Of a stretch of DNA of 64,000 nucleotides, positions 1 to 64,000 are shown piece by piece. The DNA comes from Pseudoips prasinana. Lineage: Eukaryota; Arthropoda; Insecta; Lepidoptera; Nolidae. The stretch lies in NCBI GenBank assembly GCA_951640165.1, contig OX621234.1, positions 5,957,001 to 6,021,000 on the forward strand. Reading direction: 5' to 3'. Made by a program: the position numbers and the translations under genes. The notes beneath the pieces are model-generated. The model saw only the letters and a program-made list of their open reading frames with translations. It searched no databases and was not told the DNA's origin. Numbering within the stretch: the stretch's first letter is position 1; each line of letters starts with the position of its first letter.

Positions 1-171
1 GCTAAGTGTCGTCTTGGTCTTGCATTTGGGCAACACTATCAAAAACTAAAAAGTATAAAAAAACTTAATTTAATACATCTCTTATGCCAACCTAATACCT
101 TTAATATTAATGAAATACTATCATTTGTATGTACTACCTATTTATAGGTTTGAATACTGAGGGCTACGCGC

Positions 172-830
172 ATAATGAGTGTCCATAGCAACCTATATCA
201 ATAAATAATTTTTAGAAGCTAAAAGTATAATCGTTATGTATGCCATGGATACTCAACAAAATGGCCATCTCGAAGAAGCCTTACCCGCGTATGCTCGTAA
301 TGTTTTCTATTTAATCACAAAACACACGGAGCCAGTCACGATTTTAAAAGAAAGAGTCCGTATTTTCGATATCATTTAATAAAATTTTATGCACAAAGCT
401 TTGGCGTATATAGGTTTGTGAATGTTGTATAAAGATGCTAGTACTTAGTTAAGATAATTAAAATATTCTTGTGACTTCATCAAAAAGTTAGGAAATTTTT
501 AGCATTGTGTGTCTACTATGGCAACCTATATAGATTAATAATTTTGGGAAGCTAAATATAATTAATTGTAGTGTTTGCCACGGATACTCAGCAAAATGGC
601 CATCTCGGATTAACCTTCCCCGCGCATGAGTGTCCATAGCAACCTATACCGATTAATTATTTTAGGAAGCTAAAAATAATTAATCGTTATGGTTGCCATA
701 GATACCTACTCAGCAAAATGGCCGTCTCGGAGAAGCCTTCCCCGCGCATGCGCGTAATGTTTCTGTTTTGTCACAAAACACACAGTGTCACAAGACAAAA
801 GTGTCCACAGCAACCTTTTTTTTTAGTGGT
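172..830. repeat. Cluster of CCATAGCAACC / GGTTGCCATGG repeats
   Basis: Units of about 120 bp (TGTCCATAGCAACCTATA, GAAGCTAAAA, GGTTGCCATGGATA, AAAATGGCC, AAGCCTT, CGCGCATGCG) occur around 178-340, 505-605 and 608-825. Further units lie at 3630-3815. Short inverted pieces make them foldback-like. No open frame. Confidence 0.6.
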
Positions 831-971
831 GGACACCTTTGGTAGGTCCCCGCCGATAGGGAAACGACGGGGTATGTGGGAGTCCCATAGGTTACCCACT
901 TAAACCACCACGGTGTTCGTGAAGCCACCTTCTGTCCAGACCGCGGGATTTTAGAAGCTAAAAATATAACG

Positions 972-3097
972 TAAAAGCTCCTATTAACGACCCCCTAAAA
1001 AGTGTACTCTATTAACGATCTAATTTTCAAATCACTCATATTAGACATAATATAGGGTTCCAGAATGTGATACTTTAAAAATTCGTTATTTATTTTAGTT
1101 GGGCAGCAAAAAGATTAAAGTTTATGTGTGTAAATAGCCTGTAAAATAAATAATTTGATAATGAGTGGGACGCACCCGAAATTGACGCACGTTTCATAGT
1201 GTCGCGTCTCCGGCCACGTAAGTACACCTTAATATTACTTAAGGAAAATAACACACTAAGAATGGATTGGCCTTCTTGCTATCACATTACAACTGTAACC
1301 TATATATTTGTTTTCTAAATTAACTCTTGATATAATACTTCTTATTGGTTTTTGTGTTATAAAATCATGTTTTAATTTAAGGCGGTAATAGAACCCGAAT
1401 TTCGAAACTTAATTCTAATATCGACCCATGGCGTTGTTAAATTTTGAGAACATTTAGTATTTTTAAATAATATCTATTATAAACTACCTCATTCGATTTT
1501 ACTTTATTCTTGTACTATTCATAAAATTATTTTACCTCATTAGCTCTATTAACGACACAGCTATTTCTTAAAGTTTTTGTGTAAAGCTCGATTCAACGTT
1601 AGACAATATCCCTATTATTATAACGATTCTATACTGTAAATAACCATTATTATCTGAATTAAAGACTAACTGAGACTAAAAAAATAATATAGTAATGAGA
1701 TCAAATTTAACAGTATTCCATAAAACGGATATTTTATCTGTTTATTATTAATTTTATTGGTCGCTAATAGAATATTGTAACCTTCATACGTGATTCTATT
1801 ACCGACTCCCAGGTATGACGATATTTTTGGTAAAATATCGTCATACCTGGGAGTCGGTAATAGAATAGTATTACAGTACACAAAAACAAAATGTATATTT
1901 TTGAACAAATTGGCTTATTTCTTGCTAACGTGACGTTTTGAGAGATTTTGTCACAGGCCATATTATTAACTAGCTGTGCCCGCGACTTTGTCCGCGTGTT
2001 AATTAGTTTATTTTGTTTTATTTTTGTTTTTTCAAAAAAAAAAACTTTTCTAAAATAAAAGTAGCCTAAGTTACTCCTTATTACATCAGCTACCTGCCAA
2101 TAAAATTCCCGTCAAAATCGGTCAAGCTATTTCAGAGATTAGCCGGAACAAACAGACAGACAGACAGACAAAAATTGTAAAAAATGTTATTTTGGAGTAT
2201 GTACCGTATATATATTCATATACATGTAGTAAAAATCGGTTATTTCAATATTACAAACAGACACTTCAATTTTATTTATTTGTATAGATGTAAAATAATA
2301 TTTGCTATCCAGTTTCTTTCATGGCTTCATGGCATTGGCTATGTTTCATATGTTTTCAAATCAAATAAAATGGCGGGACGGAATGAGGGCCATGTAACTT
2401 TACAAATCTTCTTTCGAAGAACTAAATTCTATATCGTTGATTAATCTCTCTCTCTCTTCTCCTAGCCTTATTAATCCCAAGCATCTTGGGGTCGGCTTCT
2501 GTATTGAGCGAATTATAAATGTGTTATAATAAAATTAAACTATTATAAAGGTATTTTGTGATTGTATTACAGATAAAATATTTTTGTTATTGATTTATAA
2601 TATATTAGTATGTAGGTAATGAAAAAGTAAGCTTTTAATTATTTGAAGACTGTTTTCTGAGATTGGTTACATTTTTAATTAATTAAAATAACTAAAAGTA
2701 AGTTCTCTAAGCGTTGCAATAAATAAATAAGTTCATATTGTAATAATGGTGATCTCATGACTATTGTTATTATATAATATATACCTTAAAAAACATTTTT
2801 TATTTTGTTTAATAGTAGAGAAGAAGTGACATCTTCGTAGCGGTCGGTAAAAGAAGTAGAAAAATCGGTAATAGAATCTTGCCGCATACTATGGGTCGGT
2901 AATAGAATCAACTACTCTTTTGGATTAAATAATTATTTAGTAATTATTGCGTTACTGAATATTGAATTTAAGTACTTAATTGCAAAGAATACTTTGTTGA
3001 GATTAAATAAAAATTATAACATCTTTTCTAACATAACAGCTTATTTTTTTAAAGTGAATCCTAAGACAGCTAAAACTGGCGGTAATAGGAGCTTTTA
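972..3097. mobile_element. Orphan TIR element with dispersed terminal motif
   Basis: AAAGCTCCTATTAACGACCC (974-993) and, inverted, AAAGCTCCTATTACCGCCAG (3076-3095) are flanked by TA on both sides. CTATTA(A/C)CGA or its complement recurs at 981, 1009, 1382, 1546, 1796, 1854, 2865, 2896 and 3079, with near matches at 1761 and 2844. No transposase frame is present. Other repeats are nested (1969-2185; 2440-2515). Architecture parallels the pogo/Tigger-type element at 26.9 kb. Confidence 0.6.
1793..1866. repeat. Perfect 35-bp-arm hairpin
   Basis: Arms 1793-1827 and 1832-1866 are exact reverse complements around the 4-base loop TGGT. Each arm includes the element motif CTATTACCGA. Confidence 0.95.
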
Positions 3098-3109
3098 CTA
3101 TTTTTTTAA

Positions 3110-3620
3110 TTCAGTTTTACGGCCGAAGAAGCGGCCTTATGAGCCTTCCGTAAAATATATTTCATTTATTTTTGTCATTGGTCAATGTCAAGTAAAGTCC
3201 GTCACAGTCAAGACATATAGACATAAGACATAGTCAAAGTCAAAATTTTACATTTATGTGGAATCGTCATATTTTTTTACCCTACCGTGCCACTACGTGC
3301 CAAATGACGTGGCAGCTACTGAGAAACACTGCCTGAATACTCAGTGATCCTGATAAAAAACTCAATAGTCTTGTCCTACACCAGTAAAGCAGTGGAGACT
3401 TTAATAGATGCTCAAATGGAGTTTTGGATTCAACACAGAAACACACAATTCACGACAATATGGCGCTTTCCTCATGCACGCATCCAGCACGTTGTCCATC
3501 ATGTTATGTCTAAAAATCCACCATATTTACACATAAAAACTTGAATAATCACCAGTTTTTGAAAATGAAACAATACCCTGATGCGTCTTTTTCCGCTTGG
3601 CGCCAAAACCTCGCTAAAAA
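3110..3620 (+). repeat. Repeat X copy 1, with conserved peptide frame
   Basis: GCGGCCTTATGAGCCTTCCG at one end and TTGGCGCCAAAACC at the other. Between them a frame reads SKAVETLIDAQMEFWIQHRN and VMSKNPPYLHIKT. Interrupted at about 3240-3335 by another repeat (TACCCTACCGTGCC). Confidence 0.65.
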
Positions 3621-3815
3621 TAATAAATCGTTAGGGTTGCCATGGATATCCAACAAGATGGCCATCTTGGAGATGCCCTACCCGCGCGTGGGTGTCCATA
3701 GCAACCTATACCTTAAAATTATTTTTAGAAGCTAATAATAACTAATCGTTATGGTTGCCATGGATATCCAACAAAATGGCCGTCTTGGAGAAGCCTTACC
3801 GGCGCATGCGTGAAT
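3614..3815. repeat. Two more units of the CCATAGCAACC repeat
   Basis: GGTTGCCATGGATATCCAAC occurs twice about 120 bp apart, each followed by AAGATGGCC or AAAATGGCC and CCGCGCG- or GGCGCATGCG-type sequence. Same family as 172-830. Confidence 0.6.
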
Positions 3816-3989
3816 TTTCTTCAGGCCTTATCCAAAGAGAATTTAACAAACTGCGGTCCTATCCAGCCGCGCCCAGTGAATTACGTACAAGTAATTTTTG
3901 TTTTCAAAACAGTGCTTTTTAATTAGGCTAAAGTGATAATTTGATTTCAAGATATAAGGTAATAATACAGAATAAATAATGATTTAGAG

Positions 3990-4640
3990 TCAATTACCGT
4001 AAATAGCCGCTTTCTTTGCTTTTAATGAAGTTTCAGGTTTCGTAGCAATACTTATAATTACAATAATTAATTACTATATAAACACACATTGATAATTACC
4101 ACTTTATCAAAATTGATGACATGTTTCCAATTGCACATAATATTATTAAATTGATATTGTTTTTCTATTCAAGATAAATTAAGATTGGCCGTATGGGAGT
4201 ATTCAAAATAATTTATATTATGTCAAGCACGTGCGTAGAAATCATTTTAAACGAATTATTTCTATGTTTTGATCCTATAATAACTCTTTTTTGCTTTGTA
4301 TTGGGTAAAGTTATTGATGTCTTGTATAGATTTTTAGATTCTATTTTGGATTTACATAGTCAACTTAACTAAATTAACACCTACCTACCTACCAATACTA
4401 TTGACTAATAATAATATTTCAATGCAATAAAGGCACCTTTCGAAGATTCGATACTATAAATAAAAATCTATTGTACCTGATCTCATCGTTGTATATTTCT
4501 TTTAGTTTTGTTAGTGATCGTTGATATATGTACATAAATTTGAAAAGAATAATTCCGCTGAATACTTATGAGTCTTGAAGATTATAACGAGTTTACCTGC
4601 ATCGAAATGTCGAATGTGTCCGATGATTAAGGTATCTCAT
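3990..4640. other. AT-rich stretch without recognisable content
   Basis: No open frame of note, no repeat family recognised. A fragment of the GTACAGACGCC MITE follows (about 4662-4775), then a CCCCGGCGCAAAAACGCCGGG hairpin-like repeat start at 4975. Confidence 0.5.
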
Positions 4641-5433
4641 GTCAATTTTAACCGTATTACGGTTATATCTGTCAAATTTGCCCAATTTAAAGTGAACGTT
4701 ATACTTATGTGATAAAGTTGAAAATCTATAAAATAAATTTGACAGATTGGGGTAGCTGGATGTGCTGGCGTCTATACCTATGCGAGTGTCACAAGGAGGC
4801 TAAAATTAAAAAGTGCATGTGAGATATTATCCTGCCGCTTGGCAATCAAAGACAGACTATAATTTAGGATCTACCTAAGCAGTCTATCCTTGATTGCCGG
4901 GCTAAACGTAAAAGCTATGGTATTTTTGCTTTGATCGTATAAACTGGCGTATGGGCTTTATTTTTAACCCCCGGCGCAAAAACGCCGGGGTGTTTAAGTT
5001 CGACGTGTCTGTGTGTGTGTCTGTCTTGGCATTGTAGCTTTCGTACGGATGAATTGATATTGATTGTTTTTTATTGTTTGCCAGATGAATTAGTCGTGAG
5101 TGTTTTTAGCTGTTTGGTGAAAATCAGTCCAAGATGGCCGCCGCCCCAAAATGGTGGATGACATATTTGTACATATTTCCCTCAATATAAACCGAATAAA
5201 AGGGCTTGACTTATAGAATACTTTTTTTTCTCACTTCTACCTCTTATGGAGCAATGGCTCGAACGTTCAGTGCTTCCGCGAGTTTCAAGTGTTGAGTTTC
5301 TCAAACAGTTTTTTCGGTTTTGTGTTGTAATTATAGAATACTTATGATGAATTTCGAATCCAAGATGGCCGCCATCACAAATTGGCGAATTACATATTAT
5401 TTTGAAATCTCCTTCAATATGGGTACCGAATGA

Positions 5434-5503
5434 AAAGGCTAGAAAACTTTACGCAATAACAAATGCTCCGACATTTGTTATTGCGTAAAGTTTTCTAGCC
5501 TTT
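5434..5503. repeat. Perfect 32-bp-arm hairpin
   Basis: Arms 5434-5465 and 5472-5503 are exact reverse complements (AAAGGCTAGAAAACTTTACG at the outer end) with loop CTCCGA. Confidence 0.95.
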
Positions 5504-5799
5504 AAATATATATATAAAGCCTTTTTAAATTTTATATTTATGTTACCATTATAAACTTGAAGAAATCAATATTTCATAATTTATACGTAAACTTATATTA
5601 GATGGAAGTTATAGTTACGTATCCATAGTATTGTTGATAATCAACCTTAAAAAATTATGCTACTATAAACTAACTACCTACTAGTTTACTGCTGCCCGTT
5701 CTCTGGCACAGCGCTCATTCGCTCAAAGAGCAGCCCGACTGGGGAAGTACTTACCTCCAGTTTACGGAAGACATTATTATTATAACATTAATAATTTAA

Positions 5800-6420
5800 T
5801 GTTGTGTTCTGAGTGCGAGTAAGGTCGCCAGAGCTCATTGGGGTGGGGAGTAGGGTCAGCAACACTTGTTTGCTGACTCTTAAAGGCCGGCAACGCACCC
5901 GCGACTCCTCCGGTGTTGCGAGTGTCCATGGGCGGCGGTAATCACTTACCATCAGGTGACCCACTTGCTCATTTGTCGCCTTCTGATATAAAAAAATAAC
6001 TTGAGAGGTGTCAAGGGACACCCGGATGGAACGAAGTTCCTTTCGATTAATTAGTGAAGGAATTGTAATAATTATTTTTTTAAGTTATGATAATATATTT
6101 TTTTATTAAGAAATATAATATAATATAAACTTAATCAGTAGTATATCATTGTAGTAATAAAAAAGTTATAATAAAAAAAGCAAAAAGTGTAGTTACAACT
6201 TTTCGTCTTAATTTTTTCCGTCTATTCCCCTTTCGTAACGCGGTTATTTTGTTAAGTTATAATAATATTTTATATTATTAACAAATATAATGTAATATAA
6301 ACTTAATCAGTAGGCTCATTTTAGTAATAAAAATAAGCAAAAAGTGTCGTTACCAATTTTCGTCTTAATTTTTTCCGTTCCGTCCTTTCGCAACGCGCGA
6401 TAAGCAAGTTCGTTCAAAAT
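5800..6420. repeat. SINE-like repeat followed by a tandem pair
   Basis: GGCCGGCAACGCACCCGCGA, TGCGAGTGTCCATGGGCGGC, CTTACCATCAGGTGACCCAC (relative at 25450-25590), then TTGAGAGGTGTCAAGGGACA. From about 6180 a unit with CTTAATTTTTTCCGT repeats at a period near 157 bp. A relative of the latter is at 46400-46670. Confidence 0.6.
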
Positions 6421-6523
6421 TCGGGAAGACTTCAACGCCCCCCACAGGATGAGATGGGAGGACGATATTTTATGCCGTCTGTCACACAGCAGACTAGAAG
6501 ACTACTACTTTATTGCATAACTA

Positions 6524-6835
6524 GCTGTGCCCCGCAGTTTTACCCGCGTTATACTATATAAATTATCACAGCTCCTCCCCCGTAGGTGATAGCGTGATAA
6601 TATGCAGCCTATATGTTGACCCGACCTCTTAGCAATATTCATGCAAAATTTGAAGTAAATCCATGCAGTACTTTTTGAGTTTAGCCCGGACATACATACA
6701 GACAAACATACAAAAATTCTAAAAACTATATTTTTGGCTTCAATATCGATTGTAGACCACGCCCCAAGTATCATTTAAAAAAAAAATTCAATGTACAGTT
6801 TCGACTTTCCTACGATTTTATTATAGGTATGTATA
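6524..6835 (+). repeat. Interspersed repeat Z (CTAGCTGTGCCCCGC family)
   Basis: CTAGCTGTGCCCCGCAGTTT, GTAGGTGATAGCGTGATAAT, TGACCCGACCTCTTAGCAAT, ACATACATACAGAC, ATCGATTGTAGACCACGC, ending at CCTACGATTTTATTATA. Common lepidopteran-style LINE or SINE tail. Other copies are listed separately. Confidence 0.7.
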
Positions 6836-7034
6836 GATTTGACTTTAGCCAGACGAAAGTATGCAGTAGGTGTAGATAGTCTCGTCCGGTCGATGCCAAT
6901 TCAATTCAATTCTTTAATTCACTCCACAATGCATGTACTGGAGTCGGTAACAAAATAAAGTAGGTAGGTATCAATTATGGTCCATGTGGGGTACAGCATG
7001 GGACAAGAAGAGAGGAGGAAGAAGCATGACAAAT

Positions 7035-7330
7035 AATCTATACATATAATAAAATTGTAGGAAAGTCAAAACTATACATTGAATATTTTTGAAAAGGGTG
7101 TGATCTACAGTCGATATCGAAGCCATAAATATATTTTTAAGAATTTTTGTCTGTATATATGTCCGGGATAAACTCAAAAAGTACTGCATGGATTTACTTC
7201 AAATTATACTTGAATATTACTAAGAGGTCGGGTCAACATATAGGCTACATATTATCACGCTATCACCTACGGGGGAGGAGCTGTGATAATTTGTAAATTT
7301 TAAATTTAAACCGCAGGGCACAGCTACTGT
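7035..7330 (-). repeat. Repeat Z, inverted copy
   Basis: TACATATAATAAAATTGTAG to CCGCAGGGCACAGCTACTG. Forms an inverted pair with 6524-6835. Confidence 0.7.
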
Positions 7331-7539
7331 TTAATATTTAAGATACAAAGTCTCAAATATATATTTTGTTCGCAATTTATGTTTATTATATATATTGCGG
7401 TAAAAATTATCTGTTTATCTTATTTTGAGCTGTACCTAGTAGCTTATACGTATGAGAATGGCGTGATACGATAACTTTGGGTGATGTCTTAAAGAGCTTA
7501 ATTTGCCTATGAAACTGACCGACACGAATAATAATAATA

Positions 7540-7790
7540 ATATCCTGGGACATTACTTACACACGGCTATCTGATCCCAAACTAAGCAGAACTTGTACTA
7601 TGAAAACCAGATAACTGATATACTACATATAATATTTTTTTCTTTTGTAAATACATACTCATATATGTAATTAAACCCAGACTCAGGACAAACAGACATG
7701 TTCATACAAATATGTGTGGGAATCGAACCCACGACCTCCGGCGTGAAAAGCAAGCATTTGCCAACCACGACATCATTATGCAAAAAAGTT
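7540..7790 (-). repeat. tRNA-derived SINE (family C)
   Basis: On the minus strand this reads GGTCGTGGGTTCGATTCCCA followed by the family body and the tail ATGTCCCAGGATATTATTAT. Confidence 0.8.
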
Positions 7791-8345
7791 GGGTGTTGTC
7801 TTAAGGAGCTTAATTTGGTTATTACACTGATCGATGTGTAGGACATCAGTTTGCAAAAAAATTGGGCGATGTCTTAAGGAGCTTAATTCGGCTATAAAAC
7901 TGATCTATGTGTAGGACATCAGTTTGCAAAAAAATTGGGCGTTGTATTAAGGAGCTTAATTCGGCTATGAAACTGATCGATGTGTAGGACATCAATTTGC
8001 ATAAAAATTGGGTGTTGTCTTAAGGAGCTTAATTTGGCTATGAATGTGATCAATGTGTAGGACATCAGTTTGCATAAAAATTGGGTGTTGTCTTAAGGAG
8101 CTTAATTTGGCTATGAATGTGATCAATGTGTAGGACATCAGTTTGCATAAAAATTGGGTGTTGTCTTAAGGAGCTTAATTTGGCTATGAATGTGATCAAT
8201 GTGTAGGACATCAGTTTGCATAAAAATTGGGTGTTGTCTTAAGGAGCTTAATTTGGCTATGAAACTGATCGATGTGTACGACATCAGTTTTGCATAAAAA
8301 TTGGATGTTGTCTTAAAGAGCGTTATTTGGCTATGAAACACATGA
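7775..8345. repeat. 73-bp tandem repeat, about 8 units
   Basis: TGTAGGACATCAGTTTGCAT... TCTTAAGGAGCTTAATTTGG recurs with marks at 7841, 7914, 7987, 8060, 8133, 8206 and 8279, an exact 73-bp period. Central units are nearly identical, outer ones diverge. It directly follows the family C SINE at 7540-7790. The period is not a multiple of three, so a coding function is unlikely. Confidence 0.9.
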
Positions 8346-8376
8346 AAATGAAGACTTGATGTCTTCATTTGCATGT
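8341..8376. repeat. Hairpin at the edge of the 73-bp array
   Basis: AAATGAAGAC (loop TTGAT) GTCTTCATTT, with flanking CATG on both sides. Confidence 0.75.
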
Positions 8377-8657
8377 TTGGGTAGATTGCGTTTCAATATT
8401 CTACATTGTTTATGTTACACCTAATATACCTGTTGATCTGTTTGCTTTTTACAATGTATATGTGACAAATAGACGTTTGTTATATTTACTTTTTATCGCT
8501 TTCATATTCGACTATAATCTAATATGGAAGTTGATAGTCTTAAATATATTTTTGGGGCTATCTGGCTGACATCAAGTTCATAGTTGAAATTAATATAGAA
8601 GTTAAGGATAAAAAAAGTATTTCATAGATGTCTTTTTACTCTATGGTAATTTATCTA

Positions 8658-9163
<506 letters not shown>

Positions 9164-9511
9164 TAAAATTTAACGCGGGTAACCCCGCGGGGCAAAACTA
9201 GTATAAGTATATTTACTTTAATTGAGAATAAAATACTGCCCATGGTACCCCCTAATGATATAGCTATTTTAGTAAATTAGAAAAAGTAGTTTTAGAGTTT
9301 ATCCATTCCAAAGAAATATACTTTTTTTTTGTTACTCAATGTTCACATTATTTTATTTATCATAAATGTTCCCACAACATAGAGGACATTTTGAAAAATA
9401 ATAACACAATAATGTTAGTTCAACAGGTTCTTTAGAGTCTTGACCTTTTCAGTTTCCTAATTGATTAATATTAAGATTAATCTGTATTTTTTATGCTCTA
9501 CATCTAGGGTT

Positions 9512-9652
9512 CCTAGGCGGGGCTTTATTGACCGATTGTCAGTTGCAAAGCGCATGTGCAACACGCATGCGATATTGCGTTTTTTTTAATAAATGGCATT
9601 GATTTCCTAGGTCTCGTTGCGCCACTGCTCGGTTCCGCGTTGCCTAGACAAG
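9512..9652 (+). promoter_or_regulatory. Shared promoter block, copy A
   Basis: CCTAGG at 9512, a 31-bp core at 9547-9577 (AAAGCGCATGTGCAACAC then GCATGCGATATTG), TTTCCTAGGTC at 9603-9613, then about 40 bp of 5' leader ending TGCCTAGACAAG directly before the ATG. The core is identical base for base in copy B and close in copy C. The run holds a CATGTG E-box-like hexamer and a GCATGC palindrome. No TATA box is obvious. Promoter function is inferred from position and conservation. Confidence 0.55.
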
Positions 9653-12600
9653 ATGTTTGAAGAATTCCAATATTCTCGCTTTGTGACTCCAGGTTTGATT
9701 AGGAATTTAAGTAACTGTTGTATATGTGTCCGTACAAAGTTGATTTGTTTAAAATACATATACGTGCCGCATGAATATTTTGAAGTATGCCGTTAGGTAT
9801 GGATCGGTGTCTCTTTGTAAGGTAGCTTTATTAAGTCCAAGTGCAAGTTCGAAGTGTATGTGTACAAAAATGTTATTGCAGTCTACTTGTAAATAATACT
9901 GCTGTTAAGTGAAGCATCGCAACGCACTTGCGCTTTCAATTTAAAGGTCTAATGTGAACATGTAATTTTTTGTTACTTTAGTTTTTCTGTGTTGTGCCTT
10001 ACACTGTTTTTGCGACTTGATTTTCTATGATTTTTCAACCTTGATCATATGCGATTCTATGATAAAGCTTGCGTTATATGTTGTCTTATCTCTGGCATCA
10101 ATTTACTTCAATTCCATCATTGCATTTCAAAACGTAGAGAATCTTTGTGTTTACATTCTGTAGTCATGCCATACCCTTTTGCACGCATTTGATGTCTTTG
10201 GGTGTTCTTATTGCCATCACTGTCACAGTGGTGGTGAAGGTGTAACTTGGATCGTTGTTAATTGTGTGTTTATTCCAAATTTTACCCTGATTCAAGTGAT
10301 TAGTCGGCCCATTTCCTTACTCGCGTTTCAATTTTTTTAGATCATATTTTGAGCGCCTTGCTTGGGAGACTGAGCAACATATTTTCCTGTTTTGCGTCAC
10401 TAACATAGTACACAAAAGGTCTCTCTCAATTTTGTTGATTAAACTAGGCATCACAGGTGCTCGGGAGTCTAATGATACCTCCACCATACTTACTATATCA
10501 GTGTAAGTTTAATCTTTTGTCATAATTGGATCTAGTTTAGAAATGATATGGTTTTGTAAATTCCATTCGGTGTTGTGGAAACGTGAAAAATATTAAACAA
10601 AATGGCGGTGTAAAATGGCCGCTTTGGACACGCCCAGCAACCTGTATGAAATGCATGCGCAGAATACTCGCCTCGAAAATAGTATATAAATTATATTGGG
10701 ATAAAATAATTTTGAATATACACAGTATTATACAATCTCAAGTTCATTACCGGACTTGTGATATTTGCATTTCATTATACTATATAACAACAACGTAAAT
10801 GTTTAATACGAGTCAACTTTAATGTAGACAGCGCCCAGTATTAAGGTATCTAAGGGCACACGAGTCCAACTTGATTTTTTTTGCTAACTAATAAAATACA
10901 ATACCTAATTGCCAAGAGTAGTGTCGGATTTAAAAAAAAATATAAAAAAATAAAGAGTATAATTTGAAAACTGTCATAATACCAGGAGTGTCACTTAGGG
11001 CCTATGCACACCACGTTTTTTTTAACGCGCCGTCTACGTGATTAGGTATAATTCAGAAAAACTTAAAGTAACGTTGCTACAGTTTGAGTGTAATAGAATA
11101 GTAATATGGCGCAAATAAATTATAAAAAGTACACCAAAAAGGTTCCAAGTCTTAGTTTTTAATAAATTACAAAAGTTGTATGATAAGATAGAGATGATAG
11201 GGTATAAGTAAGTAGGTTTAATTATATTTTGCATGCACAAATTAGTGCACTCGATGTTCTAAATTCAAACTTACTTTACCCTCTAGAGGATAAAAACGAC
11301 TATTCCACTCAGATAACGAAAGTAAAAAAAATCTTTCCGAGATGGTGTGATGAAGTAGTTATTTGTTATACAAGAGTGCAAAGTGGCTTTTTAACCGCGT
11401 GCTCAATTTTGATAACCGAGCATGAGAAGGATTGTAAAATTAAATCACGAGCGCAGCGGGTGATTTAAAAATTAGAATCCTGAGCGTTAGCGAGGAAATC
11501 AAAAGAGCACAAGGTGAAAAATCCTTGCACTCGAGTGCAACACATAACTTTTCATCACACCTCAGCGAGGAAATGAAGAAATGCATAAAAGAAATCTTAT
11601 TATAAATACTTTTATTTATTTAGTTATTTTATTTAGTTGAGGTATTAATTACTATATTATGATATGTAAGTATTACAGGACAATCATTAAATTATAACAA
11701 ATCATATTTAGAGGTCTAATTAAGAAAAACTTAAAGTTACGTTGCTACAGTTTGAGTGTAATAGAACAGTAAGATTTCGCAAAACAAATTAAAAAAAGTA
11801 CACCAAGAAAATTCCGAGTCTTGGTTTTTAATAAATTAAAAAGTTGTATGATAAATTCGGCACCATAGAGGTAGAAGTAAATAGGTTTATAGTGCAACAA
11901 GAATCTTTATGAACGTGGCTGAAAGTGGAACTATCACCGCCATCTTGTAAAGTGACTCTTTGACAGTTCTACCACAGCTTGCTTTGCTGATTGCCGTTTC
12001 TACGTTTATTATTGTATTATTTGGTTTAAAACACTAACAATATGACAAAAGTGATAAAAAGTGGTGTTAGGGAAATAGTCCTAAAGGTTAAGGAGGTTTT
12101 CATGAAAGAAAGAAGCCTTCACTGTGTTAAGGCTCAATAATTCCATTTGAAAAAGTTAACGAGCGAGTTGCCGCCCCTATAGGAAAATGTTACCATGCTT
12201 TATTTTTAAGTCGCATCCGTGTATTAGTTTTTCGTTTGAAGTTTTTCATTAATGTAGTATTAAGTAATGCGAATGAAATATTAATTTAGAAATAAATTTA
12301 TTTATAAAGATAAAAATGACTGTATGACTGCATGATAAATCGATAATATATGGGATTCCCTATAAACTTTTAGAGTTAGATATTCCTGGGAAATTATTCA
12401 CACATGGCCCGTCAAAGTTATATAATACAATTGATACAAAATACAACGGATACAGTCTATTGCCATTGTAAAATTTTCCCATAATATTATGGAAATTTCC
12501 TTAAAAGCAACCCTTGGCGTCATAGTGTCGCCCTCCCACAAATGTCAGTCACGTTCATAAATATCCTTGTCCCACTGTTATATTTTGCATTCACAAACTT

Positions 12601-15600
12601 GGTGCACACAATGTTCTAAATTCAAATTTACTTTAACCTCTAGAGGATAAAACCGAATTCCGAATTCACTCAGATATCGAAGAGCAAAAATACTCTTTCC
12701 GAGATGGTGTGATGAAAAAGAAATTTGATAGATTGCGGTAGCTGAATGTGCTGGCGTCTGTACCATTAGATTCGGTTTGAGCGATAAATTATAGATATTT
12801 AATATTATGACATATGTATTTTTAGGTGACCACCCAAGGCCCACAAACGCTGCGTTGCTTGATCCACTTGACCCACTGTTACGTCGGCTGGGCACCCTGT
12901 TAGCCCGCAGAACACATGAATACCTCCAGGCCGAGATGTTTGTTGGGCGGGTAAATATACTCTGGTTGTAATTTATCTATAATTAGCTGTTCCCCGCAGT
13001 TAACTTTATAAATTATAGCCTATATGTTATTCAGATATAAAAGCTATATTACTACAAAGTTTCATCAAAATCTATTTGGTAGTTTTTGCGTGAAAGAGAA
13101 CAAACATACACACTCACAAACTTTAGTATTTATAATATTAGAGTGATATGTATATATTTATTTAGAAATGTTTAAATAATATAGCCGCGTAGTTTCCGGC
13201 CCAGAAAGGATTATAGGGACTAAGGGATTCACCATGTGTCACTCTACTAAGTGTGAATATTTATTAAGATGATTTTCTTTTGTTTCATTTTCAGGAACTG
13301 AATCGGGTGTTGGATGATATCCATCGAATCGCACACACTAATTTTGCTGAACACATGAACTTCGAACCCGACCACGACATGACTTTGGAAGAGTATAACG
13401 AGTCGTGTACGTATAATCCTTGTTCATATATTTACTACTTAGTAGGAAAAAAGATTTTATTAGACTGAATACTATACTATAATAATCGTATACGTCATCA
13501 TCATCATATCAGCCGAAAGACGTCCACAGCTGGACAAAGGCCTCCCCCAAAGATCTCCACAATGGCCGGTCTTGCGCTATCCGTATCCAGCGATTTCCAG
13601 CGACCCAGCGATCGTATATAGGCGTATACTATTCATAATGCTAGAGATCTTTTTTTTTTTTTGTTCGCCCACTTTGGCAGGCTAGACCATACCTGCTCGT
13701 CTTCAGTTGAAATATTTATAATTAAAAGTCAGTCAGTCATGTCCGTCACGTCCGTCACAGTCAAGTCATAGTCCTACCCCAGTAAAGCAGTGGAGACTTT
13801 ACTAGAGGCTTCTATGGAGTTTTGGTTTCAACACGGAAAATCATGATTCACGGCAATATCGCACTTTCTCCCACTTGTGTACGTTATCAAAGATGTTATG
13901 TCTAAAAATCCACCATATTTACACATATTAACTCGAATTTACACCAGTTTTTGAAAATAAAACAAAGCCTCGATACGTCCTTTTCCGCGTTGGCGCCAAA
14001 ACTCTGCTAGAGATCGCACATGTTCGAAATTTGAACATTAAAGTTCTATTGTCAAAGACTATAGACATTAATGTGTTCTCAGTTTTGACATTCAGTTGGT
14101 CATTTCTTCTCAGTTTGTCAGTGTGTCAAAAGCATGGTAGTGTGTTTAATGTTTTTTTTTATTATTGTACTATTTTATAAATATGTTTATGAGCATTCTG
14201 CACTCCTAACTGCACTCTTAACTGTTCCAAATTTAATACACCTCCGTCTGCACAATATTCGCAAAAATGATTAGTATTTGATTCACGTAGGTATATAATT
14301 ATTATTATGATTTAGATTATAAAATGAATGGGGAAGTCGCGATATGATACTCTAGATGATACGATAGATACTTTCATATTATTATCAAAACTTTATTGTA
14401 AAACATATTTCGTAGGCAAAATCATTGTCGCGTCATCCACAAAGAATAGAAAAATAGTAGATGAAGAAAAAGCCTAAAAATCAATTAAACAAAATAATTT
14501 ATTTAGGAGATGGCGGGACGAACTGGATGTCTTCGTTGAGAATTGGAAAGAGATGGCACACAGTCGTGAACGTTGGACAGAATGGAGGAAGGCCTTTGCC
14601 CAGCAGTGGGACAATAAAGGCTAAAAAAAAAATATTTAGAGTAGAAGAATATAAAAGTTAGGTAATTGGGTCGTAGGTTTATCAGTCTCAATTTCGAGTA
14701 CGGTCTGACAATATAAAATACCACTCTCCTGGCAGTGTCTTGATGTCCGGCGCAGTCGGCAGAGATGGTCGATCCCATGTAGTTTGTACCAGTATTAGTA
14801 AAAATATTTAGAAGGAATAATAATAGAAAAGTTGTGCAAGGGAATTGCACGACGTATGATGACTTCCGATTATTTTACCACAAGGATAATGCTTCAATTT
14901 GCTTCCATATAGGCTTTTTATAGCATTTTTTAAACAATCCATTAGATAAAAATATATAATATTATACGTCATGCAAACTGCTTTCACAAATTAGCATGAA
15001 GTTCGCGTCCACTTAGATCAGTTCTTATTAAGGGTTATTGCGGTTTCCAGATGACAACACCATCCAACCGTTCCTGGACAGGGTCGAGCGCATCCATCGA
15101 ATGGTTACCGTCCTGGAGAAACAAGCGGACAAAATATATTTCTATACCAAATATTTGAACGATCGGCTGCGTGAGAGAGGAGAACGAACGCGCAGGTAAG
15201 CTACTAAAAAGCTGTGTTATACCTACATACAATTTCATAAAATGCGGAGAATGCGTTTTAATTTATGACTGCACGTGCGGCGCAGCGGTTAATACAGTCG
15301 CATCACACCTTTTTGTCCTGGGTTTCGATTCCCGCACAGAACAACTATTTGTGTGACCTACCATTACCAATTGTTAATGTTACGTTGTTTAGCAAATTAT
15401 TTTATACTATGCGAAGTGTGAACTTTTCAATTTTGTAATATTTATAGTTTAATTATGTACAATTATCTTGTTTCTCCTCGGAGTGATTGTAAATCTTTGA
15501 GAAATAAAGAAATTCCAACCGTTTATTTAGCATAATCCGATTTTTTTTATTTCAGCCGGCGCATGCCCACCCCAGACACTGACGTGGAAGTTGTAACATT

Positions 15601-15643
15601 GTACAATGAGGAAGTATACAACTGCGATATTAGCTTAAACTAA
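9653..15643 (+). CDS. BLOS2-like tandem gene, copy A (5 coding exons, 169 aa)
   Basis: Coding exons 9653-9692, 12826-12950, 13295-13406, 15051-15195 and 15556-15643 join in frame with GT-AG introns of phases 1, 0, 1 and 2 to give 510 nt, 169 residues, stop TAA at 15641. The start is the first ATG after a promoter block shared with three other copies. Residues 46-92 (motif HEYLQAEM, then ELNRVLDDIHRIA) and 94-135 (QPFLDRVERIHRMVTVLEKQ) form helical, heptad-like stretches. Their order and spacing resemble the BLOC1_2 domain of BLOS2, a shared subunit of BLOC-1 and BORC, which act in lysosome-related organelle biogenesis and lysosome positioning. The N-terminus and the acidic tail (residues 142-169) match nothing I know. 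Exon structure and paralogy with copy B are seen directly. BLOS2 membership is inferred from remembered family sequence. No signal peptide or membrane segment is visible. Its introns carry several repeats, detailed separately. Confidence 0.72.
9693..10570 (+). other. Conserved 5' part of intron 1, copy A
   Basis: From the donor GTTTGATTAGG onward, islands align with copy B (50407-51190), copy D (32544-33250) and, as far as the window goes, copy C (63150-63300). Examples are GTGCCGCATGAATATT, ATCGCAACGCACTTGC, TGTGAACATGT, and a CGGCCATTTT-like stretch. No open frame is preserved across copies. It may be regulatory sequence or simply shared ancestry of the duplicated unit. Confidence 0.5.
11034..11600 (+). 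repeat. Interspersed element copy 1 in intron 1 of copy A
   Basis: AACTTAAAGTAACGTTGCTA, CAGTTTGAGTGTAATAGAAT, GAGATGGTGTGATGAAG, GAGCGCAGCGGGTGATT. Homologous to 11713-11889 plus 12580-12720. Confidence 0.65.
11890..12578 (+). mobile_element. Tc1/mariner-like remnant inside intron 1 of copy A
   Basis: Ends AGTGCAACAAGAATCTTTAT and, inverted, AGTGGGACAAGGATATTTAT, continuing GAACGTG on both. Contains the start of a transposase frame at 12042. Boundaries are uncertain by a few bases. Confidence 0.65.
12042..12140 (+). pseudogene. N-terminus of a transposase (IS630/Tc1-mariner type)
   Basis: Reads MTKVIKSGVREIVLKVKEVF then a stop. In another frame just after, IPFEKVNERVAAP resumes the pattern of N-terminal helix-turn-helix regions in insect transposases of this type. 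Rest deleted. Assignment is from memory and tentative. Confidence 0.45.
12984..13146 (+). repeat. Short CCCCGC repeat in intron 2 of copy A
   Basis: TTAGCTGTTCCCCGCAGTTA, TTTCATCAAAATC, GTGAAAGAGAACAAACATAC, TATAATATTAGAGTGATA. A relative is at 60122-60305, and others at 1969-2185 and 63455-63852. Confidence 0.65.
13496..13612 (-). repeat. RTE-type 3' tail in intron 3 of copy A
   Basis: CATCATCATCATATCAGCCG, GACAAAGGCCTCCCCCAAAG, AATGGCCGGTCTTGCGCTAT. Reversed (ATGATG)n tail. Confidence 0.75.
13720..14010 (+). repeat. Repeat X copy 2 in intron 3 of copy A
   Basis: CCGTCACAGTCAAGTCATAG to TTGGCGCCAAAACTC. The peptide frame begins SKAVETLLEASMEFWFQHGK but hits a stop soon after. Confidence 0.65.
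14020..14290 (+). repeat. Repeat V in intron 3 of copy A
   Basis: AAGTTCTATTGTCAAAGACT, CAGTTGGTCATTTCTTCTCA, ACACCTCCGTCTGCACAATA. Relatives are at 34270-34560 (minus) and 62685-62900 (plus). Confidence 0.6.
14556..14625 (+). repeat. RTE-type tail fragment in intron 3 of copy A
   Basis: GGAGGAAGGCCTTTGCCCAG then CAGTGGGACAATAAAGGCT. Confidence 0.55.
15263..15360 (+). repeat. tRNA-derived SINE (family D) in intron 4 of copy A
   Basis: GCACGTGCGGCGCAGCGGTT and GGGTTTCGATTCCCGCACAG, with a short body ending AACTATTTGTGTGACC. Confidence 0.65.
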
Positions 15644-15829
15644 ATAATGAGAAATATTAATTATATGAAATTAATCGGATTTAATCTGTATGTCAGAGGC
15701 CCAGTGGCAGTTCACATGGATTCATAAAATGATACCTGATTATACTGGTATTTTAATTCATCTATAACTTGTGACTTAAAACGTCAAGTTTAAATTTAAT
15801 AAAAATAATGCGACAATTTTTAGTGTTAC

Positions 15830-16144
15830 TAAGGGCCTATGCACACCACGTTTTTAAAGCGCGCTATCGACGCGCGTGTTTATCGATACAGACGCGATGC
15901 TAACGCGCGTCTGTATCGATACAGACGCGCCGGTGTCGCGCATTTTTATCGATACAAACGACAACAACCTGCTCCGTAGGATAAAAGCGCGCTGTTCAGA
16001 CGATGCGGACGCGATACAAACGCGATGCTAACGCACGTCTGTTACGCTACAAACACGTGTTAGCATCGCGTGTGTATCGATGCAGACGCGCCGGTGCCGC
16101 GCGTCGACGGTGCGCTTTAAAAACGTGGTGTGCATAGGCTCTTA
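15830..16144. mobile_element. GC-rich foldback MITE downstream of gene A
   Basis: Ends TAAGGGCCTATGCACACCAC and, inverted, TAAGAGCCTATGCACACCAC, each continuing GTTTTTAAAGCGC. Interior is built of ATCGATACAGACGCG and GATGCTAACGCG motifs in both orientations. A left-end scrap is at about 10992-11041. Confidence 0.8.
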
Positions 16145-16436
16145 CGTATTAAGAACGTGATCTGTCACCGGGCTCTCTCATGTCAATGTCAATATACAAT
16201 TGGTGTATTTTTACTATATAAATGTTTATATGGCTATTTACTCCCATGACTGTCATTGTGATCCAAATAAGAACTATTCATCATCAGCCTTATATCGTCC
16301 ACTGCTGGATTTTGTCTCCCGCAAAGGTTTCTAACGTTGCCATTTGGAGAGGTTTGCCGTAGTCACCGCGCTTGGCATTCGAGTTGGACCGCAGTTAGGT
16401 GGTAGTTCGCAAGAGGCGCTGCTGCTCGACTACCTG

Positions 16437-16792
16437 GTGTATCCCTTACGCGACGTCCTGCGTGAGCGATCTAGACGTGAACGCGAAGCGGCGCGGCGCG
16501 GCGCGAAATCAATAAACAGTTGAAACCTATTGAAGTGTCCTACGTGACCAAACGCGGTGCGGAGCGGCGCGAAATGAAGCGAACGCGATCAGTTGGTTTG
16601 ATATTTTCGCGCGAACAGAATGCGGTGCCGTCGTGTTTTTGCGCCATCGGTGGCGGCTGCGCGACGATTCGCGTGCACGAAAGACATAACCGCCGCTTCG
16701 CACCGCATCGCATTGAATTCGCGTGTCATCGCTGCATAATCGCGTTCGCTTTGAACCGCCTACGTAGGACGTCGCCTTTTATGACACCCACG
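16437..16792. mobile_element. Second GC-rich foldback element
   Basis: CTGGTGTATCCCTTACGCGA and, inverted, GGGTGTCATAAAAGGCGACG share the continuation CGACGTCCT. Interior rich in GCGGCGCG. The open frame 16520-16876 is a by-product of GC richness. Followed by a TGGTATGAGA microsatellite to about 16834. Confidence 0.6.
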
Positions 16793-16970
16793 GGATGGTA
16801 TGAGATGGTATGGTATGGTATGAGATGGATATTGGAATATAATAAAGTTATAAAATTTCATTTATATACACATTAATCCTCTACAGTTACCGTATTATCT
16901 ATATCCAGATCTGTCGAAAGTTACGGGGGGTGAGTGGTTCCAAAGGTTTGAATTGAATAACTAGAAGTTT

Positions 16971-19495
16971 CGCCCGGACCGCAGGAGTTTTACGTAGGGA
17001 GAAAACATGTCCTGGCGATTGGCTAGCGCTTAACTAAAGCACTACTACATGTTGATAGACTGCTTTGTTATATAGTGAGTTATTGGATAGATAAACCAGC
17101 TCCATTTGGGTTCGAACGGATGGTTTTGGAAAATCCTTGGAATATTGTATGAGTTATAATTTATTCAAACAATATTTCAAGGGATATACAGATGGCGTTG
17201 TTGTTTGGTATGAGCCCCAATGGAGCAAGTTAATCTGTCAACAATGATCATCATATAACTTAGAAGGACCTCCATGTAGGACAGACATGCAGTGCTTTAT
17301 GTAGGCGACTTGAGTTTTAAGTAATTAGTATTCACGGTCCGACTTGTCGTTCAGAATTGTTATCTTTCAGGTTCTACATAAGACAATTTGTGACTGTCGG
17401 TAAATTGTTTTATGTTTATCGTGATCTATTAATCATTCTGATCCAACGCGGACGGTGACCGCTATTTGCCTGAAACTCTGTAAAAGGTTAAGTTAAATTT
17501 GTGAACTCAACTTCCCAGGATGCCATTAGTTTGTGTGGTTTTGATATTAGTTTACATAAAATATATTATCAAATAATATTAAATAATATATTTTTTTGTT
17601 TTGTTCCAGTAATAGCAAAATAGAAAAACATTTATTTTATATTATTTGGTAGTATTCTCTATGTAATCTGTTACCGATACCCAGCTAAGGGCATTCCTGT
17701 GAAGCTTGACTCGCTCATTTAAACTGACCTAATGGAATGTATTTTCTATAGGAAAGCAATGGGTGGCGTTGTGTGTTGGAACATTTCACCTCGTTGTTTG
17801 TTGTTAAAGAATTGATTTCATCTTCCTTTCTTTGGTATTATGGTTTTCCAATATCTTCTTCTGCATTAAATTCAATAGCTACAGGCCCGTCGCCTCTATA
17901 CTTACCACCTTTTGATTAGTGTTTGTTTTTGGATCACAATGTACTGCCCTTTAGTTTTAAGATAGTATATAAGCTATGTATAAGGTAGGTTAGAGGCCGC
18001 CGTCAGACACTCGATATTTTCAGCAGTCTGTGTAATTAGTGTACACGGTCCAAATTTGTTATTAAAAATCATTGTTTTATCATATTTGTTAGAAACATTA
18101 TTGATCGTTTATGTGTCTTGCTTTTTTTCAATTTATTTTTTATTTATAGGTATACCAATTACATAACCGATTTGGAAGGTGTACACTAATTACACATACC
18201 ATTGTTATTAGAACATGTAACTGTTTGTCTTTATAAAAAGTTGTCCGAGGAACGGGTTCCAACTCGGTTTCCGGGGTAATAAATACTTCTTCGCTGGAGA
18301 GCCGTAAAGGCACCGCGGTGAGGATCCCCTGGGGCACTCCTCAGGAAATCCTCACTCGGTAATTGTTACTCCGAAACCGATTCGTTCTTCTCACAGCACG
18401 TTATGACGACAAGCTGTTCCATGATTTGATTACAATATATGTCATGGCACATTAAACAAATGAATATTCGAAATGGTGTATGACGCCGGTCGGCGTATCA
18501 TTAGAATTTTATATAAGAAAGTACTATAATATGTTGTGTATACGTATAAAAATAGAGATAAGACTGTTTACGTTTTGTTTCTAATTGATTGTTTACAGTC
18601 GCTAAAAGTATATAGGGCTCAGTATATTTGGGGTAACTGTCGCGATAATTTATTTAGATATTTTATAGTTCATTAATTATTTGTATGCACTTTTGAAAAA
18701 AGTACTGCGGTGATCTTTTTTAATAAATATTCAGAAAAAGATATTATTTATAGTTTTTTTATACTGATCAATTTAAGTGTATTTTTGAGTTTGGGCATTT
18801 AGATTGAGAATTATACAAAACTAGAAAATATAATCTTGTGCTGAATATTTATCACATTAGATGACCGAAGAATACTTTGCGAAATTGCATACGATGATTG
18901 GTAACTTATAAAATATCTGAACGTTAGGTTGAGGTAGCTCCACCAATTATTCTGGGCCTTAAATAAAACGCTGCTATCTCGCTCTCGCCTGGCTACATAT
19001 CAAGCTATACATTTCCATGAGCTTATATTGGAATTGTATAGCTTGATATGCAGCCGTGTGTACGTGTTTTATTACATACGAAATATGTGCCGCGGTTACC
19101 TTTTGATGTTAATATTCCGAAATATTCAGAGAAAGGTGTATATTTTTATGTTTTATAATGATTAAAATAGATGGATTCTTCTTCTGTGCCATTTATATTG
19201 ATTATAATAAGAAATATTAAAATATAAACTTGTTATGAATAATTTGGAATATATATACCAGAAGATGGCCGATGAAAGTTTTAACTCCTTTTAATTTCTA
19301 TGAGCTAAATGCACATAATAAACTTGTATATAATAATTTGATACTATCCAAGTGCGTGACCGAGATAGCTTTATTATGGATTCATACCATTAATTTTTTT
19401 TATTTACGTTTCCTTATGAAGGAATTTATTAATTTAATAATTGTTGTGTGTATTGTTTGTGCAATAAAGTTTATATGTGTCAAATTGTAGTTTAT
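16971..19495 (+). repeat. Unit A downstream block, duplicated at 57234-59922
   Basis: Starts CGCCCGGACCGCAGGAGTTT and runs beyond the end of gene A. About 17520-17655 is essentially identical to 57796-57931, including TTTGTTTTGTTCCAG followed by stop codons TAATAG. Homology weakens after about 17775 but resumes in patches (GGATCACAATGTACTGCCC; AATATTCAGAAAAAGATA) to the AT-rich end near 19495. No shared long open frame was seen. It could hold a non-coding transcript, a 3' regulatory region, or an old repeat carried along with the duplication. Confidence 0.65.
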
Positions 19496-19845
19496 ATTGT
19501 TAAGTCATGTGTATAATGCAGTTTAAAAATCCTTGCCAGCAGCCTCTCTCACTGGCGTAAACGCCTATGTTTAAAGAACATGTACACCCACTAATTAGTG
19601 AGAATCTCTTCATGATGAGTTCTTTCTTCAGGAAGCCAGATCACCGCAAATGGACCTGAGTGAGCCTCGATGGTAAAACGAAATATGAGATGTTCAATGA
19701 CGTATCTGTGATCAATGCGTTTAAACCCAGACCAGAGGTCCTGACTGATGAATTCAACGCGACCTTTACCTATCCACGTCAAAAACTCCGAAATATTGTA
19801 TCGCGATACAACTCAGAAATAGTAATAACATAATACATAATTAAA

Positions 19846-19927
19846 AAAAAAAAAAAAAAAAAACATAAAATACAAAAAAAAAATAAAAATAAAAAAAAAC
19901 CGATTAATAAATACTTAAACTTAACGG

Positions 19928-19975
<48 letters not shown>

Positions 19976-20010
19976 ATATGTATATATAATATATATATTA
20001 TAATATAATA
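19846..20010. repeat. Low-complexity A-rich and (TA)n/(GT)n tract
   Basis: A-rich run 19846-19905, then (TA)n at 19931-19965 passing into GTGTGTGT and ATATATAA. Confidence 0.9.
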
Positions 20011-20389
20011 CATAAAATATTCCTAACAACAGATAATAATTGAAATTTGATCGAAACCATTTTGAAAGCACATGACGACCCAGTTGCTTTCAAATAACGA
20101 TACGTAATAGGAACCATTAGTTGCATTGCCTACTCTGGTAATAATCCACGGTATAGCGTAACAAACGGAAGGATGGGTACTTCGAGAAATCACACTTGGC
20201 TAGTCGAATTGGAAATTAAACTACCCTATATAAGTTATAATATAAGTTATCTTTACTAACCACCTAATTTATGCGATTACTAACACAATACATTTAATTT
20301 TATACTATTATAGTTTTAATGTCCGTTCCTTATTACTTGTATTTCTCAATAATAAGTGAATTGTATTCTTTTTTGAGAAATAAATGTCT

Positions 20390-21140
20390 TAAACCGTAAC
20401 TGCAAAACCGTTTCGAATGCCTAGTAGACTTCGAGGAAGTAGACTCATACCACGACAGGCTCGTAGAAACTATTCATACGGCTGGGTCTTAGGTCTTCAA
20501 GGCACACCGTACAAGGTAAAGGCAGTGATCTTTTCAATTCTGTATTGAAAAGATCACAGCCTTTACATTGCAGTTTATGGAAGAAAGATGAAAAATGGTT
20601 CTAACATCTTCAGATGACGCTACCAGATATCGGTAGCTCAACAGACAGAAAAGTCTCAAAGTTCATGACCCGAGAATATTTTTACCACAACCGGTAGAAA
20701 GATTCCCGAGTGGAGATCACGAACCGGAAGATGTAGCCTGGACAGGCCCCTTGATAGATGGACTGATAGTCTTGTATCGGTCTGTTATGGGGTCCCTTTC
20801 AGTAGGTGTTTTAAAAAAAGGTTTCTAATAGACACTTGATTATTTATTAATATAAAGACAAAATACACTACATTAGAAAGGGACCCTTAGGCAACCATAC
20901 TTCGCGAGAGCTCTGAATAGACTGACTGCCCGGCGGTATGCTTCCAGTTCATACTCAGTATTGCTGAAAGAGCGTCTAGCAAGGCTGAGACCTTCGTCAG
21001 CCATAAAACTTACATTGTATGGTTATAACAGGTTGCTGTACGCCGCTGGAAACGAGTACTGCAAGACTAGCAATCGTGGAGTTCTTTCGGGGAGCGTTTG
21101 TCCAGAAGTGGACGTCTTCCGGCTGATATGATTATGAATG
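20390..21140 (+). repeat. RTE-type fragment, internally deleted and interrupted
   Basis: Upstream part (AACCGTTTCGAATGCCTAGT ... ATGACGCTACCAGATATCGG) parallels 24995-25200. Then CACGAACCGGAAGATGTAGC and the tail GTGGACGTCTTCCGGCTGAT follow. A short foldback with GGGTCCCTTTC ends sits at about 20790-20887, and a hairpin at 20525-20557. Confidence 0.65.
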
Positions 21141-21213
21141 GGCACCGGTAAGATAGCTGAGCAGCTTACGGGCTTTAATATCCAGATATGATGCAGATCT
21201 GGATATTAAAGAC

Positions 21214-21452
21214 CATAGCCTAGTTGGTAGTGCTCTTGCCTACGAAGCTGGTGGTCCTGGGTTAGAATCCCGGTAAGTGCAAATATTTGTGTGATGAGCA
21301 CGAATATTTGTTTCTGAGTCATGGATGTTTTCTATGTATTTATCTATTTATATAAGTATGTATATCGTCGCCTGGTACCCATAGTACAAGCTTTGCTTAA
21401 TTTGGGGCTAGGATGATCTGTGTGACATTGTCCCCAGATATTATTATTTATT
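21214..21452 (+). repeat. tRNA-derived SINE (family B)
   Basis: TAGCCTAGTTGGTAGTGCTC (A-box) and GGTCCTGGGTTAGAATCCCG (B-box), then CACGAATATTTGTTTCTGAG and the tail TGTGTGACATTGTCCCCAGA. Confidence 0.8.
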
Positions 21453-21926
21453 AATATTATCTTGTGAACGGATGTGGTCTAATAAAATTAAGTAGATGGT
21501 AATTAATTATACCAAATAGCCAGACGTTATGTAAAAAATCGGGTTCATTCTGCCTGGCGTTCCAGCTATCTTAAAGCCATGCGGTCTGGTTGAAAAGACC
21601 AGGCGTTATGTCTTTGTTACTGCAGCAGATGGCCTTTGGTGTCAGACGCTATATGCGTTGGCACCCTTGTACCTTCTCGTCTTCGCTCTGCGGGAGTTGC
21701 TGCATCACCTGCAGCAGCTGCAGCAGCTAAAACGGCGTAAATACACCAACCTTTTTATAAATTATGTTTACGAGCCGTTGATACGGTCTTGATGTTTCGT
21801 ATAATCGCTAAACGCTTGACCGACGCTATCTATGACCCTGGTCAGTGATTCCCATTAATGGCCAAATGTAAGCTAAAAACGTTTATGTTTCAAATTATTT
21901 ATTTTTGTAATGAGTGAAGTAGTAAA

Positions 21927-22855
21927 CTATACAAATTGGGAAAAATAACCAAAAAATAAATTTTCTTTTGGGTTTTTAGGGGTGTACTCGATAGAGTACA
22001 CCGGCCACTTAAAGGTAAAATTTTTCGTAGCAAGGATTTTCGACGCAGAGTCTTCAGACATTTCTTGCACTCCCAACTGACTCTTGAATGGCAAACAACA
22101 CAACGCAGCTGCTTTAATTTCTTTTTTGGGTAGTGTCCCGAGCCATCTTGGGGTAAACCCTCGACCAAAGACGAAGACGGTTGAGCCTTTTTTCGTGTTT
22201 CTTGCCGCAAATAGCAGCACAGTTGCACAACATCCTAAATTCCATAGGTCAACTAAAAGACTACAATTGGTAAAGAAATTATCAAAAACCACTTTATGGT
22301 TTGTAGGATTGGTGTCCAGTTTTTGAAGACGACCACGATTCACGACCCTTGAACCCAGAGGCTCGGTAGTTGCTTCAAGGGATTTTCCACAATAGAAATC
22401 GAAGCTATAACAGTACCCAGTTGAGCTTGCCGCTACCCATTTTTTATAGCCTAACTGTACTGGTTTACCACGGATAAATTGTTTGCTGGGTGATGTCCAT
22501 AATATTTGGCCTTCGCCTCATCAACAGATATATTTTTGTGAAAAATTCCCCATTGCTTGTATTTTTCCTGTCGCTGTCGTCATTGCCGTTTTGAAGCTAG
22601 AGGTTCCTCATCACTGCTATTACCATCGCTAGAAGTTTCGTCTTTATTGTTAACAAAATATCAATATTTCCAGGTACATCACGTGGTAATGTGTGTGTTT
22701 CCAAGTCCTCATCTGTCCCTTTTCTTCATCAGTATATTTACTATGGGTAGTATGGCCAAGTCATATTCGCCGCCACCGCTGTCATCTAAAACAGCTTGAA
22801 CGGCTTGCTCAAGGACATCATACTTATTGGTGACGTTGAAATATTTACGGTTCAT
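21927..22855 (-). pseudogene. piggyBac-type transposase remnant
   Basis: The minus strand starts MNRKYFNVTNKYDVLEQAVQ at 22855. Stops and frame changes follow, then SVDEAKAKYYGHH, FIRGKPVQLGYKKWVAASST and HKVVFDNFFTNCSLLVDLWN, signature segments of piggyBac-family DDE transposases. Near the end a second frame reads LRCVVCHSRVSWECKKC, like the cysteine-rich C-terminus of the family. Several frameshifts and a shortened catalytic region mean it cannot be active. Family recognition rests on these segments. Confidence 0.78.
21982..22001. repeat. Palindrome 1 of the piggyBac-type remnant
   Basis: GTGTACTCGATAGAGTACAC, a perfect 8-bp-arm palindrome followed by CGGCCACTTAA. Confidence 0.6.
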
Positions 22856-22914
22856 CGTTTGACTCAACTTATCTAAAAAAAAAAATTACATTATTTTTAT
22901 ACCCATGTGGCCAC

Positions 22915-22932
22915 TGTACTCAAACGAGTACA
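22915..22932. repeat. Palindrome 2 of the piggyBac-type remnant
   Basis: TGTACTCAAACGAGTACA preceded by GTGGCCAC, 60 bp upstream of the transposase ATG. Confidence 0.6.
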
Positions 22933-23249
22933 CTGGTAGAAATCAGCATAAACGTCATCCAAAATGAAAAATAATAGGGTAAACGATAACAATTATTATG
23001 AACAAGAATGTATCTCATAATATTTTGCACATTACATAATAATTACATAGTAAATAAAAAAAATAATGATGATAGAAAAGAATTACCTGTGCTATCTTGA
23101 GAATGGCGACTTCAAGTGAATACCTGTCACAATAAAATTTTACCTACCCACTTTATGTTATTATAATAAATAAAACCATTTTACCTTCTGCTAATTATAG
23201 TTAAAAGAAAAATGTTAGTCTTATTAATTCTAGGTATATGTTTAAAAGT

Positions 23250-23273
23250 TTAACTGTACTCAATCGAGTACAG
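23250..23273. repeat. Palindrome 3 with TTAA, possible 5' end of the piggyBac-type element
   Basis: TTAA at 23250-23253 directly abuts CTGTACTCAATCGAGTACAG, followed by CGGCCGT. TTAA is the piggyBac target site, so this may be the element boundary. A matching boundary on the other side was not found. Confidence 0.45.
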
Positions 23274-23395
23274 CGGCCGTAAATGGGCGAGAATAAGCAT
23301 TACCATTCAGCGTCGACTTTCCGACAATGCGGAAGAATATTTCGACGCCAAGTAGCTGAGTTCCAGTACTTACTTATAATGACGCTACCGTTAGA

Positions 23396-23752
23396 CCGTT
23401 CTAACGGTAGCGTGTTCACCCGCAGTTAATGAGGTCCTGGGTTCAAATCCTGGGTCGCAGCATAAGTGATTTTGGGACTTTTCTGTAAAAAGAAAAATTT
23501 CTCAGCATCAGCCCGAAGTCTGGGAGTTGGCGGTATTATACCCCCGTGCCTCGGAGAGCACGTAAAGCCGTCGGTCGTGTGCCTGACCTCTTTCCGGTCG
23601 TGTCGCTAAGGCGTCCCATCGGATCATAAGAGTGATGGAATAGAAAGTGCTCCTGTGTTTGCGCACATACTTGAGCACTATAATATGTCCCGCGCAGATG
23701 GCCAATCTCTGTTGAGACTGGCCGCCGAGGCCGATTTCGGCTAGGAGGACGT
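23396..23752 (+). repeat. tRNA-derived SINE (family A)
   Basis: Head GTTCTAACGGTAGCGTGTTC, B-box GAGGTCCTGGGTTCAAATCC, body GTGCCTCGGAGAGCACGTAA, tail GAGACTGGCCGCCGAGGCC. The head is preceded by an inverted snap-back copy of itself (23382-23413). Confidence 0.8.
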
Positions 23753-23753
23753 T

Positions 23754-24010
23754 ATAATATGGGCAGTGGTTACCCTGGTGCCAGAGTTGTCCACCCAAAA
23801 GGCTTGGCTCCGACGTGGCGTAACGACTGTTGCCTAATGGCTACAGCTGGGACCAACAGCTTAACGTGCCCTCCAAAGCACGGAGACGCTCAGAAATTAA
23901 ACCACTTTGGCGGTCCCCATCTATGGAATGATCGCGAGCCTAGTTGCTTAACCTCGCCAATCACTTACGGACCGGTGAGAGCATGAGCGTGTCTATGGCT
24001 ATCAGTTCTA
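23754..24010 (+). repeat. Interspersed repeat with CACGGAGACGCTCAG motif
   Basis: GGTGCCAGAGTTGTCCACCC, AAAGCACGGAGACGCTCAGA, AACCACTTTGGCGGTCCCCA. The motif CGGAGACGTTCTGAATTTAA with CATTCTGGCGGTCACCC at 53345-53420 is a relative. The short frames here look incidental. Confidence 0.5.
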
Positions 24011-24974
24011 GTAGCAATTAACCTATAGCATCTAGTATTGTCATCAGACTATAGTGCGACATAGTTTCTTTTACAAACAATGTTTTATATTAATAAAAAA
24101 TAGAAAAAGAACCTGGAATCTAATCGCAGCTGCACCTCTAGTGTCTATAGTGAATCCAAACTATCCAGGCAGCAGCTTAAACATACTCAAAAAATTGCCA
24201 AAATGAGTCCTGCTGTTTAGAAGGACCGCAGTTAACCGTTGTGTATTGAAAATGGAGTTGTATACGGATTGAATGGTTTGATAATTTTCTTCCTTTTCCA
24301 ATAAGCAAGGAAACTTCTCGAAGCCAAAGAAAAATATTTAAGTTAAGCGATCCGTTCTCGCTATATCGTAGCACCTTCATGCAAAAAGTTATGAAGGCCA
24401 TTCCATTTGACATACTTTTTCACGAAGGTGTAACGTAAATAAAGCGAGAACGGATTAGCTAATTTAATTTGTGGCTTTCTTCTCCGGGTCGTCCACCTAG
24501 GTAGTTACAGAAAGCCGCAGGCTAGCTAGGGTAGGTTCCTCAGCTGCGAGGATCGTGTTGGCCCCTTAACACGATCTAGTGATTTAGAATTCCGTCTTTT
24601 TACCTTAGCGGCCCCCTGAGCTGTAGCCCGAACCACATAAGGGTGCCCTCAGATATTAGTCACTTAAATTAAACTACTGGTGGAGAGCCTTCTGCTAGGT
24701 AACTGGTCGTTTTCTTCAATTATTTAATTATAATATAGTAGTACTAAATTAAAAAATTAATAGCTTAGTAACTTTTTATTTATGGAATGATTTAAAAAAT
24801 ATATGTTATAAGACAGTCTGCACGGACGGACTAATATATATTTTTTTGTTATTTTTATACTATTTCTACTATGTTTATGTACTGCATTGTGAGCTTGACA
24901 AGTACAAAAGTATGTCAATGCCCAAGCGCTAAATAAATTTCATTATTTAATTACTGCATTTTCTACATATCCAC

Positions 24975-25215
24975 GTCCAAAACCCCGAAACATTTCAACG
25001 CGAACTTCAAAACCGTTTCGAACGTCTAGGCTCGTAGAAGGTATTCGTACGGTTGGGTCTAAAGTCTTCAAGGCCCACCATACACAGAAAAGAATCTCTG
25101 ACTTAACCCTGCAGCTTATGGAAGCAAAACGGATAATTGTTCTGACGTCCTCAGATGATGCTACCAGATACCGGCAACTAAACAGACAGATCTCAAAGTC
25201 TTCGCGCTAATGATA
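24975..25215 (+). repeat. RTE-type fragment (region upstream of RT)
   Basis: ATATCCACGTCCAAAACCCC, CTTCAAAACCGTTTCGAACG, CCTCAGATGATGCTACCAGA. Homologous to 20390-20680. No open frame. Confidence 0.6.
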
Positions 25216-25449
25216 AATGATATGGTAAAACTATTATTATTTCCGTTAATTTCTCGATGTTTTTATAGTTATTCTGCTCTTCGGGGCCAAGACAGATCCA
25301 ACCAATCTTGGTAATGAAATATAAGAATAAACCCGTTCTTGAGCGAAGTTAAGTCCTGCAGCTGAATTGGACTACTAACGTCGTAGATATATTCTTATTC
25401 TTACAGTTTACTGTATGTTCATGTATACACATACATGAAGATGTATTTT

Positions 25450-25595
25450 AAGCAACACATGTTTGCTGAATTTTAAAGGCCGGCAACACATCCGCGACTC
25501 CTATGGTGTTGCAAGTGTCCATGGGCCGGCGGTGATCACTTACCATCAGGTGACCCATATGCTCGTTTGTCGCCCTCTGATATAGAACAAAAAAA
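25450..25595. repeat. SINE-like repeat (GGCAACACATCCGCGAC)
   Basis: AAAGGCCGGCAACACATCCG, ATCACTTACCATCAGGTGAC, CTGATATAGAACAAAAAAAC. Same family as 5800-6000. Confidence 0.6.
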
Positions 25596-25686
25596 CCAGA
25601 ACATATATATATTAAGAACATTTAAGTCGAAAGATTTAGTAATTCTATTGCAGAGGTAGTTAAGGCAATTGAGTATATACAATAAA

Positions 25687-26056
25687 TAATGTCCTCCTTA
25701 TCGAATTTCGACCGCGGCGGCCAGTCTCAAATGAGATTAGCCCATCTGAGCTTGACATATTATAGTGCACAAGTGTGTGCACAAGTGTGTGCACAAACAC
25801 AGGGGCACTTTCTATTCCATCACTCTCATGATCCGATGGGACGACTAGCGACACGAAATGAAAGAGGTCAGGTACAGGACCGACAGCTTTACGTCCTCTC
25901 CGAGGCACGGGAGTATAATACCGCCGACTCCCAGACTTCGGGCTGATACTGAGAATCTTTTTTGCAGGTAAATCCTAAATTCGCTTTTCACCCAACCCGG
26001 GATTTGAACCCAGGACCTCGTTACCTGCGGTTGAACACCGCTTGAACAATGAGGCA
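25687..26056 (-). repeat. tRNA-derived SINE (family A)
   Basis: Minus-strand copy. Plus strand shows CGGCGGCCAGTCTCAAATGA, TCCATCACTCTCATGATCCG, CTCTCCGAGGCACGGGAG and the head GATTTGAACCCAGGACCTCG. Within it AAGTGTGTGCAC is tandemly duplicated near 25768-25797. Confidence 0.8.
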
Positions 26057-26734
26057 GGGTACCTATATACTTAGATACTTTCCTTTCACGCTTCAAGTCG
26101 TGGGTTTGATTCCCACCCAGGACAGATATTTGTTTGCCTGAAATACATGTGTTTGTCCTGAGTCTAGGTGTAACTATCTATATAAGTAATAATAATAAGA
26201 ATATTTTATTTAACTAGTACAATATACCAGAATATGTTACAGTTTAATTCAGGCATGTACATTTGAATGGATCTTGTGTGGTTGTGCGTGTGCGTGTATG
26301 TGTGTGTGTGCGCGGATGTGTGTGCGTGTGTGTGATATTCTGCTTTTATATTGATGTAGTCAGGCGATATATGCGAGTAGAGATTCTGTGTATGCATAAT
26401 CTTTTTTCAATAGCCATTCTGTAACTTTAAATCGATATATGTGAGTGCTCAGTGTGTAGAACTGACGTGATGCGAAAGTTGTTTTGTGTATAGTACCAGG
26501 TACGATGTTATTTCTTTATTAGGAAAAGGTTGTGAAAAATTATTCTAAATATGTATTTACAGAAGAAAAGCAGTAAGTAAGTATATCAGTTATCTAGTTT
26601 CCATAGTACAAGCTCTCAATAGTTTGGGATCAGATGTCCGTGTGTGAATAATATCCTAAGAAAATAAATAAAATTAATATACCTATCTAATATCTTGGGA
26701 CAAGTAACACACTGCCATTTGCCTGTCACGGGCC

Positions 26735-26890
26735 TGTTGGCGTGGTTGGTAGATACGCTGCCTTTCACGCCGGAGGTCGTGGGTTCGATTCCCACCCGGG
26801 CCAAATATTTGTGTGCATGAACATGTCTGTTTGTCCCGAGTCTGGGTGTAAATTATCTATATAAGTATGTATATACAAAAAAAAATAGTA
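26735..26890 (+). repeat. tRNA-derived SINE (family C), 5' part
   Basis: GTTGGCGTGGTTGGTAGATA (A-box-like) and GTCGTGGGTTCGATTCCCAC (B-box) mark a tRNA-derived head, followed by GTCTGTTTGTCCCGAGTCTG. It stops where the pogo/Tigger-type element is inserted and resumes at 29461. Confidence 0.8.
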
Positions 26891-26892
26891 TA

Positions 26893-29458
26893 GGGTAAAC
26901 TCGTTAGAGATGGCCATACGGGAGAGATGGCCAATCGAATTATTTTTGGCGTGAATAGCTAGATGTCGCTAAAATGCAGTTAGTACGCTGCGAGCCACGC
27001 TCGGAAACAGAGTGCGACGACGCCGCTGCGCGTATTTATATTAAAAAGTAAGTAAATAAACTTTTATTTTACAGGGTATTGCAAAAATTATATAGTGTGG
27101 TCATATATTGTCGTGTAGTACTACTTTTTATCGCTATTTTTTAGTGTTTGTTTAGTTTATTGTGTTTAACAAATGTTAACGTCTCTTCTAACCTCAAAAT
27201 GGCGCCCGCCAATAGTTAACTAAATCTAAAATTTAATATGGCCATCTCACCCGTACAAAAAGGAGAGATGGCCACATAAATTCAGGTTGAGATAGCCATA
27301 TTATGTTTTGTTATTTGAAGTGATATTAATGAGTTTTATGTTTTGTTAAAGATGCCAAATAAGTACCAGAGAAAAGCCATAGCCACTCGTGGTTGTTGGA
27401 GTGAAGATTCACTAAAGGCTGCTATAAATTCCATAAAAAATGGAGAATTGTCGGTGTATAGAGCAGCAATTATCTACGACATACCTCGTAAAACACTTGA
27501 AAGAAGGTACAAGACTAACAATGACAAAAAGGGACCAATGGGACCTACCTCTATGCTTGGAGACCAAAATGAAAAAAAACTTGCTGATCATATTAAAACG
27601 ATGCAAGGAAAAGGATTCCCTTTGACAATTAGTGATGTAAGAGTGATTGCCTTTCAGTTTGCTGAGCAATTAAACATCAAACATAAATTCAATAAATCAG
27701 AGGAAAAGGCTGGCTATGATTGGCTGCAGATGTTTTTACGCAGACACCCAGATATTGTTTTGAGAAAGTCTGAAGGAGTTTCAATAGCCCGTTGTCAAGG
27801 TATGAACAGAGTCGAGGTCGGTGCTTACTTTGATTTGTTGGAAAAAATTCTCATAGACAATGATTTGATGACAAAGCCCAATTGTGTTTTCAATATGGAT
27901 GAATCAGGCCTACAGCTGAACAATCGCCCAGGACATGTACTCGCAGCAAAGGGTACTAAAGCTGTATCCACGACAACGTCAACTGAAAAGGGTGAAACCA
28001 TAACAGTCATAGCATGTTGTAATGCTGAAGGCACTTTTTTACCACCGGGCGTGTATCATGAAGGGTAAGAATAAGAAAAGCGAATATGAAGATGGAATGC
28101 CTCCAGGATCTCGTATTTTTATGTCCGAAAAATCCGCTTATATCACATCAGCAATATTTTTTGAATGGCTCAAAATACATTTAATGCCTAGAAAGCCGCA
28201 GGGAAATGTTTTACTATTGCTTGATGGTCACTCCACTCACTGCAATTCAGTAGAAATGCTTGAATATGCCAATGAAAATGAAATCATTCTTCTGTCTATG
28301 CCGAGTCACACATCTCATTTTTACAGCCCCTTGATAGGGCAGTGTTTAAATCGCTGAAACATCACTTTTATGAACAATGTCGGCTATGGATAAATCAAAA
28401 TCCAGGTCGCCGGATCACAAGACACTCATTTGGGTCATTATTAAATAAAGCATGGGGCAAGGCAGCTACAGCCGAAAACGCTATTTCTGGATTTAGAGCA
28501 TGTGGAGTGTTCCCATTTAATCCAGCAGCAATACCTGATTATGCATTCATCAGCGACCATGGAGTGACTAATATTCATTCAAGTTTACCTGTTTCTACAA
28601 GTGTAACGTCCATCACTCCACCAAATTCCAGAGAAACAGGTGGAAATGAACCATTAGCAATACCAGGAACATCTGCTGATCAATGGACGCCTTCTCGTAT
28701 TTTAAAAGACATATCCCCTATTCCTCAAAAAATAATGGAAGTTCGTAAACGTAGCAAACAGGTTGGCAAACTTTTGACTTCAGAGGAGCATATAGCATTA
28801 AGAAAGGACAAAGAGAACGAAAAGACTTTGAAAGAACAGAGGCGTAAAGTTAATCAAGAAAAAAAAAAGATTAAACCCAAAGATAAGAAGACTGATACAA
28901 ATAGAATTAGAAAACGGAAAGCTGTAAGGCGTATTAGCGAAAGCAGTTCTGATCTCAGTGAACCAGTATTGTGCGATACATCAGACGAAGAAGATAAAAA
29001 AAACGAAGCAGATAACTGTGCTGGATGCGGAGAAAATTATTATAAGACTCGTCTTGTGGAAGATTGGCTCCAGTGTCTTATGTGTGACAGATGGGTACAT
29101 GAAAACTGTACCGAGTTTGATGATATGTGCTCCAAATGTGGACAGAAGAAAAAAAAAGAAGCTAATCAAGCAGAATTTCAAGGCAAGGGAAAGGGAAAAG
29201 GGAAGACGAGTACTGGTCATCTATCCCGTATAGCTACGGCCAACACACCCTGAAGCCCCGGGAGAGATGGCCAATTCTAATTTTTTTTTTTTATTGTTTT
29301 TTAATATGTTTTTGAATAATAAAAAAATATTTGTCGTTGATTTTTAAAAGACTAATTACTGTTAATTATGATAAGAATAAAAGACTGATTGTAACAACAC
29401 TTTTTGATTTTTTTATTTTGCCTAGATAAAACTATGGCCATCTCTAACGAGTTTACCC
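26893..29458 (+). mobile_element. pogo/Tigger-type DNA transposon
   Basis: Perfect 26-bp terminal inverted repeats (26893-26918 and 29433-29458) begin GGGTAAACTCG and are flanked by TA duplications (26891-26892, 29459-29460). Between them lies one transposase gene on the + strand. The terminal motif GAGATGGCCA recurs inside at 26907, 26924, 27239 (inverted), 27265, 27289 (one mismatch), 29264 and 29435 (inverted). The perfect TIRs suggest recent movement, though the gene now reads with two frameshifts. Confidence 0.9.
27352..29253 (+). pseudogene. pogo/Tigger-type DDE transposase with C-terminal PHD-like finger, two frameshifts
   Basis: The first segment (27343-28068; natural ATG 27352, MPNKYQRK) holds a Psq-type helix-turn-helix (KAAINSIKNGELSVYRAAIIY), a CENP-B-like DNA-binding domain and the first catalytic Asp (FNMDESG). 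Reading then shifts one frame for 28053-28320 (second Asp in LLLLDGHSTH) and back for 28321-29253 (third Asp in LQPLDRAVF). D2-D3 spacing is 36 residues, typical of the pogo/Tigger branch of Tc1/mariner. A lysine-rich linker follows, then a PHD-like finger (CAGCGENYY, WLQCLMCDRWVHENC, CSKCG). The first shift is explained by one extra T near 28053, the second by one missing T in the T run at 28317-28322. All three Asp and the finger cysteines are present, so the gene was intact recently or the indels are assembly errors. Confidence 0.9.
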
Positions 29459-29460
29459 TA

Positions 29461-29560
29461 TGTAGTATATCAGATATCTGGTTTCCATAGTACAAGCTCT
29501 GCTTAGTTTGGGATCAGCTGGCCGTGTGTGAATAATGTCCCAGGATATTATTATTATAAT
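29461..29560 (+). repeat. tRNA-derived SINE (family C), 3' part
   Basis: Continuation of the SINE broken at 26890: CATAGTACAAGCTCTGCTTA, GTGTGTGAATAATGTCCCAG and an ATT-repeat tail. An inverted partial copy follows at about 29552-29625. Confidence 0.8.
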
Positions 29561-29624
29561 TTCTGATCCCAAACTAGACAGGGTCTGTACTATAGCAACC
29601 GGACAACTGATAAACTATATATGC

Positions 29625-30072
29625 CGTGTTGAAACCGGTAGTAGAGACACCCGCTAAGTTTGTTTCGCTGGGTCTTCTCAGTTGGGGCGCATTGGATCCG
29701 GTGGTAGCATTAAAGCGCGACCGTCGTTATAAACACAAGGTCCGCCATAATAAAACATTTAATTCGTACCTTAATATAGACAGAACCATTCAGACAATAT
29801 GTAGTAAAAAAATTGCTCAAATTTTAAATTTAGATAATTAAACCCACACATATGATCCTTGACAATAACTTAATTTAAGTTAGCTAAATATCGTTACTGT
29901 TAAAAAAATTAATCGTATTGTAAATGTTTTCCTACAATCCGTGTACCTAAATATCTATATGTACCTAGCAATAATTATAAATTAATTATTTATTACTACG
30001 AACATGTTGTGACTATTTATAAGCGCTTTTTTAAAGTCTACGTGAATAAAAACCTTTTTTATTTATTTTATT
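29625..30072 (+). repeat. LINE 3' region
   Basis: GCCGTGTTGAAACCGGTAGT ... GAAAGTCTACGTGAATAAAA-type end and an A/T-rich tail. Other copies are at 45350-45705 and, 5'-truncated, 49070-49345. The start still shows a short frame (LGLLSWGALDPVVALKRDRR), possibly the end of a polyprotein. Confidence 0.6.
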
Positions 30073-30117
30073 TATTTATTTTATAATATCTCCTTGAACA
30101 TGCCTATGTAATCTGCG

Positions 30118-30486
30118 ATCCGTACTTTGAACTTTACAGAGAAAGGCGACAAAGATGGTTCGTTCAATGCGCAACTTACCATATGAACAACGTCTCAAGT
30201 TCCTTCGACTCACCACACTTAAACAGCGTAGACAGAGGGGAAGTTTAATCGAAACTTACAAAATCTTCACTAATCATTATGCTGTGCTAGCTTTAAACAC
30301 ATGTATACGCTAAATGATAATAAACATCTACGAGGTCATCCATTAAAACTTTGGGAAAACTCATCTAGAAAGAAATCAATGAAGCATTTCTTGCCTAACA
30401 GTGTTGTGAAAGCATCGAGCAAACTACCAGAAAGAGTAGTTATGGCTCCGACATTAAATTCCTTCAAGAATAATAATAATAATAAT
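30118..30486 (+). pseudogene. CR1-like non-LTR RT C-terminus, frameshifted
   Basis: Frame 1 reads MRNLPYEQRLKFLRLTTLKQ, then RQRGSLIETYKIFTNHYA. After a shift near 30300 it continues RGHPLKLWENSSRKKSMKHF and LPERVVMAPTLNSFK. This pattern is typical of CR1-clade reverse transcriptase ends. Terminates in an AAT repeat. Confidence 0.65.
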
Positions 30487-30700
30487 TAATTGTGCCATTG
30501 GTGCTCTCTAGTACTGGTATCATTCCAAAATACTTACATCACTCACTCCATTTATTAGATTTACCAGAAAATACATACATAAATATGCAAAAAGCAGCAA
30601 TACTTAACACTTGCCGAATTTTGCGACAGTTTTTACAGGATGACACCTACAATAATGAATCCCTGCAAGAATATGATGCTGACTTGGCGTAAGCCCGTAG
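30486..30700 (+). pseudogene. Non-LTR polyprotein C-terminal remnant
   Basis: Open 66-residue stretch (PLVLSSTGIIPKYLHHSLHL, YINMQKAAILNTCRILRQFL) resembling the conserved C-terminus of an insect non-LTR family. Abuts the CR1-like remnant through its AAT repeat tail. Confidence 0.5.
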
Positions 30701-31164
30701 GCATCATAACTAACCTAAAAAAATATTTCGAGAAAATAAAGAAAAGTAAAAAATAATAATAATAATATCCTGGGACATTATTTACACACGGACAGAGATT
30801 TATAGATTGGACAAAGAAAACATCTCCAAGCTATTTGATACTTACGCATGAGCTAATTCGCTGCTAGTGTGTGACACAAAATAATAATAATAAATAAATA
30901 AATACCAACATTGTAAATCACTAGAAGCCGCTGGATGCGGATAGCGCAAGAGCAGTAATTGTTGAGATCCTTGCAAGATCTATGTCCAGCAAGTTTACAA
31001 ACGGGTAAGAAATTACCTGATGACGTCATCAATATCCATAGATCGGGTGATTTCATAATAACTAGTTTATGAGTCAATCTAAGATAAACTAGGACTCACT
31101 GTGGTGTACTAGGACCAAGTGTAGTGTGTAGTGTACTTGCTCTCTGGTGACGGCATAGACTATC

Positions 31165-31372
31165 ATCACCCCATCTCATCGCGTGGGGGGCGTAGCATAC
31201 GACTGAGGGAATACCTACTAGAGAGTTTTTCTGTTAACTATGACTATCAAACTGCGATCGCGAACACGTCTGCCAAGCGTGGCGATTATAGAATATCGCC
31301 CCATTCTTTGGGGTGGCTTTTGTCCAGCAGTGGACGTACTTTGGCTGACATGATGATGATGATGACGATGAA
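31165..31372 (+). repeat. Non-LTR 3' fragment, second tail family
   Basis: CACGTCTGCCAAGCGTGGCG, then TTTGTCCAGCAGTGGACGTA and a long ATGATGATGATG tail. A homologue is at 54285-54520. Confidence 0.6.
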
Positions 31373-31521
31373 CTGTAGTTAAAATTATGGCCGATGATAA
31401 ACAGGATTGTCTAGAACGTATTCTGAGTGTACGATAGAACCTTACTTGTTAAAGCTTTCTGTATGTTCTATCTTCTTCTTCTTCAGTAGTTTCAGACATT
31501 TATCAGCCTTTGATAAATGTA

Positions 31522-31776
31522 TAAGGCTGATTTCAGAGTCGCGCTCGCGAGCGGCGCCGGCCGAACGCGCGCCCATACAATTACACTAGATAGTAGTTGC
31601 GTTTCATAGTCACGCAGTTCAAACGCGCCGCCGGTGACACGCGTGCCGTCGGCCAGCGCTGCCCGAGCTCCTCTACTGGCAGCTGTCGTTTCAGAGGGAC
31701 GCGTCTAGCACGCGCCGCTGTTGAGACGCGCTGGCCTCCGGCGCGTGCCGCGCGCGTCACTCTGAGATCAGCCTAA
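31522..31776. mobile_element. Third GC-rich foldback family, copy 1
   Basis: TAAGGCTGATTTCAGAGTCG and, inverted, TTTAGGCTGATCTCAGAGTG. Interior TACACTAGATAGTAGTTGCG and AACGCGCCGCCGGTGACACG is shared with 46935-47186. Confidence 0.75.
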
Positions 31777-31807
31777 ATATATTTAAATAAATAAATATCT
31801 TGTGACT

Positions 31808-31915
31808 ACTAATGGTACCATTGGATGCGGGCAGCGCAAGACTTGTGGAGAACTTTGAGGGTGACCTTTGCCCAGTAGTGGACGTATTTCGTCTGATATG
31901 ATTATGATGATGAAC
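31808..31915 (+). repeat. RTE-type 3' tail
   Basis: GGATGCGGGCAGCGCAAGAC to CAGTAGTGGACGTATTTCGT with an ATGATGATG end. A further scrap lies at about 30925-30980. Confidence 0.7.
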
Positions 31916-31945
31916 TAGCAGTGTATTAGTACTGATTAGTTAGCA

Positions 31946-32118
31946 CCTATCCCAAACTAGGCGGAACCCTTACTATGGCAACTTGACTACTTATGTAAGA
32001 TGTGGACCAGACACACGACAAATAATAGTGTTCATCATTACAAAGATTTGTACTGGGTGGGCATCGAACCCACGACCACTGGTTTAGCAGTCACTAACCG
32101 CTAGACCAACGGACCAGT
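31946..32118 (-). repeat. tRNA-derived SINE, divergent family C relative
   Basis: Minus strand reads GGTCCGTTGGTCTAGCGGTT and GTGGTCGTGGGTTCGATGCC, then a body related to family C (TGCCATAGTAAGGGTTCC). It lies just upstream of the copy D promoter. Confidence 0.65.
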
Positions 32119-32284
32119 CAAATTTATCTCCATTCTCTGTATATTGTACACCATAATATACAATATCCCATTAGCTCCGAGTTTCATATCTATTATTGAT
32201 ATCAGTAAATATCAATCATAATAATTAACATCTTAGGACGGGATCAGTCTCCATCTTGTGCAATTAAAGGCTTCTTAAACGACG

Positions 32285-32503
32285 CGTTATTGACTTAATG
32301 TAGAGCGCATGTACAGACTCCAGCACATCCAGCTGCCAAATTCCTTTTATAGATTTTCAACTTTATCACGTAAGCATAAGGTTCACTTTCAATTGGGGAA
32401 ATTTGACAGATTCTCTGAGTCTGTACTACGCGCATGCGTTTAAACGCTCAACTGTGTTCCACAGGTTTCTTGCGTCAGTGGTTTTTCGCGTTGCCGAAGC
32501 AGA
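32285..32503 (+). promoter_or_regulatory. Interrupted promoter block, copy D
   Basis: GTTATTGAC and AGCGCATG (32304-32311) match the left half of the core. CGCATGCG (32431-32438) matches the right half. Between them sits a 116-bp MITE (32311-32426). The leader TTGCGTCAGTGG...CGCGTTGCC resembles that of copy A. Confidence 0.5.
32311..32426. mobile_element. Short MITE inserted in the copy D promoter core
   Basis: Ends GTACAGACTC and GAGTCTGTAC are inverted repeats. The interior (CCAGCACATCCAGC, then TTTATAGATTTTCAACTTTATCAC) matches the fuller copy at 36152-36290 and fragments near 4662-4775 and 12725-12765. Confidence 0.6.
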
Positions 32504-33678
32504 ATGGCCGGCTGTTTGCTGTTTTATCTTAACAATGGTACAGGTTTGATTTGTAATTTAAGCTTGTGTATGTGTGTCTGTGTAAAATGCCTGTCTTTGT
32601 TTAATGTGTCGAATGAAAGTGCTGCGAAATAGTGCAGTATGTCGCTGAGTATGTATTGGTGTCCCTTTGTGCGTAGTACTTGCAACTTAATTCTCTGTTA
32701 AGTTGTTAGTACGAAGTGCTTTATGTGATCAATGTTTAAAAGACAGTGCGGTGTAAAAATTGACAAACCCAACAAATCGCGCTTGCATTTGCAGTGCCTT
32801 GGAAATTGGTGATGTGAACATGTTGATCGTTGTTTGTGTATATTTTGTTAGTTAAACCCCCGGTACTGCAATTTCAGCCTTAGCTACTTAATTTTGAGTA
32901 GGTTTCACCTTGCATTGAGTTGTTATGTAAATGAAAGACAAAAGGGATAATCGTATTTCTTTCTGTCGCAAAACTATCCCCACTGATCGGTGCCCAAGAT
33001 ACAGGTACAATGCCTAGTTTGGGACCAAAGTTATTTTTAATACTGTGTAAAGCTTTACTGAAATAAATATATTCTTATGAAAAAAGAATTGTAAATATCT
33101 CACTTATTATGTCTTCATAAATTTATTAATAGCAACATCAATTCGGTTGTTAAGCGTCAATTATTGCGTGGGCAATTCCAGGATTCTCGAAGTTTCTGTG
33201 GACGGTCGGCCATTTTCTATTACCTTTTCTGAGGTTGTGGAATAATATTTTAATCGACCTTAGAATACACAGCTTCTCATTTGCCGTTTCCTTGTTTAAC
33301 TCATGTTGTTGATTAATATACGCATTATACGTGAGCGGATATTTAATTAGAGTTTCACCCCACTGACAAGATGGCCCGCAATAGTACTATTTATATAGAA
33401 ATATTATACACGAAATGTGCTCCGTGGCGTGACCCTCGAGTAAGCAATTCATATTCTTAATAACCTATCTCCATTCCAAATTTCAAACAAATCCGTTCAA
33501 ACAGTTTTGCGCGAAACTTTAAAGCCTTCCCTTTTTAATATTAGTATATCAGATGGCTGTGTGTGAATAATGTCCCAGTATACTATCTGAATAAACAACT
33601 GATTACCAAGACGTTCGCGTACGTAGTTCTTACTATGAATCATTACGGTTTCCAGGCGATAACACCATCCAGGAGGTC
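32504..33678 (+). pseudogene. Decayed copy D of the BLOS2-like gene
   Basis: Exon 1 is intact: ATG at 32504, 13 codons (MAGCLLFYLNNGT) and the same phase-1 donor CAG|gtttgatt as copies A and B at 32543/32544. The 5' part of intron 1 also aligns with the other copies. About 1.1 kb downstream, 33622-33678 matches the polypyrimidine tract, acceptor and first codons of exon 4 (acceptor AG 33654-33655; then GATAACACCATCCAG, encoding DNTIQ as in copy A). The match stops at 33678, where a SINE fragment begins. Exons 2, 3 and 5 were not found. I infer a dead gene. A short chimeric transcript from the surviving promoter remains possible. Confidence 0.6.
32544..33310 (+). other. Conserved 5' part of intron 1, copy D
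   Basis: After the donor GTTTGATTTG, this stretch shares GTGTGTCTGTGTAAAATGCC, AATGAAAGTGCTGC and ACTTGCAACTTAA with copy C, and GGTCGGCCATTTT plus TTGTGGAATAATATTTTAA with copy B. It therefore belongs to the duplicated unit although the gene is broken. Confidence 0.5.
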
Positions 33679-33867
33679 AGATGGCCGTGTGTGTATAATG
33701 TCCCGGGATATTATTATTTATACTAGTTTAATATTTATCCAGTCGTTGTTGAGAAACTGTTAGGCCTATATCCTTTAAACAAGTTATCTCTAAAAACTTT
33801 AGTCATGCCGTTGATAGAATGCGTTCCTGGCAGGTAGTGATCGAAAGGACTTTGTAATTTTATAATC

Positions 33868-34140
33868 TATATAAATAGAAATCAATGCCGCTTTTCGTTG
33901 TAGTATTATAACTCAATAACGCCTTTACTGATTTGGCTAATTTTGATCTTGAATTATTCGTGGAAGGCCAGGGAAGGTTTGCACGTAGAGAAAATAAAAA
34001 AAAAACGTTTTGAAAAAGTGTAAAATCAACATCATTTAGCAATTTAAAATATTTTTTTGTTTGAATAAATGAACTTAATAATAATTTTTTTTATTGCATT
34101 GCCTTATATGTAGCGAAGCACGTACCGGGCCGCTAGTATT
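33868..34140 (-). repeat. Repeat W
   Basis: AATGCCGCTTTTCGTTGTAG, CTTGAATTATTCGTGGAAGG, ending AAGCACGTACCGGGCCGCTA. Further copies are at 61895-62190 and, opposite strand, 60818-61055. Confidence 0.65.
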
Positions 34141-34269
34141 AATATGGAATAACATATTGTCATACTAAAAAAATATGAGAATTTTTATACCAACTGACAA
34201 TAAATATTATTATTTTGTGCTAAATTTATATCATAATATTAATTCGTGAAGCAGAGTTTCCTTAAATAA

Positions 34270-34560
34270 ATAAAATCTTTGTACCCCCCTTTTTACGAAA
34301 ATTGCGTGGACGGAGGAGTATGAAATTAGTAACAGTTAAAATTCATATGGTGAAAGAGTGCAGAAAACTAACATTTTTATATAATAGGCATTAGAAGTAA
34401 ATTATTTTTATTATAAAATAAAACGTTACTCCCACTACCATGCTTTTGACACACTGAAAAACTGAGTGCCAAAACTGAGAACAGATTAATATAATTTGTC
34501 GTGAATGTCTATTGTCTTTGACAATAGAACCTAAATGGTCGAATTTCGAAATGAACGGTA
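34270..34560 (-). repeat. Repeat V, inverted copy
   Basis: CCCCCCTTTTTACGAAAATT, CGGAGGAGTATGAAAT, TTTGACACACTGAAAAACTG, TTTGACAATAGAACC; reverse of 14020-14290. Confidence 0.6.
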
Positions 34561-34581
34561 GTACAATAAATTTAGCGAATA

Positions 34582-34908
34582 ACTAGCTGTGCCCCGCGGT
34601 TTTACACGCTTTAAACTTTAAAAATTATCACAGCTCCTCTCCTGTAGGTGATAGAGTGATAATATGTAGCCTATATGTTGAACCGACCTCTAAGTAATAT
34701 TCATGCAAAATTTTAAATTAATCCATGCAGTACTTTTTGATTTTAGCCTGGACATACATACAGACAAACAGACACTCAGACAAAAATTCTAAAAACTATA
34801 TTTTTGGCTTCAATATCGATTGTAGATCACGCTCCAAGTATCCTTTTTAAAAAATATTCAATGTACAGTTTTGTGTTTCCTACGATTTTATTATATGTAT
34901 AGATTACG
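34582..34908 (+). repeat. Repeat Z copy
   Basis: CTAGCTGTGCCCCGCGGTTT to CCTACGATTTTATTATATGT. Confidence 0.7.
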
Positions 34909-35167
34909 TAACGAATTCTTTCAGCGTCCGGACTTTAGTCACTACAATTAATATTAATTATTATGTTGTTTTTGTGATCCATTGGATGTTTTGATGTTCT
35001 AAGTGTGGTGTGCTTTTATCTGTGAATTGCATGTTTGTAAAGTTCCCTGCGATACAAACATTCCAAAATAAAGACTGAGTGTCGTCTTAAAAAAAGTTTT
35101 GTTGCTTTTTTTAATTTGAGTATATTTACTTATTTGTATTAGGGATATTAACAGTAGTTACATATGT

Positions 35168-35385
35168 ATGATACCCCCGTGTCTCGGAGAGCACGTAAAG
35201 CAATCGGTCCTGTACCTCAACTATTTCCGGTTGTGTCGCAAGTCGTCCCATTGGATCATGAGAGTGATGGAATAGAAAGTGTTTGGCCACAAACTTGTGC
35301 ACCATAAGATGTCCCGCACAGATGGCTAGTCTCCATTGAGACTGGCCGCCGTGGCCGTAATTCGCCTAGGAGGCGTGTAATTCGC
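35168..35385 (+). repeat. SINE family A fragment
   Basis: 5'-truncated copy lacking the tRNA head: TACCCCCGTGTCTCGGAGAG to TTGAGACTGGCCGCCGTGGC. Confidence 0.75.
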
Positions 35386-35639
35386 CTATTATTATTATTA
35401 TATTTTACCAACTAATGCGACCAAATATAATAACAGTGAACATTTATTTACATACAAACAAAAATATTATAATTATATGAATCAATTATTATTGAAATAA
35501 CCTAACTTATCAACTAAAGAAACATAAATAAAATAAATAAGTACAAAAAAGTCTAACCAATGAGCTTACGCGTCAATTAATTCGTCGACATCGCTTTGAA
35601 CCGGGAACGTACCCAGAAGGCTGGCAGCATTGCCACGTT

Positions 35640-36012
35640 GAATGGCAATGGGAGTTTTGGCGCCAATGCGGAAAAAGGCGCATCGAAGCTATGTTTTATT
35701 TTCAAAAACTGGTGTAAATTCGAGTTTTTATGTGTAAATATGGTGGATTTTTAGACATAACATCTTCGACAACGTACACAAGTGGAGGAAAGTGCGATAT
35801 TGCCGTGAATTGTGATTTTCCGTGTTGTAACCAAAACTCCATAAATGCCTCTAGTAAAGTCTCCACTGCTTTACTGGGGTTGGACAAGGACTATGTATGA
35901 CTTGACTGTGACGGACTTTACTAGACAATGACGAAAATCTTTTATATAAAAATATATTTACTGAAGGCTCATAAGGCCAAAGAAGCCAGAGCCGTAAAAA
36001 GGAATAAAAAAA
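35640..36012 (-). repeat. Repeat X copy 3
   Basis: Minus strand holds an open frame 35887-35702 (SNPSKAVETLLEAFMEFWLQ ... MSKNPPYLHIKTRIYTSF). Ends GGCTCATAAGGCC on the plus strand. Confidence 0.7.
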
Positions 36013-36151
36013 AAAAAAAAAGAATGGCAATGCTAATTCTTTGACCTAAGTATTGGCCAGCCCTGTGACATAACAGTGATAATAAATATAGTTATAACGT
36101 CTATTGAAGTTTGTTTGATAAAGTAACTGCTAGCGGATGAAGTCATGTAGG

Positions 36152-36292
36152 TACAGACGCCAGCACATCCAGCCCCAATTTGACAAATTTCTTTTATAGA
36201 TTTTCAACTTTATCACAAAAGCATAAGGTTCACTTCCAATTGGGGAAACTTGTCAGATTGGGGTAGCTTGATGTGCTGGCGTCTGTACAAAG
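36152..36292. mobile_element. Short MITE (full copy of the copy D promoter intruder)
   Basis: GTACAGACGCCAGCACATCC and, inverted, GTACAGACGCCAGCACATCA ends about 140 bp apart; CCCCAATTTGACAAA is also mirrored. Confidence 0.75.
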
Positions 36293-36441
36293 TAGTTTAA
36301 TATCAATTTTTAATTCATATTTCACTTCAGTTGTAACTTCAGTAGTAATGAAACTGTAATTTTAATAAAATATACAATACCTTAAATACTGCTATAAGGG
36401 TACATTGACAAATATGGTACATCATACATACATACATAGAC

Positions 36442-38283
36442 TCACGCCTGTTTCCCAGAGGGGTAGGCAGAGACAACGGATTGCCATTTGTCACGATCTT
36501 TGCATACTTCTTTTGCCTCGATCACTGTCATTACATTCTTCATACATGCTCGCCGGTTTAGGGTACTTCTGACCTGCCCTTTCTTGAGAACATCTCCAAT
36601 TTGGTCAGAGAATGTTCGACGTGGTCTTCCCCTTCCGGTTGTCCCATTCACACAGGCCAGGTATACTTCTTTTGTCAATCTTCTTTCATTCATCCTTTCT
36701 AAATGGCCAAACCATCTCAGCATGCCTTTTTCAATCTTTGTGACTACATCCTCTTTCACACCACAACGCTCTCTTACATCAGTATTTCGAATTCTGTCTC
36801 TCAAAGTCACACCACACATACTTCTCAGAGCTCTCATTTCCACTGCATTTATTTTACTTTCATTCTTTTTCTGCCATACCCAACTTTCACTTCCATACAT
36901 TAAAGTTGGCACTAACACTCCATCGTGCACGGCTAGTCGAGCCTTCTTTGATACTTGCCGGCTACTCATAAAGGCGTGTAGTGCCCCATTCACTCTGTTC
37001 CCCGCATTTACTCTTCTTACAATATCTTTTTCATATTTCCCATCTCTCGTAAACAAAGTTCCCAAATATACAAACTCATTCACCTGTTCGACTTTCTCTC
37101 CTCCAATCACAATATCACACGCTGTCGTGTATTCATCCCTCTCAAATACCATTACTTTCGTCTTACCTACATTCATTTTCATCCCTTTCCTTTCAAAAGA
37201 TTCATACATCATTGTTACCATCACCTGCAACTCGTCCGCCGATGATGCAAGTAAAACTTGATCATCAGCGTAAAGCAGACATTTGATGAGTAACTCATTC
37301 ATCCTTACACCGCATTCACTTTCTTTCAAATCTTTTAAACAGCTATCCATGAATAGGTTAAACAACCACGGTGACGCTACACATCCCTGTCTAACACCCT
37401 TTTGGATGCTAAACCACTCGGTGTATGACCCGTTAATCCTCACGCAAGCTCTGGAATCCCTATAAAGAGATTTCAGTGCTTGAACAAGGTTGTCATTCAA
37501 CCCATACATGGACAGCACCGACCATAGTTCATTCCTCAACACTCTATCGTAGGCCTTTTCTAAGTCTACGAAGGCACAGTAGACCTTTTGGTTTTTGCCC
37601 AAAAACTTCTCTACTATGCTTCGCAGAGAAAAGACCTGATCCGTGCATCCCATTCCTTTCCGAAAACACGCCTGTGCATCCCATATTTTCGCATCGGTTT
37701 CTTTCACAACTCTTTCAACCAATACTTTTGCATACAACTTACCAACGACGCTGAGCAGACTAATGCCCCTATAGTTTTTACAGTCTTGCCGTGAGCCTTT
37801 CCCTTTGTAAAGAGGTACAATGACAGCCTTGCACCAATCACTTGGCACTTGGCCGGTGGTATAGCATAGATTGAAAAGGCTGCACAGCTGACTCGCTATG
37901 ACGCCATGTCCAGCCTTCAGCATCTCGGAAGTTATCCTGTCATACCCTGGTGACTTACCTGATTTCATACCCTTAATAGCTTTCACAATCTCATCCATAC
38001 CAATTTCATCTTTACATTTGTTCTCGTCTATACTTAGTGAACTACGTTCACTCTCTGTTACACCTCATTCATACAAACTTTCAAAATACTCCTTCCAACG
38101 TTTTAACGCGCATTCTTCCCCTTTCACTATATTTCCATCTTGGTCTCGTATGGATTTCAGTTCTGAGGTTTGAGTTATGCCTCTTACTGATCTAACGGAT
38201 TTCCAGAAAAACTTAATGTTCGTCTGAAAATCCTTAGACAACCTTCTATCAAAATTATCCTTTTGTTCATTTTTCTTTTCCAA
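36442..38283 (-). pseudogene. Reverse transcriptase of an RTE-like non-LTR element
   Basis: One frame runs 38283 to 36442, interrupted by a single TGA at 38065-38067. The open part from 37998 encodes 518 residues with the hallmark RT blocks: [50 protein letters not shown] and the catalytic [11 protein letters not shown]. These are followed by a C-terminal region ([37 protein letters not shown]). Such C-terminal motifs are common in RTE-clade and related elements of insects. The clade call is from motif memory. Reverse transcription is the activity expected of the intact protein. The nonsense codon and the upstream deletion make this copy defective. Confidence 0.82.
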
Positions 38284-38698
38284 CTTTCATTCTCAACCAC
38301 ATTACTCTTGCATTCACGCATTCGAACTCAGTCACACACTCAGACATACTTGTGGAAAGAATGAGACCCACACCTTGGCAACCTCTGGTGGTGTTCAGTA
38401 ATCCAGACCAATACGCCGTGTATTGTCCGTGTGTTGTAGTATCACACCCTTTCCGCTTCGTCTCATTCACACACAACACATCGATCCGCTTTTCACTCAT
38501 CAGCTGACATTCTTCGTCCATCTTACCTTCTATTCCTCCTCCCACATTCAACGTAGCAAAACGGCTCTCCGTTGGCCACTTTTCGCCTCTCCGGGAAACG
38601 AGACGTGACGGGTGGCGGACCACGTCGCCGCCATTTGAAGGATTAAAATGAATTATGTCCATTGCGTTCCCACGAGTATTAGGGACTAAACGGTCCAC
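38267..38698 (-). pseudogene. Truncated endonuclease N-terminus of the RTE-like element
   Basis: Reads RFATLNVGGG, then KRIDVLCVNETKRKG, matching the start of an APE-type endonuclease (the Asn and the Glu of the NET motif). It breaks off after NARVMWLRMKVGKE and passes, with a frame change near 38275, into the region before the RT. The His/Asp-containing C-terminal half of the nuclease is absent, so an internal deletion is likely. Confidence 0.65.
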
Positions 38699-39287
38699 CC
38701 TCGCAGAGCCCTATACGGGGGTAAGGCGGATCCATGCTGTGTCCTATGACCGCCAACATAGACACCCTCCGTTATCGACCAGAATACCCTCTGGCCATGG
38801 ATCCCTCAGCACGGGCCGGATGACACTTTGGATCGGGGTTTTGTTTCAGGTATGCTCCCTCGGACTAAATAGCTCACTCGTGCTCGTCCCCTGCGTCACG
38901 GTGAGCGTACAGTAAGCCAGCTAACTCGGCCTGTGAGCGCCGCCGTTGGTATGCATAATTATGCCTACTCTTCCGCCGCCGCTCTAAGTTCCTATCCTGT
39001 ACTGATAGTAACTATGCTATCGTAGGCCTCTGATGAATCCTAAGATTCTATAGCCCCCGATAGAGGCAGTTTAAGGTCATACCCGGGACCTTATATATAT
39101 ATGGTAAATGTAATATTTAAAAAAAATGTCTGATAACATGCTTTTACGTTCTAACCTGACTAAATTTAAATGAGCGTTCATCTTTTTCTAACACTTGATT
39201 ACAAAATTTCACAATATTTTCCTACATTACAAAATATATTTTTTTTATGATAGCGAAATCAGATTACTCTTAGCCTTTTTACCGTAT

Positions 39288-39410
39288 GTACACACGGCTA
39301 CATATCAAGCTACATGTACATTTCCAATATAAGCTGACCTCTCACTGTATGGAAATCTTATACAACGCGGGATCTATTTATACTGGGAATGTATATGTAC
39401 CCGTGTGTAC
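39288..39410. repeat. Foldback repeat with GTACACACGG ends
   Basis: GTACACACGG and CCGTGTGTAC at the ends; GGCTACATATCAAGCTA and ATTTCC are shared with 18984-19062, whose two halves also mirror each other. Confidence 0.6.
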
Positions 39411-39544
39411 CTAATGGGAGACAAAATAATATAATCTAATTACCTAGATCACGTTATTTTTTCGCCCATTTTTTAATACGAGCAATTGGACTTTTTCTGA
39501 CTGGTGTCTGAAACCTCGTACCGGCTTTTGTTAAGTACAATAAA

Positions 39545-39835
39545 AAAAAACCCGCCAAGTGCGAGTCGGACTCGCGCACGAAGCGTTCCGTACCATTATC
39601 TATAAAAACGAGCAAAAAATTCACGTTCGTTGTATGGAAAATATTTATTTTATTTAGTTTTTTAGTATTTGTGGTTATAGCGGCAACAGAAATACATAAT
39701 CTGTGTAAATTTTAACTGTCTAACTGTTACGGATCATGAGATACAGCCTGGTGACAGACGGGCAGACAGACAGACAGCGAAGTCTTAGTAATAGGGTCCC
39801 GTTTTACCCTTTGGGTACGGAACCCTAAAAACTAA
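39545..39835 (+). repeat. Interspersed repeat with TACGGAACCCTA end
   Basis: CGCCAAGTGCGAGTCGGACT, GGGCAGACAGACAGACAGCG, TTTTACCCTTTGGGTACGGA, ACCCTAAAAA. A widespread lepidopteran repeat type. Confidence 0.65.
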
Positions 39836-39873
39836 GAGTAATCTAATTCCGCTTACGTATTAAGTAAGCGTAA

Positions 39874-40196
39874 TACTAGCTGGGCCCCGCGGTTTTACCC
39901 GCGTTAAACTTTATTAATTATCACAGCTCCCACCCCGTAGGTGATAGCTTGATAATATGTAGCCTATAATGTTGACCCGACCTCTTAGTATATTCATGCA
40001 AAATTTGAAGTAAATCCATGCAGTACTTTTTTAGTTTGGCCCGGACATACATACAGACAAACAGATAAACAGATAAAAATTCTAAAAACTATATTTTTGG
40101 CTTGGATATGTATTGTAGATCATGCCCCAAGCATCCTTTTTAAAAAATATTCAATGTACAGTTTTGACTTTCCCACGATTTTATTATATGTAGATG
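39874..40196 (+). repeat. Repeat Z copy
   Basis: CTAGCTGGGCCCCGCGGTTT to CCCACGATTTTATTATATGT. Follows another repeat at 39545-39835. Confidence 0.7.
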
Positions 40197-40454
40197 CTGA
40201 TACCTTTACCAGTCCGGGGTAAGCGCTCTGCGTTAAGCTATGAATAATATTGTATCAGCAGATCAAAAATAGGTTTCCCTTGCTTGCTTCGGAGCATGTA
40301 GATGTTAACAATTGGTTTTGCTTTCTAGAAACTTTGGAAGAGGGTGATGGTAAAGCATCTTCTACATGGTTGCAAAACAACGCCCCAACAGAGGTCATCC
40401 TGGTGGTTACCATCCATCTAGACTTCTTCTTCTTCTTTTAGAAGACAACGCCCG

Positions 40455-40815
40455 CACTAGAGAATTTATGACACAAATTACATCTAGACAAACTGCATAT
40501 TCTACCACTGCATGTAAGACGAAACATTTCTGATATAACTTTTCTTCTCAATATTGCCCAAGGTGATATCGACTGTCCCGAACTTCTTTCAAAAATCAAG
40601 TTGTCAATACCTGTAAGAAATTTACGTAAAAATCTCTTGTTACACTGTCCTCCATGCCACACCAATTTTAGTGATAACAGCTTTCTGCCTAGAGTATTCA
40701 ATGAATTTAACAAGTTAAATGGTGACAGTCGTTTTGATTTTATTGATCTGTTTACTACTAGCAAAAATTCTACCCGATCCAAATTAACTAGATATTTCAT
40801 TGATAATGTATAAAT
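40455..40815 (+). pseudogene. Non-LTR RT C-terminal remnant
   Basis: The frame ending at 40813 encodes LLSKIKLSIPVRNLRKNLLL and SFLPRVFNEFNKLNGDSRFD, like jockey/CR1-type C-termini. An A-rich 3' end follows at about 40989. Confidence 0.5.
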
Positions 40816-41056
40816 CTCTGTATAGCACTATTGGCTAAATCTTTTAAAACCATTTGTAGAATTGTCATTACTGTAATTAATTAAGTTGACCGGAGATGCA
40901 TCCATTTAGTTAACTAGTTGTGGAAGCTTGTTATTGGCATTTACTTACCAAAATTTGTAACCAATTGTATGTAGCTGTTACCTTCCCTAATAAAATAAAA
41001 ATAAAATAGACTCAGATCAACTATTTATGGGTCACGCACACGTGCAGTTAAAAATA

Positions 41057-41135
41057 CTGCAGTTGTGCAGTCTAGGTGGTCACCCTGGTGGTTGCCATCC
41101 ATCTAGACTGCAGTTGTGCAACCACCAGGGTGACC
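41057..41135. repeat. Compound inverted and direct repeat
   Basis: GGTCACCCTGGTGGTTGC (41078-41095) is exactly inverted at 41118-41135. CTGCAGTTGTGCA is directly repeated at 41057 and 41108. Confidence 0.85.
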
Positions 41136-41329
41136 TCTATCGGGACGTTAGTTTGCAACCATGTATAAGATGTTTTAAGGACCCGCCGAACGATTAAATA
41201 CCAAAAAAACAAAATATTTTTTATGATAGATACGATCAGACTCAACCGCTGGCATTGAAACATATTTTATAACTATAAAGTGGGGAATACAATAATGAGG
41301 CTAATATATACTTATACTAGGCTCGGCAC

Positions 41330-41845
41330 TAGAGATGTAAAATGACTGAATATGACTAGTCACAATTGTCATAAACTTTAAATGACCGGTCATTTACTGT
41401 CAAATTCAGACAATTTGACTCAAATATTATTGTCTATTCTCACTACCACCCAATTATTTATTTATTTAGGTACCCAATTTATATGCAAGTTTAAATGAAG
41501 CACCGTTTTATTTTCTATTATATCATGAGAGGATAAGACGACATCAAAGTCAATGCGCGAGGCGATGCGACGTTGCCATTTTGACTTAAATGCACGCATG
41601 ATTAGAAATGTAAAATGATTAACACTATATAATAATACTATAAGTCATAAAAACTACTTTTTTGTTTCAATTTAGAAGTTGTAGACTTTTATCAATGACA
41701 AAAACTTAAAAGGTAGATACTAAAATATTACTGAAATTAAATTGACTGAAAATGACAATTTTTGACGGTTAATGACCATTTTTGACCAATTTGACCGTAA
41801 ATGACAGTCGGTCTAATTGAGTCACTTTAGTCATTTTCAACACTA
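41330..41845. mobile_element. hAT-type MITE with 8-bp target duplication
   Basis: Starts TAGAGATGTAAAATGACT and ends AGTCATTTTCAACACTA, inverted repeats of hAT type, flanked by the identical octamer CTCGGCAC at 41322-41329 and 41846-41853. Interior is loaded with AATGAC / GTCATT motifs. Confidence 0.88.
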
Positions 41846-42130
41846 CTCGGCACCAACCACCTCAAACCTACCTTGTCACGCCTGCGGCAGGCTATGTCGC
41901 TTTCGCATCGGTTTGTTTAGCCATCAAAAGAAATGTCTCTCAGACAATGCGCCGTAAATCGTCTGTAATAGACGCAAAGGTCATATATATACTATAATGA
42001 CAATAAATAAATTACTTGACTTTAGATCAATGTGGGTAGTTAGGAATATTATTAAATAATAAGAAGAACTTGTTGCTTGTGGTGTCAGCAATCCAGTCCT
42101 GCAACGTTTTTGGTGTTTTAAAAGTAAAAT

Positions 42131-42487
42131 AATGTCTTCCCGACCGAATTTCGGCCACGGCAGCCAGTCTCAATGGAGACTAGCCAATTGCGCAGGACAT
42201 ATTTTAGTGCTCAAGTGTGTGCGCAAACACAGGAGCACTTTCTATTCCACCATCTCATGATCCGATGGGACGACTAGCGACACGACCGGAAAGAGATCAG
42301 GCAATGGACGGCTTTACGTGCTCTCCGAGGCACGGGAGTGTAATATTAACTGCCAGACTTCGGGCTGCTACTGAGAAATTTCTTTTTACGGAAATACCCC
42401 AAAATCACTTTTTGGCCCGACCTAGGATTTGAACCCAGGACCACATTTTTCGCGGTTGAACACGCTACCGCTAGACCAACGAGGCAG
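42131..42487 (-). repeat. tRNA-derived SINE (family A)
   Basis: Minus-strand copy spanning CGGCAGCCAGTCTCAATGGA to the head GCTACCGCTAGACCAACGAG. Near full length. Confidence 0.8.
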
Positions 42488-42599
42488 TCAAGACAAGTAA
42501 CCCTGTTTATGAAACTAAAACATTTAAAAGTTCTCACAGGTAATACAATGAATGAAGAGCTCCAGGAGAGTGAATGAAATGAAATAAGGCAGGGCACTA

Positions 42600-43050
42600 T
42601 CCGTGAGAAACTATATTTGCAGGTTAGTAAATGTTTATATTTATTGACTGCTTTATATTAAGTCCTATTTCAGTAATAAATAAATCGATGTCAGAAGTTT
42701 AAACAACATTATTGCCTCGAAAAATATATCAAGACTTAAATCGAATATATTTTGACAATAATTAGTATGTTATGCAATTTAATTTTATAACTAAAATGTC
42801 GTATCAATTTTTGTTGTTTTCAATGATTAAAAGCTTTAACTTTAGAGAATCTATTACCTACATATAGCCCAATTTTGATATCTAACTATAATTGAAAGTA
42901 GTCTCCGTAAAATTGATTTTAATAAATTAAACTGCGATGTTTTATGCCATTGATTAGAATTAAGATACGGTCGCTAAAGTCCTAAGCTTTACGCAGTTTT
43001 TCTTTAAAACCGCTAGAATAAAAGTAACCAATTTCTTCTATAGTCATAAT
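42600..43050. other. AT-rich stretch without recognisable content
   Basis: No coding frame or repeat signature seen. Confidence 0.5.
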
Positions 43051-43056
43051 ATTTGT

Positions 43057-43320
43057 TATAATAAATATCCATGAACGTTATTCACACACGGCCATTTGAT
43101 CCCAAACTAAGCAGAGCTTGTACCTACTATGGAAATTAGATAGCTGATATACTACATATTATACTACTTTTCTTCTCTAAATACATACTTATATAGATAA
43201 TTACACCCAGACTCAGGACAAAAAGACAGTTCATGCACACAAATATATGTCCTGGGAGGGAATCGAACCCACGACCTTCGGCGTGAAAAGCAAGCATTTG
43301 CCAACCACGCCAACAGGTCA
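43057..43320 (-). repeat. tRNA-derived SINE (family C)
   Basis: Minus-strand copy with both tRNA boxes (GTTGGCGTGGTTGGC; GTCGTGGGTTCGATTCCC). The tail has lost the usual TCCCAGGATATT junction and reads AACGTTCATGGATATTTATT. Confidence 0.75.
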
Positions 43321-43766
43321 TTGTGGTGGTGATATTCTTTACCGCCAGACACAAATTTACACGATGTAGTAAAGCCATTCTGTCACAAACTGTAATTAAT
43401 TAGCTATTTAAGTAAACCTAATGGTTTACGTAAATAGCTAGTTATACAATACAATACAATACAAATACTCTCTATTGTACACCAAGATTACATATAAAGT
43501 ATAAAGTTGTAATAAATCTAGTACATACAATGGGCGGTCTTATCGCTAACTGCGATCTCTTCCAGACAACCTTAGGATGGACAAGATCAGCAAGAAGAAT
43601 AATTAAATGAGTGATAGGGGTGTAGCAACTTAAGAAAGAAATAGTAAATAGAAATAGACTAGTCTAGTAAATTAAGAGAGAGAATTGTGAAACATTATCT
43701 TGAAGTAATGCCTACAGCTCGTAGGTATTACTTCAATATATATATTAATATGTAATTGAAATTGGT

Positions 43767-43768
<2 letters not shown>

Positions 43769-43842
<74 letters not shown>
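43769..43842. repeat. (AT)n microsatellite, about 74 bp
   Basis: Uninterrupted AT dinucleotides. A near-perfect 16-bp-arm hairpin (43700-43715 with 43721-43736) lies just upstream. Confidence 0.95.
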
Positions 43843-43844
<2 letters not shown>

Positions 43845-44159
43845 CATACAACATACATATAACAAATAAAATACTCATATAAATACATACATCCTATTAG
43901 TGATAGGAGATGACAGTAACACTTTTATTATGCAATAGTATCTATTTATCGTGAAAAGTAGTACTCCTTCACTAGTTTTTTAAAAGTGTGAAGGGATTGT
44001 GCTCGCCTTATCGTTACAGGCAAATCATTCCAAAGGCGCACAGCTTCTACTGTAAATGATTGTTATAATTAACTGTAATTCATTTATGATACTAAGTCAT
44101 GATACTAATCACTGATCTAAATACAGGGTCAGTTTGACTGGTAACAAATGTTTTAAAGT

Positions 44160-44310
44160 TAATATTGGACAATGGCCTCCCCCAAAGGTCTCCACTACCT
44201 TGCAGTATCCGCATCTAGCTTGTATCTAGTTTCCAGCATCCCTCATAAGATCCATCTTGTAAGGGGCCAGCCGACGCTGCGTCTACGGGTACGTGGGCTG
44301 GCACGAAGGT
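44160..44310 (-). repeat. RTE-type 3' fragment
   Basis: GACAATGGCCTCCCCCAAAG, then the reversed CGTGGGCAGG-type region (GGCCAGCCGACGCTGCGTCT). The terminal repeat is missing. Confidence 0.65.
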
Positions 44311-44319
44311 GTATAACAA

Positions 44320-45290
44320 ACTTTTTTCATTTAATTTATCTATTAAGTTAAGTAGTAGCATAGATTCCTAATAAATGTCTCCCCGAAATAGTTGCTATAT
44401 TATTTTAAGATACAATATTATATTTTCATATAAGTATTGTGAAGTCAAAAGTGCAATGCATTTCTAACAAAAGGACCGCAAATATTACCAACTTTAAAGT
44501 AATTTATTAAATATTTTGAACTTCAAATAAGCTCCCGCGGAAGGGGATTCTTTCCAACCTTAGTTCAGGGCGTATAACGACGGCGACGAATGAGAGAATC
44601 GGTTTTTAAGTACTTTTAACGGAAGTTGTCGATAAACACACCTCTTAAATGGGTGCAGAAACTATAAACCTTTTAGGGTCCCTCTCAATGGATAATACAA
44701 TAATACTTCACCGAAAAGGTAATATTAATTTTGCTTTAGCGAGAAAAGCAATCTTGAATTTTTTGTTTTCACTTAAAACTAACCGCATAAAAGTCCCTTA
44801 ATTAACAATGCAGCACGATCTCGACATTTTGTAGGAACAAAAATTAAATAATAGAAAATATGAATAATAAAATACGATACTAAAAATTATTAGAAAAAAG
44901 AGTGTGTGTACTTATGTACACGCGTTAGAAGTTATACTTCTTTGGCGTATGGAAAAAAATTAACTAAAATGCAGTAGTGATTAACGATAAATATTAAAAT
45001 TAATCAAAAAGATTTTATTTAAATAAAAATACTAGAATATACAACTTGAACATAGTTATCAATTTTCATACCACCTAGAACTAACGTGCTGTTAAATTTA
45101 GATGTCGGTGTGCGCGCGCATCGTAAAAATTCACTCACATCATTTTTCTCCATCGCGCCAAAAGAAGTATAACTTCGAAAATCAAGCGGCTTTTGTTTCT
45201 GAATCTAGGAACCCTGTACCCCTGGTATCTATATTCTGTGCACCTGGGACAACCGATCGAGCAGATATTGTGTTTGCCTACTAAATAATT
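44320..45290. other. AT-rich stretch without recognisable content
   Basis: Nothing supportable. A short frame at 45102-45284 has no family signature and no paralogue. Confidence 0.5.
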
Positions 45291-45349
45291 ACTTTAAGTA
45301 GACCAAATCCCGTGTACATGCCCGTTTGAGTATGTTTCGCCGGACCGTC

Positions 45350-45705
45350 TCAACTGGGCCGTGTTGAAACCGGTAGTAGATGAACCTGCTGAGTTTGTTT
45401 CGCTGGGTCTTCTCAGTTGGGGTGCATTGTATCCGGTGGTAGCATTAAAGCGCGACCGTCGTTTTAAACACAAGGCCCGTTAAAATAATAAAACTGAATT
45501 CATACCTTAATATAGATTCAGACATTATGTAGTAAAATATTAATTTCAATAATTAAACCTAAACATAATCTCCAATATAAAATAAATTGTATAAATGTTT
45601 TAACATTCCGTGTACCTAAATATCTGTAATATGTAACTAGAAATAATAACGCGCTTTATAAAGTCTACGTGAATAAAAACATTTTTTATTTTATTTTAAC
45701 GCGGC
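45350..45705 (+). repeat. LINE 3' region, second copy
   Basis: Shares CTGGGTCTTCTCAGTTGGGG, GTGGTAGCATTAAAGCGCGA and the AAGTCTACGTGAATAAAAAC end with 29625-30072. Confidence 0.6.
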
Positions 45706-45729
45706 AAGACATTCTTTCATACGTTGAAT

Positions 45730-46095
45730 TAGGCTGTTTTGGCGCCAACGCGGAAAAAGACGCATCGGGGCATTGTTTTATTTTCAAAAACTGGTGTAAA
45801 TTCGAGTTTTTATGTGTAAATATGGTGGATTTTTAGACATAACATCTTCGACAACGTACACAAGTGGAGGAAAGTGCGATATTGCCATGAATTGTGATTT
45901 TCCGTGTTGTAACCAAAACTCCATAAAAGCCTCTAGTAAAGTCTCCACTGCTTTACTGGGGTTGGACAAGGACTATGTATGACTTGACTGTGACGGACTT
46001 TACTTGACAATGACGGAAATAAAAGATATAATAATATATTTACTTAAGGCTCATAAGGCCCAAGAAGCCAGAGCCGTAAAACGGAATTAATAAAT
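45730..46095 (-). repeat. Repeat X copy 4
   Basis: Almost identical to copy 3, with the same 61-residue frame (45969-45784), two residues different. A very recent pair. Confidence 0.7.
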
Positions 46096-46195
46096 ATAAA
46101 AAAAATATACGTTGAATTAGACGTGAAATATTCAGATGTAACATGTCAGCTTTGTTTTATTAACCCCATTTATTTTGACAAGGTGGATCAACGAT

Positions 46196-46315
46196 CTTAC
46201 AGGAGTCACGGGATGCAGCTGGAAGCGGGCAGTGCAATACCGGTGCTTGATGAGATCTTTGGGTGAGGGTTTCGTTCAGTAGTGGAAGTCTTTCAGCTGA
46301 TATGATGATTTTGAT
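46196..46315 (+). repeat. RTE-type 3' tail
   Basis: CGGGATGCAGCTGGAAGCGG, GTTCAGTAGTGGAAGTCTTT, ATATGATGATT. Confidence 0.65.
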
Positions 46316-46734
46316 TTCTTTTTAAATAGTTTTACAATTATTGGTGCCATTGGAACAAACTGTCCGGCTCTTTTGTTAGTGCTAGTAACTATACAAAAAA
46401 CTTGAGAGGTGTCAAGAGACACCCGGATGGAATGAAGTTATTTCTTAATATTTATTATGTACAAAAAACCTGTATACACTCAACAAAAATAATCGTCGCG
46501 ACACCACACTGTTAAATGCGAAATAGAAATGAAAATATCTGTCTTGCTTTCTTTAAGAGAGAGAGAGAGAGAAAGATGCGCACGCCGCACAGCTGCAAAA
46601 AGTGTCGTGACAACTTTTCGTAAGATTTTTTTCCGTCTAGCCCCCTTTCACAACGCGCGATAAGGAACGTTTTTAATTCTTACTTCGTTCCAATAATAAC
46701 TAGAAAATAAATAAATTTAAAGTGTAATGACTAC

Positions 46735-46845
46735 GGCCGGGAACGAGAGTAATGGAATAGAAAGTGGCCCTGTGTTTGTGCACACACAATATGTACCAAT
46801 ATGTATGCAGATGCCTAGTCTCCATTGAGACTGGCCGCAATGAAC
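46735..46845 (+). repeat. SINE family A fragment
   Basis: Short piece: AGTAATGGAATAGAAAGTGG to CTCCATTGAGACTGGCCGC. Confidence 0.65.
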
Positions 46846-46934
46846 ATTATTATCTCAGTGTAAAATAGCAGGAAAACTACCTACAAACGGTCGAAACGGC
46901 ACACTCACACATACATGCGCATCGACAAGACCCC

Positions 46935-47186
46935 TAAGGGTGATTTCAGAGTCGCGCCGGGCGGCGAGCAGCGCCGTCCAAACGCGCGCGCTTACAATTA
47001 CACTAGATAGTAGTTGCGTTTCACAGTCACGCAGTTCAAACGCGCCGCCGGTGACACGCGCGCCGTCGGCCACGCGCGCGGCCCGAGCTCCTCTACAGCG
47101 TTTCAGAGTGACGCGTCTCGCACGCGACGCTGTTGAGACGCGCTGGCCTCCGGCGCGTGCCGCGCGCGTCACTCTGAAATCAGCCT
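46935..47186. mobile_element. Third GC-rich foldback family, copy 2
   Basis: TAAGGGTGATTTCAGAGTCG to CACTCTGAAATCAGCCTAA. Closely matches copy 1. Confidence 0.75.
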
Positions 47187-47375
47187 AAGCGGTTGTCGCG
47201 GTGCTGTCAGTAGTGAGTGCCGCGTCAAAACTAGTGGTCGCGTATAAGTTTATCTCCGCATTCTTTTGAAAATTCCACGTGCGTATTGCGTAGTCTCAAC
47301 TGTTTGAACTCGGCTTCATCAATAAGTGAGTTTTCGTATTTACCCGTCCTACTGATTTATAAAATAATATCTAAT

Positions 47376-47989
47376 AATATCTAGGGACAATGTCACACAG
47401 ATCATCCTAGCCCCAAACTAAGCAAAGCTTGTACTATGGGTACGATATACATACTTATATACAACTTGTAACATAATTAACGCACACCCTCAAACACCCC
47501 TATTAGAATATTATGTTGTAATCATAATACATACACTGAATTTTTGTTTAACATTGTTATTTACTAAATTAGTTTCTTGGAATAACGTTTATTTTTCTTT
47601 ATTTTGTATTGAATGATGGAATTTGTATGAATACAAATTAAAATGCGATTTTAAAAGTCTTATTACTTTGACTTACGGTCCATTTCAGTTTGTTTTGACT
47701 GTACAGGGTTAATATGACAATAATTTCCGTAGTTTTAAATATTTTGAAATAAAAAATTACCTATATTAAAAATGATATAAATCGATTCAGTAAAGGATTC
47801 TGAACAAACTATTTTCAGGATGTGCGTTAATAAAGTTACATGTTGTAGATAGATAAATACTTAAATACATAGAAAACATCCATGACTCTGAAACAAATAT
47901 TCGTGCTCATCACACAAATATTTGCACTTACCGGGATTCGAACCACCAGCTTCGCAGGCAGGATCACTACCAACTAGGCTACGGTGACA
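47376..47989 (-). repeat. tRNA-derived SINE (family B) split by a MITE
   Basis: The tail (47376-47460) and the tRNA-like head (47848-47989, ending GCCTAGTTGGTAGTGATCC on the minus strand) are separated by the 384-bp element at 47462-47845. Removing it restores the family B order. Confidence 0.8.
47462..47845. mobile_element. MITE with TA target duplication, nested in a SINE
   Basis: Ends CAACTTGTAACATAATTAAC and, inverted, CAACATGTAACTTTATTAAC match at 22 of 25 positions overall. TA flanks at 47460-47461 and 47846-47847. The AT-rich interior has no open frame. Probably a non-autonomous Tc1/mariner-type element. Confidence 0.75.
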
Positions 47990-48152
47990 TAATTATTGAT
48001 TTATATTAAAACAAATATGTTTTAATAGAAATCAATAATAGGTATCTACAGCATTAAATTACAAGCTTACAGCTTCAATAGAGCGTAGGTAATTATTTGT
48101 TCAACTAGGCTTAGTTATTTTACGGTCCATATTTATACTGTGTTATTATTAT

Positions 48153-48344
48153 GACACGACCACGAACCGGAAGACGCAGCGTGGGCAGGCCCCCTACAAG
48201 ATGGACCGATGATCTTGTGCGGATCGCTGGAAACAGCTGGATGCGAATAGCGCAAGACCGGCAATTGTGGAGATCTTTGGGGGAGGCCTTTGTCCAGCAG
48301 TGGACGTCTTTCGGTTGATATGATGATGATGATGATTATTATGA
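48153..48344 (+). repeat. RTE-type 3' tail
   Basis: CACGAACCGGAAGACGCAGC, CCCCCTACAAGATGGACCGA, TTGTCCAGCAGTGGACGTCT, ending (ATG)n. Confidence 0.8.
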
Positions 48345-48345
48345 C

Positions 48346-48462
48346 TACGTGGCGTGGGTGGAGCAGTGTTTAAGTTGTCGCGTCGCTAGTACTTCGCCGC
48401 CCTCGTGCTACGAGTTCAATTCCCGCTCTGGACGACTAATTGTGTAATTCGGATTGTTCTGA
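48346..48462 (+). repeat. SINE family D-like fragment
   Basis: GTGGCGTGGGTGGAGCAGTG, then GAGTTCAATTCCCGCTCTGG and GACTAATTGTGTAATTCGG. Divergent. Confidence 0.5.
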
Positions 48463-48494
48463 TAGGGGGTGTGATTTATGTTCAAGAGTTCTTC

Positions 48495-48730
48495 CATAAT
48501 ACAGTGATTAAGAAGATTCTATAACAAACTTCCTAATGATATCCGAGAAATGTTTATGAATAAGTTTAAAAGAATTATAAAAGCCAAATTGTGTAGCAGG
48601 GCTTTCTACAAAACTTCTGATTATTTAAGTGACAGAACAACTTGGGATTGAGTCGCTCTAAATTAACACATTTAAATACAATGTTATTTTATGTAAGAAA
48701 TAAATATTTAAAAAAAGGATTCCTACTGAG
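48495..48730 (+). pseudogene. Jockey-like non-LTR C-terminus with 3' end
   Basis: 48514-48651 reads RFYNKLPNDIREMFMNKFKR, then AKLCSRAFYKTSDYLSDRTT and a stop. It is followed by TAAGAAATAAATATTT and an A-rich end. A shorter copy lies at 53965-54120. Confidence 0.6.
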
Positions 48731-49069
48731 TTTTCTGGCAGTGTTTCTCAGTAGGTGCCACGTCATGCACTGCACGGTAGGGTAAAAAAATTGACGATTC
48801 CACACAAATGTAATCTTTTAACGGAATAAATGACTTTTTCATTATCATTTTCAAGATTAAGAAAAAGCGGGACTTTAAAAAAAAATAATAGTATTCGATG
48901 AGTTCACGCTCCCCACGTCAACGATCTTAAGTTTTTGAAGAAGTATTATTACGGGTATTATTTTCACTGGCTTGTTGGTTTGTGATCCCAGGACAAATGT
49001 TTGTGTGATGCGCACGATAATTTTGTTCTGTATATGGGTTTAATTTATCTATATCGTCATAATAATAAC

Positions 49070-49345
49070 ACCTTAATATAGACAGAACCATTGACAATCT
49101 GTAGTAAAAATATTAGACTTAAACTAGATAATTAAACATAATCTCTTGACAATAACTTGATACGAGCTAGCTAAATATCAATGCTATAATAAAATAAATT
49201 TTATAAATGTTTTCATACAATGTGTACCTAAATATCTATTTTACTAGAAATAATAATGTATACAACTATATTACTACAAACATGTTCTGACTATTTACAA
49301 GCGCTTTTTTAAAGTCTACGTGAATAAAAACCTTTTTTATTTTTC
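49070..49345 (+). repeat. LINE 3' region, 5'-truncated copy
   Basis: CCTTAATATAGACAGAACCA to AAAGTCTACGTGAATAAAAA; same 3' end as 29625-30072. Confidence 0.6.
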
Positions 49346-49603
49346 TTTATTAAATTTGAATATTATGTATTTAGATTTTATGAGTCGGTTTATCACTTGT
49401 CTGGTTGCCAAAGTGGGTTAAATCCACACTCAGGACAAATCTTTAGGTAATGAGCAAGATAATTCATTCTGTGTGTAAGTTGTCCCAAGATATTTGTATT
49501 ATTTTATATACGTTTTGAAGATAGGAGTTTTACATGTCTCCAAATATTGTTTAAATATTATTACCAATTTTTTATTACAAGTTTCATGTTGTGGTAATAT
49601 AAT

Positions 49604-49836
49604 AATATCTAGGGAAAATGTCACACAGATCATCCTAGCCCCAAACTAAGCAAATGGGTACCAGGCGACGATATACATACTTATATAGATAAATAAATAC
49701 TTATAAACATAGAAAACATCCATGACTTAGAAACAAATATTCGTGCTCGCCACACAAATATTTGCAATTACCGGGATTCGAACCCAGGACCACCAGCTTC
49801 GTAGGCAGGAGCACTACCAACTAGGCTACGGTGACC
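49604..49836 (-). repeat. tRNA-derived SINE (family B)
   Basis: Near-complete minus-strand copy: head CCTAGTTGGTAGTGCTCCTG, B-box GTCCTGGGTTCGAATCCCGG, tail TGTCACACAGATCATCC on the plus strand. Confidence 0.8.
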
Positions 49837-49961
49837 GTCGTGGTTTTGATATCCAGGCTCATTTTTTTCTTTTTTTATCTCTACGCCCGCACTTGGGATA
49901 TTAATCCCTTTGTCGCGGAGTACTTTACAAGTACATATATAATTGACGGACACAAAGTACA

Positions 49962-50062
49962 ATCAGACTTAGGATAACTATTTATGGGACCTGCACGGGA
50001 ATCGAACCCGTGACAAGAAGTGGCGAGACGACTGTCTGAAACTGCTGCGCAACACGTGCAGT
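49962..50062 (-). repeat. tRNA-derived SINE (family D)
   Basis: Minus strand CTGCACGTGTTGCGCAGCAG and CACGGGTTCGATTCCCGTGC. Lies about 170 bp upstream of the copy B promoter block. Confidence 0.7.
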
Positions 50063-50227
50063 TATTATTGTATTTTACTTTCCCTTGATTACCCTCAGTT
50101 TGCAGTGCATTTCAAATAATAATGTTTTATGCCTGGTTCATCTCATCTTTTGGATCCTATTTGTTTTGTTTTCTGATTGAGTACTGTGTATAATTATTAT
50201 AATTATTACGCTACCTTTTTTAGCACC

Positions 50228-50378
50228 TAGCTAGGGTACCTAGACCGGCAATTATTGACCGGTTGTGAGTGCCAAAGCGCATGTGCAACACGCATGCGAT
50301 ATTGAGTTTGACCTGAAAATTGCATTGATTTCCTAGGTCCCGTCTCATCAAAGCTGTGTTCGGCGTTACCTAGACAAG
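50228..50378 (+). promoter_or_regulatory. Shared promoter block, copy B
   Basis: Core at 50274-50304 identical to copy A over 31 bp, preceded by ATTGACCGGTTGTGAGT (A has ATTGACCGATTGTCAGT), followed by TTTCCTAGGTC at 50329-50339 and TACCTAGACAAG before the ATG. Conservation drops on both sides, so the block is a discrete unit. Confidence 0.55.
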
Positions 50379-53300
50379 ATGTCTGCGTATTATATTCTTG
50401 ATACAGGTTTGATTAGGACTATAAGTATGTCTGTTTTATGTGCGTCTGTACAAAGTGCCCGTCTTGATTCGATGTGTTCGTTAATCGAGTGGAAATGCCG
50501 CATGAATATTTCGATGTACGTAGCTAGGTATGCATGGTGTATGTTTAAGAGGTTGTATATCTACGAAAACTTTGTTAATTTACAAGTGCAAGAATTGAAA
50601 AAAAAATACAATTGAATTGAGAACCTCCTCCTTTTTCTGAAGTCGGTTATAAAACAGGTAAACGATAACGCTGGGCAAAAGACTTCATACTTTAGACATA
50701 TAATCGCAACGCACTTGCACTTAGAATTTAACAAAATGTAAACATGTAATATGTATCCCGACTAATGCTTATGTATTTCTTTAGTTGTCCAAGCTGTGCT
50801 GCGACATAAACTGTTTAAGCGACATGATTTCCAATGATTATTTTAATCCAGATATTTGCGAAACTATGATAAACTGTGCATTGGAACTGGCCCCGGCATG
50901 AATTTCTTAAAAATCCATCTTTGCGCTTGCAACCTTAAAATATTAGCTTCTATATACGTCGTATACTTACTACTTAGAGATCCATCTAGCCACAACCTTA
51001 TGCACGCGTTCCATATCTTCAACATTTATCTTTTATGAAAAAAAAAACCATCACTGTCATCGAGGGTGACTTGATGTTGTTGTATAATTCGTTGGTGCGA
51101 GTATAATCTGTGGTTCATGTTCAGTCGGCCATTTTACTTTCCCGCGCTTCGTGTTTTGTGGAATAATATTTAAAGCGATCTGAGAATCTTTGTAAACTTA
51201 CTGTTCAGTGTTATTATTTTGGATTAAACTGTAAATCTGGGAAATCTTCCGAAGACTGATTTCCGAATTAGTGTGAGATATATACAGGTATGTAGTTCCA
51301 TCGTGGAAATTTGTCTCTGAACAACTATTTGTGAAATGGATAATTTGGCCTAAAATACCTACTTACAGTCTGTCTTAATATTTATTTAAAAATAACTGCT
51401 TTGATACGGTTAAGAAGATTATATATGAGTAAGAATCTATCTAATTGGTTGCTTAAGTCTCGTATTACATGTTTTTTACGTTTGAAATGTATGTGTGTGT
51501 GCGCTGCGATGATTGTTAAAATGGTGCTTTTCGTAAAATAATATATTTATGTCACATTTGTGTAAAACATATTTATAATAACGCCGAAATTGTTGGTAAA
51601 TTAAAGTTCTTTAAGACAGCCTTTAAATTTAGCGTTCTATAATTTTCAAAGAACAAATTAAATGGTGGTGGAAATATTGCTACTTTGGACTAGTGTGATC
51701 ACTGGCATGCCAGTGGCATTTTTCAGGGCGAGGCTTAATAGGACTTTTCCGCACAGGGTAAACCATTTAAATTCCAAATATAAGCTACTTATTTCAAAAA
51801 GCACCGCAGACACATACTGTTTTTAAATTTTAATAAGTATGTTAAAAACGAATTTTGTATTTTTCTGTATATGGGGTTTTGTTCTGGCCCGATCTCTAAA
51901 ACGGCGAGACCGATTTTGGCTGGACTTTCTCTACGAGGAAGCTAATATTATAAGGTCTGATATAATATGATAGCTTCTGCTCGCGAACCTCCCCCCACAT
52001 TTTTTTGCAGTTTTCTCTAAGTTATATTTATATCGCTTGGGGATAGTACTTATTTTATGTATAAAACCAAAATAAAAACAATGAAAAGGCCGCGGGTGCA
52101 GCCAATATTCGATTAAAATATAAAATACATTTGAATCACAGTCGCATAAATTAACTTAATTTATACTTAAAATTTCATTTTCATTCCGTGGGACTCGAGC
52201 TCAACCAATTTCTTATCAACTAGCCGTGCCCCGCGGTTTTACACGCGTTAAACTTTATAAATTATCACAGCTCCTCCCCCGTAGGTGATAGCGTGATAAT
52301 ATGTAGCCTATATGTTGACCCGACCTATTGGTAATATTCATGCAAAATTTTAAGTAAATCCATGCAGTACTTTTCGAGTTTAGCCCGGACATACATACAG
52401 ACAAACAGACACACAGACCTAAATTTTAAAAACTATATTATTGTCTTCGATATCGATTGTAGATCACGCCCCAAGAATCCTTTTTCAAAAATATTCAATG
52501 TACAGTTTTGACATTCCTACGATTTTATTATATGTATAGATATATGTATGTGGGTGTTAATAGGAAAATGTTAACGACATGCTGACATTTTTTAAAGTGA
52601 AATTTCGGCTCTTAGTTTTTAGATCATCAATCGCATGTCGCAATATGGTGTCCATGCCTCGCATCAGCTAACCGTGTGGCATTCAAATTCCCACTCATTT
52701 GTAAAAGTGCTCCACGGTATTTATGGTATCGAAAATTCTTTGTTAAAAAAGGAACATTAGCGGCGAGTCTTAAACAAAATGGCCTCTCAAAACTCATAAC
52801 GCGCATGCGTGTAACTGGTTTTTAATATAACAACAAATAATGAACAAATAAATAAATCACATTGTTTAAAGCTTTTAAATGTCTTCTAATAGTAATAAAA
52901 AAGTAAGTTCTCTATGTAGTAAAGTATTTATTTAAAAAAAAATATATTTTATCCCTTTTAATAATTATGGTTTTGTCCGTACATTATACTTTAACTCACT
53001 TAAGGCGTTTGGGCCCATTGGTAAAAATAAGCTAAGAAAAATTAATGAGTCCCAAGTCCATTATTGTAGAATTCATATACAATGTAAATTGTTACTGAAT
53101 TAATAAATAATTAACATTTCAAATAAGCACATTAATAATGAACTGAATAAGATACAAATAAACTTTTCATCAAAAATATCCGAATTATTCCAAAGATTCC
53201 ATGTTAGTAAAATAAATAAACATTAATAATGATAGTCGATATAATAACTAAAACTAAACATATTAATATAAGTAAACACATAGTTATAGATTGCTCCCAA

Positions 53301-56300
53301 TCTGGTTGCTTTATCATGAGATGAGGCAATATTTATATCTTTCCGATGACGGAGACGTTCTGAATTTAAACCATTCTGGCGGTCACCCATCCATATACTG
53401 AGCACGTGCCTGGGTGCTTTTCTTCTCCAATCTTGTACCTGCAAATCAGTGATAGCAATTGGCTATTTTATTTCTTTTTACATTAGTAATTAACATAAAA
53501 AAATAATACTGAATAAAAAAATACTGACAATCGCATAAAATCAACTTTTATGTGATTGTCAGCTTTCTTGCCTTTCTTACAAAGATAATGAAAATAAAAG
53601 CGTATCTTTTTAAAATGAAAACAGGTTACATATATGATGGTTAAAAGGATACACCTTATGACAGAAATACTGACGGCGTAGCTTAATACTATGGTTTCCT
53701 TTGGTTGTTCTAAGGTACTCATTCTTTTTGGAGTGTTATTCAATGTTTTGTTATATTTTCAGAGCCATGCCCAACTATGCCCAGTTATGGCAAAGTGCGC
53801 TATCCAAATGATCCAAAGTTGATGAAGAAGGCCGACGAGTTTTTCCATCGAGCTAATGAATACCTCCAGGCTGAGGTAGCTTTTAGTCAGGTAAATATAC
53901 TATTATCCCTACAATATAAGGGGTGTATATAATATTACCCCTTACAAAACTAGATTCCCTACAGAATATTTTTCTATAACAAACTTCCCACTGATATCAG
54001 AGAAATGTCTATCGATAAGTTTAAAAAGCTATAAAGCCAAAAAAAAAGGCTTGGGATTGAGTCGCTCTAAATTAACACATTTATACAATGTAATTTTATG
54101 TTAAGAAATAAATATTTAAAAAATGGATTCCTACTGAGTTTTCTGGCAGTGTTTCTCAGACGCTGTCACGTCATACATTTCGCGGTAGGGTAAAAAAAAT
54201 TGACGATTTCACATAGGTGTACTATATTAACGGAATACATGAATTTTGAATTTGAAAGGCTACCTTTCTACCGAAGCTGTGCGACGAGTATATTATGCAG
54301 ATGACTTGAGGGGGGGGGGGGGGTGCAGAAGTCTTCCCTGAGGGAATATCTCCCAGAGAATGTGCAGCAGCGTCCGTCTCTCTGTGTACTATAAACATCA
54401 GACTACGAATGCCAACTCGTCTGCCAAGCGTGGCGATTTTGGGACATGCCTCCAAATGATGGACACTATTTGGGGATGCCCTTGTACAACACTTGAAGTC
54501 ATTCTGCTGACATGATGATGGGGGGGTGTTGATTTATATAATATACTTATTTGTACACCTACAAATATTTTTTGTTATGTTTCAGGAGCTTAGCCGCCTG
54601 CTGAATGAGTTCAGACGAATTGCCCTCAATAAAATTCGACGTTTGAACAAATCGCTTGTCAACCGCACCTATCGCGTACCTGCTTACAAGGAAATATGTT
54701 TGTATAATTTATGTTATTTTTTTCATTGACTTATATGTATAACTAGACACGCTGCACGCCCGCGCTGCAACTCGGTGAGCAAATTCTCAATATGGGATTG
54801 CGCATCTAGTAGAATACATATAGGTCAATGATTTTTTTAAATGAAAATAATCATGTCGACTTAGGTTAGCACATAATTTTACCGTTGGGGCCGTTGAGGC
54901 AGAAAGATTCTCGAGTGGCGACCACGAACAGGAACATGTCGCGTGGGCAGGCCCCCTACAAGATGGACCGATAATTTTCTGAGCGATGCGGATAGCGTCA
55001 GACCAGCAATTGTGACAGGCTGTTGTCCAGCAGTGGACGTCTTTCGGCTGATATGGTGATGATGATGAAGTAGGTTTATAGGGAAAGCTGCAAACAAATA
55101 AAAGAACCGTGTAATTAACGTTTTAGACTACATCTCAGGTCTTCAAGAAGAAATTAGTTTAGTTATGCCTCTGATTCCATACAGTTTGTCTCAGTAATTA
55201 TTGTTTTTTTTAACGAATAAAAATAAAAAACAGATAATTGCTGCCCATGCGAGAAAGATCTATACTATATTTTACTATAATGAATATGAAACATTTTGGT
55301 AGGTTTTGCTTGAGTAAATTAAAATTATGTTAATTATTTAATGTTTGTTTATTTATTTTTTGCCACACACGTCCTGAGTTTAAATCCTATGCAGAATGTT
55401 TATTTAATTAAAAATAGATAAGTATACTTATTAAGACATTAAGATGTGTGGTACAGGTTTAACCTAGTACTGGCATGAACTGTTCATAGCTTGTTTTTAA
55501 TATAAATATATAATTTTGTATACATTCCTACTTGAATAAAAAATAATTATTATATCTATTCTATTCTAATCTTTGTGGTTGCAGTTGACACCTCAATGAT
55601 AGATGTGGTTGAAGAGATCGATCGCTTCCAGAAAATGGTTACCCTGTTAGAGAAGCAGGCGAAATTACATGACAAATTTACGAGAGAGAAGAAGAAGACT
55701 CTAAAGCAACGTCTTACCGGAAATCACGGAAGGAATATCGAGTAAGCTTACATATCTTACAACAGCGTTTTTTTTAATGCACATCAATGAGCTCCTTCAC
55801 CATCAATTTAAATTCATCGATTAAATAATTTTCATATCTAATATACTGATTGTACATTCAATGTAGCCGGACGTAACTGAAAATGTATTTAGCTACTAGA
55901 AAAGTAGGTTAGATTAGGTTAAAACTGTGGCCATACAACGCACGGGCCGAGTGAGTGAAGAGAGTGCCGCGGCAGCGGCCGCCCAGTGCCAGGAACAAAT
56001 TTAATTACAGAAAAAATCTTTTTTAAGTATATGGCAATAGCAATACGTCGTCAAATTAATTTCTGCTAAGATTAAAATATTTTGAGATCACTATTTTGCC
56101 GTGCAATCGGTAGTTTTTCTTAGGGTACGGAATTTTCGATACTCGTAATACATATAATATATAGAATACCTGAGCCCCATGACAAAGTCGTAAAAAAATT
56201 GTAAAGAACAGAGGAGGATATTTCTTTAGTAGTGTAAAAGCCTTTTAAAACACCAGCTCTACTAACTATCTACTAGAGTCATGCGTGAGATATGATGAAT

Positions 56301-56445
56301 GTGAGATTTAAAAAATGAGGTATGCTGCAGACAAGCATTATCAAATTACTTTCATTTCAGAGGGCGATCGCGTATCACAGAGAATGGGACGGCAATTGTA
56401 TTTTACGAAGATGAAGACTATGATTACGACAACTATATTTTTTAA
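50379..56445 (+). CDS. BLOS2-like tandem gene, copy B (5 coding exons, 169 aa)
   Basis: Coding exons 50379-50406, 53763-53890, 54586-54697, 55585-55741 and 56361-56445 join in frame with the same intron phases (1, 0, 1, 2) as copy A. Total is 510 nt, 169 residues, stop TAA at 56443. Exon 2 ends with NEYLQAEVAFSQ and a donor gtaaatatac identical to that of copy A. Exon 3 is 112 nt in both copies. Exon 4 keeps MVT-LLEKQA but then turns strongly basic (REKKKTLKQR). Exon 5 encodes an acidic, tyrosine-rich end (YEDEDYDYDNYIF). As in copy A, the central helices recall BLOS2 (BLOC-1/BORC). The termini are unrecognised. Exon 1 is 12 nt shorter and exon 4 is 12 nt longer than in A, with small compensating differences in exons 2 and 5. 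An open frame through five exons with consensus splice sites argues for a functional gene, perhaps with a changed partner specificity. Confidence 0.72.
50407..51260 (+). other. Conserved 5' part of intron 1, copy B
   Basis: Aligns with intron 1 of A and D (see the copy A entry), for example GCCGCATGAATATTTCGATG, TAATCGCAACGCACTTGCAC and TTTTGTGGAATAATATTTAAAGC; the last is close to GTTGTGGAATAATATTTTAA in D. The rest of this 3.36-kb intron holds an interspersed repeat at 52219-52545. Confidence 0.5.
52219..52545 (+). repeat. Repeat Z copy in intron 1 of copy B
   Basis: CTAGCCGTGCCCCGCGGTTT to CCTACGATTTTATTATATGT. Confidence 0.7.
52560..53330. other. Intron 1 of copy B, unannotated part
   Basis: AT-rich. 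One CATGCG-type repeat scrap near 52785-52815 (ACAAAATGGCC, CGCGCATGCGTG). No other signal until the 53345 repeat. Confidence 0.5.
53523..53561. repeat. 17-bp-arm hairpin in intron 1 of copy B
   Basis: CTGACAATCGCATAAAA, loop TCAAC, TTTTATGTGATTGTCAG, one mismatch. Confidence 0.85.
53965..54240 (+). repeat. Jockey-like 3' end plus adjoining repeat in intron 2 of copy B
   Basis: FYNKLPTDIREMSIDKFKKL followed by a deletion and the same stop context (TTGGGATTGAGTCGCTCTAA) as 48495-48730. Then CTACTGAGTTTTCTGGCAGT to GCGGTAGGGTAAAAAAAA, a repeat shared with 48720-48850 and, inverted, 3240-3335. Confidence 0.6.
54285..54520 (+). repeat. Non-LTR 3' fragment in intron 2 of copy B, with a long G tract
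   Basis: Shares AACTCGTCTGCCAAGCGTGG and CTGCTGACATGATGATG with 31165-31372. Contains an uninterrupted run of about 14 G at 54310-54323. Confidence 0.6.
54880..55072 (+). repeat. RTE-type 3' tail in intron 3 of copy B
   Basis: CAGAAAGATTCTCGAGTGGC, CCCCCTACAAGATGGACCGA, TCCAGCAGTGGACGTCTTTC, then (ATG)n. Confidence 0.75.
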
Positions 56446-56808
56446 TTTCATTTGTTCAGTACATGAGATCCCGGAGGCATCTTATTTCCATTCGTGCATA
56501 AGATAATTCCATAATAACGCTATTTATTTTGGTGTTACTAATGTATTGAGGTGGTAAGCTGTTACCAGGCCATTAATTATATACACAATCATCGTATTTC
56601 AGTATATACTTGTATTTGTGTCTATATGTTTACGTGGTTGTCATTGTGAACTCAATTGTCATTACAAGAGTATTTGACGAAAGGCCCCCGATGCCCACAA
56701 TTTTGTAATGTATCATAATTTAAATATTTTTCAAAGTCAAGGCGATGACTTTGACTGAGTAGTTACATTGTTTTTAGTTTCTGTACTTATACATTTGATT
56801 AATACGAT

Positions 56809-57076
56809 TATCTGTCAATAATTTGAGAAAGGTATTTATGATTTGATTTCTATCTGTCAATAATTTAAGAATGGTATTTATGATTTGATTTCTATCTGAC
56901 AATAATTTGAAATGGTATTTATGATTTGATTTCTATCTGACAATGATTTGAGAATGGTATTTATGATTTGATTTACATCTGTCAATAATTTGGGGATGGT
57001 ATTTTTGATTTGATTTCTATCTGTCAATAATTTGAGAATGGTATTTATGATTTGATTTCTCTCTGATTATTTTTGA
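56809..57076. repeat. 42-bp tandem repeat 3' of gene B
   Basis: TATCTGTCAATAATTTGAGA then ATGGTATTTATGATTTGATT recurs with marks at 56811, 56853, 56895, 56936, 56978, 57020 and 57062. Degenerate TTTTTGATTT pieces follow to about 57120. Absent from the matching place in unit A. Confidence 0.9.
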
Positions 57077-57233
57077 GTATTTTTGATTTTTATCTGAGTA
57101 TTTTTGATTTTTATTTACAATTACCATGGTTATTTTAAATGATCGAGGGGCCAATACTTCCAATGGTTTTCACGTAGTTTTAATGATATTTAATGTATTT
57201 GTGTCTAACCTAGCATATTGTTGTAAGTAATAT

Positions 57234-59922
57234 CGCCCGGACCGCAGGAGTTTACGTAGGGAGAACACATGTCCTGGCGATTGGCTAGCGCTTAACTAAA
57301 GCACTACTACATGTGGGAAGACTGCTTTGTTGTATAGTGAGTTTTTGTGTAGATAAACCAGCTCCATTTGGGTTAGAATGGATGGTTTTGGAAAACATAT
57401 CCTTTGAATATTGTTTGGGTTACAATCCGTTAGATCAAACAATATTACAAGGGAAATACAGATGGTGCTTTTGTTTGGATGAGCCCCAATGAAGCAAGTT
57501 AATCTGTCAACAATGATCATTTTATAACTTAGAAGAATCTCCATGTAGGGCAGACATGAAGTGCTTTATTTAGGCGACTTGAGTTTTAAGTAAATAGTGT
57601 TCACCATCCGACTTGGCGTTCAGAATTGTTAACTTTCAGGTTTTACATAAAACAATTTTTTTGGCCGATTTTGAATTGTTTTATGTTTATCGTGATTCTG
57701 ATGATGATGATTCTGATCCAACCCGGACGGTGACCGCTATTTGCCTGAAACTCTGTAAAAGGTTAAGTTAAATTTGTGAACTCAATTTCTGAGGAATGCC
57801 ATTAGTTTGTGTGGTTTTGATATTAGTTTACATAAAATATATTATCAAATAATATTAAATAATATATTTTTTTGTTTTGTTCCAGTAATAGCAAAATAGA
57901 AAAACATTTATTTTATATTATTTGGTAGTATTTTCTATGTAATCTTTTACCGATACCCAGCTAAGAGCATTCCTGTGACGCTTGACTCGCTCATTTAAAC
58001 TGACCTAATGGAATTAATTTTCTGTAGAAATGCAACGGGTGGCGTTGCTTTTTGAATGATTTCATCTTGCTTTCTTTGGAATATGGTTTGCAATACCTTT
58101 TCTTGTTGTATGAAGTTCTACGTTGTTGCTTTATCTTTTATCTCATCTTTGTTTATATATTTAATATATGGATTATTATCATTTTTATTTTAGCTTTGAT
58201 TTCTATATATTTTTGGATCCCAATGTACTGCCCAATAGTATTAAGATAATTTATAAGCTATATATAAGGTAGTTTATAGGTCGCCGTCATACACTTATTT
58301 TATACTGGAGTTTGGTATTTTAATGGTTTCTTGGAGTCAAAAGTTGATCACGATACATTAAATTACGTTTTACATCTATTTATAGAGTTTGTTCCTTTAA
58401 TATATTTTGTCAGCCTGTATTTATCCAAGTGTTCAGCTTGCGTGTAAAAGCGCTCACACACATACCAACCACTGAATTATAAGTTACTTAAATACCTATT
58501 AAACGTTAAAGTTTCCATACATACTGCTTTATCAAATATAATTTTGATCTGTTCAAATCGATTTTAAATGTAGTTCTGTTTCAGTTTCAACCAATTAATA
58601 TTCAATGCCAACGTCAGTTCAGTTTCAACAAATTAATATTCAATGCCAACGTCAGTTCAGTTTCAACAAATTAATATTCAATGGTGGTGTGTGATGCCGA
58701 CCTATAGCTAAATAGATTTATTCCTCTAAAGAGGGACGGTATTTAATGTAATGTTTAGGTAAGAAATTTATAGTAGTGCAACATGAGCACGAAAAAGAAG
58801 GTCTAAGACTTTTACTTGTACTTTTACTTAGTTTTGTTCCTAGTTTCAAGAGGTTTAAGTTAAATTATATTTGACACGTGCAAGTCGCTCTAGCATTTCA
58901 GTATTTTTAGGATATTAAGTAAAATATGTAATACAGTTTCAAAAAATATGTTTCGGCCAATTATTTAGTTTAATATTATTAAATATTCAGAAAACGATTT
59001 TATTTTTGTTCTATATTGACCAATATAAATGGGTTTAGTGTTTCGTCCCATGTATATTGATCATTATAAGAAATATTTGAATAAGAACTTTTTCTGAATA
59101 TTTCGGAGTATTTTTGACTAGGTACATGACCGAAGCACATTTTAAAAGTGGGTACTTTAATTTAACCTTATATATAAAATACTTGTCTCACAGTGTTTAT
59201 AATATATAACAATATGCAATTTAATTTCCAAAAACGTGTTTCGGTGAATTATTGATTTTAATATTCTTAAATATTCAGAAAAAGATTTAATTTTAGTCCT
59301 ATATTGACCACTATAAATGGGTTTAGAGTCTTGTCCCATGTATATTGATCATTATAAGAAATATCTAAGTAAGAAAATTTTCTGAATATTTTTGAATATT
59401 TTTACCAAGACGACCGAAGCACATTTAAAAGTGAGTACTATAATTCTACCTAATATATTAAATTCTCGTGTATCAGTGTTTGTCTGCAAAATCCTCCGAA
59501 ACGGATGACCGATTCTTAGCACCAAATTTTTTTCTTTTTTTTATTATGATTGGCACTAAAATACATAGAACCCTACATTTTTACCGTTTCTACAACCGAA
59601 TGCTTCTTCTACCGATTCCTATTCTACCTCTCATTCGATTCTAATATTTTAATTTATTTTTGATTTTATTGGTTACATCAATGATTAGATTAAAAATTGG
59701 TAGGTTTTAGTTCTAATGTTAAGGCAGTATGTTCGCCGAGACAGTTGGTATTCTATAAAATACTTAAACGCGTGAGCGAGATAACTTCAGTCGTGATTCT
59801 AGCCATCTAAAATGTATCCACATTAAAGTCGAAAAGTATTAATAAGTATTTTCAATGTCATTATATGTTGTTGTATTAAGTTAATAAATGTTATATGTCT
59901 CAAATTGTTGTTTATTTGCTAA
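57234..59922 (+). repeat. Unit B downstream block, duplicated at 16971-19495
   Basis: Same order of homologous patches as in unit A: CGCCCGGACCGCAGGAGTTT, ATGTCCTGGCGATTGGCTAG, GTGACCGCTATTTGCCTGAA, GCTTGACTCGCTCATTTAAA, then ATTCAGAAAA-type patches, ending about TTATATGTCTCAAATTGTTG. Near 58975-59450 an AATATTCAGAAAA...GTCCCATGTATATTGATC module of about 300 bp occurs twice in tandem. Confidence 0.65.
58582..58682. repeat. 38-bp tandem repeat, about 2.7 units
   Basis: CAGTTTCAACAAATTAATAT then TCAATGCCAACGTCAGTT at 58582, 58620 and 58658. Confidence 0.85.
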
Positions 59923-60121
59923 ATAGCGTTCATCATCATCATCATTTGTGCTTAGTCAGTAGCTACAATTACAGAAGAGCTAATGATAACGAAAATATAT
60001 CATAAATATAAATCAATAAATATCTTGGGATAACTAACACACTGCGACCTAATCTCAAACTCGACAGAACTTGTACTATGGCAACCAGACAACTAATAAA
60101 CATACTTATATATTGATAAAC

Positions 60122-60303
60122 TAGCTATGCTCCGCGGTTTTACCCGCGTTAAACTTTATAAATTATAGCCTATGTTAATCCAAAGTGTTAGCTAACTCCA
60201 TACCCTAAATTTTATTAAAATCGCTCGAGCCGTTTAGACCTGAAGAAGTAACAAACATACTCACCCACACACTCACAAACTTTCGCCTTTATAATATTAG
60301 TAT
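60122..60303 (+). repeat. Short CCCCGC repeat
   Basis: CTAGCTATGCTCCGCGGTTT, TTTATTAAAATCGCTCGAGC, AACAAACATACTCACCCACA, ending TATAATATTAGTATGA. It abuts the RTE tail at 60303. Confidence 0.65.
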
Positions 60304-60817
60304 GATCATCATATCAGCCGAAAGACGTCCACTACTGGACAAAGGCCTCCCCCAAGGATCTCTACAATAGCCGGTCCTGCGCTGCCCGCATCCCGCACAA
60401 GATCGTCAGTCCACCGTGTAGGAGGCCTGCCCACGCTGCGTCTTCCGGTTCGTGGTCGCCACTCGAGAACCTTTCTGCCCCATCGGCCGTCAATTCTACG
60501 AGCTATGTGCCCTGCCCACTGCCACTTCAGTTAGGCAATTCTTTGGGCTATGTCGGCTACTTTGCTTCGCCTGCGGATCTCAGCACTTCTGATTCGATCT
60601 CGCAGGGAAACTCCAAGCATAGCCCTTTCCATTGCTCTTTGGGTGACCTTGAGTCGCCTGATAAGGCCCATAGTGAGCGACCACGTCTCTGTTCCGTAAG
60701 TCATCACTGGCAACACAAACTGGTCGAAGACTTTCGACTTGAGACACTGCGGTATTTGGGACGAGAATATATTACGTAGCTTCCTGAACGCTGCCTTTAT
60801 GTTAGTATGATACATAC
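60303..60817 (-). pseudogene. 3' part of a second RTE-type retrotransposon
   Basis: The minus-strand frame 60815-60531 encodes an RT C-terminus (PQCLKSKVFDQFVLPVMTYG, TQRAMERAMLGVSLRDRIRS). Reading continues in degraded form into GRRSVGRPPTRWTDD and ends in a CATCATATCAGCCGAAAGAC tail. This is the best-preserved member of a family whose tails litter the window. Confidence 0.75.
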
Positions 60818-61052
60818 ATTACTAGCGGCCCGGTACATGCTTCGCTACGCTTTTAAGTATTAGTAAAAATTGTTTGTATATGGGAGTATAGAAAGATATT
60901 GCTTTTACACGTTTCCAAGACTATTTTTAAATTTTCTCTACGTACAAACCTTCCCTGGACTTCCACGAATAATTCAAGACCAAAATTAGCTAAATCGGTA
61001 AAGACGTTGTTGAGTTATAACATTACAACGAAAAGTGGCATTGATTTTTATA
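60818..61052 (+). repeat. Repeat W, opposite orientation
   Basis: ACTAGCGGCCCGGTACATGC to AACGAAAAGTGGCATTGATT. Confidence 0.65.
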
Positions 61053-61105
61053 CATACATAGACTCACGCCGGTTTCCCAGAGGGGTAGGCAGAGACAACG
61101 GATTT
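61052..61105 (-). repeat. Solo 3' tail of the RTE-like element
   Basis: ATACATAGACTCACGCCGGT and CAGAGGGGTAGGCAGAGACA match 36430-36480 nearly exactly. On the minus strand it encodes [12 protein letters not shown] (the longer copy ends [12 protein letters not shown]). A dead-on-arrival 5'-truncated insertion. Confidence 0.8.
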
Positions 61106-61464
61106 TGATTTGATTTTTATATATATAGATAACAGATAAATTACACCCAGACATAGAACAAATAAACGCGCTACTCGCACAAAGATTTGTCCTGAGTGCA
61201 GATCGAACTCACGACCTATGGTTTGGCAGTCAGGGTCACTAGAATAACAATATCTATACTTTGTTTGATGACCGCGGTGACTCATTTGATAGAAATTTGC
61301 CTTCCGATCCAAAAGTTTGGGTTCAATCGTATAAAGCAAATGTTTGCGTTCGTGACAACGTCACTATGGTGACTAGGGGACATATCGTGCAAAAGTATGT
61401 GCGCAAACACACGGGCAATTTTTTTTAAATTTTACAAAGACAACACTAGCTCTAATTAATCTAA

Positions 61465-61620
61465 TCCTTGTGTCGCGGGGTGCTTTACAAACATATTATA
61501 GACGGACACAAATTACATCCAGATCCAGATGGGTCACAGAAATAGTTGTCCGGCGGGGGACTCGAACCCGCGACACGAAGCGGCGACGCGACTGTCTTAG
61601 CCGCTGCGCCACACGTGCAG
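61465..61620 (-). repeat. tRNA-derived SINE (family D)
   Basis: Minus strand reads CTGCACGTGTGGCGCAGCGG, AGACAGTCGCGTCGCCGCTT and CGGGTTCGAGTCCCCC, a clear tRNA-like head. Confidence 0.75.
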
Positions 61621-61845
61621 ACGGATTCATTCTAATGATACGAGGGAATAGGTACACGGCCGACGGCTTTACGTTATCTCCGAGGCACAGGGGTATAATA
61701 CCGCTAAAACCCAGACTTCGGAGTAATACTAAGAAATATTCATAACAGAAAATTCTTAAAATCACTTACAGGCCTGACCAAGATTTGAACCCAGGACCTT
61801 ATTATCTGCGGTTGAAAACGCTACCGCTAGACCAATGAGGTATTC
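61620..61845 (-). repeat. SINE family A fragment
   Basis: Minus-strand copy with the head (GCTACCGCTAGACCAATGAG on the plus strand) and CTCCGAGGCACAGGGGTAT. The 3' half is missing, replaced at 61620 by the family D SINE. Confidence 0.7.
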
Positions 61846-61894
61846 GAAAAAGACTAATGTATTGTATCCGTGTAGTGTCTTTAATAATAATTAT

Positions 61895-62190
61895 TTATAT
61901 ATCTATATATATAAAAATCAATGCCACTTTTCGTTGTAATGTTATAACTCAACAACGCCTTTACCGATTTGGCTAATTTTGGTCTTGAATTATTCGTGGA
62001 AGTCCAGGGAAGGTTTGTACGTAGAGAAAATTTAAAAAAAGTCTTGAAAAAGTGTAAAATCAACATCTTTTAGCAATTTAAAATATTTTTTTGTTTAAAT
62101 AAATTTAACAATCAGCAAACTTAATAATCATTTTTTTATTACTATGCCTTATAGGTGCGAAGCGAAGCACGTACCGGGCCGCTAGTTATC
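61895..62190 (-). repeat. Repeat W copy
   Basis: AATGCCACTTTTCGTTGTAA to GCACGTACCGGGCCGCTAG; near full length. Confidence 0.65.
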
Positions 62191-62295
62191 TATATTTTAA
62201 TGTTAGGTAGACAAATCATATACCTACATTCTACGTTTTAAACACGCAATTTCTAAAAGCTACGTTAATAATAATAACTGGTGTTATTCCTTTTC

Positions 62296-62410
62296 CCCTG
62301 AAGATCAACCTTGCAAGTGTAGGACTTGATATCTGGCTGGAGAGTTACATGCAGAAGGCGGTTTTGCTGGCGAATGCCAAGATTGTGCGGAAATTTCTCT
62401 CCATGTAGCA
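62296..62410 (+). pseudogene. Non-LTR C-terminal scrap
   Basis: Reads INLASVGLDIWLESYMQKAV then LLANAKIVRKFLSM and TAG. The YMQKAVLL-KIVRKFL pattern parallels the remnant at 30486-30700. An open single-exon host gene was considered less likely. Confidence 0.45.
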
Positions 62411-62684
62411 AATAATTAAAATACCACTCTATTATATTATATTGTCAATAATATTGGTAATAAACATGTGTTGATATAATAATATCCTGGGACATTATTC
62501 ACACACGGCCTAAGCAGAGCTTGCACTGTGCGAACCAGATAACTGATATATTAAATATACCTAATACTTTTCTTTAATTAAGTTTATATAAAATATTCAA
62601 CAGAAAGTTATTTGATTTTTGCTAGATCTCTAAACTATTGATAGCCGTAAATATTCTTTCTATGTCAAAATACCATAGATATTA

Positions 62685-62900
62685 AAGAGTAATAATATTA
62701 AACTGTTCTCCATTTTGGTACTCAGTTAGTCATCTCTTCTCAGTTTATCAGTGTGGAATAAGTGTGAATATTTTATTTAAAAAAAAAAAATATTTTACAA
62801 TAACATTCGATTTTTACATTCCTTCTCCATTCGAGCTTTAAGTGTTCTAAATAAATTTCATACTCCTCCGTCGGCGCTATATTCGTAAAAAGGGGATACA
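62685..62900 (+). repeat. Repeat V copy just upstream of copy C
   Basis: TACTCAGTTAGTCATCTCTT, CATACTCCTCCGTCGGCGCT, ATTCGTAAAAAGGGG. Lies about 65 bp before the copy C promoter block. Confidence 0.6.
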
Positions 62901-62963
62901 AAGAATTACTTCACTTATTAATATTCAGATGATATGATATATAATGGTATCGCCCTTTTGATA

Positions 62964-63109
62964 CCTAGGTGTCCTAGGTGGGGTTTTATTGAATAATTTA
63001 ATCCAAAGCGCATGTGCAACACAAATGCCATATTGATTTACATCAGCTAGCTGCATAGATTTCCTAGGTCCCGGAGCGTCACAGTTGCTTTTAGCTTCGC
63101 TCAGTTAAG
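62964..63109 (+). promoter_or_regulatory. Shared promoter block, copy C
   Basis: Two CCTAGG motifs (62964, 62973), core at 63005-63035 with a few substitutions in its 3' half (ACAAATGCCATATTG against ACGCATGCGATATTG), TTTCCTAGGTC at 63060-63070. Spacing to the ATG is about the same as in A and B. Confidence 0.5.
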
Positions 63110-63149
63110 ATGTCACAGAATTCCCAGACTACTCAAGATATGGATTCAG
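63110..63149 (+). CDS. BLOS2-like tandem gene, copy C, exon 1 (gene continues past the window)
   Basis: ATG at 63110, 13 codons (MSQNSQTTQDMDS) plus one base, then a donor CAG|gttcgctt at 63150. Length (40 nt) and phase match exon 1 of copies A and D. Upstream lies the shared promoter block (CCTAGG motifs at 62964 and 62973, core 63005-63035, TTTCCTAGGTC at 63060). The start of intron 1 aligns with the other copies, including the run gaatgaaagtgctgc shared with D. No further exon appears before 64000. In A and B the second exon lies over 3 kb downstream, so the remainder should lie to the right. Whether it is intact cannot be told. Confidence 0.6.
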
Positions 63150-63454
63150 GTTCGCTTTGTACGTTAACGACGTCTATCTGTGTGTCTGTACAAATCCTGC
63201 CTTTGTTAAATGTGTCGATGTTTCGAATGAAAGTGCTGCATGGATTTGTTGAACTATGTTGCTAGGTATGTATTCGCATCTCTTTGTGAGCACTTGCAAC
63301 TTAACACTTCATTATAATATCTCAAGAGCTTGTACATTGTGTATGTATTTAGTGAGTAGAAAAGGTTTCATACTTAATGCACACGACAACCTACTTAATC
63401 ACATTGCACTTACACTTTCGATTAGATTAGATTTCATTAACTCTTTATTGTACA

Positions 63455-63852
63455 CTAGCAGTGCCCACGGACTTCGTTCCGCGTTATAAATATTTTTGCC
63501 CCTGCCCGCTTGACCCGCAACTTGGATTACATTATTCAAGTTTAAGTAAAGATGCGTTATTAATTTTGGAACTTTTCTTAGCCTATGACACTCCACAATA
63601 ACGTAGCTTTCTATTGGTGAAATAATTTTGAAAATCGGTTCAGTAGATCCAGAGATTAACCCCTTACAACGTCACAAACTCACAAACGTTACCTCTTTAT
63701 AATATTGGTATAGATAGCCTATGTGTTATTCTGATGTATAAGCTGTATTATTGAAAAGTTTGATTAAAATCCATTCGGTAGTTTTTACGTGAAAGAGTAA
63801 CAAACATCCACCCATAATTACAAACATTCGCATTAATAATATTAGTAAGATC
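63455..63852 (+). repeat. Two LINE/SINE tails in intron 1 of copy C
   Basis: TGCCCACGGACTTCGTTCCG to TATAATATTGGTATAGATAG, then GTGTTATTCTGATGTATAAG to AATATTAGTAAGAT. Both have the target-like ATAATATTRGTA end. Confidence 0.6.
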
Positions 63853-64000
63853 AAAAGTAAAATCAAACAATCACAGGAGCCTATAATTGAAATGTATACC
63901 ACTCTATTTTGACCAATTAGAAATAATGAAATGAAATATTGGGTATTTACATACACTTGTACTTGTCAAGCTCACAATGCAGTAGGTACATAACATGGTC

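Follow-up and report, generated by a model that had tools for sequence, protein, structure and literature searches.

Diverged BLOS2 duplicates in a tandem array on the likely Z chromosome of Pseudoips prasinana

What is a run of similarly built but strongly diverged genes doing in one stretch of the Pseudoips prasinana genome, and from what did it arise? The stretch analysed here, the window, comprises 64,000 nucleotides (C33:5957001-6021000) of a 1.126-Gb assembled genome in 56 contigs. A sequence-only reading had described in it four plus-strand copies of one gene, 13-23 kb apart from start to start, and had likened their central helices to BLOS2. The spacing is right, and all four copies (A, D, B and C) are borne out. 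Around the window we examined C33:5897001-6150000 and 6420001-6480000, with 6150001-6420000 covered by whole-genome searches alone. The copies lie on the plus strand of the contig in the order E, A, D, B, C; A, B and C are open, and D (inside the window) and E (upstream, outside it) are relics. We conclude that the window contains the larger part of an array of tandem BLOS2 duplicates, which is made up as follows (window positions unless the contig is given):

C33:5941416-5941729, + strand: relic E, 15.6 kb before the window; exon 1 and conserved start of intron 1
9653-9692, + strand: copy A exon 1, phase 1 (script-joined model)
9693-9862, + strand: copy A conserved start of intron 1, A-B identity 0.75 (alignment of A, B, C and D)
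12826-12950, + strand: copy A exon 2 (script-joined model)
13295-13406, + strand: copy A exon 3, 112 nt (script-joined model)
15051-15195, + strand: copy A exon 4, donor GTAAGC (a hexamer overlapping the stop in the parent)
15556-15643, + strand: copy A exon 5, acidic tail with stop (gene model)
32504-32543, + strand: relic D exon 1 (sequence comparison)
32544-32713, + strand: relic D start of intron 1, identity 0.77 to C and 0.72 to A
about 33656-33672, + strand: relic D, scrap resembling the start of A exon 4 (by eye, unscored)
50379-50406, + strand: copy B exon 1 (script-joined model)
50407-50576, + strand: copy B conserved start of intron 1 (alignment and shuffles)
53763-53890, + strand: copy B exon 2 (script-joined model)
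54586-54697, + strand: copy B exon 3, 112 nt (script-joined model)
55585-55741, + strand: copy B exon 4, donor GTAAGC (script-joined model)
56361-56445, + strand: copy B exon 5, acidic tail with stop (gene model)
63110-63149, + strand: copy C exon 1, remaining exons beyond the window
63150-63319, + strand: copy C conserved start of intron 1 (alignment and shuffles)
C33:6028146-6028288, 6029405-6029516, 6030343-6030486, + strand: copy C exons 2-4, outside the window, clear
C33:6033314-6033393, + strand: copy C exon 5, predicted

With the exons rejoined by script and splicing predicted, A and B each have five exons and encode 169 aa. All four introns of both run from GT to AG in phases 1, 0, 1, 2, exon 3 is 112 nt long in each, and the second donor is GTAAATATACT in A and in B; the common structure described earlier thus stands. 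Extension to the right completed copy C, whose model, with its predicted exon 5, encodes 172 aa in phases 1, 0, 1, 1. Exon 1 of relic E meets an early stop at codon 6.

The parent of the array is an ordinary BLOS2 gene on the opposite strand of the same contig, about 440 kb beyond the window, which we located through a Pfam BLOC1_2 search of the genome (exon match at C33:6464085):

C33:6472936-6472870, 6468085-6467955, 6466290-6466179, 6464203-6464055, - strand: parent BLOS2, four exons, 152 aa

Without exon 1 the parent protein scores 85.5 bits against BLOC1_2 (PF10046), above the curated cut-off of 33.4, and matches the solved BLOS2 chain 9tqb_H. The whole protein has 31 lepidopteran matches at 55-73 percent identity, 28 of which carry a species name, with one entry per named species. 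Among these 31 orthologs 56 columns are at least 95 percent invariant, and the parent keeps 52 of them (92.9 percent), the orthologs themselves having a leave-one-out minimum of 93.0 and a mean of 98. The stem common to parent and array is long, at 0.56 changes per site, and the parent lineage may therefore have sped up too. BLOS2 exon 4 with flanking intron also occurs at C30:18083981-18084139, where it matches the parent at 97 percent identity across 196 bp; we regard this fragment as a recent partial DNA copy of the parent on another contig.

Tpi and period, which are Z-linked in Lepidoptera, were matched on this 46-Mb contig only. Since these two and BLOS2 itself make three markers there, the contig is likely the Z chromosome. 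PMC6188861 reports BLOS2 on the Z in Bombyx, Spodoptera litura and Samia, and gives the Samia gene four coding exons and a 438-bp CDS.

That A, B and C descend from a BLOS2 gene is supported by their top Pfam family, their collinear exons and the tree. In a profile search with the joined exons, BLOC1_2 is the top Pfam family for all three, at 32.3 bits for A, just below the 33.4 cut-off, 25.8 bits for C (exons 2-4 only), also below it, and a weak 18.3 bits for B, for which Tektin comes next at 16.0. Exons 2-4 of the copies are collinear with the parent's, in phases 1, 0, 1, and exon 3 has the parent's length of 112 nt in each of them. A tree built with the 31 lepidopteran BLOS2 proteins has a branch (support 94/99, unstarred) that puts A, B, C and the parent on the same side. 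A processed retrocopy is ruled out by the parent's three intron positions, all of which are occupied in A, B and C, and the copies therefore arose by DNA duplication. A stretch of intron 1 common to the copies and the parent is 80-81 percent identical over 43-51 bp. A duplicate made by the assembly is ruled out by the identity between copies in exons 2-4, which is just 0.57-0.59.

The strong divergence remarked on in the sequence-only reading is evident in the proteins. Identity to the parent is 49 percent in A, 37 in B and 39 in C, and the copies keep 28, 22 and 27, respectively, of the 56 invariant BLOS2 residues, of which orthologs keep at least 93 percent when each is left out in turn. End branches measure 1.42 changes per site in A, 3.21 in C and 6.07 in B, against zero in the parent and an ortholog median of 0.1, although the tree program warns that long branches are possibly misplaced and the joining of A with C possibly false. 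All three copies retain residues of two motifs, E-Y-x-Q-A-E and M-V-x-x-x-E-K-Q-A, and hydrophobic columns are still hydrophobic at 33 of 42 positions in A, 31 in B and 27 in C (raw counts, no null). In A and B, to judge by the alignment, a proline has entered the middle of the aligned core.

Are such frames still maintained? Pairwise NG86 dN/dS, a rough guide here because dS (0.79-2.14) is near saturation, is 0.25 for A, 0.26 for C and 0.70 for B against the parent, and 0.57 (A-B), 0.49 (A-C) and 0.50 (B-C) between copies; a range of 0.25-0.70 does not show positive selection. Identities at the three codon positions are 0.68, 0.73 and 0.49 between A and the parent; between B and the parent (0.56, 0.65 and 0.55) the pattern is far less clear. 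When the parent CDS was evolved neutrally to the same divergence, in runs that ignore indels, the frame stayed open in 4 of 2000 runs for A, 0 of 2000 for B and 1 of 2000 for C. Because neutral runs so seldom keep the frame open, we read the frames of A, B and C as being under selection, relaxed or shifted.

Upstream of each open copy lies a 24-bp element, AAAGCGCATGTGCAACACGCATGC, which has three matches at up to 3 mismatches in the 1.126-Gb assembled genome, the reversed-pattern control having 0:

9547-9570, + strand: private element of copy A, 0 mismatches, 106 bp before the ATG
50274-50297, + strand: private element of copy B, same sequence as in A, 105 bp before the ATG
63005-63028, + strand: private element of copy C, 2 mismatches, 105 bp before the ATG

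At that tolerance the genome search places it in neither relic D, relic E nor the parent. Its position makes it likely a promoter element, and it may resemble NRF1-type palindromes. The neighbouring non-coding sequence is better kept than the coding exons: between A and B, identity is 0.81 over the 150-bp 5' flank, 0.75 over the initial 170 nt of intron 1 and 0.57 over exons 2-4, against shuffled means of 0.49, 0.53 and 0.50. The corresponding values are 0.71, 0.66 and 0.59 for A-C, and 0.69, 0.66 and 0.57 for B-C. The A-B likeness of flank and intron start is beyond chance (0 of 200 shuffles match either score); a comparison with lenient gap costs is uninformative, its shuffles scoring about as high as the true pairs. 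The flank is well kept among the open copies only, identity of open copies to D or E being 0.48-0.61, with four of the six open-relic pairs exceeding all 200 shuffles. The start of intron 1 is kept also in relics D and E (0.63-0.77) and partly in the parent, and for this reason it is probably an older regulatory stretch. An Rfam scan of the window found no known structured RNA in this intron start; its two hits lie elsewhere, are tRNA-like (26731-26803, + strand, 29.8; 49763-49835, - strand, 33.3; cut-off 29) and are possibly SINE remains.

Another conserved block lies 0.8-1.3 kb downstream of the A and B stop codons (window 16970-18020 and 57233-58301) and occurs a third time at C33:5910800-5911602, about 30 kb upstream of relic E. 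The occurrences are 84-90 percent identical over 0.8 kb, the A-side and B-side blocks 84 percent over 1.08 kb; other genome matches amount to only 227 bp (same contig, 10.5 Mb) and 46 bp (C4). The block is better conserved than the array genes, and no shared long reading frame was seen in it. The window also holds tandem repeats and further open frames:

7769-8339: tandem repeats near A, 73-bp unit, 7.8 copies
27343-29253: three adjacent open frames, the first matching HTH_psq and HTH_Tnp_Tc5 of transposases, the third with no Pfam family match
36442-37998, - strand: 518-aa reverse transcriptase frame (RVT_1, 124 bits)
56809-57066: tandem repeats near B, 42-bp unit, 6.1 copies

The array models differ from the parent in having a predicted fifth exon. 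The parent CDS ends in ACG AAG TAA GC, which contains the hexamer GTAAGC overlapping the stop, and the exon-4 donor is GTAAGC in A and B and GTAAGT in C. Splicing at this donor is predicted to bypass the old stop and to add exon 5, which encodes an acidic tail. B and C resemble each other in this exon (shuffle p 0.0002 for nucleotides and 0.0094 for amino acids; 0.0006 against random stretches of the region), and A and B do so more weakly (0.013, 0.069 and 0.013, respectively); A and C show no significant similarity (shuffle p 0.75 and 0.71). Tail net charge is -3 in A, -6 in B and -8 in C, the acidity of C being partly an effect of how its exon 5 was chosen, by a scan that required an acidic or aromatic tail. 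The same exon is also the best-scoring downstream match of B exon 5 (tblastn E 0.42). The last intron is in phase 1 in the C model versus phase 2 in A and B, and without exon 5 the fourth exon of C reads on to a stop 17 codons further; C could be a four-exon gene. A search beyond the parent gene found nothing convincing as exon 5, and the aligned lepidopteran BLOS2 proteins end near the parent's stop, with a few short extensions.

Nothing resembling the array proteins came back from searches of 5.8 billion proteins: query A gave 163 candidates and a profile of A, B and C gave 2611, none at E up to 1. The bar was high, with even ordinary BLOS2 unreturned, and relatives of the array in other species could therefore be missed. 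At the level of titles and the starts of abstracts, with few subscription papers covered, the literature searched shows no duplicate array of BLOS2 or another BLOC-1/BORC subunit in insects. Within the genome, GCN5L1 (BLOS1) has one place, so at least that partner appears not to have been co-duplicated; the Snapin_Pallidin family, in which two genes are expected, was also found at one place, by a search that is to that extent incomplete.

By descent, the nearest known kin of the array genes is lepidopteran BLOS2, or BLOC1S2 (the Bombyx od gene; SrBLOS2 of Samia ricini), with which they share collinear core exons, phases 1, 0, 1, the 112-nt exon 3 (in the parent) and likely Z linkage. Ordinary BLOS2 has four coding exons (Samia, parent), mostly about 140-150 aa (126-186 among the 31 matches) and short branches, whereas the array genes carry an upstream element of their own, are predicted to have a fifth exon and sit on end branches some 14-60 times as long as the ortholog median. 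Insects have testis-specific duplicates of housekeeping subunits, and the array would share with them duplication, a new promoter and fast coding change; it differs in that its source gene encodes a BLOC-1/BORC subunit. Old World monkeys offer a parallel for the gain of an exon by BLOS2 in one lineage: PMC6822395 describes BLOC1S2 transcripts with a transposon-derived exon. There the exon belongs to extra transcripts of the ordinary gene, whereas in the array it is a predicted terminal exon of duplicates.

What, then, might the copies do? The reading we prefer, with confidence about evenly divided for and against it, is that the open copies of this likely Z-linked array, sharing the private element and the predicted exon 5, encode fast-changing BLOS2-type subunits for a tissue-restricted complex. 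Duplication would have placed BLOS2 under a new promoter, and the latent donor at the stop would have supplied the added tail. The copies would then have diverged quickly, yet retained enough of the helix pattern for pairing with BLOC-1/BORC partners in place of BLOS2, with tail and altered surface changing what the complex binds. Expression would be confined to certain tissues, with the male germ line the likeliest; we infer this from the separate element, the likely Z linkage and the excess of testis-specific genes on the silkworm Z, put at 1.6-1.75 times in PMC3755909. The earlier suggestion of new sex-biased or germline roles is plausible given likely Z linkage, the private upstream element and the predicted extra exon. 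More tentatively, and in our view less likely than not, the genes may be a Z-linked, promoter-sharing BLOS2 family that forms alternative male-germline BLOC-1/BORC-type complexes, with acidic tails gained by bypassing the stop and divergence driven by sexual or genomic conflict.

The copies may instead have left BLOC-1/BORC and become coiled-coil proteins of some other structure, for example in sperm, on an inherited BLOS2 helical scaffold. We find this doubtful, though the retention of just 22-28 of 56 invariant residues, the near-equal scores of B against Tektin (16.0) and BLOC1_2 (18.3) and the mid-core proline of A and B all fit it, because both motifs keep their residues in all three copies and 27-33 of 42 hydrophobic columns stay hydrophobic. 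A partly retained core lacking invariant residues would also suit dominant-negative or dosage modulators of the parent, which would take up its partners but assemble no functional complex and so tune lysosome-related organelles such as urate granules; loss of BLOS2 gives translucent larval skin in Bombyx and Samia, according to PMC6188861. Co-expression with the parent is not indicated, however, since the parent is without the private element, and we regard such modulation as unlikely. Least probable in our judgement is that the array consists of decaying, functionless duplicates in which A, B and C are still open by happenstance. D and E have indeed decayed, B-parent dN/dS reaches 0.70 and the protein database gave nothing array-like, but the frame survives neutral runs in only 4 (A), 0 (B) and 1 (C) of 2000, the codon-position identities of A and the parent (0.68, 0.73, 0.49; B-parent much less clear) speak against this reading, and element and spacing are kept by the open copies only.

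BLOS2 is a subunit common to two trafficking complexes, and in this lineage the ordinary gene has been retained beside diverged copies. The array lineage is thus an experiment of nature, by which to ask what surfaces of BLOS2 can be dispensed with and whether there are tissue-specific forms of BLOC-1/BORC-type complexes. Furthermore, the route to a new terminal exon by splicing past a stop would be a compact and checkable case of exon birth.
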